64,000 bases of DNA from Pegea sp. RAD2-039 (lineage: Eukaryota; Chordata; Thaliacea; Salpida; Salpidae), in NCBI GenBank assembly GCA_034620365.1, contig JAQGEQ010000177.1, forward strand, positions 434,001-498,000, written 5' to 3'. Below are positions 1 through 64,000 of this stretch, in pieces. The notes below the pieces were generated by a model. The model made no database searches, was not told the origin of the DNA, and worked only from the letters and a program-made list of their open reading frames with translations. Each line of letters starts with the position of its first letter. The stretch's first letter is position 1. The translations under genes and the position numbers were made by a program.

Positions 1-3000
1 CACAGATGTTCTTCAAAAGCTTGCATATATAGAATGGCTGCTGGCTTGGGTTGTGATGATAGAATTAACTGTACTGATGATGAGGTTTCTTGTTTTTTAA
101 TTTCATATCAGCAACAAGAGTAAGTTTAATTTTCTGTTTTTTGTTAAAAATAACTTTTGAAGAATTTGAATATTTTGTTAAACTTTAAGTTACAGTTAGT
201 CAAGTTTTGATGTAGAAAGGTGGATTGTAGTCTGTTTAAACTTAAAATAAAATAATAAATGCTAAGAGCGCAAAAAATGTTTTGATTTGACTAAAAGTAA
301 AGTCTAATTTAGGTGAATGGTAAACAAAATTGTGAAGAAAGAAACGAAATCGTTTTTAATTTAAAATAAATATTAAAGATGATTTTTTCTAGGTGCGTAA
401 AACGAGAAAATTTAAAGATATGCGCAGGTCCGCATCGACATCTGAAATTCAATTGTCGTAGTGATGAGTTTGAGTGTAAAAAGGTAAATTTTTTCCAAGA
501 GATTCACACAATGAATGTAAGGTCGAGTATCCTGGTTTTTATTATTTAAGAATTTTATAATTTATGAAATAGTTTGTTTCGCAAACTAATTAAAAATAAA
601 ATATAGTCTAATTAAAACTATGATTTAAACAGTTTTAATACTTAAACAAATATAAATTTGCAGGAATCCAACGACAAAAGTAATAAAAACAAATCGATTG
701 ATGTATGTCACAATGAGACACATTTCCAATGTCTCGACAAATCATCTCGATGTATCTTACGAGAAATGGTGATGGATGGAAAAGTAGATTGTAAGGATAA
801 AAGTGATGAGAAGGAAATCCTTAATTGTTACAAAAAAACAGAGTTTACTTGTAGAGATAATTATCGATGTATTCCTCGCTATCGTGTTAATGATGGTTTC
901 AGTGATTGTTTAGATAGTTCAGATGAGAATAGAACTCAGTTCAGTTGTTATGAAGAAACTGAATTCAGTTGTAATGAAAAACGTTGTATACCTAGATCTT
1001 GGGTAGGAAATTCAATTGAAGATTGTAAATCAGGAGAAGATGAAAATTATAAATTTAGTAAATGTCTTAGTGATGAATTTCAATGTTTAGATAAAAGCAG
1101 ATGCTTGCCAACAAGTTATGTTTGTGATGGAATACTAAATTGTAAAGATGGAAGCGATGAAATTGAGTTTTGTAACTTAAGTAACTACATACGTTGTCAT
1201 GAAGGTGAAGTAAAATTATTCCAACCAATTATACAACAAAAAGAGATAAAAATTTTTCCAACTAAAGGAATCAAACTTTGTTCTGATCTAGTTTTTGGAT
1301 TTAAATGCTTTGTAGAAACTAGTAACTCACTAAATGCTTCAAAAAGTATTAAAAAAGAAATAAGAACTGTTCCTCAACAGTATATCAACAACAACATTTC
1401 CATTTGTTTCTCACAAGAAGATAGATGTTACAATGAAGAAAATCAGTTTGTTTGTTCAAGATGTTTAGACAACAAAACTATAATTTCTAAATCACAAATT
1501 TGTGACAACTACATCGACTGTCCAGACATGTCAGATGAATGTACATGTGGAAACAATGAAATAGAACCACTTTGTGAGATGATGTATCCAATCACAACTT
1601 CTAGTAAGCGTTCAAATCAATTAAATTTCAATCAAATTTGTAATCAAGTAGTTGATTTGAAAGATGGAATTGATGAAAAGTTTTGTAATTACAAAGTTCT
1701 TTCGATGCTGACAAAATCGAATTATCAAACACATCGATGTTTTTCTAATAATTTAGCTAAAAAGACAGAGCTTGAAGGGAACACTTTTGGAAAGTTTTGT
1801 GATGGAAAAGTTGAATGTCCATTAAGAGATGATGAGTGCTCTTCTCAATGTGAAGGAAGCAGTGTTAAATTTGATCGAGTTCATAACGCAACATCCTCTG
1901 TTTTTATAAGCGAAAATTCAATAGGATTTATGGAGCAGAGAAAAGTTAAAGATTACTTTAGCAATTGCGCTCCTTTCATATATTCTGATCTTCCTTTTAA
2001 AGTAAAGCATAATAATACGATTAAAATCCTGATGGGCTCATTATATTATGATATCTCTTTTGGTACTAAATCAAATAACTCGCAATTATCAAAAATTGAA
2101 ATTTCTAGTCACTCGAAGCCAACTTATTTTATGAGTATTGGTGGGAACCGAAGTATCAGCCTTATCAAGCTTAGTGATTTTTGTAACTTGGAAAAATTTA
2201 TTTGTCCGTGGAAATTTTATTGTCATTCAAACATCACTCAAAGTATTGATGTGCGTTATCATTGCGATTTGAACATTGATTGTTTAGATGGTTCAGATGA
2301 AGTGAATTGCTCATCTGAAACTCATTTTTATTGTTGGGAGGGTAATTTAAAATTCATTAAGTCAAGTAAACATTTAGATGGTCGAAAAGATTGTTCTGAT
2401 GGATCTGATGAATGTTTTACTGATGATTTTTCATCTCCATATGAAATGATCAAAAGTAAACATCTTCATATTTTCATTTGGTTTAGTTCAATAATTACAA
2501 TACTTGTTAATCTAAAAGTTGTTCAAAAGCATAAATTAAAGTTGTATAAAATGCAAAATAAAAGTTCTTTTAGTTATATTAACACCTTACTGTTATGTCA
2601 ACTTGCTTTTGCTGATCTTATAATGGGTTTTGTTCTACTGACACTTGGTATCAAATCACAGCAGTTTTCAGGTGAATACTGTCATCATGATCTTGAATGG
2701 CGATCAAGCGTCACTTGTAATGTTATTGGTTTACTAACTGTTCTTTCATCACAAACATCAGTGAGTATATTAGTTATAATCACAAGTGTGAGATTGTATG
2801 CTGTGATTTACCCTTTGAAATCCAACCAATTGAATTATAAATTAGTATTGCTTGTTTCAACAACTGCTTGGTTGTTTTCCTTGCTTTTTGCTTTAATTCC
2901 AATTTGGTTTGAAACTAAATTTGCTGACAACTACTACATCGAAAAAAATCATTTTTTACCTCAGTTACTCAACTTTTCAACTCTTGAAAAGTTTTATCAA

Positions 3001-3642
3001 AGGACTGAAATGATTCCTCTTGTATATTTAAATCTTTCAACTGATTCTAACAAATCTACCAAAGTCAATTTCAACCTTGACACTTTGAAGAGCTGGTATT
3101 TTAACTCTGCTGAAGGTAAACTTCGTTTTCCAAACACACATATCAATGTGAAATCTTTGTTTGGATATTACAGTTCTTCTGCTGTTTGTTTTCCAGATCT
3201 TTATACAACTAGTTTATCTTCTCATTTTATTCTTTCCTTTTTTATGATAACTTTTAATTTTCTAGCACTTTTGTATATTGTCACAACTTACTCTTTGATG
3301 TTTTATCACACAAGCCAAAGTATGAAAAAAGTTAACATCAGTTCCAATGAAAATAAGATGTTAAAATTTAAAAGGAAAGTTTTTTATATCATTGTAACAG
3401 ATATTATTTGTTGGTTACCAATCATAATAATGTGTTTTATGAGTTATAATGGACATAATCTTATCGGAGATGTTGTCCCAGTATCTGTAATTGTGCTTTT
3501 ACCAGTTAATAGTGCAATTAACCCAATTATTTATTCACGTCTTGATAAAATTATTATGAAACGATGTAGAAAGATTTTTGCTTTTGCGATAAAAGAGGAG
3601 AATGAATCGAGCAAAACAAATACTACTAAGAGGGAAAATTGA
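1..3642 (+). CDS. LDLa-repeat rhodopsin-type GPCR (5' end outside window)
   Basis: Three exons are visible: 1-119, 393-483 and 664-3642 (stop TGA 3640-3642), joined by GT-AG introns with matching phase. The gene begins before the window. The ectodomain is a long run of LDL-receptor class A modules (about ten, some degenerate), each with the calcium-binding CxDGxxDCxDxSDE type signature, e.g. around 1120-1170 and 2270-2310. Seven hydrophobic helices follow from about 2460. TM2 carries the LAFADLIMG motif, TM3 runs into ITSVRLYAVIYP, and TM7 ends NSAINPIIYS (NPxxY). The TM2/TM3 region resembles LGR-type receptors (relaxin receptors, snail GRL101), which are class A GPCRs that sense peptide or glycoprotein ligands at the plasma membrane. 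Odd points: no leucine-rich repeats between the LDLa array and TM1, and the acidic residue of the E/DRY motif is replaced (SVR). The second extracellular loop is long. The family call is secure; the ligand is unknown. Confidence 0.88.
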
Positions 3643-6600
3643 CATAAAGAGACATGAACAATTTTATTTCTTTCATTCTAATGGATCACCCGTTTTTAGT
3701 TGTTATTGATTGATTTCAAAAATAATTTTTTAAATATCTTTTCCAAATCATGTTTATGATCTTTCTTCGCAGTGTTTTCGATATACTTATACTTTACTGA
3801 GCAATTATACACTTTCTGAAAATAGTTGTGCGTTTTTTATTTATTAAACTTATAAAACTATTAAATTTTTGTTCTACCTAAGTCTTTGCTATGCTGTGAA
3901 ATTTGAATAATTTATTGATTAAAAGAGACTACTGAAGTGTTGAAAAATAAAATATCTGAATACAGTATTTTAATTGTTTACTGTAAGGTGTAAATTTATG
4001 ACTTAATAAAATTCGAAAGCATACTTAAAAAATTGTTATATAAAGATTTTTTTTTGATTGAGTTTCAAATTATTTCATTCTTATTATTCGTCTTGCTATG
4101 TTATAAAATAAGTTGTTTATAACCAATTCATAGAAACTCTTCTGACTTTTATCAATGTTTTTTAATAGAATTTAAGAATTTCAGTATAGAAGATTTCATC
4201 ATAAAAATGTTAATAAATACCTGTAAATAAAGTTTCCATCTTATAGTTTTACTATTTAAAATCTATTTGTTTGTTTAACCTATGGCTGCAAACAACAAAC
4301 CGTTCAGCTCTATAAGCAAACACCACACAATACCACTACGGAGAAATAAACGAAAAAATTCTTAAATACTTTAGTGTAACAAAATTAATAAAAAAATTGG
4401 AACGCAGTAAAGACACAAGTAAAACAAAATTGGTATAAGATCTATAAAAAAATGTTTAATGTTTATAAAGATAGTAAACAGTTATTATAACAACAGTAAA
4501 AGCATTCAATTATAATTTATAAATATAGATTTATTCTCAATAATTTTTTTGTAAGTTACTTTTCTTTTTAAACTAGAAATCTTTTTTGATATATAATTTT
4601 TACTTTGATATAAAAACCAACAACTGATATTATTGATTACTAGCTGAGCTAGTTAATATCTCCCATAGAAATATAAATCAAGTAAAAAGAAAGTTAGTTT
4701 TAAAACCTTTATTTTAAAAAACTTGGTCAACAGTATTCAGCATAATGAAAATTATCTTACTTAAAACTTTTGTAGGTGGAAATAGTAGTACTTAGGACCC
4801 ACCTGCTTAAAGTATTGTAATGGTGTATGTTTTACTAAAAAGAGGTAACACATAAAGATACTGTAATTTAGGATTAAAAGAGCTTAGAAATAGCTTACTT
4901 TTAGCACCTTGTTTTATAAATAAACTTGTTTGAAAAACCTATATCTTTTCTCAGACAATAAATTAATCTGCGAACCTTTCCTACAAACTGGAGTACGGGC
5001 ATCGACTTTAGGATTTTAAAAGTTAAATGATACTGTTGCACAACGTTTTTCCAACTTTTAGTCTTAAATGTATTATTTTAGTTTTACCTGCATCATAGTT
5101 AGATTTTGGCATGTTTAAAGAACCTTTGAGAAGGCTACTTGGCTAGGTTTATATAGTTAGTTTGTAAGCATCTTATATAAATTAAAAAGTGAAAACAATG
5201 AGTATGTAATCACCTTATGTGTCTCATTACTCTAAAATTGATGTTTTACGGAACTATAAAATCACTTATTGTTTTTCTCTGTTTTAGTACGCCAGTTCTT
5301 ATTCTAATAGAGTATTTTTTTCCTATATGATTTGACTATTGTCTGCATTTGCACATAATACTTAATTGCAAAAAGTACAACTATTTAAAAATTAATTTAA
5401 ATAAATAAAAAATAATAAGCTACTTTAAAATGTCGCTTTGAAAATAATAATTTCTATTGGAAAGTAGGAGGCTTTTAAATAATTTGTAAGTTATTTCTTT
5501 CACGATTTTTATTTAATAAAGTAACTTGATAGAAGGTCTTATTTATATTTCTGTGATTAAATTTAAAGTTTCAGTTTTCTGGTATGCCTTTATTTTATAA
5601 AGTCTCTTATTAATTAGCATTTGGTTAAGTCAAGATTTGTCTCATTGTTGAAAGATTCAATTTTTAGGCTTAACCAACTTATTTTCTTTTCTAAATTATA
5701 AAAATGCTGTTGTAACCAGATAAAATATATTTAAGTGAAAGGTATTTGCTTTGAAATAACATTTCAGCGATGTTAAATATCTTATCAGAATTCTATCAAT
5801 TAATCCTAAAATTGTAGGAATATCTATTTTAATAATCATTTAATCTTCAAGTTTAGCTTTAATTAATTTTCTAACATTTAAAGCATTTTTGTAAATTGGT
5901 TTAATGTGGTACAATCAAATTAAAAAATGTTTAAATACAAAATTAAAATTGAGGTATTTTTTTGTATTATAAACATTTAAATTATGAGTCAAAATGGGTT
6001 TTAAACAAAATTGTTATTTGTAATAATCTCAGTATCCAAAAGTTGCAATTGGCAGAATGCGATTTTTTGCTTTGTATTTTTCTGAGTTGTGCTCTGCAAT
6101 TTTCTATTAAAATTGTTTATTGAAATTTTGTTTGTTTTTATTTCATAAATTTTTATTATAAGAATAATAGATAACTTACCTAGGAACATTTTTATTTAAT
6201 CTGTTTTCAATATATATTAATTTTTTTCTAAAATCTAGCTAATATACTAAAAATATATTTGATATTTTATCTAATTTAATATTATTCTATTTATAAATGT
6301 TTTCAAAGGCTCTGAATAATTCTAGTTTTTCTCTAAGTGGATTAAAAAAAAACTATAAAAAATATTTTTCAGGCTTTTGGCAACAATAAGTCAAGTTTTT
6401 TAAAACTTTTTTCTTATTTTAGACATCTAAGACTGTGTTCTACGTATTCATTAATTTTTTTATAACTTTATTTATGTAACTTTTTTTTGTAAATTTTCTT
6501 CACCAAAATTAAATTATCAAAATTGAGTTTTTCATAAATAATTTCTAATTTCAATTTTAACTTACTCCTTATATTTATATTTCTTATGAGTTTTGGTAAA

Positions 6601-7046
6601 TCCATTCAAAGTATGAGTTTTTTCTTCATTATATAAATATCTTATAAAAACTGTTATAAATCGGTTGGTTAGGTTTCTGAAGTAGCAGTTATAAAATATA
6701 AACTTTGATCCTAATTTCTATTAAGTAATTTTATTAAGACTCAATTCTTAAATACATAACTGCTAGTAAATTTTTTTAATATTTTAAGTTTTTATTTTTG
6801 ATCTTAAGTAGGATACACTTTTTTAATATATTTTTATTTTTTTGATCAATTTCATACTTATTTCTCTTTCATGAATTGTTTTTTTTGTGCTTTTTGAATA
6901 TTAGTTTTCTAAGATCTACCCATATATAATTATATATAGAAATTTTTCTTAAAAATAAGAAATGTGTTACTAATATAAATAATCTAATATAAATGATATT
7001 TTATAGATATCGTGTTTTGTAAAAACCTTTCTTTGGAAAAAATAAA
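3643..7046. other. A+T-rich intergenic region
   Basis: No supportable gene. AATAAA signals lie shortly after the GPCR stop (for example near 4004). The only recognisable item is one member of a dispersed repeat (4280-4410, listed separately). The two small open frames here are low-complexity A+T translations without family resemblance. Confidence 0.6.
4280..4410 (+). repeat. Dispersed repeat, copy 1 of 3 (ATGGCTGCAAA family)
   Basis: The block starting ATGGCTGCAAACAACAAACC aligns by eye with blocks at 55105-55215 and 59354-59465. The shared skeleton is ATGGCWRCA, an AC/AAAC-rich stretch, a central CTA/CTGTGGARAAAT segment and TCTTAAATACT/GTACC. All three lie on the same strand in intergenic DNA or an intron. 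It could be a fragment of the same retroelement family seen elsewhere in the window or a SINE. No coding capacity is conserved between copies. Confidence 0.5.
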
Positions 7047-7604
7047 ATGAGTAGAGATAAAATAGTTATAATTAAAACACCAAAAAATGGTTTAGATAAA
7101 ATTGCATTTAAGGTTGAACCAAAGGCTAAACCTCTTCCAGCCAATTTTTTTGCTACAAAATGGAAATGGTTATTACTAGGCACTTCAATTCCTGGCTTAA
7201 TTTACTACTTTAATAATAAAAAAACTATCACAGAATCTCAAAAACCAAAAAGACAAAGTTTAAAGGAAAGGCGACAAGTTGACACAAGTAAAGCTTTGAG
7301 CTTTAAAGGTATCACTTTTGAAGATAGACATTTTATAGGGTTTGAAGGTAATAGTTTCATATTGTTTGATAATGAAGATGATTGCAAAAAAGTTATTCTA
7401 AATGAAGATTTAGAAAGAGTTGAAATAACAGAAAAAATTGGAAGACATTTGAGTGTAAGAAGCTTAAACTTTAGTTATATTAAGAAGAATGATGATGGAA
7501 CTATTTGCTTTGATGAAACCAATGAACCTGTTTTAAAGACAATTTATTATTTCCCATATATAGTTTTAAAAACATTTTCTAGATTTCTGCTTACTCATAT
7601 TTAA
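7047..7604 (+). CDS. Unrecognised 185-aa single-pass membrane protein
   Basis: Intronless frame from ATG 7047 to TAA 7604. I do not recognise the family. The N-terminal ~35 residues are basic and proline-containing, followed by one hydrophobic segment at about residues 42-56 (WLLLGTSIPGLIYYF). A very basic patch follows (KPKRQSLKERR), then a mixed alpha/beta-looking C-terminal half with acidic stretches (DNEDDCKK). The layout would suit a small membrane protein with a soluble C-terminal domain. A splice-acceptor-like AG at 7006-7007 precedes the ATG by about 40 bases, as for other genes here. Codon use is clean over the whole length and the open frame is well above chance in such A+T-rich DNA, so it is probably real. 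Its function is unknown. Confidence 0.6.
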   Translation: MSRDKIVIIKTPKNGLDKIAFKVEPKAKPLPANFFATKWKWLLLGTSIPGLIYYFNNKKTITESQKPKRQSLKERRQVDTSKALSFKGITFEDRHFIGFEGNSFILFDNEDDCKKVILNEDLERVEITEKIGRHLSVRSLNFSYIKKNDDGTICFDETNEPVLKTIYYFPYIVLKTFSRFLLTHI

Positions 7605-7962
7605 ACTTACAATTTCATTGATCATTTTTAGTTGTTTGAATAACTTATTATTTAACTCATTTAAAGCATTTGGTTCTAAAAATAATAATTATAAATAAAC
7701 ATTACTTATACTTTTTATGATCTGTTTCTATTTATTTATAAACTTTTATGATTGTTGACAATTAAGTAATATTTTTTTGTTATTGTTAAAACTATTTCTA
7801 TATTTCAGACGTAATTTTTTAAGATTTGAAATGTATAGAAATTATCAGGCCAGCAACTCCACAGCAATAAAGTAAATTTTATTTATAAAATAATAAGTAA
7901 AAATACATTTTAAAAAATGTGTCCAATGTTTTCATGACTAACGTTTGTTTTAAAGTTTAGAT
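7605..7962. other. Intergenic spacer before PAN2
   Basis: A+T-rich spacer with no gene visible. A short ATG-led stretch at about 7831 with a possible donor was considered as an extra 5' exon for PAN2, but no splice joins it in frame. Confidence 0.5.
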
Positions 7963-10900
7963 ATGGCTGGTGGGTATACTGAACTTGCTTCGATACAGAC
8001 TAATCAAGGAATTAATCACTATGAGCCAACAGTTGTTCATTTTGATACAGGATCAGAATTATTATGGACAGGAAACAACAGAGTCTGTTCATCTACAACT
8101 TTCATCTATACTTTGACATCTTCATTCTATTTAGGGATCTGTTGTTTCGATGTTAGGAAATGGTTTCCTCAAATATACAGCTTTCCAAGTCAATTCTCAA
8201 GGCTTGCCAGTAGTTGACCTACTGACGTTTGATGATAATCTTTTAAGTTTAAGTCAAAACAGCCTGAAGTGTAATACCAAGCAAGGATTACACGGATTTG
8301 AACTTTTGTAAGTTATTTTTGCTTATTTGACTTTGAAATTATCAAATTGATTTTTATAGAAATCCTCCTGGACATATAGCCAGCTGCATGATGTTTAGTA
8401 GAGATGGCAGTGTTCTTGTTGGTGGTGAATTTAATGGTTTATTCCAAGTAGATGTAACAAGAGGACAAGTTTTGAGAAGGTAAAATGATTTGGAAGAGTT
8501 GAAAAGAGGTTTGAGTAAATATTTAAAAGTTTGGATTCTTCTGATGAAGCTCAAACGATGTTGCTAAGAGGAGACACAAATACAAAGTTTATTTGTTGTG
8601 GCGATTATTCAGGGAATGTAAGTTAAAGATCATCCAGCCAACAAAATCATCTCATCTCTTCTAGATTGTTTTTCGTGACCCTGATAAGTTGAACGTCCTC
8701 CAAAAAGTCAACGTCCACTCAGCAGCCTTATCTGATTTTGATGTCTGTGGTCAATCAATGATGACGTCAGGGTTTTCTCATCGAGCTGGGTAGAGAAAAC
8801 GCGCAAAAAGTTTATTTACTTCAACATGTTTTTACAGAGGTGTGTGCTTAGATCAGTTCGTGAAAATCTATGATCTACGGATGTTAAGATACGTCTGCCC
8901 TATGAAATGTGCGGTCCGTCCTGATTACTTGAGGTCAGTACTTCTTCTTCCACTTCAGTAAATTTCTCACTTTTTTGATGATTTTTTTTCAAAAGAAATT
9001 AAAATGTTTAACTTTAACCATCCAAAAAAAACATATTCATCGACAAATTATATGTGGAGTATTTATTCGGTCTTGCTAGATAGATTTCAGGGTTGCGACA
9101 TAAATTATTTGAAACATTAAATTCGATTTACTTTTACACTACTATGTTTGCGCTTGGTGGCTCAGGGTGTTTAGAAGGCACTTGCTCGCACCTTGACTTG
9201 TAAAAGCTCCTCGCCCAACAACAATAATTCACTTTTTTTTGCAGATACGTGTCTTCATACACACGAAATGTTGCAATGATTGCAAAATCTGGACAATTTT
9301 TGGTGATACCTGACAACTCAACTGTCACTCCATCTACTCAAATCCATCAGATTCGAGCGTCGAGTGAAATCCTCAAAATGGACATCAGTAAAACTAACCA
9401 TGCGTTGTGCTTTGCTGATTCAGGTAAAGACATATCTGTAAAAATCTTCATTTTTACATCACTTTCATCTTGAAGGAGGCTTTGTGCATGTCTGGTCATC
9501 TTCTCAACATACAAAGTTCAACAAACAAAGCAAAGAGCTCGAATTCGCTCCACCACCAACTCGCCATCGACCCACAGACTTCGATGATCTGACAGTAAGT
9601 AGAATTAACATCGTGGTAAGTCCAAACTGATTTCCGTCAACAGGTCTCACTTGCCTCCATCCCCATGCCCCTATGTGAAGGTCCACTTCTATCGGATTGG
9701 CCCCCTGATTTTAATCAACGAGTCAGTCGTCGACATCTTCCATTTGATCCTCAGCTGATGACGTCAATGAATTATAAACAAGGGATTCGGTTTGCTCCTA
9801 ACAACAACAAGCGACTTCGTAACCAGGTTTGTGGTTCACTGTCCATGAGTAGTTTGGTGACGATTGTCTTGACAGGTTCCATATCGACCACAAGATATGA
9901 TGGTTGGTAAAGACAAGAAGGGGACTTCTGTTAGTGTGGTTGATAATCCAGTTGATAATCAACCTTTAATCCCAGAGCAGTTCCGGAAGGTAATTGAAGG
10001 TAAAAGATGAAATTTTGTTGATGATTTTCTGTTTAGGTTGCTTTTAAATACACTAAACTTGGTGATGAGGAAGATGAGATGGTCAGACGTCACAATCGGA
10101 CCTATTTTGCGGGTCTTGATCCTAATTTAAAGAACGCTTATTGCAATTGTATGCTGCAGGTTCATTTGCTTCCAACATATATGTGTTTGTGAGGATTAAT
10201 TTGATTTTTTTCAAGGTTTTATTCTTCATTGAACCATTAAGATGCTTTTTCCAAAGTCGTCACAACCTTCAAAAAGAATTTGAGTTGGCAGAAGAACTTG
10301 GTTTTTTGTTTCATATGCAAGATGTCTCTATGGGTGGAATCTTACAGGTACAAACATAATTAATGTTATCACGACCAACCAATGATATCGCGCAGGCAAC
10401 CAATTTTCTGCGGGCTTTTCGAACTATCCACGAGGCCAAGAACCTTGGATTGACCCAGTCGTACATCAACAACGATGTAACTTCATCTTCCAGCACAAAC
10501 GATCTTCCTCATATGATTCAAAACTGGAATCGCTTTATCCTTCAACAACTTCATTATGTAATCAAATAATCAGATCAATTTTCGTTTTTTTATTCTTCTT
10601 TTTTTCAGGAAACGAAACCGCAAGCACTAGAGAACCAAGAGCCGACTTCTGAGTCTAATGTCCGATCCAACAAATTCAGAAATGATTGTAAGTTTCTATC
10701 AATCATCGCATTAACATCAAATAATTCTTCTCGCGGTCTTACAGCGCGAAACGATCCCTCAAAGTCAATAATCGAAAAAGTGTTTGGCACCGAGTTACAA
10801 GTAATAACTGAATTTCGAAACGGCAAAGTTACATCTGCTTCGACCGTTCAATTCCTCTTCAATCTCTCTTATCCTATACTCCCTAAAACTGGTGAGTTGT

Positions 10901-12913
10901 TCCTCCCAAGATTTGATGAGCAAACAACTAACCACGTGACACAGAGACTTCCGAAACAGCCGAGTTCATTCCCTTCTCTAAGATTATTCATGATAGCATC
11001 TGCCAGCGAGTTAACTTGAAGTCTTGGGATAATGAATCCAATTCTTTTTTACCAATGGTCCAACAAAAGACCCCTTCATCTCTTCCTGAGATGTTGGTCC
11101 TCAATTGTAACGTTTATAGTGAAGACAACATCCGGTTTTGGACGGTAAGTGTCACTGGTCTACTTCAATCGATTCAATTTTAAGTTTTCAGATTCAAAAT
11201 GAAATTTATCAAGAAAAAGTGAATCGACTAATCGAAAGAGGTTCGAGCGAACCCGAAGTCGAACATTGGTCAGTTTTATTTCGATCAATCTCAAAAATTT
11301 ACAGATCTCTGTGTTTAGGAGACAACAAGCTAATCAACGGGAAATAAGAAATCAGAAATGTAATTCAAAGTCTAGTCAGAAAGATGAGCCAATGGTGAAG
11401 CCAAGCTGGGTTCCAAATTACATCTCGCTAATAATCGATGCCAACCAAAAGTTGCATGTCCGATCAGCTCTTGATGGAATGAGTGAAGATAGTAAGTCTT
11501 AATTAAAACCAAAGTTTAAGAAATTGAAATCGTCATCTTTAGCAGATCCTCTGATCGATGAGACCTGTTCATTTGCGTGAGTTTATTCTATTACTAGGTG
11601 ACGCTTTCTTTCAATCGTGTACCTTAGAAACTACGAGCTTCACGCCAGCGTCGCGCATGTCCAACAACCAAAGAGTAGTGGAAACCTCATCGCAAGTATC
11701 AACGTTTCTGAACCTTATCATCGTCGCAAAGAAGTAATCAATTGAATATCCTGAGAAGCAAATAGCAGTAATCGTTGATTCGCAGAAAGTCACTCATTCT
11801 CAGTGGTACTTCTTCAATGAATTTCGGATCAGTTCCATCGACAAAGAGGAGGCTGTAGACTTCGACCTCCGCTGGAAGATGCCTTGTATTTTGTACTACA
11901 AGAAAGAGGATATCTTGTCAAGGTCAACATCACTAAATATAAGCTTGTGAATCACGTGACATCTCAACAGGAATCCTTACGACATCAAGTTTCCGTTCGG
12001 TCCTGAAATTCTTGAACCCACTCCCAGCCTCGCCAAACGAACCCCTAAATCATCAAATGTGCCAAAAACTGTCCCATTAGACATCGCAGAGCTGGACAGT
12101 GAGAAAGTTCTGGTCGCGCTCGATGCCGAGTTTGTTACTTTGAATGCGGTTGGTTTCTATTTTCATTATTTTGATTCCAATCCTCAACTGATGTATCCAG
12201 GAGGAAGCCGAACTCCATAGTGATGGAACCCGGTCCACAATCAAGCCCTGCCAAATGCTGCCCGCTCGTATCACTGTAGTCCGTGGACAAGGACCTCTTG
12301 AAGAAACTCCTCTTATTGATGATTACATTCAAACAGATGAACAAGTCGTCGACTATCTAACCCAATATTCAGGTGACTACCTTCAGGACTTCAACATCTT
12401 TTATCTCAATTGTATCTAGGGATCAAACCAGGAGATTTGGATGCTTCTCTCTCCTCTAAGCATCTTTCTCCTCTCAAATTGACTTACTGTAAACTTCGCT
12501 ACCTCATCCACCGAGGTTGTATCTTCGTTGGACATGGATTGAAGAAAGATTTCAAAGTAATCAACATCTTTGTTCCTGATGCACAAGTCCGTGATACTGT
12601 GAAGCTCTTTCACGTCTTTCGGAAGCGATTTATCTCTTTACGGTTCCTTGCTTGGTACTTCTTGGGTCGGAAGATTCAAGAGGAAATGCACGATAGTGTT
12701 GAAGATGCTGTAACAGCGCTTCGACTTTACAAGTTTGTTCATTTGTCGGTCACGTGACTTTGCAACTAGCCATAACTGTGCAGGAAATATCAAACGTTGA
12801 CTGATGATGGCAAAAAGATGGATGAGTTCCGGAATAAAATCTTGCCTGCTTTATATGAAGAAGGAAGAAAATTGGATTGGAAAGTTCCTAAAGAAGACCC
12901 TGTTCAAACTTAA
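7963..12913 (+). CDS. PAN2: PAN2, catalytic subunit of the PAN2-PAN3 deadenylase
   Basis: About 25 short exons; I could join them in frame from ATG 7963 to TAA 12913. PAN2 trims mRNA poly(A) tails in the cytoplasm together with PAN3. Domain order matches the animal protein: N-terminal WD40 propeller (about 7963-9600), the PAN3-binding linker, a ubiquitin-hydrolase-like fold ([18 protein letters not shown] and RWNRFIL-type blocks, 10130-11500) and the C-terminal DEDD exonuclease. The catalytic acidic residues are visible in LDAEFVTLN (about 12121-12147), [10 protein letters not shown] (12530-12560) and HDSVEDA (12690-12710). It lacks the ~57 residues that precede the equivalent MEGVYSEL start in human PAN2; the AG acceptor at 7959-7960, two bases before the ATG, supports this start. 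The last exon ends [11 protein letters not shown]. Introns are rich in TGACGTCA and CACGTGAC. Confidence 0.95.
9159..9225 (+). repeat. Short intronic repeat shared with the transporter intron
   Basis: Lies in the PAN2 intron 8935-9244, by far the longest intron of that gene. It pairs with 24138-24205 at the same internal spacing. The insertion may explain why this intron is about five times longer than the others in PAN2. Confidence 0.4.
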
Positions 12914-14703
12914 ACTGCTTTTCTTTGCACCCTGCTTTCTTCATTTTGCCTTTTTGTAGATTTTTACATGAATTTGAATCTTGATCTAACAACTTTGATC
13001 TTTGTTTATAATTAAATGAAAGTGTGAACAAGAAGTGAAAGTCGCGCGATGTTTTAAGAAAGTTTCAATGTCGTCTGAAAACTACATCAAGAAATTAATT
13101 TAATTGTGCGATAACATAACTAGTTCAACAAAGTTGATCCCGCATGAAAGAAAACTAGTCAAATATACCTTGACAAATACCTTGCAAAACTCCCTGAGAT
13201 TAATCTTAAAACAATTAGTCTTGGTGATGGTGGCACCACATTTTTAGTTTCTTTACGATATTGACTGATTATTAGAAACATAGTTTACAATCATTAGTAT
13301 AAAATAATATAAATGTGTTAAAGCTTCAATAACTCTGAAATCGATCTAGGAAACAACTATAATAATAAAAAACCAATAATAATAAAACTAACTATGAATT
13401 AAAGCTCCATATCTTCTCAAAGAATAGCTCATGAGCTGATGATCAAAGCTTCTTGGGTATATTGTAGTATTCATCATACCATATTTTTTCTTGTTGAAAC
13501 TCATATATTAAACTCACATATAGTAATGTGAAGTAAAACACCAGCCACTAATAGCTGTGTTTGTTAAAAATATGAGTCATTGGATCTCTAAAATTTTCCG
13601 TCAAATCAGAGCATACAAAAACAAAACGTTTTTAAGCATACTTGTTACAAAATAGTTTGCAGCAACTGCTTTTGTTATGCTGGTTCTTGACAGCCATCAA
13701 AACTATTCACAGATATCTAGGAGATCCGTAAGTAGCTAGTTACAACTATTTATAAGAACAAAAATGTTTATGTAGTAGCTAATTTTTTTCAACCTCAATA
13801 TTGCATCCAATTGTTTAAACTGATCTTTGATAAAATTAATTAAAGTTGTTTTCTAAGACTCATTGTTCTATGAGAAGCTTAAACCAATAAAACTAAAAAC
13901 TCGGTTTAACTAAGAAAATGTGTCGTATAAAATTAAAAATTATAGTAAGATAAAGAAGATTTAGTTTTATATTGCTGTTATTCGTTGTTTTCAAACAAAA
14001 TTTCATTTGTAGAATACTAAGGTGTAAATGTTTGAATGACGAACTTAAACAGATGTAGTTTGATGACAATAAATTCAAATTACAGTTTTTAAAGAATATG
14101 TTTTTATAATTTACTTATGTGATTATTATGATTATTTTTATATATAAATATTTATGAATTTATGTTTACTGGCTAACAAACATTTAAAAGTTTTTTTGCA
14201 AATAGTAAATGATATTACAAACAAAATACCTAATGATCTCGGCAATTAACTAACGTTTCAATTTTCATTTTGAAATATTTGACTCTTTTTACAGCCAGTG
14301 AAGCTTGTCATTTTTATTTTAATAATTTTTCAACTTTCTGTTTAAATCTTACAACCTTAAGTTCAATTTTTTTATTATAAATCAAATTTATATGATTTAA
14401 ACAACAAATCCTATCTTGGATATTTATTAATTATTACCAATACATTTAAAAATTTTTTTTTTTTATATTCAAATTTTTGTCTATCACTGAAAAGCTATGT
14501 TATTCTATAGTTTTTTTTTTCATTTCTTAGTTATCTTAAACTCAAATTCAAAACTATTTTTCTTTATACTATTTTGAAGAGAATACATTTTTGAATTTAT
14601 GAAAAATATTTTTCCAAAAAGTTTTAGTAATATTTCTTTAAACAATTCTCTTAGCCTATGTTTTTGCTAGTTTGTTTGTTGAAATTGATTTCAGTTATTT
14701 ATA
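12914..14703. other. Intergenic region PAN2-TOP3A
   Basis: 1.8 kb with no gene that I can support. ATTAAA/AATAAA-type signals lie within 200 bases of the PAN2 stop. The rest is A+T-rich sequence without recognised repeats. Confidence 0.5.
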
Positions 14704-17700
14704 ATGGTTACAAAAGTTCTTAATGTGGCTGAAAAAAATGATGCAGCCAAAAGAATTGCTGAAATTTTGTCTGGTAGAAACAAAAGAGTGGTAAGTTTTA
14801 AGATGAGTTTCATTTGAAGTGAATTATTTGACATCTTTTCACTTAGAGAGAAGGTTTCTCTGTTTATAACAAGATTTATGAATTCAATTATAATTTACGG
14901 GGACAAAATTGTATAATGGTGATGACGTCATTATCTGGTCACATGATGAATTATGAATTTATAGGATCATATAAACAATGGTTTGGTTAAAGATGATATT
15001 TTGTGATTTTATTTGTTAGTTTTTTAGGAATTCTTGTCACCCTTCAATCCTATTTCAAGCTAGTCTTGAAAAAACAGTGAATAAGAATATGGTGAACATC
15101 AAAGTAAGTTTAGAAATCAAATAAAGAAAATTTGTAATTCTGATTTTTTAGAGGACTTTGGAAAGAGAAATTAGATCTTGTAACTCTCTCATCATTTGGA
15201 CTGATTGTGATAGAGAAGGTGAAAATATTGGTTATGAAGTTATTAATCTTTGTAAAGATATCAAACCAAATATACAAGTTTGGAGAGCAAAATTTTCAGA
15301 AATTACAAACAGGTTAGCTCCAATCAAATCAATTTTCATCTCATAATCATCAACAGTCTTATAGATCTGTTACAAATGCTTGTAACAATTTAAATCAGCC
15401 AAATGTTAATATCAGCAATGCTGTTGATGCCAGACAAGAATTAGATCTAAGAATAGGTTTGTTTGATCTTCTAACTACCAGCAGCATGTAAATGATAGCT
15501 TACAGGAGCAGCCTTTACCCGTCTTCAAACACTTCGTCTTCAAAAAGTCTTTCCAGAAGTTTTATCAAAACGTTTAGTGAGTTATGGGAGCTGTCAGTTC
15601 CCAACTCTTGGCTTTGTAGTTGAACGTTATAAAGCTCGTGAAGCTTTTCAAAGCGAGGACTTCTGGAAAATCGAAGGTATCTTCATTATTTGATCTCGTT
15701 TATATTTTTAATCTTCTCATTTTTTAGTGATTCATCAACAAGAAGCGGTAAACGGCTCTGGTGACGGAAGTGATCTTCAAACTGCTCGATTTAACTGGAA
15801 ACGGCATCGAGTCTTTAATGAGCTTGTTTGTTCTGTTTTTCACGCTAATTGCATCGAACCTCCAACCATAGCGGTTGTCACGAACGTACGTGGGCGCCCT
15901 AAGAGCCGTTGGCGTCCTGTTGCTCTAGAAACGGTTGAATTGGAGAAATTAGCATCTCGAAAGTTGGGCTTGAACGCCAAAACTACTATGCAATTAGCTG
16001 AGAAACTGTATACACAAGGATACATCAGTTACCCTCGAACTGAGACTAATATCTTCCCTAAGGACATCGATCTTTCACGATTAGTCGAAGATCAAATTCA
16101 ACACAGATCTTGGGGAAGTTTTGCTGAGAGTATTTTGAACAACGGAGGTCCAAACCCTAGAAATGGAAGCAAATCTGATAAAGCTCATCCACCAATCCAT
16201 CCAACCAAATTCACTGACTCCTTATCGGTTAGTTAATCTAAATCCTCATCTTTTATTTGATCTTTATCTTCAGGGTAATGAAGCGAAGCTTTACGAGTTT
16301 ATTGTTCGTCATTTTCTCGCATGTTGCCACAAAGACGCTCAGGTATGCCATCTAGTGTTCAATTAAAATCTTCTGATTTATGATGACAGGGACACGAGAC
16401 AACAGTGGATATTGGTCTAGGAGGAGAACAATTCTCAACGCAAGGTCTTATGATAACTGCTTACAACTATTTAGAAGTTTATATTTATGATAGATGGAAC
16501 ACAAAAGTACAAAGCTCACATCAGCTCGATTTAAACACAAAAACGACCATTTTCGTCTTTACAGGTGATTCCTGCTTACGAAATGGGATTCGAATTTGAA
16601 CCAACTCGAATTGAGATGATTAAAGGATCAACTTCTGCTCCCAATCTTCTTACAGAAGCAGATCTGATTGCTCTTATGGACAAACACGGAATCGGTAACT
16701 CTAAAACTAACACGATATGATTTCATCAGTAGTGACGTCACAGGCACCGACGCAACACATGCGGAACATATCGAGACCATCAAGTCGCGTTTGTATGTTG
16801 GACTAACCGCTGACCAAAGGTTTACGCCCGGTGAGCTGGGAATGGGACTGGTTGAGGCGTACAACTTAATTGGATATGATATGTCCCAACCTTATCTTCG
16901 AGCTGAACTTGAAGCCGACCTGGGCCGCATTTGTGATGGAAGCGCGCGAAAAGGCGATGTACTACGTCATCACTTGTCTAAATATCGCGCAGTATTCGAT
17001 CAAGCAGTTGAGAAGGCTTGCAAGTGAGTGTGACGTCATATGATGACGTCATCGAGTCTTATCACATGATAAGCAGATTTGATGAAGCTTTATCGGTTTA
17101 TTTTGGACAACCGATTGAAAATTTGGGTCAGACCTTGGTCCAATCTACACCAGTCCGGCCCTGTCCTGTTTGTGGTGCTGATATGGTCTTGAAAGACACC
17201 AAATCCGGAAGGTAAGATCAATTAGATAAAACTAGAATTATACTAAATAGTTACATCAAATATATGTTATATAAAGTTGATCTAAAAATGATTTTAGAAA
17301 GATGATCTCTTGTATGGGATTCCCATCTTGTCGGAATGTTGCTTTCATCTCATCTGCCGTCAGGACGATTGATGTGACGTCACAAGTGTGTCCCACATGT
17401 CAACCTTCACCTGTTCACCTGTAAATGATCACCTGTCCACTATTCAATTTATTGAAATCATTTTTTAAGGTTCAAATTGAAGTTGAATCGCAACCAGATT
17501 CCTCCATATATTGAATGTGATCTTGTAGCATGTCTTGGAGGTTGTGATCAAGATTTGAATACTTCACTTGATATTCAGTAAGCTCATTTTTCAATCTTTC
17601 ATTCTACTTGCTAATTGGCTGATCTTTTCAGCTTTAGATGCTCGAATGATAACAATGAAATATTTCGAACCCCAAATCCACCTACCCCAAGGGCCTCTTC

Positions 17701-18380
17701 TTCATCATCTATAACTTCTACGTCTTCTAGAATATCTTCGGTTACTCCCAGAATGCTCCCAACTCGTCCAAACAGATCAGGAACATCTCACCGTGTCCAA
17801 TCATCCAATCACAGCCAATCTTCTGGGCATTCCTTGTCCCAGACCATCACTTGTAACTGTAATAACGAGGCCGTCGAGTTGATGGTCCGCAAAGAAGGTC
17901 CAAACAAGGGCCGTAGCTTTTACAAGTGTCCCGAGTCAGCTTGTAACTTCTTTCAGTGGTCAGATGGACCACAACCTCAATCAAAACGGTTAGTGATCAT
18001 TTGTCCTCGACCTACAGCTCATCTGTTTGTCTACACAGTCCACGGACTACACAACAAGAAGTCAGTTGTCGATGTAACATACCAGCTGTCCAAAGAACGG
18101 TCCAGAAAGCAGGCCCCAACCAAGGACGCGTGTTTATGACGTGTACAAAACCGATGAATGAACAATGTGGTTTCTTTGAGTGGTTACCAGACACAGGAAG
18201 TGATTCAGGTGAGATGTTGATGATGTAGTTGATTTCCTACATCATCCTCAATTTGTTAAAGGTATTGCGTCGACTTCCAGCTCTTCAAAGACACAATCTT
18301 CAGGAAAAACGAGGAAGAGTCCAACTTGTAGCAGTTGTGGACAAGTTGGGCATACTCGTAGAGGTTGTAAGAATCACTAA
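14704..18380 (+). CDS. TOP3A: DNA topoisomerase III alpha
   Basis: Multi-exon gene, ATG 14704 to TAA 18378-18380. Type IA topoisomerase that passes single strands and, with BLM and RMI1, dissolves double Holliday junctions. The toprim domain begins at once (VLNVAEKNDAAKRIAE) and holds the metal-binding DCDREGENIG (15200-15230). The active-site tyrosine lies in QGYISYPRTETN (about 16012-16047). LLTEADLIALM and GTDATHAEHIE follow. The C terminus carries a Cys4 finger (CPVCGADM, 17161 onward), two GRF zinc fingers (CNCNNEAV and CRCNIPAV, each followed by RKEGPNKGR/QKAGPNQGR and a CxFFxW block) and a final CCHC knuckle, CSSCGQVGHTRRGC. No mitochondrial presequence is visible before the first methionine, unlike the long vertebrate isoform, although an upstream exon cannot be excluded. 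An acceptor AG at 14693-14694 precedes the ATG. Confidence 0.96.
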
Positions 18381-18858
18381 AAACGATCAGAAGGAAGATC
18401 AGTGACTTTAAAAGAAGATTAGGGTCTTTAGAAGAAGATTAGAAGATATTAAGACAATTTTTTGCTTGATTAATTTTTTTCTCGTTTTATTTATTGAAGA
18501 AACAAAATCTTTAATGTTTTTTTTTATTTTCTTACTACGAATAAACGTTATGAATATTAATAATTATTGATAAGTTATTGACAACCGGCTGTTGTCAGCT
18601 GACGTCAAAAGGCTTAATTTATTAACTATTGAGAAATTAACATGAGATAAAAAAGAGAAAAATAAAAAAAGTACATCTGAAAAGTTAGATAACTTTGAGT
18701 TTAATTTCAATCAGTTTTAGTGAGATTTTTACAAAGCTTCAGTTGAATAAATATGTTTGAACATCAAATGATGTCTTGTTTTTACAGATTTAGTTAAATG
18801 AAGTTATATAAACAACATCAAGTTCAAGACCTTTAGAAAATACAGAAATGCTTTTAAA
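18381..18858. other. Intergenic spacer
   Basis: Contains an AATAAA near 18540, probably the TOP3A polyadenylation signal, and one TGACGTCA at 18600. Nothing else recognised. Confidence 0.5.
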
Positions 18859-19731
18859 ATGGAAGTAGCTACAAAGCATGCCATCATATTGGCAGGAGTT
18901 ATTATTTCTGTTGTTTTTTCCTTTTTTATATATTTAATTTGCAAGAAAAGTCCTGCACCAACTGAAAATACAACTGATCCGTCATTTTCAGGTCAACATT
19001 TTTCGCAGTTCAACTAAAATCATAACAATTAAAAAAATAGTTGTTATTCAATCAATTTACTGAGACGATTAAAACGAGTTCTTTTGTTACAAATATTTTA
19101 TCAATATTCTTTCATTACTTTTAAATATTTTACTCCAAATAAAATTGATTTTTTAGATTTAACTGATAGTCGATTATTAGAGATGAACCAACCGCCGCCT
19201 TCATATAGCCAACTTGAAAGAATGGGGTTAATACAGAAAATCGAAGTGTGCAAGTATTTGTTAGAATAGTAATTAGCTTATTTTAAAAGTTGAAATTTTT
19301 TAATTTAGATTTTCTACGTTGCATAAAGTTCGAAACAAAAAAATGTAATTAATTAAAATGTTTCAACAAAAATCTGCAAAAGTAGAATTTATCTTGTAGT
19401 AATTAACTGTAATATTTGATTGATTTAATTTCTTAACGATGTTATTAGAAGCAATGTTTAGTCAACAAATTATATAAGCAAGTTATTTTGATTTGTTTGA
19501 CTATTTTTTTAATTTATTAAATTTCTCTAGATGCCAAATAGCATTAAATTGTTTTTCTACTAGTTTATAGCTAATTAGATTATCGTAATTCAAAACTTTA
19601 CCTTTCAAGATAAACTTGAATACCACCCTAGAATAATGCCTCAATTAAGTTTAATGACAAGAAATTTGTTTTAACTTTCTTTTTAGGAATTTCCCCCTCC
19701 AAGTTACGAAGAATTGACAAAAGATGGTTAA
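18859..19731 (+). CDS. Small single-pass membrane protein with two PPxY motifs (88 aa, three exons)
   Basis: Too short and split to stand out as one frame. Exons 18859-18991, 19157-19245 and 19687-19731 join with phases 1 and 0 and GT-AG ends into 88 residues. Residues ~8-27 form one transmembrane helix (IILAGVIISVVFSFFIYLI), followed by CKK and a cytosolic tail. The tail has two near-identical motifs, PPPSYSQL and PPPSYEEL; each spans or starts an exon and reads in the same frame, which is the main reason to accept this model. PPxY motifs bind WW domains of NEDD4-family ubiquitin ligases or YAP-type proteins, so an adaptor for ubiquitination or endosomal sorting is plausible. If the first donor is not used, the protein ends a few residues later. 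No specific family is recognised. Confidence 0.6.
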
Positions 19732-22178
19732 AGGTCTAAACCAACGAATTTATCTTTCTAACTTGAAGTTTGAGTTTAGTTAATTAAGATTGTTGATGCA
19801 TCATCTTCGTAATACTTCAATTATAAGTTAAAAGTTATTATTTCAGAAAATCGAATCACCTATACTTCCAATTTCTTTTATACTTTAATCATTTATTTTT
19901 TTTTATAAAAACAAGATCACTGATTCTAAAACCCATTACAAAACAAATGTTTCTTAACATGGATTCTTTGCTTTCTATTTTTCGTAATATTTTCGTATTT
20001 GTGAATAAATATGTTATTAACAAACTTGATATTCATCAAACTATGAAAACGTTTACTTTGCTACATTTTAATCAAGTCCAAACCTTATTTTTTAACTTAA
20101 TAACTTGTATACAATTGGGTTATCGATTCGTTGTGATAAATAATTCTCAACTTATTAAACTTAAACTTATATTTTTGCAGAACAAGTTTTTTGTATATCA
20201 GATATTATTGTACAATTTCTATTCAAATAGTTCTTTTAATCAAAACCCGTTTCGTTAGTTTTTCTGCTCAAACTAAATAGAAAACAAACAAGCCCTCGGC
20301 AATTTAAAGGTTAATTCCGTTTATTATCTGTTATTTACCGGTTATGAAAGCTTCTAAATTACAAGAAAACACTTGGTGAAAAACAACTAATATTTTCTAG
20401 TGAAAGTCAAAACAGGAAATTGTTTTTTTAAATAAAATAGAATAAATTTGAATTAAAAGGGCTGGAATTCTCAAATTTGGGCATTTTTTCAAAAAAAAGT
20501 AATATAAAAAATAATCAATTAATTATTCAATTGAAATATTTCCTTGTTTTGAATTAAAATTATGTTTTGTCAAACTATGCGCTTTTCTTTTTTTGAAATT
20601 TCTCTTGAAAAGTATGTTAATAGCCTATAAAATAGCTATTAAATAAAAGATATATATTTAATTATTACAATTTTATTTTCGTTTAACAAAAAGACAAAAA
20701 GTTGCTTATAAGACAAATATAAACTAAGTTGCTTTTATTGCACAATCATACTTTTTTAAAGTAAACCTACAAAGTTAGAAGCAAAAGCTACTTTTTAAAC
20801 TTAAATAATTTTCGATTGATAAAACTTTTCTTGAAACTTAAATACTTTCAACTATTTTAAGATTTGATAAAAGTTCAAATATTTTAGTTTAAAATTATCA
20901 AACATGTAAAAATCTAATGAAAAACCAATTGGCAGGTAGAAAACATGTAAAGTTGAAAATTAAGAACATTTATATGGATAGTTTTAGTTATTTCAAATGG
21001 CAAACGTTAAAATAAAAAGCTAAATGTGACAATTAATCGTGATTACTTCAAATTGAAATTGTTTTGAAGCGTTAAACATGTTGCAAAATATACGGAACAT
21101 TTTACTCAAATATTGTTTTCTGTTGAGATTTGTATGGTTTTATTTTCTTTAAAGACAGTTGCTTTTTTATAGTTTGTTTTTCAGGAACTTATGACATACT
21201 ATAAATGCAAATGTTTTGTTTCACAATGAAAGTTTTACTTTTTGATTACCAAACGCAGAATTTTCTGTACCAATCTATTCTTTATTCGGTGTAAAAAGTG
21301 CTGAGGAGTTATACAATCCCATAGCTGTATTATTCGTATTTGTATTTCTTATCTTTAGCCATTTTATTTCCAATAAATTTTAAACTTTAATTTATTATTC
21401 TATTTTATAAACTTTTTTTAATTAAAGCTTTTGAACAACTGTAAAAGATTTGTGATAAGTCAAAAGTAAAGTTAATTTCAGATCACTTCATAAAGTTAAT
21501 AACTATAACATTTTAATTACGATCTTTTATACATTAAGTGTTCATAATCATAACTTCGCTTTTTCATAGTTAACATAAAAACATAGATTTATAGTGAGAG
21601 TTTGTAGTTAAAGAATTGACTTATTTATAAAAATATATTAAAATTGTATTTTATAATTGTTATTTAAATTTTATAAACTTCTTTTTATATTGATTTTGAA
21701 TTCTTTAAAGTACAATAGAAAATGTTGATTTTAAAATATACATTTTTTCGAAGTCTATCATTAAAATTTTTGATTTCTAAAATGGTAAATCTTTTATCAA
21801 TTTTTAAGAATTTTGAAACTGATTCATTATAAAAAAGTGTTTCAATAGAATTTGACTAAAATATGATATTTTTCATTCTTTAAAAAAAAGTAATATTACT
21901 CAAAACCCTTTTTTCAGCTTCGGGGCTTTTCGGTTATTTTTTTATTCTAATATGTCTAGATTTAATACAGCATTAATTAAAAAATAATTTTTTCTCATGT
22001 TTTTAAAATGATTTGTATTAAATCTACGATACTATATATAAAACTTCTTTTATCATTAATAGTTTATATTATTAAGATTAAATTTTATTAATGATTAAAT
22101 TAATTTTGCTGAAACTTTCCAAAATTAAAAAAAATGGTAAAGAAAATTTTTATTGCTGGATATTAACTGAATTGAAAA
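19732..22178. other. A+T-rich intergenic region
   Basis: No gene supported. An open frame at 19947-20258 is phenylalanine/asparagine-rich with no domain and looks like chance. The region just before 22179 is the presumed promoter and 5' leader of the transporter gene. Confidence 0.5.
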
Positions 22179-24715
22179 ATGACAAAAACCACTCAATTCA
22201 TGTTTTATTTCAATTCTTTTGCAATTTGTTTTGCGTTTTTTGCACTAGTAAGTGAATTTTTATTCTATTTTAAATTTAAAATACCTGTAAAATTATTTTT
22301 CCCTTCATCTAACTTTTAACTCCTGCTTCTTTATAATTTGCAGGGATTATCTGTTAGTGTTGAAGGTCCTACTTTACCGAACCTTGTAGCAAATATTAAT
22401 GAAACTTTATATTCTACATCATATCTATTTCCTTTCAGGGGTATTGGTGGTATGTTAGGATCTTTTGTCAGTGGATATTTGTTTGAGTAAGCTTGAAAGA
22501 TTTTAGCAATTTTTTCTCCAAATATTCTAATCACTTTAATAAAAGTTTAATTTTACAGAAAGTTTGACAAACCTTTCATTTTATTTGTATCTCTAATCAT
22601 AATTGTTATTGGTAATACTTGTGTTCCTTTTGCTAAGACTGGGGGAACTCTTACAGTTATATTTTTCTTTCTTGGACTTTCAGTAAGTGTAGTTGATACT
22701 GGTAAGTAAATTTTGAGATAATTAAGAAAACTTCTACATCTACATAGCAAGATATTATTTAGCTTATATAAAAAAATATTTAAAAAAAGTTGTTATCAAA
22801 ATAGCTGAATTTCTTGTTTATGTTTAAGGTGGAAATGTTTTTATTCTTGAACTTTGGAAAGATAAATCCTCACCTTGGATGCAGTTAATTCATTTTATGT
22901 TTGCTTTTGGAGCATCAATAGCTCCACTGGTATCTGCTCCCTTTATCACTGCTAATAACTCTACTAATTCTATCAACAACATCACACAAGTTTCTAGAGA
23001 TGGTAAACACTTTTTTGTTTCAATTATCAAAAGTTACTTTGTCTGTTCTTACATTTTTTCTACATTGTTGAATGACTTTTGATTAAAATTATATCATTTA
23101 ACACCATATTACTGAGTACCTCTTTAATTTATATAATCTTGTCTTATGTAGACAAATCTTGTGCTTGATTATTGAAGGTGGTAAGAACTTGCATGCTTTT
23201 TGTATCTACTTTATTAGCAGTTTCTGTGTTTTATCCTTCTATACACTCATATATTCATCATATAAAACTGATCATAAACAATCGATTTTTTGTATAGATA
23301 GTTTTCCTAACGTAGCTTGGCCCTATATCATCTGTGCAATATTTACTACTGTAATCTCTGGGATTTTCCTCCTGATAACTCTTCTTCCTAAAAAATATAA
23401 GATTAACAGTGGAGATAGTATTACAGAAGATGCAAATGATACGCTTGATTTAGAAGGTTTTAATTACAGGTGTTTTGTTAAAAATAAAATTATTTTTTTA
23501 TAAAACTTACAAATTAACTTCAGGTTAAAAATGTTGTCACTATTATTTTTGTTCGTGGTTGTGTATGTTGGTTTGGAAATAATATTTGGAACTTATATTT
23601 ATACATTCTTGATCACATGTGAAAATCCAATGTCTGAAATTGAAGCATCCTTGATTAATACTCTCTTCTGGGCATTTCTTGCATTTGGAAGATTAATTTC
23701 AATTTTTATTTCATTAAAAATGTCAACAAAAAGTAAACATTTCTTTTTTACTTTTCTTTTTTTAATACAATTTGTTCACAGGAATGTTGGCAATTGATCT
23801 AGTAATAACTTTGCTGATGACAGTTGCATTTCTTTGTTACCCCTATTATGCTTTCTCGGCACAAGGTTTGATTTGGTTTTTTGTAGCTGTTTTTGGTCTT
23901 GGCTTATCAAACATCTTTCCGACCACCTTGTCATGGGCGGACCTTTACATCACCATGAACAGCAGGTTCAATAGTTTTGAATGTTGAAATTAATATCTTA
24001 AGTTTTATTGGTTGAATTAGAGATAACAAAATATTAGTTTGTCTGACAACACAATACAAACTTTGATTTGTGAACCAGTGACTATATTTCGGACCATGAA
24101 AAAAAATGAAAATCAAACCAAAAAATTAATCTTACGTTTAGTGACTAAGGGTGCTAAAAAGTTATTTTTAGCTTCTTAACTCGTAAAAACTCCTAAGCCT
24201 AAGAATATTAGTGAACAAAATCGTCTTGAGAATAATCTGATACTTGGTGGCCAAAGGTGCTAACCCTCGCTTGTTTATGGCAGATTTAGTATTTACCAAA
24301 ATGGCAGTTTTCTCAAACAAAATGTTGGACAATTTTAATAAATGTTTTAATCTTTGTATAGAGCAGCTTCTATTTTACTGATTGGAGGTGGAATTGGAGA
24401 AATGGCGATCCCAGCCTTAGTTTCATTATTAATTGAAGATAACCCGATGAGCTTGATGTATATAGTTGCATCTTGTACTTTCTTCATGCTAGTTACTGCA
24501 TTTTTACTTCATAAAATTTCCTCAAAAAAAGGCAAAAGACAATTTCTAAAAAGGTTTGGAATATTTTGTGACATTTTACATAAAAAAGTTGATTTTAATT
24601 TAGCAGTTGATGTTATTAAAATAGTATTTTATCCTTAAATATTTATTCAGTTGAATTTTATATTCGCAGAGAAAGCGCTTTATTAGAAGTGGTGCCTCTC
24701 AGCATAAACTCATAA
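22179..24715 (+). CDS. MFSD4/NaGLT1-like major facilitator transporter
   Basis: Eight or nine exons with consistent phases: 22179-22247, then exons beginning near 22344, 22560, 22830, 23300, 23524, 23782 and 24361, and a likely last exon 24670-24715. The product is a polytopic membrane protein. Diagnostic blocks are GLSVSVEGPTLPNL in the first helices, VVDTGGNVFILELW, the helix FMFAFGASIAPLVSAPF, and IGGGIGEMAIPAL near the end. These match the MFSD4/sodium-dependent glucose transporter 1 group, whose members are proposed to carry sugars across the plasma membrane; substrate here is inferred only. Two N-glycosylation-type NxT/S sites sit in the predicted large extracellular loop (about 22955-23000). 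The 3' end is ambiguous: reading past 24553 without splicing gives a stop at 24638, while splicing to 24670 gives SINS then TAA at 24713. Confidence 0.82.
24138..24205 (+). repeat. Short intronic repeat shared with a PAN2 intron
   Basis: This intron segment of the transporter gene aligns without gaps over about 65 bases with 9159-9225 in a PAN2 intron. Shared blocks include GTGRCTMAGGGTG near the start and ACTYGTAAAARCTCCT near the end. A half-site with GGTGGCCAAAGGTGCTAA lies at about 24247. It looks like a small SINE-type or miniature element, possibly with a tRNA-like A-box (TGGCTCAGG); a B-box is not clear. Confidence 0.4.
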
Positions 24716-27700
24716 AGAATTGGATTATTTACCCTCATTTCATATATTTTAGAAATTAACAAACATATTTTATTTGTAAGCAGTTTACTGCCTTGTATCA
24801 TAACTTACTCTTATTTAGTATTTATTTATTAAGTACTTAAATAAACAGTTTACATTTAAGTATAGGACTCGCTTGTTATATTAAACTTATAAATTTCATT
24901 GAATTAATTTTGATTGGTTAGATTATTTGATCACTATTTGAAACGATAAAATGTTTTTTTTGCTGCAGTGGATGTTTAACGTGATTAGCATTCAAAGATG
25001 GTCATTGAGCTCATGCATTCGAATTTAATGTTTGGAAATATTTTTCTAAATATAAAATCTTTTATTAGCTTTTGGTGAAACTTTTGTATTTAATAACAAG
25101 TTATTTTAAATTATAAATTTTCCAACTAAAACACACGAAGAAGGGAATATAAAATGGAATATGAAATTATATATTTAAGTATTTTACAAAGCAAAAGAAT
25201 ATTTTAAAGAAATGTTACCTGAAAATAATTTAGCTTCTGCAGGTTAGTTGCTAAAAACCTAATAACATGTTTGACAAGTTTCAGTTTTACGTCTTCGAAA
25301 CGATTTATAATTTTGTTAAACTTTTAACAATAATAAATTAATCAAGCCGATAAACGTAGAATGTATAAAAATGAAGCAGAAACCATCAACTATATTAAGG
25401 TGTTTAATAATAGCGAGAGTAGAACACCTTCAAAGCAATAACAAAGTAGTAAATTATCTTCACTGGCATATTAATAAATCAACAAATATTCTTCCTACAA
25501 ATCAAAAATAGTACAATCACATTCCTACACCGATTACAAAAAATAAAATTTCAACAATTCTCAGCGACTTAATTATCAATAAAGACCGACAAATTTGAGC
25601 CAATAGACCAGATATTGTTCTAACAGATAAAAACAACTGAAAGTGTTTACTAATGGATATCGCAGTACCAAGCAACACTAATATAATTATCAAGGAATTC
25701 GAGAAGAAATCCAAGGAAATTAAGGATTTAAATAAATCCGAAGAATGTGTAAAGTAATACTCCCAGTTGTTAGTAATACTCCGAACTGTGATCGCTGCAT
25801 TAGGATTCAGAAAGGAAGAATTCAAAGAGATGAAATTCAGAAGATATCGTAAAAATAAAAAAAGATAAAAAATGAAATAAAATTAAGACCAGCAAAGGTG
25901 AAAATTTGTAGGAACATTTTTAATCAGAGTGACCTAGCTTTTAAATTGTCCAGGCTTGTGTTCATGTCACTCATAAAAAATCGCTGAAAATAGAAAAAAA
26001 TTAAACTCCAAATTTGATTGACAGGAGTCTTGACATTCTTGGTAGCCACCTTTAAGTGCTATGTTATGCCAAGTATCTTTTTATCGTTATATATTTTGCT
26101 TTATTTTACCAACGATAGGAAAAGCAATTAAATGATTATTAGTGACATTTTTACAAATTGGCACAAAATCAACTACTCTAACGAAACCTAAGAAACATGT
26201 TAATAAAGGAATTGTTATTGACCTTAAGTTATCTTCTTGCATTAAGTGGTGGTTTTTTGAATTTCTTTATCTAGTTAAAAGTTTAAATTTTTTTATCTTT
26301 CTATGTTGAAATGGTTTAAAAATATTTCAATAACGTTATGATATAATATAACATAAGGTAAGTCTTAAAGGAGCTTGTTACGATTGTAATTTTCGATAGC
26401 AATGTCACTAACGACTATGTACAGCTAGCATTGAATTTTGCATAATATCAAATGCATATCCTGCCAAATGCATATCTGTCAACTCTTTCAAAATTATACT
26501 AAAGGATTTTGACTTGTATAATTGTTGATAAATGATATGTAAAGCTGCCATTTTCTATACTTTTTTTATATCTTATTGCTTTCCTAGATTTATCAAAACT
26601 TGTATAAATTTACTTTCGCAGTGTTCCTATCCCGTTTCTGCACTACTTATGTTTTATTGTAATACTTGTAATTTTTCATTATTTTTCTATAGTTATACTG
26701 CTTGGTGATGGCTATAAGAGCTGTATAATCTATTATTTATTGCCACGGGTTAAATAAATAGATAAACATGAAAAAAATTATAAAGCTTAACTTAGTAACA
26801 TGCCAGAGTGCTTTGAGTACGATTAAGATATTTTAGTAAACAAATCAAATATTTTAGAAACTGAATTTACAAAGCAAAAATAATTTTGATTTTTAAATCT
26901 TATAAATCATTGTAATGATTCGGTTTTTAGTAAATATTTTTCCATTCAATAAGCGAAAACGTTGAAAATGTTGATGAAACATTTTACTTAGAGCTTAAAA
27001 TAGCTTGAATTGATGAATAATAGGTGTATAAGACAAACTCTAACAATGCTATAAGTTTAAAGTTTTCTAGTAAAACTTTTAACTTTTTGAAAATATACCT
27101 GTGATATAAAAATCATAAATAGAATAAACTCAGTTTAGTTGAACAATATTGTAACTAACTTTTAAGATCAAAAACAAATAATAAATAAATTCTTAAAACG
27201 TTTGCAGAAACAAATTTTTGTTTTTTATATAGAATTTTGATAGGATGATCACAAATTGTTTATTTTGTTGTTTATTTCCACTTAATATTTATCAATATTA
27301 AGATTATATCTCTTAATAATTTTATTTATACTGTGATTGTTGATAAATTATTATTTTTATATTTTTACATAAATTCTCTTTTCTGTTATGAAATTTTATT
27401 TACTTTATTTTTTACTATAAATTTGTATTTCTAGATTATTGATTTTTTAAATCATTTTTATTCTGAAACTTATCTATCTTATTTAATGAAATGAAGGTAA
27501 TTTTAGCAAAATTTATTCTTAATACCTAAAACATGAAAAATTGATTTGTTAACTTTATTTTTTTGTTATTACCAGAACTGCTAATGTTTTATTTTTGTGT
27601 ATTAGAAACTTAGACAAAAAATAATTATAAACTTATTACGGATTTCTTATGGTATATAAGTTCATCTTTTAGACTTAAGAATACTTGCAACTTTATATTT

Positions 27701-28279
27701 ATTGCTTGGTAGCTGTGGCCAACTTTAGATTTATATGATTTTTATCAACTTGATTTTTTCTATAGTGTATGTTGTCTACAGTAAATAAAATTATATTATT
27801 ATTAGTAAATGAAACTTTTTAAACATTTTATATTTGAATTATTTGCATATACTAAAGAAATGTAACTATCTAAAGTAGTATATAATACTAAAGTATAATT
27901 TATCTACTTTTCATTTATATTTTAAAGTATTAACAAAATCAACTTTTATTTTTTATTTATTTTATTTTTAATGATGTTTTTTTTATATTAAAACTTACAT
28001 AATCAGTATTGATATATAATGTTATTAACAACTTTAAGATATATAATAATTGTGTGGTAAATATTTCCTTATCAAAGTTGAAATTAGTTTTTAAGCTTTT
28101 ATGGTACTATTTGCTATTTTTATAATCTTTAATTAACAGTTATTTAAAACTAAACCCATGTGCTTATTGGATTAAAGTTTTTGGTGATTCTCTTTTAGAT
28201 CATGTTGTTATTATTAAATTTAAAGTTTATGAAAATTGATTAAATATATTGGTTATTTCACAGAAAACTTAAGGTTGAG
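24716..28279. other. Intergenic region with retroelement relic
   Basis: Apart from the reverse-transcriptase C-terminal relic (25434-25860) and its possible 3' tail ending in TTAAATAAATAGATAAAC near 26750-26766, this is A+T-rich DNA with no gene that I can support. The acceptor CACAG at 28259-28263 belongs to the TRAPPC8 5' leader. Confidence 0.5.
25434..25860 (+). mobile_element. Decayed non-LTR retrotransposon, C-terminal end of the RT protein
   Basis: One reading frame (frame of 25461) holds the classic C-terminal block of LINE-type RT proteins, interrupted by several stop codons. It starts VVNYLHWHINK, followed about 45 codons later by NRPDIVLTD, then CLLMDIAVPSN, KEFEKKSKEIKDL, and VIAALGF. 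In intact elements these read like HDxVAxxLHW, RPDIVxxD, LIDIAVPxD, KYxDL and VIGALG. Four in-frame stops show that it is dead. No matching endonuclease or RT core is visible upstream, so the copy is 5'-truncated, as is usual for LINEs. A tail with TAAATAAATAGATAAA at about 26750 may be its 3' end. Confidence 0.75.
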
Positions 28280-31200
28280 ATGTCATTAAATTCAAGATCT
28301 TCAAGTGACTTTATTAAAAATGTATATGGTCCAAAAGTTGCTGTGCTATGTAGCCAAGACGCTGAACTTTTAAGTAAAAGAAATAATTTAACTTTTGTTC
28401 AATTATTACGCCCATTTTGTAATATAAAAAAGAAAGAAATTCAACTCCGAGATTTAAATGGACAATTGTCACAAATAACTAATCTTAACATTTCATTACA
28501 TGATCTAAAAGATGTAGTTCCAAATAGCAGTCAAATTAATCAAATGGTTCTCAACTCAGTTCAATCTGCAATGAATAATTGTGGCAAGTTAGAAACATGG
28601 AATGTTAAGCATGGCAATTATGATCTTGATATAAATGTTTCGTGTCCATGGTATGAAGCTTATAGAGAATCTGTGATTGCTTTAGCTCCACAAAAAGATA
28701 ATGAATTCATCAATTCATTTGTTGCTTGTCTTCTTGTTGTATCTTCTTCTCACCCTAATCCTCTTGAAGAATTCTCTCGGCTAAGTGGACAGCAGAATCA
28801 GATTCAACATAGTACACCAGAATCTAATTGGAAATGGATGATCCCAAATACTTTGAAATATTTTGTACTTTTACATGATAACTCACAAGCTGATTTATCA
28901 AGAGCACAAGCGGTTATGAAAGAATTGCAATTGATGCATTCTAATGCTTGCTATTTATTACAAATAAACTCAAAAAGTGTATCAGATGACCAAGAAACAC
29001 CTGAGCTTTGGAATAATCTTTTAAATGACATCAAATCAAATGATTTTTTGAACAATTCTCCAGAAAGAAAGTTGAATTCTAATAATGACAATAAAAGTTA
29101 TGGTTGTTGTTTAAATAATTCTGATTATGAAAGTTTAACTACATTTGTATATGAATGTGCCAGCAGAGGAATCATTCCACACATGGAAAAAACCATTCGA
29201 AACCTAAATGAACAAATCAGCTCAAGAAAAGGACTCCATAGAAGTATTATGCGAGTAACGAAAAGTTTGTTCCGGACCGCCCCAATTCCTTCTAATTATA
29301 CAACCAGTCGAGTTAGTGAGCCCTTAGAACAAGTACGGAAAGTTGCTGATTTATGCTTCTTGTGTCAACTTTATGAGAATGCTTATAATTTTTACTATAT
29401 GGCAAAAAAAGAATATTCAAATGAGAACTGGCTTCAAGCAGCTAGTGCTTCTGAAATGACAGCTTTAAGTCACTTCATGCAGTTACCTCATACACAACGT
29501 TCCTACCCATCGCATTATGTGGAATCAGCCATTGATACTTACATAAACCGAAAAACAGATGATTTTGTTTTACTACGATGTATCTTGGTCAGTTTAGAAT
29601 GTTTAAGACAACAAAAGTTGTTTTTAGAAGCAACTTCACAAGCTATAAGACTTGGAAATGATGAAAATGATTTAAAATGTGCGTTGCTATTAGAACAAGT
29701 TGCTCACTGCTTCTTACGCAACAAGCGACCAATGCTTAGGAAGTTTGCTTTCTATTTGGTTCTTGCTGGTCACCGGTATGGTTTAGCTTCTCAACGGTCT
29801 TGTGCCTTACATTGTTATGCATCAGCTTTACAAGTTTATAAGAACACAGATTGGCGGTTGGCACTGGATCATATTTACTTCAAGTTGGGCAAACATTATT
29901 TGAGTTTGAACAACTTTTCACAAGCTCTTTCATCGTTCGAAATGCTGGTTTTGAGATCATGTCAATCGCCTGTTCAGCAATTAATGTTTTTAAATGAATT
30001 TTTAGATATTGCAAAAAAATATCAACAAAATTCTGAACAAGAAATTATATTTCAACTTCCTGCTGTTGACTACAAATCTAACAGTGTAAGATTCGAAGCA
30101 ACAACTCCAGGATCTACATTTGATGAATCTTTTCAGAAGATAGAGGATTTTACTGAAGATTATTTATCTTCAAACAATATCCCAACAAAAAGTTACAAGG
30201 TATTTGAAGGAGAAGAGATTTGGATTGACATCTGTGTTGTTAATAATTTACAAATCGCTTTAAATATGAACAATATTATTTTACAAATTGAATCTGAAAC
30301 AGATTCATCTGAAACTCAAATATCTCTTCCAACTATTGAACAAGTCATAGTTCCTGAATTATCATCTCAATATCTTACATTCAACTTTAAACCTATCTGT
30401 TCGGGTGTTATTAAAGTTTGTGGTTTACGTTACCAACTGTCTTCTGCTAAACCTCAAAGCAAAATTTTATTAGAAGGAATTCAAACTTTTGATGAAGAAC
30501 AAGTTTTAAAGTTAAACGTCCTTCCAACCATGCCGAAGCTGATACTAGAAACTATTTCTAACTTACCTAAAAAAATGATGAAAAATGAGATTATCTGTTC
30601 ACCTGTAACATTTAAAAATATTGGTACAAAAAATGCTGGCAAGATAAGTTTAGTTTCTTATTCACAAAGTTATTGTTTAGTGACTAACCCAGAAGTTGAT
30701 GCGTCAGTAATAAATGAACAGCTGCTAAGATCAAAAACAGAAGAAGTTAAAGATAAAACATCATTTGTTGTTCAAAAAAATTTCATTGAAAGTCTCATGG
30801 CTGGTGAAGAATTGAACTTATGTTTGTGGGTTCAATCGAACAGTGAAAAGAAGCATTTAGTCGAGTTTGTGGTTTACTACGAAGATGAAAGTGACTCTCA
30901 ATCAAGATTCAACAAGAGTAGATTCCTACGGTTTAGACATTCAATTGAAATTGAAGATGAAGTGACTTTCAATCGAAATTTTTCGTGGAACTGTGGAGCT
31001 GAAGCTACTGCTGCTGTTTTGATTCGTATGACAGAAAATCCTTTTGTTTATTTGAATAGTTTTTGCTGTAAATCGAATAGATGGAAGGTCAAACGTTTAT
31101 TAGCTGCTACAGAGGCTTCTGCTTTTGCTTTTAAAGTTAATCGACTATTGAAGAAGCATCATAACACTGAAGGTGTTCAATGGTTGGATTTATCTGAACA

Positions 31201-31852
31201 AGATGAATTAATAATAAGCAATACAGTTGAACAATTAAATTGGCAAATAGTTATTGATAATGAAAGTTTAAATTCTACAAACAATTCAAATTCCACAGAT
31301 ATCGATTCTTTAGTAATCGCTATACAATGGTCGAAAAAATCTAGTAGTCAAAAAGGCCAATCTTACATAAAGATTACTGAGTTGGCATCTTCTTCAGATC
31401 TGCCAGAAATCTGTGAAGAAATTGATAACCAAAAACTTGAAGCTTTACATCGATTAGTAAAATGGAATATAAGTTGTAAAAGTGAAGTACATCATTCATT
31501 TGATTTGAGTAGTCCTTGTACTCTACCAATCAATGTGCTGTTGTATAATCAACATGATTGTAAATTACGTGTTCAAGTTGATGCTAGTAATACACAAAAT
31601 GCTGCTGGTCAAAACCAACCTTCATCACATAAATTTGCCTGGCTAGGAAAAACTTTTTATGATTTTCAACTGGAACCTTGTGGCGAGCAAACTATTCAGT
31701 TGGTTGCTTACTTCACCCGATCAGGGACTTTCAATATTAACTCTTTTAATGTCTGGGCTCTTCCATCAACTAATGAAAGGCTTCAATTGGTTCCACAGAC
31801 TTGTCAGTTGCCATTCTTGATTTCTGTATTTAATCAAGATGATAAATTTTGA
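28280..31852 (+). CDS. TRAPPC8: TRAPPC8 (Trs85), TRAPPIII subunit, in a single exon
   Basis: Uninterrupted 1190-codon frame, ATG 28280 to TGA 31850-31852. TRAPPC8 is the defining subunit of TRAPPIII, the RAB1 exchange factor for ER-Golgi and autophagy traffic. N-terminal blocks align clearly with the animal family: VAVLCSQDAELLSK, FVQLLRPFCN, CPWYEAYRES, NEFINSFVACLLVVSSS, IPNTLKYFVLLHD. The middle contains PHMEKTIRNLNEQ and ISSRKGLHRS, then the helical repeat region (RKVADLCFLCQLYENAY, ALLLEQVAHCF, AFYLVLAGHRYG). The C-terminal third is beta-rich and ends in Ig-like folds. Human TRAPPC8 is about 1435 residues; this one is shorter, mainly in linkers. A 3.6-kb coding region without introns is striking beside PAN2, TOP3A and PGM2. 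A splice acceptor AG at 28262-28263 precedes the ATG. Confidence 0.93.
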   Translation: MSLNSRSSSDFIKNVYGPKVAVLCSQDAELLSKRNNLTFVQLLRPFCNIKKKEIQLRDLNGQLSQITNLNISLHDLKDVVPNSSQINQMVLNSVQSAMNNCGKLETWNVKHGNYDLDINVSCPWYEAYRESVIALAPQKDNEFINSFVACLLVVSSSHPNPLEEFSRLSGQQNQIQHSTPESNWKWMIPNTLKYFVLLHDNSQADLSRAQAVMKELQLMHSNACYLLQINSKSVSDDQETPELWNNLLNDIKSNDFLNNSPERKLNSNNDNKSYGCCLNNSDYESLTTFVYECASRGIIPHMEKTIRNLNEQISSRKGLHRSIMRVTKSLFRTAPIPSNYTTSRVSEPLEQVRKVADLCFLCQLYENAYNFYYMAKKEYSNENWLQAASASEMTALSHFMQLPHTQRSYPSHYVESAIDTYINRKTDDFVLLRCILVSLECLRQQKLFLEATSQAIRLGNDENDLKCALLLEQVAHCFLRNKRPMLRKFAFYLVLAGHRYGLASQRSCALHCYASALQVYKNTDWRLALDHIYFKLGKHYLSLNNFSQALSSFEMLVLRSCQSPVQQLMFLNEFLDIAKKYQQNSEQEIIFQLPAVDYKSNSVRFEATTPGSTFDESFQKIEDFTEDYLSSNNIPTKSYKVFEGEEIWIDICVVNNLQIALNMNNIILQIESETDSSETQISLPTIEQVIVPELSSQYLTFNFKPICSGVIKVCGLRYQLSSAKPQSKILLEGIQTFDEEQVLKLNVLPTMPKLILETISNLPKKMMKNEIICSPVTFKNIGTKNAGKISLVSYSQSYCLVTNPEVDASVINEQLLRSKTEEVKDKTSFVVQKNFIESLMAGEELNLCLWVQSNSEKKHLVEFVVYYEDESDSQSRFNKSRFLRFRHSIEIEDEVTFNRNFSWNCGAEATAAVLIRMTENPFVYLNSFCCKSNRWKVKRLLAATEASAFAFKVNRLLKKHHNTEGVQWLDLSEQDELIISNTVEQLNWQIVIDNESLNSTNNSNSTDIDSLVIAIQWSKKSSSQKGQSYIKITELASSSDLPEICEEIDNQKLEALHRLVKWNISCKSEVHHSFDLSSPCTLPINVLLYNQHDCKLRVQVDASNTQNAAGQNQPSSHKFAWLGKTFYDFQLEPCGEQTIQLVAYFTRSGTFNINSFNVWALPSTNERLQLVPQTCQLPFLISVFNQDDKF

Positions 31853-34800
31853 TTTAATCTTTCTGATCTTTAAAAAATCTTTAACTAATAGATGGAAATA
31901 AGCAGCAATCATTTATATATTGTGTAAACACATGTCGCTTTCTGCATCAGTGTTGATCGATTTTCACTTTCGTAAAAAAGGTTGTTTATATACTTTATTA
32001 TTGATTTATTTTTCTCTGCAACTTATTTACAAACAAATTGATCTAGTTAGTATTACGCGATAGTGTCTTTTAATTTATAACAACTTGATTTCAAAAGAAC
32101 ATAATCAAGTAAAGCGATTTGCTTTATTTATTTCTTCAAATTTTTTCTTTCAATATTTGTTAGTATTCAATAATAAACTACAAGTTATTTATCGATTGTA
32201 TTTGGAGGAACTTACAGGATAACAAACTAGTTTTGATCACCTTTCAAAACCAAACGCTAATACTTGTTTATAATAGTAGAAGGTCTTATAGGTCTACATA
32301 TCCAACTTTTTTGAATTAAATCACATATAATTTTTATCTGATATAAACTTAATTAACTTTTTTGTCTACAAACTTACATCAGAGCATTTTTTCAACTGCT
32401 TTGTTAAAAGCCGTCTAATGAAAATAACGATCGTTTTTTAGTTCAAGAAATTAATAAATATAAGATCCGATGGTAAACGTTTAGTTTTAAAGTAAATGAA
32501 AAACGACTAGAATCCGAAATATTGGAAATTGTACATTTTAGTAAAGTATTATCAATTTCAGGTTAGATAACTTGACATTTTAATGTTGTTGATGTGGAAA
32601 TAAGTTTTTATTCCAAAATATTTGATATCAAAAAATCATTTTATCGAATAAATTTGAACTTTTACTGCTTATAGCGAGCTTTTGTTAAATGAATATTTTC
32701 AAAATAAATATTGCTGACAGCTAAATGTGATTTCAGATAAAGAGATTTAGTACATACATGTTAACACTGAAAGATAAATTAAATGAGGAATTTGAAAGAC
32801 CTGATTAATTAAATTTGAAAAAGATCATTTTTATTGCAAAGTATATTGTTAAAAGTGTTATAAGAAAATTGTCTAAATACATCAACAAATTACAGAGATT
32901 GCAAAAGGAAAGTAGGTGATATTTAGTGAAAACTGCTACATCCTCTAAAATCTATTTGCTAAAAGAAGTAGATTAAATAACTTAATTAAAAGTTTTATCC
33001 ACGATTCTTAGCAGTTTTTTTTTTAATTTATAAATGCTTGACTCAAAAGTTGCTTTGATTTTTTTAATCAGATATCTTCATTATTTCAAACAATTTTTGA
33101 TAAAATTTGTATATTTTTTATTCACCGATTACTAAAATTGTTAGATAGAAAACCAGGATCTAAATTTAAGCTTATCGAAAATTGGGTATCTCATCGTTTA
33201 TTTTAGTTTATTTGATATTTTTTGAAATCTAAAATTAGCTGTAGAAACACTTTAAACTATTTTTACAGAGTCAACAAATCAGAATAAAAAAACAAAAAAC
33301 ATCAAATAAGAACTTATATTTGATGAAATGACTAAATAAAAAATAACTAATTCAAAATGTAATAAAATAAGGATAACTTTATAGTTTTATAAAAAGTGGA
33401 AATAAAATATTACTGTTTTCACACAAAATTGTTTACCAATAACTTTTTAGATGATAAGAAGAGAAACAAGTTTTAAATGAAGATTTTGTAAAACGGTAAT
33501 AACACAGTAAAGATGTAAACAGTTATAAATGTTTTGTTATTAAAAGCAAAGGTATCAACATAACTTTCAATTTTATCTAATATCTTAAACATTTACGGAA
33601 AGTTTAGTGATTCATTTGATGTCATTTAAAGAGACTAGGTAGAGGTAGGTTTCAGAATTAAATTATAAAAATATTAAAATTTCTGTATGAATTATTCTAT
33701 TCTAATTTCGAATATTTTATTTTAAAAATGAAAGCTTAGTAAAATAAACATCAATTAAAAGAGCCAATTTTGAATTTTCTAATTTCATTTTTGGTGATAG
33801 AATTTTATAACTGATTTAAAATAATCAGCAAAACTTCAAATATTTTTATAAAAATCAAAAGAAACTTTGTTATAAGATTGTAAGAAAAACTATTTGTCAG
33901 CAAAGAATAAATAGTAAAACATAAACAAAAGTCAAAATAAAAATATAACTAAAGAATTTGAAATACTTAATAAATTCATACTTAACCATTTAATGCTAAA
34001 TAATAATTCAAGTATTTGAATGTTGATAGTATTTGTAGCTTTATTATTTCTTTATAACTTTTTGGTTCAATTTTACTTGTGGTAATTTTCACACAGTTTT
34101 CAAAAACCCTGGCGGCTACTATTACCAGCTAACAAAAATCACTGAGGCGTGAAGTTTGATTACGTATTTTGTCTATCCCGTGACTATGTGTTATGAGTTT
34201 TCTATCCTCGTGTAATTGTGGTAGCTGTACTTTTGCTGATAAAACACTTCTTGGAGAACCGGTGTATTAAACTTCAAAAAAATCTGTAAATTTTTATTAT
34301 TTTTTGGTAGTTTTTCTTTCTTCTAGAATTCAAAAAGTGTTTTTTCTACTAGTTCATTTTTTAGTCTTTTATTTTTGTAAAAATTCTTTATATCTTTATC
34401 TAAACTCTGCAGTTAGAATGTTTTAACACAAAGTTAGCTTGTTTCTTTTTATTATATTTTAGAACGCTTACAGGTGCATTTTATTATAATTCAATTTATT
34501 CTTTTTATCCAAAATTTTCAACTTTAAAACTTCATTCTAAAAATCAATACATAAATAAGTTTAGTTTCAAACAAGCTTTAAAAATATTACAAAATTATGT
34601 TACAAAAATATTTTGAAATATCCATTGACAAAAATTCTGATAAATAAATTATTCCAATACTTCTGTTACACTGGACTTGATTTAATTCCTCTTGTTTTGT
34701 ACTCTTCTTCTTCATTTTATGTTTTATTGCTATTATTTATACTAATAATATAATAATATATATAGTTTTTTATTACTTGCATATTTTTGATGATAGTTTA

Positions 34801-36137
34801 AAAATTACTTTTCATTAGTAATTAGAAAATATAATTTCTTTTTGGTGTATCTCTTTAATATCTTGTTTATTGAAAAATAGTTGATATTCAAAAATGTAGG
34901 AATGTGGATTAAATTATTTTTTAAAACTTTTATGCTTAGATAGATAAAGTGATAACAGTTTATTAATAAAATTTATACTTTTTTTTAGAAACTCTTTGGC
35001 TGATATTCCTTTATGTTATCTAGCATCATTTTTAAAGATACCATTTTCAGCTTTAAGACTTTCTTTGAATTACTTTTCCAGGTAAAAACCAAATTTATGG
35101 TTAAAGTAAAAAGGTAGTATTTTCTAAAATAACCTATTTAATGTTTGATTATTATAATAGCTTCAATTAAATTTATGAATAAAAGCTTTTATTAAATAAT
35201 ATTTAAATAGAATTTTTCTCATTGCTGAGTTTTAAGGTTCTAAGAAAATCTCTGATTTGTGTTATCATGGTTACTGTTTTTTTTTATTTTATTCTTTGAC
35301 TCATTAGTGAGTAATAGATTAGTTTAATTTTTAGTAAAATAATAATAAGCAATGTGTAATAAGAAATTTGTATTCAAACTATTGTGAGGCTTTTTACAAA
35401 AAGTAAATATTTATTAAGATTGTTAACTTTTTATTTACTACCCATTCTATGAATTTCATTGATTTATTAGTATAAGAAGTTAACTGACTAATTTTTCAAC
35501 ATTTTCATTAAACTTATTTTTAATGTTTTAAAGTAATCAGTAATCTTTTATTTTGTTAAGGTTTTAGTTTTTTATAAAAAATGCTTTTTATAATATTACT
35601 TGAAAGCTGTTAGAATAAATAAAATCTTTTACTTCTATAATTTTTACTAAATTTTTTTATTAATGTTATTTTTATGTTTATGTAAATAGTTTTTACAATC
35701 AAACTTTAAGTTGTTTAATAAAACTTTAGAGTTCAGCATATTTCTTGTCAAACAAATAAATAATTAAGTTGGTTGTATGAAAGGTCATAAAATGAAATGT
35801 TAAATCATGTGATTTCAAGTTTGAAGAAAGTAATTGAAAAAATTTCAGTTATATGTTGATTCATGTAAAAATGATTTTATTCATAAATACTCATGTGATG
35901 CTTAAATGTTGACTAATTAAACAGAATTTGAAACTTCAAATATTTAACAGTTTTCGTAATTAGTTTTTCGGCTACATAAAACATAAGTCAACAAAAAAAT
36001 AAACATTATTTAAATGCTAATATAAACATAGTCTGGCTGAAATATTAAATTATTTTATACAAAGTTATAATTGTAAGCAATTGTTTGTTTAGATGCAGCT
36101 AACGTCAACAAGAAACCAGTGAGCAGTTTGCTTTGAA
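31853..36137. other. Long A+T-rich intergenic region
   Basis: 4.3 kb without a supportable gene. A relatively G+C-rich island at about 34100-34265 stands out (contains AACCCTGGCGGCTACTATT and TTGGAGAACCGGTG); I cannot assign it. An acceptor AG at 36091-36092 begins the folliculin leader. Confidence 0.5.
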
Positions 36138-38310
36138 ATGGAAGCGTCTATATCGCTATGCCAGTTTTGTGAAAATCATGGACCTTGTATTATGTTCACA
36201 TGCCAGAAGATTCCGACCTCATATCTAAACACAGAAGTTAATGATGATTTAAAAGATGAAAACAGCTCACTTAAAACTTCTAGTCAATCTACAAACTTCA
36301 AAGAATCTTCTTCAGATGCATCTTCATCCAGATCCAGCTCCCAGAAGAGGAGCTCTTCTCCATGTCCCTCTTGTCAATCAATCCCTCAAACAACTACCAA
36401 CAGCGGATTTATCACACATGATCACAAACTCTCATCTTCCTACATCAGTAATCGAAATCCGAACAACTCATCAATTTACAATCTTATCAAACAAGCCTGT
36501 GTCCGGAGCCTAACAGGCGAAGTCTGTCCTGACAACGAGGGGTCGTTTATGTTTGGGGATCCCATCAACGGTTACGTTATCGCTTTCGTCTTCTCTTTAC
36601 GTGATAATCACGCGCGAGGCAAGAAGCGGACCTTCAGTTTGATCTACATCACCAATGATCGGGTCTTTGCCGTTCAATCGATGGATTTTATTGCTAAGTG
36701 TCTTTCTTCAATCGCTAAATACCTACAGGTGAATAGCTTCGTTACGCTTACTGCACCCGCTATTTTAATCACTAACCTATCACGTGACCATCGGAACTGC
36801 TGTGAATATATTTTAGTGTCGTGTTTACATGTGTGACGTCATATCCGTTATAGAAAAGCTTATGTAAACGAGATTAGTCATGTTTGAAATCTACTTCATA
36901 ACTTCAACAGTAACTTCTGATTTCCTAAGTTGCAGTGAAGTAATTGCTCCACCTTTAAAATCGGGTTTTATTTCAATTTGAAGCCCTGTTAATCGCTGAC
37001 ACTAGCAGAGAATTTTCATCTAATCTGTTTGAAACATGTGACTTTGCAACCACAAGAGGCGCTCTTTGTTTTGATTGTTTGTTTCATTCTGCAAAGTTTG
37101 CATTCAGTTCACATGACCTCTGCTTTCACACTCATGACTTCCGATCATGACGTCAACTAGCCGAATAAGCGATAGTTACAATGATGTCATCAACCAATAT
37201 TCATCACGTGACCAAAACTAATCGATTTTTTTGTTCATTTCAGCAAAAAGCAAATGAAGTTTATCAAAATGAGACAAGTTGTCGATTTAATTCCTGCTCC
37301 TTCAAATCTTGTGTCTTTACTTCGTCAAAAAGTCCTCATCACTCCTCAAAGGATCAAAAATCTTCTTCAAAGACTCCTCGATCTCTCAAGGACACTGTCA
37401 ACTTGCCTGATCTTTACTCCTACCTCCACAAAGCTTTTTCCTGGATTCTTAGATCAGCAAAAGAGCGTTTGAAAGAGAAAATATTTTTTGGAAGGTCTCC
37501 AGAAGATGAAATTGTCAAAATGGAACATGATGAGAAAGATATTCAAGATGTTGATCTTTCAGATGAAGATCAGTTGAAATTCGGCGAGGAATTCACCTCA
37601 TTGCGTCACATCCGGCAGATGTTGCAACCGACTTTGTTCCGTGCTTTATTGTGGCATCTTCTGATCGGGAATCAAGTGATATGGAGGAGCAAATATGGAT
37701 CTACAGTCAGATCAGCTCTAAATATCATCCAGAAAGTCCTACCTCTCGGATGCGTCAAAATCAAATCTTTTTCTTCGTCTTATGTCAACTCTTATTGTGC
37801 TAATCTATTGGGACTTTCTAATGACACAATTCTTCCAAATCATGTGAAGAATTCTCAGCATTTTGTTTTAATTGATGTCGTTTCAAAAACTCCTAAAGAC
37901 TCTAAGAGTCAATCTCTTATTAATATGGAGTTTCGGATGACCAGTGGATGTACAATCCCAGAAAAACTTCCTCAGTTGTTATGTAAATTAGATGCAGTGT
38001 TGGAATTCACAAATTTCTCGCAGGATGTAGTCAGTCGATGTATTTTATGCTACAAAGAGGAATGGGTAAAGTAAGTTTGGATTTTTATCATTCAAATTAT
38101 TTCAAACAACTTTTACGTTTTAGTAAAGCAAAAGTTCTCTACAAGTTTGCTCGCATTGACAACAGAAGCAAAAAAGAAGCTGAAAAGCTGCTGAATGTAG
38201 TCCTTGGATGCACTTCAGATTCAGATGTTCGCCTTCTGAAGTATTGGATGACCGGCTTAAGCCAACAGTTCAAACTAAATCTCCGCCAATCAAAGAAAAG
38301 TAATGGTTGA
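36138..38310 (+). CDS. FLCN: Folliculin
   Basis: Three exons, 36138-36728, 37244-38070 and 38124-38310, phases 0 and 2, giving 534 residues. Folliculin is a Longin-DENN protein that acts with FNIP on the lysosome as GTPase-activating protein for RagC/D in nutrient signalling. The start, ISLCQFCENHGPCIMF, matches the ALCHFCELHGPRTLF family opening. Further matches: ACVRSLTGEVCP, the arginine-containing DNHARGKKRTFSLIYI (position of the catalytic arginine finger in the human protein), ISHD-like ITHDHK, SLRHIRQML, LLWHLLIGNQVIW, CCYKEEW-like LCYKEEWV and the final LKYWMTGLSQQFK. A serine-rich linker (SSDASSSRSSSQKRSSS) replaces the acidic vertebrate one. A candidate AATAAA lies at 38372. TGACGTCA and CACGTGAC motifs crowd the first intron. 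Confidence 0.94.
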
Positions 38311-39269
38311 ATATGATTGGTTAGAAAATGAATCTCACCTTTCGAACCTTTTTGTTGTTCAACTTTTTTATAATAAAGCAATTGAGATTAAAATATAAAT
38401 TAGAGATTTGTTGTTTGTTTTAGGAAAATTATGTTTTTTACTGTGTTCAAACATTTCAAACTTTGACAATTAGTATCATCAGTGATATTTTTGTTGATTT
38501 TTTTACTTCAAATCTTATTCATGTTTTTCTTTGTGCTGTTTTAGTGCGTATTCATTTTGTGATTTTTTCAATAAAATCTTTCAACAATTAGTTTTAGGAG
38601 TGATGAAATTATTTAGATTTAAAGACATCAAAGATGAAATCATTAAATATTGCAGATACTACTCAAGTCTTTTAATATTTTACTATTATTTTTTTCTACT
38701 ATAGTTTTATTTAGTTCGAGTTTCCCTAACAATTCACTGCCCTAAAATAATTTTCTTTTAAACCTTCCTCTTTTTATCTTGACAACGTTGAATCAAAATT
38801 TGCAAAGTTGTTCAAAATATTTGAGCTTTGCTAAAGATATTGTTTAGAATAGAATATTTCAAAAAATTCTTACAATGACTTCACTTTTTGAGGTTTTAGT
38901 TTATTAGTTTAAAACTGTTGATAAAAATAGTATTCAATTTATTTGTTTAAAGTATATAAACTGAAACAGTATTCATAAATATCAGAAATTCAGGCCAATT
39001 AATCTAAACTTTAATTTGAATTTCATCATTATTTAACTTTAATAAGATACTTATAAAGATGTCTCGCCAGAAAAGTTTAATAATTAAAAATATAAATTCA
39101 TATGAACTAAATTTAATTTTTAGTAGTTGAGCGTTAAAATAACAAAATTTTAAATCTTTTATTAAATTTCGATATAATCTTACATCAGACAATCTCATTT
39201 TTGAAGATATCTACAAAATGTTTCAAACATTAAACAATTAGTTTTAATCAAAGCTTTAATTAGTGGAAA
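38311..39269. other. Convergent intergenic region FLCN/serpin
   Basis: Space between two genes whose 3' ends face each other. It holds likely polyadenylation signals for FLCN and nothing else recognised. Confidence 0.5.
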
Positions 39270-41403
39270 TTATAAGGAGGGCTCAGCTACACGCCCCATA
39301 AAAAGGGGCATCTTTGTATAAGCTTCTCGAAGAATAATAAGGAAAGGATGATTGAAAAGAATCTCATTTTTTTCTTTTGAAGATTGTAATGCAAAATAAG
39401 CTGAAGCTGTTGTGCCTTTTTCATCAACCTAAAACAAAGATGTTTGATCTATTCAAGAAATAAACAAAATTAAAAAAAAAAACCTTTAAGAACGTTTCAT
39501 GTTGAGCAGAAGTGAAAAAAAGATCTCTGTTTCCATTAATTAGAGACAAATCAGACACGGTGGGATTAAAAAGGTCTTGAATTCCCATTTCTTCTAAAGT
39601 GTCTTTCATATCAGTTGAATATTTTAAAGAAAATTTTGGTAATCGAATTAGAATCTGTAAATTTATTGATCAAAAACTTTGTAACTAATAAAAAAATGTT
39701 TTGAAACAGCTCTTACTGTAGCTTCATACCGTTCACGACTGGTGTAGTAAACGGTTCTCTCATCCAGATGATATTCTAACTGTTTAAGAGCAGCAGCGCC
39801 TTTCTTCTTAGGTAAAATCAACTCCATCACTATCTTATACTTAGAAGAATCTACAAATTATACAGTTAATTTCACAGTAAAAAATGACTAATAATTAAAC
39901 ATTCCATAAATAAACAATTATTTTACTTGTTATATAAGGTAATTCAATGATTGTAGCGCCTAAACATCCTTCACAATTACTATAAGCTGGGGATATATAA
40001 GCATTGACGGTAGCTTGCATAAACGGTATCATTATTACTCGGTTATCAATAGTTGTGAAAGCACCTGTTCTCGTAAGAGCAGGATCAAACGGTTGTTGCC
40101 AAGCACCCTTCAAAAGTTGAATTGATCTTTTTAAATACTATAACTCCATCCAAAGTTAAGTAAATGATAGTTCATGTATTTAGTATATTAATATAACATA
40201 AATTAATAGATGTTATTTGTGAGAATGTGTGTTAGCGAGAGGTGCTCTTTTCAGGCACCCTCCTTCGCATTTATTGTAATAAATAAATAAAATGTTTTAT
40301 CTAATTGAAATTATCAATTGCTTATAGTTTCTGAGCAATATTAAGATATATAAAAAACTTATTGAAAAAGTTTTGTTTTATTGTAAAACTACTGACTTTA
40401 AAGTAAAGTGTTGAGACGAGGATCAGTTCTGTTGTTGCATCAACAGAATCACTATTCATTGCTTTTTTAATTGTTCCATTAGTAGCAGTGGAAATAAACT
40501 CATTGATAATAGAGATTGCATTTTGGGAATCATTTTTGAAGTCAACCTAAACACTAAAACATTATTTTCAAGTTTAATCAAACTAAGAAACAACTTACAG
40601 TTGAAGTCTCTGCACCAAAAAATCGATCAATTCCTTCAATGTACTCTGCTTCTACTGAGTTGTGCTTATCAACAAACAGTCTGTTTGGAGCACTTAACAC
40701 GAACCCATGATCCAAATCAATTAGTTGTTCTTTCATCTTCTTATACAACCGAGCAATTCTATCGTGTTTATAAACTCCTTTGCTAAATCTTTTTTAATAT
40801 TAATTAAGATTTTTTAGTTTTATATTTATTCTTACTGAGCATCATCAATATCAGAATATCTAAGAGTATGTATCAATTGATCAGCAGTCCTGCCATTTGC
40901 TCCATATAACACCATTGAAAGTCCAGCAGAAACAGCATAAGGTGAAATCAGAATATTCTCATTGATGGGGGTACTTCGTAGCATTTTGGAAAACAAAGTG
41001 TGAGCAAACAGCTTATTAGCAGCACTAGTTTGTCTCCAAAAGTGTTTACGTCCATCACTATGATATAAAAGATCATTTAAGTAAGACTTAAACAAAAAAA
41101 AATTCGTTCATGTTCAATTTGGGTTTAATAGTTGATTTTAGATTCAACTAATAACTTATCTAGAGAAAGTTTTACTAAAAAGCTCTTAATAGTAAAACAT
41201 TTAAATCAATTCAAATTGCTTTTTACAATCTGTGTGAGATTGTAATCAGCTGAAAGAATCAAAGGACTAGCTATGCTAACAGTTAATGGTTTGTTTATAC
41301 AACTACAAATATGTACAAAGTTAAAATAAAAATAATAATTAAGAAATACTTACGAAAAAGTAATTAGTGGAAAAACAGCTAGAAGCAAACAAAATAACTT
41401 CAT
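39270..41403 (-). CDS. Secreted serpin (442 aa, nine exons)
   Basis: Exons, read on the minus strand: 41354-41403, 41227-41275, 40836-41086, 40599-40782, 40397-40546, 39927-40107, 39717-39850, 39484-39654, 39270-39428, all phase-consistent. The first exon is a signal peptide (MKLFCLLLAVFPLITF). Serpin landmarks include NILISPYAVSAGLSMVLYGANG, LSAPNRLFVDK, LILVSTLYFKGAWQQPFDP and the C-terminal FNHPFLIIL. The reactive-centre hinge reads VDEKGTTASAYFA: glycine at P15, threonine at P14 and small residues from P12 to P10, which fits an inhibitory serpin. Counting 17 from the hinge glutamate puts P1 near the KEK in SSKEKNE, suggesting a trypsin-like target; the exact bond is inference. The intron 40108-40396 holds a LINE 3' fragment. 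No ER-retention signal follows, so secretion is expected. Confidence 0.92.
40200..40292 (+). mobile_element. LINE 3' end fragment in a serpin intron
   Basis: Matches the tails at 56053-56136 and 61141-61229: AATAGATGTTATTTGTGAG, a hairpin built from GAGGTGC and GCACCCTCC, then CTTCGCATTTATTGTAATAAATAAATAAAA. Only the terminal ~90 bases are present. It is antisense to the serpin. Confidence 0.7.
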
Positions 41404-42538
41404 AACTTTCTTTTAGTGTAGAAAAACACAGATTTAGAGCTTAATCATAAAAACAACCTTGCACAAAAATTCAATTAAAGTTACAATTCAAAGATTACAG
41501 TCTAACTGAAATTAACTAAAATTAATCATAAATTAAACCCGCTTAGTTAAAAGATAATAATTATCAGCTTTGATATCCATTGCTAAATAAGCTGAAACTA
41601 AGAATAAGCTTCATTCAACTTTTAGGAGTATCTTATGCAGACATTTATAATAACGTTTATTTCCTTATTTGTGTATATAAAGCTTTTATATAAGCACACC
41701 GATTCTATGTAGTTACTCAACTATCATTCAAATTGTGAAGTCATTTCCACCAAAACAATTTTTGGAGTTTTTTCATTGAAACCTAAATAGTATAAAAGCA
41801 TTTGAATAAAGTTGGAGCTTACTCAGATTAAATTCAATAAAAACTTTTCATACAAAAGTAACAATAAAATGCAAAAGCTAAGCGGGCTTTAAAACTGATG
41901 ATAATATGTAGTAATGAATATATATTTGTAACTTTTCATATTTACTTTAGTGCAAATTACAAATCAAGTTACTTTAAGATCAAAAATACTTTAGTAAACC
42001 AACCAATTTTCTTTAGAATTCTAATAAGCTTTTTACTCATCGTCTTTTATCATATCTTTTCACACTAAGCCTTAAAACGGTGAATTTTTATATTGTCTGA
42101 AAAACCTCAGTTTTATATTTTGGCGTCACTGTAAAGAACTCATAGTCCGTGCTCACTTTACAAGAAACTGATCATCATGAAAGATATGTATATCAATAGT
42201 ATATAGCTCTTCTATTGACGTATTAAACTTTCACGGGTAAACAACTGGTTTAAATCAAGGGTTCTCAACCTTTTAGAGATAGTGAGTTGTACATCAATCT
42301 CCAAGGCGATTTGAAGCGTCAGATTTTCTAAAGAAAACAAAAAGTTATAAAAATACATTACTAACCAAATTCTCAAACAAAAGTAAAAAATAACTATTAT
42401 CAAAACTACTATTAAAAGTTAAAGCGAAATCGTGTTAGTATGAAACTTGGAGTTGATTTTAAGAATTGTATTAGAGCAAAGCAGAATTTTACTGTGAGCC
42501 ATGGCTGCTTAAGAGATTCATTTGCTAACCGATTGCAG
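41404..42538. other. Divergent intergenic region serpin/zinc-finger gene
   Basis: Presumed promoter region for the serpin (minus) and the zinc-finger locus (plus). A possible first exon for the latter (ATG 42440, donor after 42493) is present, but its phase does not join the next exon. No other feature recognised. Confidence 0.4.
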
Positions 42539-43310
42539 ACTTAAAGACTTTGGTCTCCCTTATCAACAAATTCTTGATTGGTTCAACAAGAAAAGACTTG
42601 AAAATAAAATAAGCTGGAGTCCCATTGAAATTGAGTATGCAAAAGCTCAAATTGTTGGCCATAGCAATCAAATGAAACAAAATGATGGAAATAATTCAAC
42701 GGAATTTCTTCAGCAGAATCCAAATAATGCTTCCAATATAAATTCTAAAGGATATACTCATTCCACTGACTCCTTAGAAGAAGCTTATGCAATACAAATC
42801 AAGGTGGATATCTTAGTTATGTTTATTGTCTCTTTTTTGTTAGTTGTTTTTACTTAAATGTTTGAAAATTGAACAATTGATTTGTCAAGTTATTATTTTT
42901 ATTGATGAAATGGTTGATTAAATTTTTAACTTTCTAGGCTTAATATTTGAATATATTCAATATTCGTTTTGTAGCCATACAAGATAGAAACTGTAGAAAA
43001 TGAAGTTTATTTTCAACCCTATCAACAAAAAGAATTGAATTTTTCACTACAAGAGGGTAAATTTAGAAATAACTTTTTAAAATCTGCTTGACATTATTTA
43101 TATTTAACTCAATGATTATAACTTATTATCATTTTCATTCATTTATTTAGAATTGTGATAAAACATAGAAAATAAAAAATAGTTTATTACTAGATGAGAC
43201 TTTTATGTAGATATAGCAATAGAAACAAACTTAGAAACTACTGAAACTAATAACTTGAAAAGGTCAGTTAAAAGAAACCTTGATTGTGAAACAAGTAAAA
43301 TTTTTTTTAG

Positions 43311-43473
43311 AATTTCTAAAATATTTAGAGTTAAATCAAAAATGTTATTTTAAAGGACCGAATGCTAAAAGAGAAGACCTTGGTAGATTAGAAAGATTTG
43401 TTCGAGAAAAACTTGATTGATCCTGCTGATACAAATGATGATGTTTCTGATGATGATAAAGGTGAATCTGAAG
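43311..43473 (+). repeat. Duplicated exon block, copy 1
   Basis: Intron end plus exon of the zinc-finger gene, nearly identical to 46290-46454. The similarity starts in the intron (ATTTCTAAAATATTTAGAG), so the duplication was at DNA level. Copy 1 lacks two bases inside CTTGATTTGCTTCC and has one fewer GAT in the acidic run. Confidence 0.8.
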
Positions 43474-43624
43474 CAGATTAAAATGAAAATTAGTAGTTTA
43501 ATTGTCTTTAAAGTTAATTTATTTTTCTATGAATTTCTCACTATAAGCTTTCCGGTTTTGTTTTTTGATAAATTTAAAACGTGTAATTTAAAAGTTACAT
43601 GCCATGATTTACATGAATATATAG

Positions 43625-43965
43625 TGAAAGAGTGGTTAATTTGATTAAATGCTAGTCTATTAGGTTGTACAAGCTTGGGTTCAATTCCTACCTTGTCGTC
43701 AAAAGTGCCGTAGACCGTTGCTATACAACGCCATCTATTCAGCGCTGAAAGCATTTCTCCCAACTATTAGTAATTTGTGTTTGCTTCTGGTAAAGCAAAT
43801 AGGAATAAGTGGGAGTAATTCTAAACAGAAAACCGAATCGTAAAAAGTGTCTCACCATCTTGTAAGTATATTATCTAAGACATAGAAAGTCTGAAATATA
43901 AACTTACAATCCTTGAAGTCACTGTTCTAGTTTACTGGGTTGTGTCGCCGAACATCGTATCTAAA
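43625..43965 (+). mobile_element. SINE-like element with a tRNA-Ser(GCU)-type head
   Basis: The stretch from about 43628 (GAGTGGTTAA) to 43698 aligns along its length with an animal tRNA-Ser(GCU): A-box region GAGTGGTTAA, anticodon position TGCTAGTC, then GGGTTCAATTCC matching the RNA polymerase III B-box GGTTCRANNCC, then ACCTTGTCG as in the acceptor stem. The 3' part of the tRNA cannot fold well, so this is a derived pseudo-tRNA head, not a working tRNA. A G+C-richer body follows to roughly 43965. It sits within the zinc-finger locus between its exons. Boundaries of the body are approximate. Confidence 0.55.
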
Positions 43966-44838
43966 GTGTGGAGGTAGTTCCACGCACGTTGCTAAATTAA
44001 AAATGACGTCTATGCGTAGATAGGAAGGAAATATTAATGTCAATTTTCTTTCACTTACTACTTAAGCTTAGTCACTAAATTATGTCCTTCAATTATTTTC
44101 AACTTTCAATGTTTTTGTTGTAGACTTTTCTTTAAGTAATCACAAGCTTTCAGTATCAGCAGTGAATAAAGTAAGTTGAAAATAGTTACAAATATTTATG
44201 ATTTTATTAAAGCTGCTTACAATGCAATGTTTTAATTAATTTTCTCGGATTTAAAGAATTCAAGAAAGCCAGGATTATGAACTTCTTCAAAAAAGAAAAT
44301 TATCAATCAAAATTCTGATTTACAATCTATAATTAAGAAAGCTTTTTATATTACTTTGAATATTTTAACCATCAATTGTTTGCAGCCGACGTGTTTGTAT
44401 GTAGTAGTTGCAATCTTCATTTTGGCGTAAAAATTGTTTATGAACAACAAATGAAAAGAAAACATCCAACCAAAAAAAAAGAAATTTTGCTGTAAATTTG
44501 AAGAAACATTTGATTGTGAAAAATGTGGAAAATCTTTTCAAGGAAAAAGCAATTTAACAGTTCACATTAGAACGGTTCATGATAAACTGAAACCATTTGT
44601 TTGTGGAGAATGTGGCAAAGCTTTTGGCCGAACTTCTGATATGCAAAGACATGAACTAACTCATAGCGATAGTAGTAATTACAAATGCAAATTTTGTCCA
44701 AAAATGTTTAAACAACCTTCTAATTTGAAAATTCACGAAATAACTAAACACATAAAAGATTTTCCTTATGTTTGCAAATATTGCAATAAAGGTTTTGTGC
44801 TTGCTTATCTCTTGAAAGAACATTTAAGTAAACATTAA

Positions 44839-45650
44839 AGATTTCTTTTTTTCGTTTTTTTAAAGGTCATCAATACTATGTTTTGTTTACTTGATTAGTG
44901 TAGATATCATTATCCTGTACACAACTAGATATCTATAAAAAATTTGAAGATTAAAAGTTACTTTTAAACAAAGCTCACTTAAAATAGAGAAAGTATAAGA
45001 TAAAAACGTATAATTCTTTGACCTTAGTACCACTGTTGCAGCTCACTTAGCAGTTAATCTAAGAGTGAAGGTATCTCATCGCACTCTGCTCTTCACCATA
45101 ATCATGACACATGCGTACGAAAGAAGTATGTCAACTTCCTTCTGCTTTATTTTAAGAAGCTCAGCCGATAAAAATATGAAACTTAAAACTCATTTCTTGT
45201 GACTTATTCAAGTACATCGTGATTTAACCAACTACTAGCCAAGCTTACAAAATTTTATTCCGTGTATTTAATATTTTGAAATCAATTATTTTTGTGTAAT
45301 TCTTTGACTTCCTTATAGTAAAAAACTCTTTTACTGCTACTGATGATTAAAGATTACATGAACAAAACTCAGTAATAAAAAATAAGGGCGAGAAATATAC
45401 TAAAATCGACTGAACTAACACAAATGAAATTTGTCTCACATATTTTTGGTTCAAACCCTGTATGTTCGGTAGGGCAAGCAGAATAGTTTTATACAAACTA
45501 GTTTAGTCGACTTGGTACCTTCACTCGCAAATCTCTTTTCATAACAATTTGATAGATTTGAAATTGTATAGTAAACAGATTTGGTGAATCTTATATAAAA
45601 CTTCATGCAAGGCAAAAAATAGTTCAACTCACAAAGTGAGTTTGTTTTGT
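44839..45650. other. Spacer after the zinc-finger gene
   Basis: No gene found. A G+C-richer patch at about 45030-45125 and a B-box-like GGTTCAAACCC at about 45450 hint at further repeat fragments, but I cannot define either. Confidence 0.35.
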
Positions 45651-46040
45651 TACAATAAATGCGAAGGAAGGAACATCTCTCGCTGACATTCCCGCAAATA
45701 ATATAGTTTAATACCTATTATATATAGTAAGGATAAAATTATAGAAAAAAAGTAACACATGTCACTTCAGTTGTACCCATACAATATAAAAGTGAATAAT
45801 TACATAAGATGTTAATAATATAAAAAAGGGGAAAAATTCACAGTTTAGAAATGACAATGTTGGCAATATTAAAACAGTTCAACTTCTGCTTGAGCAACGC
45901 AAGTGATTCTGACATGACATTGTCTGATGGAAACTGGTTTCAAGTACTAATTGTGAGGTATGAGAAAATTGCTCTGATTAGAGTATCAGGTGAAATGGGC
46001 TTGTAATGGTGTAATGATGTCCGTCAATTATCAAACAAAA
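45651..46040 (-). mobile_element. LINE 3' fragment, minus strand
   Basis: Reverse complement of the region 60860-61229. On the minus strand it carries the last codons of the RT protein region (motif for LRRHT...LVLGT is only partly kept), the shared 3' untranslated region and the tail ending TCCTTCGCATTTATTGT. It is a dead, 5'-truncated copy. It lies between the zinc-finger gene and the duplicated exon copy 2. Confidence 0.7.
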
Positions 46041-46083
46041 AACATTTTGAAGAACTCAAGAAAGGAGTCACTCAGCCATTGAT

Positions 46084-46271
46084 TTTATGATATTTTAAGC
46101 CATTGATAAAGCTTTATCATTCACTCTAGAATACGATGCAAGTGATGTAGCTGTAGCAGCTATACTAAGTCAAAATAGACGTCAAACTGTGACAATATAG
46201 ATGACTACAAGATGTAGGTTAGAGCTCAGAAAGCTACAAACTAAAGAAGTTGCTACCAGAAGCGTTGAGTA
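46084..46271 (+). mobile_element. Relic of an LTR retrotransposon RNase H region
   Basis: Frame beginning at about 46114 reads LSFTLEYDASDVAVAAILSQ, the standard start of Ty3/gypsy-type RNase H (FTLETDASDxAxGAVLSQ). An in-frame stop then precedes a stretch equivalent to the SRxLxxxExxYxxxEKE block (CRLELRKLQTKEVATRS). No LTRs, integrase or RT core are visible. It directly precedes exon copy 2. Confidence 0.6.
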
Positions 46272-46289
46272 ACTAGAAAAGTTGTTTAG

Positions 46290-46496
46290 CATTTCTAAAA
46301 TATTTAGAGTTAAATCAAAAAATGTTATTTTAAAGGACCGAATGCTAAAAGAGAAGACCTTGGTAGATTAGAAAGATTTGTTCGAGAAAAACTTGATTTG
46401 CTTCCTGCTGATATAAATGATGATGTTTCTGATGATGATGATAAAGGTGAATCCGCATGCATACCAGAAAATCTTGATATTGTCAAATTCATTTAA
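46290..46496 (+). pseudogene. Duplicated zinc-finger-gene exon, copy 2
   Basis: Near-identical to 43311-43473 over about 164 bases, including intron sequence and the splice acceptor at 46334-46335. Here the exon stays open (RPNAKREDLGRLERF, then LLPADINDDVSDDDDKGES) and ends at a stop at 46494-46496. No neighbouring exons of the zinc-finger gene accompany it, so it is an orphan exon 3 kb downstream of the original. Confidence 0.7.
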
Positions 46497-47782
46497 GCTA
46501 ATTAATCTAACTATTTAATAATTTTTTTATGCCAAATTTTTGTTCATTTCATATCTGATTGTCTTAAAAAGTGTCTTGATAAGTGGCTTGATCAATTTTT
46601 GTCGGTTGATAAAATACTAAAAAAGATTTCCAACATTTTCAAAATTGTTTCAACTGTTGCTCTGCTTGTAGAGAGTAACCCGAATTATTATTTAGGTGCA
46701 AGTTTGATAGCCTCTGATCCACAATCTAAACTTAAATTACAAATTACTTGAAACGACGAAGAGTTTTCATTCATACATTATTTTCATACAATTTTTTGAG
46801 TAAGCAAATTGTAAAACAACTGTAGGCATGCTTTCGCTAATATGAGCTTATTTTGGATAGTAATAAATGTACTAATTTGAAAGAATTTTTATTAGCACAA
46901 TTCTCAGAATATCAACACACAAATAAGGTATCATTAGTTCACTTATTGTTGAAAATGAGGAATACTCAACATCTTTAAACCAACAGATTCTATAGAAAAC
47001 ATTTAAATGAATTATAACATTTTTTACCTTGATTTCTGTAATTTTAATTTGTAGTTACATTTTACCACTGTTTAAATTTCATGGAATTTAATGTATACAT
47101 TATATTTTTATATATACTAATTCCAAGCCTTCTAATGAATATCTAGTTAATATATGTTATATTTGGTATACTAAAATTTTGTATAATGTAGTTTTTAGAT
47201 ATAATTAAATTGACTTTTATAAAGTTTCATAAACCAAATTATTAATAAATTAAAGTATTTGTGAATTGTGTTTGTTCTGCAAACAAGAAAATAAAGTTAA
47301 ACCATTTTATTCAGTGTTTAAACAGAAAACATTTAAATTTTGTGTAAAAGTTTTAAAACAAATTTTTGCTTCAGTTGTTTTCATTATTGGGAAAGTTTTA
47401 AAGTAATTTTCAAACAAATGTTCTTTAAATTTTTGTTTACTTTTATAAAGTTACATTTTAATATAAAAATAATTTTAAATAAAACTAAAAACAATTTAAT
47501 TTTTTTTATGAGTGGGGAAAAATTTTTGCTAACAAATTTGAAAACAATTTTATCAGTTTGTTTGTGAATAAAACTTTTTTTATATACAAATTTTTTGATG
47601 AAATAGAAATCACTAATTATGAAACAAAGAACTTGATTTTATATATAAATGCAGTTAACCTTGAATAAATAAATTATATAACTAATTATATTAAAATAAT
47701 TTCAATTTTTGTTAAAGTGTTAAATTAATTATAAGCAAGTTTTGTATTTACAGTTTTGAAATTGGTTAAAGTTGATACAAAT
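46497..47782. other. A+T-rich intergenic region
   Basis: No gene supported. An open frame at 47340-47567 is Phe/Lys-rich and probably chance. A splice acceptor at 47752-47753 marks the leader of the next gene. Confidence 0.5.
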
Positions 47783-49535
47783 ATGAAAGTAATTGTTGCT
47801 GCTTTTCCTAAATGTGGTACTAAGACCATGGCAGCAGCTCTTAAAGAATTAAACTTTTTGGTCTATGATGCAATGGAAAACTTTGAATTTTTAGAAAAAG
47901 AATGGTTGGAGGTATTTACTAAAGGGGCAAATACTGAACATTTCAAGAAAATGTTTGATAATGTGGATGCTTGCACTGACATACCTGCTTGTTACTTCTG
48001 GTATGAAATTCACCAAGCATTTCCGGATGCAAAAGTTTGTTCCGTTTTTGTTAAACCATTTTTCCGATTTTTAAAGTTACTTTTACCATATTAACTTCTA
48101 ATTTTTTTACTATTTTGTATGTTACTATTTTAATACATATGTACTCGTCTAGCTGCATTATAAGACTGTTAAGAGAGTGGTTCGTTTACAAAAATTAAGA
48201 TAAAGCTTTCCTTTTGTATTCGGAGTGATGATTGTTAGTCTCATTCTAGTATTACGCTTCAAAGCATCCATTTCAGTGGTTTTGTGTATGCTAATCAAAA
48301 TACTTTTCATGTTTCATTTGTTAAATTATAATATTATTTTTACCAATTTGTTCTTAATATCTAAAATTAATATCGTAGTAATATATAAGATACATATTAA
48401 TTAATTTGTTTACAGATGAAATAATTATAGTAGAATAACTTTAATCGTAATTTATTCTTGAATTTAAAAAATGCAAGTAACTGAAACATTGATGACGTCA
48501 TTCAATATAACTCTTTTAGATCATCTTTATCGAACGAGAAGATGAAGATACCTGGTGGGAAAGTATGAAACGTCAAATAGCTTCGACAAATATTCCATCA
48601 ATGAAGATGATGATTCTTTTATCTCCAACATTTCGCAGATTAGATTATTATTCTCGTAAAATGTGTAAGTTTTAAAATGACTTTTTACACAATTACCACT
48701 GACATGAATCATTAAAACAACTATTTTTATTCATCTTTACGAAAATGAAGATTATAACTTTTTAATAATATTTTGTGCATAAAATTGAAACTTTTGCTTT
48801 TATCGACAAAATTTTCAAAAGTAAAAATTTAGTCCCAATGTATTTCCACGATTAATTACAGTGAACAAAAGTCCTTACACAAATACATTCAATAATATAT
48901 TACAAGATCGGCGCTCAGATGGCCCCATGCTAGTCCACACAGAATTTCAGCTGCTCCCAACGTTACCAAACGTGGGCGACAGAAGCATGATTAAAATCAT
49001 CAACGCGCGTCTTCAATCATTTGGCATGTTATATAAATAAACTATTTCAAATCTTTTATTTGTGGTTTCAGCAATCGCTTGTTTTGGATTTGACTACAGA
49101 AGAAAATTCTCTCTTGGCATTACCGGCAACCAACTGCTCTATCGTATGGCTTATCGTCGCCATAATGCATTTGTTCGCGAAGTAAGTGATGTCACCATAG
49201 ACAACGCTAACTAGCAACTTGTATAGATGGCACCACGTGACAAGCTGTTGATTTATAAAATCACTGACGGTTGGGAACCATTGTGTCGCTTTCTTGACGT
49301 CAAAATTCCTTTAACTCCTTTTCCGCATGAAAATAAAGCGGCGAGTCTTATTAAAGAACTTCAGCAAACAAATCCAATGTTCAAAAAAATGCATCACGAA
49401 GTGATGACGTCATTAGCATGTCTTGCAGCGCTTACACTCTTTGCTAGTTATAAGACTGTGAAAGCTTCAGTGACGTCATCATTTGACATTGGCTGGTTAA
49501 ATCCTTTAAAGTTGATCACCAGATTGAAGTTTTAG
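47783..49535 (+). CDS. P-loop sulfotransferase family protein (271 aa)
   Basis: Four exons, 47783-48034, 48520-48664, 49072-49181 and 49227-49535, phases 0, 1, 0. The family transfers sulfate from PAPS or is a divergent P-loop relative, often annotated Sulfotransfer_4/uncharacterised in invertebrates and lower deuterostomes. The 5'-phosphosulfate-binding loop is AAFPKCGTKTMAAALKEL at the very start, preceded by MKVIV. Later blocks are YDAMENFEFL, DIPACYFWYEIHQAFPDAK, ERDEDTWW-like EREDEDTWWESM, MAYRRHNAFV and DGWEPLCRFL followed by TPFPHENK. A hydrophobic stretch near the C terminus (about 49420-49455) may anchor it to a membrane. The intron 48665-49071 contains an open, G+C-richer segment that could be an alternative last exon. 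Substrate unknown. Confidence 0.87.
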
Positions 49536-50047
49536 AAGAAGTTTTTAAAATAAACTTCAAAAATGTAATTGAAGAATTAACAATTTACAAACATTTTAAT
49601 TGAAATTATTCAAAATATTTTAAACTGAATAAAATAGTTTTATCAATTAGCTGATCTTACATAGAGTCTAAAATTTTAAACAAAAGTTTAAAGTTGCAAA
49701 AAAATTTACGAGATTTTTCAATTTAGTTTGTGTAATGATTATGTTAAATGGAAAATTCAATAATAGGAACTCGGGTATTATTATAATTTATTTTATTTGT
49801 TACTAACAACTTAGGTTTTAGCATTGAAAATATAGAAAATTGGTCAATAACACCAAGTTCGAAAAACCTATTTTTATCCAAACTGGTGTTTTAAGGTGCT
49901 TAAAAGACCTTAGCAAGAATGTGTAATCTAAAGTAAAATTGCATTTTATTTTTAACTGCAACTTAAAGCTGTAAAGATTACGTTTGTTTATTGCTTTGTA
50001 GTTTCAGATTATACCATTTAGTTATTAGGTTTTTCGTGATTGTTTAG
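49536..50047. other. Intergenic region before the minisatellite
   Basis: Contains a likely AATAAA for the sulfotransferase close to 49550. Otherwise nothing recognised. Confidence 0.5.
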
Positions 50048-50201
50048 TTTGTAAGTATTAAACGAATACTACAAATTGGTTGCTAGGAGGGTTGTAGTCG
50101 GTCGTTAGGTAGTTTGTACATGGCTATCAAGTGACTTGTAGATGAATGCTAGGTGTTTTATGGTTAGTTGCTAGTTAGTTTGTAGATGATTGCTTGATTA
50201 T
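50048..50201 (+). repeat. 22-bp minisatellite, seven diverged units
   Basis: Seven consecutive 22-base units start at 50048, 50070, 50092, 50114, 50136, 50158 and 50180. A consensus is approximately TTGTAGATGGTTGCTAGGTAGT. Unit length is kept exactly while the sequence has diverged, so it is an old array. It lies about 270 bases beyond the 3' end of the orphan gene on the opposite strand. Confidence 0.8.
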
Positions 50202-50469
50202 TAAACATTTGCTTCTGATCAAAATATCATACATCTAGCAGAAATGCAAAGTTTGGTTTTCATCAATGATGCCACGAAATTGTGTTTATAATTTGGGATT
50301 CTCAAGCTAAATACCGAGTCAACTTCAGATTTTTGAAAAAGCTCTTTCAGAAAAGTATTTCATTATGAAGAAAAAATTTATACAAGTTTTTGTATATGAC
50401 GTCAAGAATAGATTTTATTTCAAATGATCAGTAACAAAAACTCAAAAACATATCTCAACTCAATTATCA

Positions 50470-51780
50470 TCATTTGCTGTCATGCTTCACTGCATTCGTG
50501 AACAACTCGAAAGTTTTTTGCTCGAAACTTGAAGCTGTTGAAACTTGTAACAAATCAAAACAAGTTTGTCTAAAAAGTGAATTGTAACTATTTTGAATGA
50601 TTTCAGAAATTGCTGAAACTGAATTTACAACAGCAAGATCACGTGACTGCTGTAGATGAGAAGCCTTCGAAAGCGCGATTGTTTTACTCAACGCTTCTAC
50701 CAAACAGACTTTTACAAACTGCTCATTGTCGTTCAAGATCTCTTCTAGATTTTCTTCAATCCAATCAGAGAGCAGAAAGCGCTCCACGCTGCTCCTAGGT
50801 ATTTCAGGATCAATAAGATTAAAAGAGAAAAAGATGATGATGTCAGTATTGACTTGGTTGCTATCACAACAAGATAGCTCCCAGCACGCGATTGGTTGAG
50901 TGAGATGTTGAAAGTTTACAGGAGAGAGTTTCAAGTTATAACTCTTCCAAAGTTGATCCCAAAGATGAAGATTTAGATTTTGTTCTTCAAAAATTGGTGT
51001 TGAAAAAGGACAAGATGAAAAGACTTTCAGATAACGATCTTGAGAAGAAGATTCAATTGGGATCATTCCGACGCCAACTTTTAGGATCAGATGAGATGTT
51101 GATGAAGATTGAAGAGCAAGTAAGCGAGGTTTAGAAAATTGGAAGTTGATTTTCACTTCGTCATCTTTACAATCAAATACAAAGTTGCTAGAATCTGTAG
51201 CTAGCTGAAAATCGATACAATTTCCACCAATTACCAGTTTGCTGCTTGTTTCAGCTTGATGTTGAATCAAAAGTCGATCTTCACCAATAAATCCGATGTC
51301 TAAATAAGGATTTGAAATATAGAGTAAGTGCATATACAAACTAACTTCATTTTCTATGGATTTTTTGAGTTTTTTTGTCAAATATATATAGCTGATATAA
51401 AATCTAAGCTGGCATATAAGACCATCAGGATAATTAGAATCAAAATCTCTCCAAACCATGGGATCACCATTTTTTTCTACCACAAACTTTTCATAAACTT
51501 TTTCATTTGATGATGAAATTTTGCTTAATTCAAATTTGATTAAATCATCACAAGAATGAATTTGATGAAGAAGTTTTGAAACTGTGAAAATCTTTTCCAC
51601 TTCGTCTGAATTACTTCCTTTGCCATAATTGATGTTTAATTCAATATAATCTTCACTACTGATACAAGAGACTATTAAACTTCTGTTTTGGTCACTAGTA
51701 ACAGCTACAAGTAAATATTTGAGACATTTAACTATTGTCAATTCAGTTTTGAGATTTCTATCTTCACTAAAATCACTCAT
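50470..51780 (-). CDS. Unrecognised intronless 436-aa protein
   Basis: Single frame from ATG 51780 to stop 50470. No signal peptide or transmembrane segment is visible. The protein looks globular and beta-rich in the middle, with serine-rich linkers, and has an alpha-helical C-terminal ~100 residues (LSDWIEENLEEIL, then VVNSVSAISEIIQNS and FDLLQVS). The motif LISNPYLDIGFIGEDRLLI-like part near residue 150 and the KVGVGMIPI segment may belong to a fold, but I cannot name it. The long intact frame with normal codon use argues that it is expressed. A pyrimidine-rich TTTTAG lies a few dozen bases upstream of the ATG. A divergent meiotic topoisomerase VIB-like protein crossed my mind from the C-terminal pattern, but the sequence does not establish it. 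Confidence 0.6.
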   Translation of the reverse strand: MSDFSEDRNLKTELTIVKCLKYLLVAVTSDQNRSLIVSCISSEDYIELNINYGKGSNSDEVEKIFTVSKLLHQIHSCDDLIKFELSKISSSNEKVYEKFVVEKNGDPMVWRDFDSNYPDGLICQLRFYISYIYLTKKLKKSIENEVSLYMHLLYISNPYLDIGFIGEDRLLIQHQAETSSKLVIGGNCIDFQLATDSSNFVFDCKDDEVKINFQFSKPRLLALQSSSTSHLILKVGVGMIPIESSSQDRYLKVFSSCPFSTPIFEEQNLNLHLWDQLWKSYNLKLSPVNFQHLTQPIACWELSCCDSNQVNTDIIIFFSFNLIDPEIPRSSVERFLLSDWIEENLEEILNDNEQFVKVCLVEALSKTIALSKASHLQQSRDLAVVNSVSAISEIIQNSYNSLFRQTCFDLLQVSTASSFEQKTFELFTNAVKHDSK

Positions 51781-52003
51781 TACTTTAAATCAAGCTGTTT
51801 TTAATAAACTAAGGCTAAAACTAAAAAAACAAAATTCTCTAAATAAAAAAAAATGTTAGTTTAAAATACTTTATTATTCCTCTAAAATATAAAGAAATTT
51901 TTCAATCAAAAAAAATCTTTTAATAAAAATAACTTAGAGTAACATATTTTTAAATACAAAAACCAAAAAAAAATTGAATTTGATTGCTTTATAAAAGTCT
52001 AAT

Positions 52004-52662
52004 TTAAGGATTGGCAGATGTAGAAGTAGAAGTAGATCCAGCAGCTGCTGGAGTTGATGATTGAGCAGGAGTAGACTTCATCTGATCTTGTCTTTGTCTC
52101 ACAGACTCCATAGAAGATTGCTGAAGTCGAAAACGCTTTCGGGAGTAAAACTGCCAATGAAGGAGCATCTGATCTTCTATAAACTTAGCACAAGGTGTAT
52201 TGACTAGTTCATCTCGAAAACTTTTATGTTGAAGCAACTCAAGAATATGTAGACATTGAGGATATCTTAAGAAGTGGTTATACTCTGGTTTCTTCCAATA
52301 TAACAAGTATTTGAGATAATTAATAAATTCTTCATGCTGAAAAATAAACACATCAGATGCTGAAACTAAAAATTGTTTAAATCAATTATATAATCAGCTT
52401 AATTAAAACTGAAAGCTTTAAAATGTTTATTTAATATTAATTTTACAAAACCAAAACATAGTTTGTAAAAATCGATTTTAAATATTTTAAAAACAGCTAC
52501 TTAAATATAAAAAAAACTGTTCACCTTAAAAAAATCTCTTTGAGCTAGAAAGTTCAAATACTTTGGATTAGCTAAACATTGAACGAATTCCAATTCAACT
52601 TGAAAACGAACCCTATCATCATTTAAAACTGGTTTGACAGGATTAACTATAGGAGGGTTCAT
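52004..52662 (-). CDS. MED31: Mediator subunit 31
   Basis: Two exons, 52525-52662 and 52004-52336, phase 0, 156 residues. MED31 (Soh1) is the most conserved Mediator middle-module subunit, acting in the nucleus between activators and RNA polymerase II. The family core is unmistakable: RFQVELEFVQCLANPKYLNFLAQRDFFK in the first exon and INYLKYLLYW, YPQCLHILELLQ, LHWQFYSRKR in the second. The start at ATG 52662 adds about 17 residues before the core; the acceptor at 52683-52684 supports this start. The tail after RLQQ is a low-complexity Ser/Thr/Ala/Pro run, different from the Gln-rich vertebrate tail. Confidence 0.95.
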
Positions 52663-53631
52663 TGTAATAAGTTTTTTAAAAGCTAAAAAGAGTAAAATCA
52701 AAAAATTAAAATAAATTTATTTTTAATGTAGAATTTGATAAATGCATAAGATAAGGTTTAGAAGAAGTATTTTAATAAGCTAATAGATCGATGAGTAAAA
52801 CAAATAAATAATGAGTAAAACAAAATATATCTCATTAATTCTGATAGTTTAAAAAGAAATATTAAAAAAATGATAACAAGTATGTATAGAACATTTAAAA
52901 ATATTGCCAAATATTAATTAAAATTATGAATAACAATATTATCATAAAGAACGAAAAAAGTTAAAATAAATCATTAAAAAAATTAAAGATAAAAACAACA
53001 GAAAATGCCACAAAAAGTTGACAAAAAATATGTTTTAGAAAGATATTACATTAATATAATAAGGGGCTTTATAAGATTCAAATTTAAAATTAAGTTGTCT
53101 AAATAATATAATTATTTAACAATAGGTAAAACATATAAAGAAATTTTATAGTTTAAGAAAAAACATAGAATTATAAATATAAAGTCTCCAAATTATGTTT
53201 AAATACATTTTGACTAAAACAAATTATTATCTGAAGTAATTAAAACTATTTGGATTTTTATAACAGGAAATTTCAAACAATGTGGTCGTAAACAAAATAG
53301 CCCTAGTAATTAATGCAAGTTGAAAAGCTCAAAGTTAGTTTAGTCAGCTTGTAAGTAAATTGTTGAACTCTATATGGTGTTTAAACTTTTTTAGAAATAT
53401 AATTTTCTTTCACTCTTACCGAAAAATTATAGTGTGAATAAAAAATTCATTTAAACTAAAATCAAGAAGATAAAATGTATTCATGTATTTATTCATGTCA
53501 TAGTAGCAACAGATTTTTATAAAAATTAATTAAAAACTAGAAAAAGAGATTAAAGCAAAAACAAATTTTCTATTAATTAAAGATAGAGAATAATTTATTT
53601 ATTCTTAAACGTCAAAAATACTAAAAACTAA
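52663..53631. other. A+T-rich intergenic region
   Basis: No gene or repeat recognised between MED31 and the PGM2 fragment. Confidence 0.5.
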
Positions 53632-54312
53632 AAAAACAATTAAAACATTTGAAACAAAATTTCAGTTAGTATCTTCTAGATTTAGACAAATTTTTTTATC
53701 AACTTTAATTTAGTTTTTTAGTTGATTTTTAAAATTATTCATCTATATATATTCTATATTCTTCCAATCTTGGAGAACTTAGAGTTAAAATATTTTAATT
53801 TTTTTCTTTAGATTTGCAAATCTCATTTCGAACGTCTTCACTTTTCTTGGAGTCAAAGTCTTCTTATTTTCTAAGATAACGCCAACACCTTTTGTGGTAA
53901 GTATCCCTTTATATATGATCTCTCCCTGTTTGTCATCTTTATTCTGATTTTATTCTTCTTCTGGTATTCTTTCTAGCCTTGTTATTTCCAATCTTATTTT
54001 TTTCTGATCCTGATTCCTGATTTAATTATAATCTTTTGTTTAAACTGATATCTTTATGCTAACCTCTCCTCTGATCCAGATCCAATCTCAAACCTAATCT
54101 CTATCTTCTTTTTCCTCCTACTTTCTATTCTTATTTCTTATGGTCCTGTTCTTTCTAACTTTTGTTCTCATCAAAATCTTCCTACTAATCCTGATCTTCA
54201 TCTTCCAGCCTTATGCAATCACTCACTATGGTGCTTGTGCTGGTGTGATGGTCACTGCTTCTCATAATCCCAAACAAGACAACGGTTACAAAGTATATTG
54301 GAAGAACGGTTC
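53632..54312 (+). pseudogene. Truncated inverted copy of two PGM2 exons
   Basis: Near-identical, in reverse orientation, to 58260-58935 of the PGM2 gene. It includes the 85-base exon (53812-53896), the whole following intron, and most of the next exon (54209-54312) with the catalytic [17 protein letters not shown] block. The copy stops inside that exon at GGTTC, where a LINE fragment begins. Introns are almost unchanged, so the duplication is recent and DNA-based. It lacks all other exons and cannot make an enzyme. Confidence 0.88.
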
Positions 54313-54700
54313 CAAGTACTAATTGTGCGGTAAGAGAAAGATATGTTCTTATTAACGTACCAGGTGGTATGGGCTTATTAAGATGTAATGTGTGTCGTCT
54401 GAGTTGATATAACTTAAGGGAAAGACTAATGGAAAAGAAATCATCGGATTTAAGGTCAATTGAATTCTGTATAATTTTAAAAATAAGAATAAGGTCGTTA
54501 TTATTCAGTCGAATTTCCAAGTATCTAAATTCAAAAAGCTAAGACTATGTTTATAACTATAACTCGATATAACTTGAGGGAAGGACTAATGGGAAAAATC
54601 GTCGAAGTCTAGGATAATTTTAAAAATAAGAATCAAGTCGTCGAATTTCGTAAGTATTTAAATTTAAGAAGCTAAGATGATGTGTATAACTATCGTATTT
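54308..54700 (-). mobile_element. LINE 3'-coding fragment, minus strand, with internal duplication
   Basis: Reverse complement of 60680-60935. On the minus strand it encodes the C-terminal RT region LRRHTLHLNKPIPPGTLIR and TAQLVLGT. A block of roughly 120-160 bases is repeated in tandem (units starting GATATAACTTAAGGG at about 54406 and GATATAACTTGAGGG at about 54567). No 3' tail is present: the fragment ends at the PGM2 copy. Confidence 0.75.
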
Positions 54701-55977
54701 TATATCATTCTTTATCTTTATAGATTATTCTTTATCGACAAAAGCTATAGATAAGCGACAATTTAATTTAAAGAAACAAGTTTTTGGAATTTATGCGATG
54801 AACCGCAGTTTCAGTTCATTTTACTTCTTTATAATCCTACCATTACGCAACTTTATTTTCATATTTCTCATATTTGATCTTGTTCTTGAGAATTTTAAGC
54901 ACTAGAGAAATTTACAGACAAATTGAATTGAATGGTAAAACAAAAAGAAATAATATTAAATGATCACAGGTACAAAAGAGAAAACGATTGACTGAAGTCA
55001 ATATTAATTTGTTCAGTCTTGGATTGTTATAGAAAAAAAAATCAGAATTCAATCTATTGAAAAGGCAGGTTGATAGAAACATTAAGTTATAGAATAGAAT
55101 AACGCATGGCTGCAAAAACAAACCACATAACTCTTAAAGCAAACACAATACAATTTGACTATAGAAAACTAAAAGTAAAAAAGTCTGTATACTACAAAAT
55201 AACTAATGTTACAAACCCAAAAGCAGCAGTATATGACAGTTGAAAATTACAAAAATGAAATACAAACAAAAGAAAAAAAAAAGGAGGGCTGATGTAAGTA
55301 AGATTAAAATATTCTAACAAGTAAAAGAGAATATCTATTGTCATAACACTATTTCAAATATCATATTAGATATGTTAAAGTTATAGTGAAAAGTTACAAG
55401 AGAGTTACAAACACAGCAAAATCTGTTAAAATTTAAAGTTAAAAGGTTGACACAAGTTACTTTAAAATTATTTTTAGAAAGTGGAAAGAATCTTAATTTG
55501 TATCATCTAGTTAAACTCTAAGTCACTTCTATTGAGTAAGCAAATACCACCTCTATTCTCAATGCAATCATGTTTAGTGTTATCATAGCTAGTGAGATAG
55601 GCTATTGGACTCCACAGCCAAAAGTCAGTAAATAATACTACGATTTGATAGAAGTCAAGGATCTTATTTGTCATATATGATCGCTGGTATTACAATAAAT
55701 AATTGATAAATAATGTAAAGTAGGTATTAGTAGTAGAAAGATAGTATTAATCCTAGAGAAAATAGGAGCTGACTTGAAAGAATTGAAACTTGACGACCGA
55801 GTTATTGATAGTAACAGATTTATCACCACTCTGACTCAATCGGGTAGCATCTGGTTTTTCACACAGTTCTTTTACAAGTATTTTGTGTAACTTTCGCAGC
55901 ACACTGAAATGTGTTCAAAGTAATCAATACTGAGATTTCGTAGCTGATTTTTGTTTGAGAAATTAAAAAGCTGATGA
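54701..55977. other. Intergenic region with a repeat copy
   Basis: Contains dispersed repeat copy 2 (55105-55215). A less A+T-rich patch at about 55760-55900 could be another transposon remnant, but is not identifiable. No gene supported. Confidence 0.45.
55105..55215 (+). repeat. Dispersed repeat, copy 2 of 3 (ATGGCTGCAAA family)
   Basis: Starts ATGGCTGCAAAAACAAACC and aligns with 4280-4410 and 59354-59465. Several small indels separate the copies. Confidence 0.5.
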
Positions 55978-56136
55978 TTATATCTTACATGTTTTGAGGA
56001 CTACCCAAATGCCATGTGTTACATCTTTTGATTTCTATATTTCTAACTCAATAGATGTTATTTATGAGAATGTGTGTTAGTGGGAGGTGCTCTCTTTAGG
56101 CACCCTTCTTCGCATTTATTGTAATAAATAAATAAG
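55978..56136 (+). mobile_element. LINE 3' end fragment
   Basis: Terminal ~160 bases of the same family: GCCATGTGTTACATCTTTTG, AATAGATGTTATTTATGAG, hairpin GAGGTGC...GCACCC, CTTCGCATTTATTGTAATAAATAAATAAG. It precedes the PGM2 3' end by about 380 bases on the opposite strand. Confidence 0.75.
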
Positions 56137-56512
56137 ATAGTTGGTCTGCTTTTAGATCATTTTATTAAAGCTTATAATGATTGATTCTTTCTTTACTTTT
56201 ACTGAAATCAATTAATATTATAAACATATTATTCAAATTTCGGTAGTTTTTATTTATTGCAACAAAGTTTAATTAATTGATAAGCTCGTTTATACACAGG
56301 TTGTTGTTTAAGTAGAGATTTTATCATGACAATCTGTGACTAGCGTTATCTTAACAACATATATATATATCATGTAATCAGATTGTTGCTAAGAGTCTAT
56401 CATTACACCCTGTGATCTTTATCTCCTAATCTTCATCATCTTACTTTTTAATGTTAATCATGTTTAATAATTGGAATAAAATCGAAACCACGTGACAAAT
56501 ATTATCGTCGAA
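56137..56512. other. Downstream region of PGM2
   Basis: A+T-rich with a short (AT)n run near 56361. Holds the presumed PGM2 3' untranslated region on the minus strand. Confidence 0.5.
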
Positions 56513-59500
56513 TCAACTGCGAGTTTCAAATCCATTCAATTTCGGCTGAATAAATTCTTCAATCATCAAATCAATCAACTCTTTCAACTCTTCCACCAAT
56601 TCAGCGCGATTTCTATACAAATGACGTCATCAAACATTAGGGGAAACATCCAAGCCAACACTTACCCTTTTTTACAAATTTCGGAATAGTATTTGATCTT
56701 AGGTTCAGTTCCAGAGGTTCTCAGGGTCACAACGGTGCCATTATCGAAATAAAAAGTAACCATCTCGCTACCAGGGGTTTTAGGCAGGTTCTGACGTCAT
56801 CAATGATGTCATAAATTGATAAAATATGTGGCGTCATCACTTACTGATTGCTGATTGGTTGTTCGACTATCGAAACCAGTTGTGACGTCACGAATCGCGT
56901 TTATTCGAAACTTGCCAAGATTTGTTGGGTATTTGGAAGCTTGGGAATTTCCAGGTTGAAAATTTCGAAGTCTTTGAAACATTTGAGAAGTTTTCTGAGA
57001 ATCGCGAGAAATGACGTAAGAGTTGTTAGTCACGTGTTGACCGTATCTGCGAAATATGCAAATGAGTTTTGTGCAAAATATGCAAATGAGTTCTTTTTTA
57101 CTTTTCGTAAATTTGATCCAATTTTTGAGCCAGATTTAAATTTTCTTTTTTCAAATAACAAACAAGTTCCGCAGCAACTGCAAGAGCGCTAATTCCATCT
57201 TTATCCAAAACATTTGATCCAATCATATAACCTAAAAGATGATGAAGTCAATATCAGGAAGATCACTCGGAAATTGAGTTTACCGATCGCTTCCTCAAAC
57301 GCAAACAGCACTTGTTTACCGGAAGTGATGATCTCATCAGCGCGATTTCCCATCCATTTAAACCCAGTAAGTGTGTCCTAAAGATGAATGAAATTACAAA
57401 AGTCAACATTAAGTGTTTGATTCACTTCAAATGAGAATCCTTCAACTTTTGAAATTGATTGAAGAATTTTGGAAGAAACTGTTGAACTCAGCATCCAGAC
57501 ATCCTCTTTCTTAAAATCGCGGTTTAAATCGCGAAAACGCTTCCAACACCACCAACCTAACAACGTACCTGGCAACGACATCCAAATTAGTTGTAACAAC
57601 TCGTCAAATAATGTCACAGACCGATCTCATTTCCGTTAAACGCCCTCCAATGGCCACTTGTTGTCTTCTCGGCAATAGCTAATCGATCTGCATCGGGATC
57701 ATTAGCGAGAATGACGTCACAACCATTTTCATCTCCAGTTTCCATTGAAAGATGCTGCATGAGTTTGTTAAAGGTGAGATAAAGGTGTTTGGGACACTTA
57801 CCAGGACCCCGGCTCCTTCTTCTGGATTGGGATACTCGACTGTCGGAAACTCGGGATCTGGAAACTGTTGCTTGGCGACCGCATAAAAGGGTTTATGGTT
57901 GAAGACACGAAACGCTTCAGTCGCAAAATCGAGACCCACTCCATGTAGAGGAGTGTAGACAAAGCGAAGAGAAGATGACGCGTTGGTATCCCTATGAAGA
58001 TTAAAGAACTAAATGAGGGTCACGATAAAACCGAAGATAAGAAGATCTTACTGATATCCGGCGATTTTTTTTAGTTTTTCAAAATAACTTTTGAAAATTT
58101 CATCAAATGGATCTTGGACAAACTCTTTCTTCAAGTCACGTGACCACAAAACTTCAGACCAAGGTGCCAGGTTGGTTTGAATCAAATCAGAAATCCCTAT
58201 AACAAAGAAACTATGAGAAGAATACTTTGAAATCCTTTCAAACCACCTTTATCATGAGGAGGAATAATTTGAGAACCGTTCTTCCAATATACTTTGTAAC
58301 CGTTGTCTTGTTTGGGATTATGAGAAGCGGTGACCATCACACCAGCACAAGCACCATAGTGAGTGATTGCATAAGGCTGGAAGATGAAGATCAGGATTAG
58401 TAGGAAGATTTTGATGAGAACAAAAATTAGAAAGAACAGGACCATAAGAAATAAGAATAGAAAGTAGGAGGAAGAGGATAGAGATTAGGTTTGAGATTGG
58501 ATCTGGATCAGAGGAGAGGTTAGCATAAAGATATCAGTTTAAACAAAAGATTATAATTAAATCAGGAATCAGGATCAGAAAAAATAAGATTGGAAATAAC
58601 AAGGCTAGAAAGAATACCAGGAGAAGAATAAAATCAGAATAAAGATGACAAACAGGGAGAGATCATATATAAAGGGATACTTACCACAAAAGGTGTTGGC
58701 GTTATCTTAGAAAATAAGAAGACTTTGACTCCAAGAAAAGTGAAGACGTTCGAAATGAGATTTGCAAATCTAAAGAAAAAAATTAAAATATTTTAACTCT
58801 AAGTTCTTGAGGAAAGTCAAATTCAAAAAATCAGCAAAAAAACTAAATTAAAGTTGATAAAAAATTTGGTTAAATCTAGAAGATACTAACTGAAATTTTG
58901 TTTCAAATGTTTTAATGTTTTTATCTTAAGTAATTTTTAAAAACCTTTTACTATTATGACGTGAATCAAAACCAATCACAATTCCAGAAGTTTTAAGCTG
59001 AGAGCCAAATTTCACTTCCAAATATTTTGCAAAACCCTTTAAAACATCTATCATTAAAATCTGATGGAAATACTCAAAATGGAAATATCAGCCACCTACC
59101 TGAGTAGTTTGAATAATTGTCAATTCATTCATAGAATTATTCCCAGCACCCATTCTAGCTCTTAAACCTAAATAATCTTTTTTAAAGAAAAGAATGATAT
59201 TAAAATAACCTATTACCTGCTGTTCCAAATACCATTCTCTTCAATAAACATTTTCTCAGGGTTTCAATTTCATTATTTTTAACCAACTCTTCAACTTCAG
59301 ATTTTGTTGAATTGTTCTAAGAAAGTTAATACTTGTTATTTATTTTATTCAATACATGGCAACAGATGACAACTTATACTCCTAAAATAAACATAAAACA
59401 GCATGACTGTGGAAAAATAATGAAAAAGTCTTAAGTACCACCGTAAAGCACAAATAAAGTAGAAAGTAACACTTGAGAAAGTTGGGAAAAATTTATAATA

Positions 59501-59593
59501 AAATTTATCTTTTTTATTTTGAATATAAATTTAAAAAATTACTTTGTCCCATTTTAACCAGTTGTTAATTTTTTCTTGTAATTCTAAATCCAT
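56513..59593 (-). CDS. PGM2: Phosphoglucomutase 2 (phosphopentomutase)
   Basis: Fifteen exons joined in frame on the minus strand: 59543-59593, 59217-59316, 59100-59167, 58945-59036, 58685-58769, 58247-58376, 58052-58196, 57802-57991, 57622-57754, 57426-57568, 57284-57377, 57102-57231, 56845-57046, 56666-56790, 56513-56612. Together they encode 595 residues, close to the 612 of human PGM2, which interconverts pentose (and hexose) 1- and 5/6-phosphates in the cytosol. All four active-site loops are present: phosphoserine loop [13 protein letters not shown], metal-binding NDPDADRLA, sugar-binding FEEAIGYM and phosphate-binding [14 protein letters not shown], plus [13 protein letters not shown] near the start. 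Introns are mostly 40-60 bases, except those at 58377-58684 and 59317-59542. TGACGTCA recurs in introns and exons of its 3' half. A truncated inverted copy lies downstream. Confidence 0.96.
58260..58935 (-). repeat. Source arm of the inverted PGM2 duplication
   Basis: This part of PGM2 (two exons, the 308-base intron and flanking intron) is the inverted counterpart of 53632-54312. The arms are about 680 bases and are separated by about 3.9 kb. Confidence 0.85.
59354..59465 (+). repeat. Dispersed repeat, copy 3 of 3 (ATGGCTGCAAA family)
   Basis: Lies in the first PGM2 intron, antisense to the gene. It starts ATGGCAACAGATGACAAC and ends near GCACAAATAAAG. It is the most diverged copy. Confidence 0.45.
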
Positions 59594-60679
59594 TTATGAA
59601 TAAACTTTTTAGAAAAGTTGTTTTTAATTTTATGACCTTCAATTTTTCATAAAAATCACAATTTTAGAAATGAAAATATAAAAAATTCACAAATTGATAT
59701 ATATAACAAAAAGTTTACATTTACTAAATGGCAAACATTTACCTAATTCAGTTATAATATAATTATTACTAAATTAACAATAAATTTCAAATTCTTAAAA
59801 ATCTTCAAAGATGTTTATGAAAAAAACATATCAAATATTATCAACAAATGTTTTTCAAAACTTTCAAAAAAATATTTTTAATGCCAAAAATTGTTTTTTA
59901 TAAATAAATCCTTAAATAAAATAAAAAATAGTTTTACCATAGCCTATAAAAGTAACATATTATAAAAATAAACAAAATAAACAAAATTTCGAAAAGTGCC
60001 CTCCTGAAGTACTCTGAAATAATAAAAATAAATTGTTAAACTTTGAACTCAAATATAAGTACAAAAATCGTGTTTACAAAATACCCGAAAATGAAACATA
60101 AACATGCTTCAAATAGCTTGTTTAAAAACATAAACATAGAAACATAAACTTGTCTAAATATACTGATTATTAAAGTAAAATAACAAATAATTTGACTTAT
60201 TTAATATGCTGTTTATTTTAGAACATGAGATATTTTTTAGATAAATGATAATTTTGTTGTACTAGACCATAAAAATATAAGGGTAATTAATTAATTTTAA
60301 GATAACAGGAATTTACAGCATAATCTAAAATTACTTAAGCTTAAAAAACTCAAATTAAATTATTTTTCCTTAAATTTAACCAGGAAAAAACTTTTAAGCT
60401 ACATTTAGATAGGGTTTCAGATTTTATTACTTAATAACTCATAATTTTAAATGAAATACACGAATAAAACAAATAAGAAACTTAAAAGTCTATTTAGGCA
60501 TTACTTTAAGCTAATTTCAATAAAATGCTAAAAAAACAGACCTTAAACTGTTTGAATAAGAGCTACTATATTTGATTAAATATTAATTTATTTTTTTAGC
60601 TCTGTAAATTAATAAGCTATTCAGTTTTAGTAAAATGTTAAAGTACTTTTTTAAATTAACTGGAATCATTTAAAACTTA
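59594..60679. other. A+T-rich region upstream of PGM2
   Basis: Presumed PGM2 promoter. No gene or defined motif recognised. Confidence 0.5.
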
Positions 60680-61229
60680 ATATTAAATACGATAGTTATA
60701 AACATCGTCTTAGTTTCTTAAATTTAGGAACTTTGGAAATTTTACGACTTATTTCTAAGATCATCCACAATTTAGTTGACCTTAAATTCGATGCTTTCTT
60801 TTTCATTAAACCTTCCCTCAAGTTATATCGACTCAGACGACATACATTATATCTTATCATTATCGCCCATATCACCTGGTACGTTAACAAAACATATTTT
60901 TCTCATACCGCACAATTAGTACTTGGAACCAGCTGCCATCAGACATTGTCATGTCAGAATCACTCGTGTTATTCAAGCAGAAGTTGAATCGTTATAACAT
61001 TGCCAACATTGTCACTTCTAAACTGTAATTATTTCCCCTTTTTACATTATTAACATTCCATGTAATTGTTCACTGTTATATGTTTTGATAACTACCGAAA
61101 TGCTATGTGTTACATCTTTTGCTTTCTATATTTCTAACTTAATAGATGTTATTTGTACGAATGTGTGTTAGCAAGAGGTGCTCTCTTTAGCCACCCTCCT
61201 TCGCATTTATTGAAATAAATAAATAAAAA
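60680..61229 (+). mobile_element. Best-preserved LINE 3' end
   Basis: About 550 bases: end of an RT-type coding region (LRRHTLYL, then [18 protein letters not shown], and the FKQKLNRYNIANI-type ending in a shifted frame), a 3' untranslated region, a GAGGTGC/GCACCC-type hairpin and the tail CTTCGCATTTATTGAAATAAATAAATAAAA. Such a C terminus (LRRH, R-rich strand, then a FK..L ending) is typical of non-LTR retrotransposon ORF2 proteins. It is frameshifted and 5'-truncated, so dead. The other fragments in the window can be aligned to parts of it. Confidence 0.78.
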
Positions 61230-63012
61230 CGATTTGTGTGGAGACCTTTAACTTGTTAACCAAATTTATCTTTCAGTTAAACAACACTTATATAGCTGAT
61301 TTAACGATTTTATTGTCATCAGCAATACGAATAGGAATGATTAAAATTGATATCTTTCAAATTTTGCTTTGGGATAAAAAACAGAATTTAAAAAATGTTG
61401 ACTTAAAAGTATCTAAAACTATTCCATAGTCATCACTTCGTTCTAATATCTTCTTTTAGACTTTCAACAATCTTATCAATGTTTTTTACTAATAATGATT
61501 AAATAAAGTTAATAAATTACTAGTTTTCAAAATGAAAATCTTTCCAAGATAAAACAAAGAATTTGAAGTTAAATTATTAGAATAAAATCTTGTTTTTAAC
61601 TTATGTTTGCTTTTAAATGAAACCTTTAACTTGAAAATATCTTAACAATTCGTCAAAAACATATTTTTTTCAAAGTAGTTTTGTTCTTATTTTTAAATTA
61701 CTTTAAAGTCAATTGAGAATCTTCATTTGATTTATCAGAAACAACTTTGCTGAGATCAAAAGCTGATATCTTGATAAGCAACTAATTTTAAGCAGCGGAA
61801 TTAGTTGTTTCAGGATGTTTTGGTAAAAATTAATAAAGATATTTTTTGCAATTTTGAAAACTTCTAAAAAAGTATTTATTTTTCAAATAGCCAAAACTAC
61901 ATTTTAGCGCCAACTTATTTACTTATTTCACTTAAGTGAGTTTCGAAATCAGTTAAGATTAGGGCTATGGATAACTTAAGACTTTTAGGTGAGTTTTAAG
62001 TTAAATAATTTCATATTCTTGTTTGTCGATGACGTTGATTCAATAAAAAGTAAAGTTTTTCCGAAAACTTAGTAATTAGTCAAACATTTTTTATTTAAAG
62101 GTATCCTAGATAAAAACTAATAAACAAAGCTTATTTCAAAATCCACTCGCTTCTATAAGACGATTTGAAATAAAATAGAAATTCATGTTTTATTTCATAT
62201 TGGTTTCCAGATAACATCAGATGTAGCAAATAGCAAAAGTATAAATTTAAATCTAGAGCAAAAGAAATGTGAGATCAAAATATCTCTCATCAAAGACTAA
62301 ACTTTAAAAACATTTTATATTTTTATTGTTTTATTTCACCAAAAACTTGCCTAAATGCTGATAAAAACAAACGATTGTCTTCTATGAAAAAATTATTTAA
62401 AAAACTTTACTTGATAAACGATATTCTAACAATAATTTTATTTTTTATAAGTTCTTACGCTTTATACCATTCTTGCTAAACTGGAATAACAAGTAAACTT
62501 TACTATCTACTAAAATTGAAATTTAAAATAAGTTTGATTATCTGCTTCAAAACCGTTCGCTTTATTAAAGTTCAAATATCATTAGCTTTCATCAAATCTG
62601 AATGAAAGAAGGAAACTCTTTAAGTCAACAAAAACTTTTTCAGCTGAATATTAATTTTTAAAGCAGTTCTTGTATAAAGCAATGAAGGCAAAAAAAAATT
62701 TAGAATTTTAGTCAGCTAAACGTTAAAACAAAATTGTTAGTAAAATATAAAAACATTGTTTATCTCATATGTAATCTAAATAAAAAAATTATTGTAACTC
62801 AACTTTAAAAATCCCCAAAAAAATGAAACAGACATTTAATGAAAGTTCAGTTTTATTATTAAAAAGTACTTTAAAATATAAAATAACTTGACAACATTTG
62901 AACAGTGCAAAAAGAATCACAAACAAAGTAAAATGAAACATTCAGAAACGTTAAGATGTTTGAGAAATCTAAAAAAATCACAAAAATTATTTACATTTAT
63001 TATTAAAATTAA
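61230..63012. other. A+T-rich intergenic region
   Basis: No gene supported. The small open frame at 61238-61429 directly follows the LINE tail and has no recognisable domain. Confidence 0.5.
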
Positions 63013-63972
63013 TTATTGAGGCTTATTGATTAAGCCTCTAATAGTTTCAAGAAAAACTTGTTTAGTTTCTTGAATCATTTCATCATATAGTCGACATTCC
63101 TTAGCATGAGCTTTTTGTAAACTCTCCAAAGTTTCTTTTAAAGCATTATTCTCGTCCATCTGATAATTTATAAATAAATTATTTAGCTAAAATTTAGTAA
63201 AATTGATAGTGAAGAAAACCTGAAGGTAAAGTTTTTGTTCAATCTTCGATCCCTTTGCCGTTTCTTTAAAAAAAAATATTTTTTAATCATATTTTGAAAT
63301 CAATTAAACATAATTTAAATTTACGTAAATTTCTTTAAGATTAACTTACGATGTGCTGAATGGTTTTTAGTAAAGTTTTCTTCTTCTGAATGAATTGAAT
63401 TCAGCTTACACATTTCACTATTCAATTTTTGCTCACTTGAAATAAACAAAATGATTTTCAAATCTTGAAACTTAACCATTTACCGTTCACATAAAAGATT
63501 GTTTATTTCAAACAATTTATCTTTTTCAGTCTTAACAACTTTCAACATTGCTGTTAATTCAGCACATTTAAGTTCAAGCTCAGTTGTTTCATCTTTAAAG
63601 GGGCTACTGAAACATAAAAATAAAATTTAAATTAATATCTAAAAAGTTTATTCGAAAACCCCGAATACCTGATTCCACTGATTCCTATGTTTTGATCAGT
63701 ACAGATTCCAATAGTTCGACTTTCAACCCGCTAAAAATTCATAAACTTTATTTCTACTTTCACAAAAATCTCACAAAATATACCTTTTCACTTCTAGATG
63801 ACAGACAAGATCTTGTAAGTTCTATACTATCCCGAATAGAAGATCTCTGAGTAGGAGAACTCATCTGATCTTCCAACTCACGTATTTGTTCTTCTCTCTT
63901 CTCTAAGAGTGATTTAAGAAGAGCAATCTCTGATGAGGTTTGTTGATCTTTCTCATACAAAGTTTTGCTAAC
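63013..63972 (-). CDS. Coiled-coil protein, C-terminal exons (gene continues past the window)
   Basis: Six exons on the minus strand, all in phase: 63784-63972, 63669-63730, 63484-63606, 63350-63435, 63220-63263 and 63013-63159, ending with TAA 63013-63015. Upstream exons lie beyond 64000. The visible ~215 residues are largely coiled coil: IALLKSLLEKREEQIRELEDQM, ELELKCAELTAMLKVVKTEKDKLFEINNLL and NNALKETLESLQKAHAKE. Between them are Ser/Thr/Arg-rich linkers (SSPTQRSSIRDS). Such a layout suits centrosomal, cytoskeletal or scaffold proteins. I considered FGFR1OP2/SIKE and TACC proteins, but neither signature fits, so no family is assigned. Exon joins and heptad patterning make the gene itself secure. 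Confidence 0.75.
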
Positions 63973-64000
63973 CTAAAGATAGATAAATTGTTAAAAATAT

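Follow-up and report, generated by a model that had tools for sequence, protein, structure and literature searches.

A CRE-type palindrome in strong excess in the GC-rich blocks of a salp genome

Why does one 8-bp word recur through the genes of a 64-kb stretch of a salp genome, coding exons included? The window analyzed here is a 64,000-nucleotide stretch of Pegea sp. RAD2-039, and the word is TGACGTCA, the classic CRE, to which CREB/ATF/JUN bZIP proteins bind. Repeats apart, short words in an animal genome would be expected at roughly their Markov frequency. A preliminary description of the window listed 19 exact copies, all of which were verified, and the window holds no others. One hundred dinucleotide shuffles of the window gave a mean of 0.34 copies and a maximum of 2, and the Markov expectations are 0.41 (order 1) and 0.30 (order 2).

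The excess is genome-wide, approximately 50 times expectation, and very uneven between loci. The whole genome (105.7 Mb) contains 27,792 copies of TGACGTCA versus 969 of the reversed control word ACTGCAGT. Twenty-two loci (220 kb), picked by position alone and not by motif content, hold 52 copies versus 1.03 expected at order 2; locus L023 accounts for 37 of the 52, 16 of the 22 loci have none, and without L023 there are 15 copies versus 0.79 expected. Scaled to 105.7 Mb, the order-2 rate of these loci corresponds to ~500 copies and, by arithmetic, to a ~56-fold excess. TGACGTCA is thus a highly iterated palindrome, judged by its whole-genome count relative to the reversed word and by a Markov expectation from the sampled loci; a count near that expectation, which the preliminary description had considered, was not found. 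Among all 8-mers, TGACGTCA has the highest z score where bin GC is 36% or more (88 of the 93 bins, after removal of 5 that contain tandem words; the dense loci L027 and L028 are included). In the window and coordinate-only loci without L023, its 31-fold excess is equalled by those of CACGTGAC (34-fold) and the shifted word ATGACGTC (33-fold). A second palindrome, TCACGTGA, is likewise overrepresented. No prior report of the TGACGTCA excess was found in the open-licence literature.

Copies are concentrated in GC-rich blocks, with a density of 1.70/kb where GC is at least 36% and 0.03 to 0.05/kb elsewhere. Four GC classes from 36% upward hold 16 to 32 copies each versus order-2 expectations of 0.26 to 0.34, a count that includes two loci chosen for TGACGTCA density; with those two omitted, DNA of at least 36% GC holds 63 copies versus 0.88. 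Blocks bearing the word have higher GC, relieved CpG depletion, and a base composition that differs overall.

Within the window, 9 copies were placed by reading in coding sequence, 8 in introns, and 2 just past gene ends, the coding/intron placement being made partly by alignment and partly by reading. This agrees with the earlier placement in introns, exons, and near gene ends of PAN2, TOP3A, FLCN, a sulfotransferase, and PGM2. PAN2 has two copies in coding exons, both encoding Met-Thr-Ser (8762..8769, where the joined exons match Pfam PAN2_N, and 9759..9766, by reading); a single family search with the PAN2 exon found no match among solved structures. In TOP3A, the copy at 14923..14930 lies in the conserved VMTS-SGH stretch of a coding exon, and a solved TOP3A aligns over it without gaps and with MTS identical (one alignment; few sites are alignable). 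The copy at 16733..16740 lies in a short intron, predicted from homology and GT-AG, with a C and then the 3' splice AG after it, and two more (17031..17038 and 17044..17051) share a short intron by reading. The copy at 17375..17382 is read as coding for Val-Thr-Ser in the zinc-ribbon region, directly behind a Zn_ribbon match that scores below the cut-off, and that at 18600..18607 immediately follows the TOP3A stop. FLCN has two putative intronic copies (36834..36841 and 37148..37155) and two copies of the companion palindrome TCACGTGA (36780..36787 and 37204..37211).

The sulfotransferase gene carries a putative intronic copy (48493..48500), an exonic copy encoding Asp-Val inside the Sulfotransfer_4 match (49295..49302), and, by reading, two in its coding tail, where the open frame continues (49405..49412, Met-Thr-Ser; 49471..49478, Val-Thr-Ser); a further copy (50397..50404) lies between this gene and a minus-strand frame at 50470. 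In the PGM2-like gene (minus strand), four copies were placed by reading: two in short introns (56622..56629 and 56792..56799, the latter ending in the A with which the 3' splice AG begins) and two in coding sequence (56883..56890, Arg-Asp-Val-Thr; 57712..57719, Cys-Asp-Val, adjoining a DPDADR stretch). A PGM_PMM_II match lies in the frame neighboring the last site. The best match of a PGM2 frame among solved structures was an unrelated protein. The GPCR and TRAPPC8 genes of the window were checked and hold no copy, as had been described, and a ZNF598-like gene also lacks one. Confinement to some genes therefore holds broadly, except for the copies at 18600 and 50397 just past gene ends. Allelic copies of the PAN2-TOP3A region, sought for polymorphism, were absent among the 39 of 121 candidates scored; that search yielded only a 113-bp satellite.

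Comparisons of coding and non-coding density gave conflicting results, and no conclusion is drawn from them. Density is equal in open frames of at least 100 aa, not all of which are coding, and in the remaining DNA (1.76 and 1.85/kb). A position-specific coding score gives 0.50 versus 2.08/kb but misses every window site read as coding. Synonymous-codon shuffles of 35 open frames with at least 40% GC, again not all coding, gave a mean of 2.86 and a maximum of 7 versus 32 observed. Intron presence was considered as the governing rule from 12 frames of at least 250 aa, whose 6,356 codons contain 3 copies. L027 and L028, both dense, are part of all four counts.

The sequence around TGACGTCA, itself an exact CRE core, is also nonrandom. 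Among 95 copies, position -1 is a purine in 90%, position -2 is G in 45%, and position -3 is T in 54%; the triplet TGA occurs on 51 of 190 flanks, giving a tendency to TGA..TCA around the word, i.e., TGATGACGTCATCA, a putatively bZIP-like preference. Pairs of copies favor a spacing of 20 bp, with 466 genome-wide versus 251 at 25 bp (5,280 over 31 spacings, tandem arrays included) and, on contigs 1 to 6 with five tandem rows removed, 37 versus 12. This preference was first spotted post hoc in 56 pairs and afterwards counted genome-wide. It is the sole spacing that stands out, such pairs account for few of the copies, and general helical phasing was not significant for any of the five periods tried between 9.5 and 11 (p 0.44 to 0.80). 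The genome contains 12 bZIP domain matches, among them CREB-, JUN-, and FOS-like types assigned by reading, and thus has cognate genes for a CRE. The set looks ordinary. Frames with methyltransferase domains and an SSU rRNA are present as well.

Regulatory sites are usually degenerate. Nevertheless, exact copies of TGACGTCA in the GC-rich bins of the window and 22 loci outnumber all one-letter variants together (63 versus 32, with 19.5 variants expected), which corresponds to excesses of ~62 and ~12, respectively. The same holds for the window alone (15 versus 8) and, less clearly, when L023 is omitted (26 versus 22); in the 21 loci without window or L023, exact copies are not in the majority (11 versus 14). 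Perfect copies thus exceed one-off copies overall, as in uptake sequences, and do not in the 21 loci alone. One variant pair is itself in excess where bin GC is 33% or higher: TTACGTCA/TGACGTAA, presumably a bZIP-like site, reaches 7.9-fold (11 versus 1.4), whereas the other 11 of 12 pairs reach 1.1- to 2.7-fold. In PMC1626085, an exact-over-variant pattern is set against the sites of regulatory proteins. The preliminary description did not include the link with GC-rich blocks, the putatively bZIP-like flanks, the majority of exact copies, the 20-bp pairs, or TCACGTGA. Its suggestion of a sequence-dependent process was the right kind of idea, the excess being real and genome-wide, and its overall reading is partly supported.

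We tentatively propose, at a little short of an even chance, that TGACGTCA is a densely iterated CREB/ATF/JUN-type bZIP site acting on DNA through the gene bodies of the GC-rich compartment. A CREB/ATF/JUN-type dimer would bind the word with flanks tending to TGATGACGTCATCA, and the lineage would employ it as a DNA-level element along gene bodies, unlike a promoter element confined to a few genes; as considered likely previously, these are not simple promoter CREs, because copies occur in exons too. Bound dimers, some paired at the favored 20-bp offset, may open or mark chromatin over genes of the compartment, and exonic copies may be tolerated because MTS, VTS, and DV suit many proteins. Binding, its importance, and any action on chromatin or transcription are predictions from sequence. 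The genome-wide excess, the flanks, the TTACGTCA/TGACGTAA excess, the 20-bp spacing, and the CREB/JUN/FOS-like genes argue for this reading. The excess, dense in GC-rich blocks whether coding or not, suggests a genome-wide role of TGACGTCA not recognized before. Against it stand the majority of exact copies over variants, the 9 of 19 window sites read as coding, the absence of the word from TRAPPC8 and the ZNF598-like gene, which we expect to be broadly expressed, the lack of general helical phasing, the fewness of 20-bp pairs, and the ordinary bZIP set.

A less likely reading is that the palindrome, when bound, skews meiotic gene conversion in favor of the carrier chromosome in recombination-rich, GC-rich domains, for example, by shielding the carrier from breaks or repair; TGACGTCA would therefore accumulate without regard to gene function, as uptake sequences do in bacteria. 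Raised GC and relieved CpG depletion in the blocks, copies in both coding and non-coding DNA, the 63 exact copies versus 32 variants, and the TCACGTGA excess are consistent with this, and uptake sequences are likewise more often perfect than mismatched, with many in genes (PMC1626085). However, hotspot motifs are expected to erode rather than accumulate (PMC4287450), not all fission yeast CREs are hotspots (PMC9775316), a preference for 20-bp pairs does not follow from this model, and exact copies dominate less clearly outside L023. The stronger claim that a regulatory TGACGTCA has spread as a selfish 8-mer, by sequence-specific conversion drive, through coding and non-coding DNA of recombination-rich domains is rather improbable; if true, the word would parallel, in a eukaryote, the uptake sequences of bacteria and would behave in the opposite way to PRDM9 hotspots, which erode.

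There is only a slim chance that a mutational or repair bias repeatedly creates functionless copies in GC-rich chromatin. Such a bias would agree with copies in coding and non-coding DNA and with the overall compositional difference of the GC blocks, but a neutral source with decay predicts about as many derivatives as exact copies, whereas the excesses are ~12 and 62. We are also aware of no mutagenic process able to produce an exact 8-mer together with 3-base flank preferences on both sides and a 20-bp spacing.

Carriage of each copy by a dispersed repeat, a short-intron-generating element, or a satellite is very improbable, and for the bulk of copies it is already unlikely. Some tandem arrays do contain TGACGTCA (C8:368056 and C14:874420), but the 19 window copies have unrelated flanks with no common sequence around them, no repeat of at least 40 bases found in the window spans copies, most pairs among those listed differ in their interior, and the TOP3A alignment runs gap-free through a site. 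A repeat family or satellite was accordingly rejected for the window copies, one repeat family having been considered in the preliminary description; tandem repeats of the window hold 0 of the 19 sites. That GC-rich blocks merely permit more GC-containing words has a negligible chance and is refuted at order 2, since, despite the strong GC dependence of TGACGTCA, 63 copies stand against 0.88 expected without the density-chosen loci and eight other palindromes have only 0 to 3 copies each.

An exact 8-mer in ~50-fold excess, tied to GC blocks and present in exons, would mean that a DNA-level process can write a protein-binding word over very many genes. TGACGTCA offers a direct test of selection versus biased conversion as the maintaining force and a possible sequence handle on the origin of GC-rich gene compartments in an AT-rich genome. 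Among known systems, HIP1 of cyanobacteria is similarly a single 8-bp palindrome iterated through a genome and is linked to orphan methyltransferases (PMC4390886); here, in contrast, the genome is animal, the sequence is another, and the word is bound to a compartment. Bacterial USS and DUS share the majority of exact over one-off copies and the many copies in coding DNA, and accounts of their origin differ, USS not being insertions and many recent DUS having come by recombination (PMC1626085 and PMC2397512). No DNA uptake operates here, and conversion bias would need to take that role. The M26/CRE hotspot of fission yeast has a CRE-like core and is bZIP dependent (PMC9775316). In Pegea, however, the motif accumulates. 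PATC DNA of C. elegans is located in introns of germline genes. It is also a genome-wide iterated signature and prevents germline silencing (PMC7725773), but consists of periodic A/T runs, whereas TGACGTCA is a sharply defined 8-mer within GC-rich blocks. Finally, the CRE/ATF-CREB-JUN site of animals shares the exact core, the putatively bZIP-like flanks, and the presence of CREB/JUN/FOS-like genes; unlike that site, TGACGTCA has tens of thousands of exact copies, is concentrated in GC-rich blocks, and, in the window, lies mostly within gene bodies, coding exons included.

All 19 exact copies of TGACGTCA that the preliminary description had placed in the window were present, with no others, whereas 100 shuffled versions of the window averaged 0.34, and a genome-wide count, the kind of check that it proposed, gave 27,792 copies versus 969 for the word read backwards (105.7 Mb in 387 contigs; the window falls in contig 47). 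By arithmetic, the window carries 297 copies per Mb, similar to the genome-wide average of 263 per Mb. Twenty-two loci of 10 kb, picked by coordinate and blind to content (L009 to L026 and L029 to L032; L009 and L010 flank the window), contained 52 copies versus 1.03 expected under an order-2 Markov model. One locus, L023, contributes 37 of the 52, and the set without it has 15 copies versus 0.79 expected (19-fold); 16 of the 22 loci have none. L027 and L028, picked for high density, are excluded from the 22-locus counts. No earlier report of a TGACGTCA excess in an animal was found in searches of open-licence papers.

The density of TGACGTCA tracks GC-rich blocks. Among 500-base bins of the window and the 22 loci, those with 36% GC or more contain 63 copies where 0.88 would be expected (1.70/kb), a sample of only 74 bins dominated by one locus (0.96/kb without L023), and 3 copies (0.05/kb) and 5 copies (0.03/kb) fall in bins of 30 to 36% and <30% GC, respectively. 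When L027 and L028 are added, the observed counts are 61 to 95 times the order-2 expectation in the four GC classes at or above 36% and 0 to 22 times in the five lower ones, and CpG depletion is milder in the upper four (0.77 to 0.92 versus 0.55 to 0.67). GC-rich stretches are kilobases long, approximately gene length, and GC content declines with distance from the sites over 400 to 800 bases; some GC-rich bins lack the word, e.g., at a ZNF598-like frame in L020. Copies are also clustered on a larger scale: on contig 1, about 100 of the matches listed fall within the initial 1.56 Mb, whereas the 2.01- to 2.22-Mb region is dense in close pairs. L023 (contig 25, 200001-210000) is a 10-kb block of 45% GC that also contains an SPT5-CTD-like frame built of a 33-bp tandem repeat.

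The described placement in exons, introns and near gene ends holds, mostly by reading of splice sites and homology: nine window copies are coding (8762, 9759, 14923, 17375, 49295, 49405, 49471, 56883, and 57712), eight are intronic (16733, 17031, 17044, 36834, 37148, 48493, 56622, and 56792), and two lie slightly past gene ends (18600 and 50397). Alignment or family support is limited to 8762 (PAN2_N match over joined exons), 14923 (gap-free TOP3A alignment, MTS identical), and 49295 (Sulfotransfer_4 match), the remaining placements being by reading alone. Because TGA is a stop, coding copies are restricted to two frames (M/V-T-S or D-V). Five copies lie, by reading, inside four introns of about 50 bases. 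The receptor (646-3642) and TRAPPC8, a single 1,202-amino-acid open frame, are free of copies, as had been claimed.

Long intronless genes stand beside genes with many tiny introns in the window (646-3642 and 28244-31852) and throughout the genome; they include LDLa-type receptors, TRAPPC8, and at least eight near-full-length proteasome-domain frames, and retroposition or intron loss is a possible origin. Seven stop-free DNA-methyltransferase-domain frames of 832 to 873 amino acids occur in the genome (C57:819728, C57:825001, C32:10146, C32:24489, C32:36749, C52:9209, and C249:1740707, as contig:position), some close together in opposite orientation, and are perhaps borne by mobile elements. 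A PAN2 intron (by reading) holds a fragment (9148-9231) resembling a 113-bp-period satellite that is tandem at many genome places (370 matches to the query). An inverted repeat of about 650 to 680 bases, in pieces and 79 to 100% complementary (53633-54312/58273-58922), encloses about 4 kb, including part of the PGM2-like gene. The minus strand at 50470-51789 has a below-cutoff match to DUF4554, the family to which, we believe, the meiotic break protein TOPOVIBL belongs.

Genome-wide, 5,280 TGACGTCA pairs have 0 to 30 bases between them; the backward control word has none. Starts are exactly 20 bases apart in 10 of the first 56 pairs listed, and after this was noticed two spacings were counted genome-wide, giving 466 pairs at 20 bases versus 251 at 25, tandem arrays included. 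Contigs 1 to 6, with five tandem rows removed by hand, gave 37 versus 12 (one-sided P = 0.0002, discovery stretch included) and 27 versus 9 outside that stretch. Among twenty 20-base pairs read with their flanks, two (L049 and L062) look like tandem duplicates, and L051, L053, and L060 may be partial ones. Inner-to-outer 12-base likeness averaged 4.7 in these pairs versus 3.6 between unrelated pairs, so duplication may contribute slightly. No general 10-base phasing of TGACGTCA pairs was found.

The companion palindrome TCACGTGA has 4,614 copies genome-wide versus 237 for its control, with six in the window (11952, 12750, 36780, 37204, 50639, and 58136), and CACGTGAC is 34-fold enriched without L023; TCACGTGA/CACGTGAC is presumably a bHLH-zipper E-box. 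Enrichment of the mixed word TGACGTGA/TCACGTCA is unremarkable (1.7- and 2.1-fold), which favors two separate words.

Where a bin reaches 36% GC, exact copies of TGACGTCA outnumber its 24 one-letter variants combined (63 versus 32, with 19.5 variants expected; window plus 22 loci). The counts are 15 versus 8 in the window alone and 26 versus 22 in the window plus loci without L023, and the surplus is absent from the 21 coordinate-only loci without L023 or the window (11 versus 14, with 5.9 expected). With L027 and L028 included, TGACGTCA has 84 exact versus 41 one-letter copies; variants exceed exact copies in all nine other palindromes compared, including TCACGTGA (15 exact; 0 to 3 in each of the other eight). 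Among bins with 33% GC or more, the most overrepresented variant pair is TTACGTCA/TGACGTAA (11 versus 1.4 expected), the other 11 pairs being at 1.1- to 2.7-fold. Outward from TGACGTCA, a purine, G and T are preferred in that order, with a trend to TGATGACGTCATCA (95 copies), which would fit a preference of CREB/ATF/JUN-type bZIP dimers. The genome has 12 bZIP matches; of the ten examined, one each was read as JUN-like (L034), CREB-like (L035), and FOS-like (L036).

The flanks, single tolerated variant and spacing point to a protein at TGACGTCA, most simply a bZIP dimer, and exactness and coding copies are unlike those of ordinary regulatory sites. On these grounds, a putative bZIP site, iterated and acting at the DNA level within the GC-rich gene compartment, is the tentatively preferred reading for this one genome, at somewhat under even chances. 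Maintenance of TGACGTCA by biased gene conversion is kept as the strong rival, at clearly lower odds. A neutral mutational origin is disfavored, as one-letter derivatives are too few. The contrast with ordinary regulatory sites in exactness and coding copies is also the one drawn for bacterial uptake sequences in PMC1626085.
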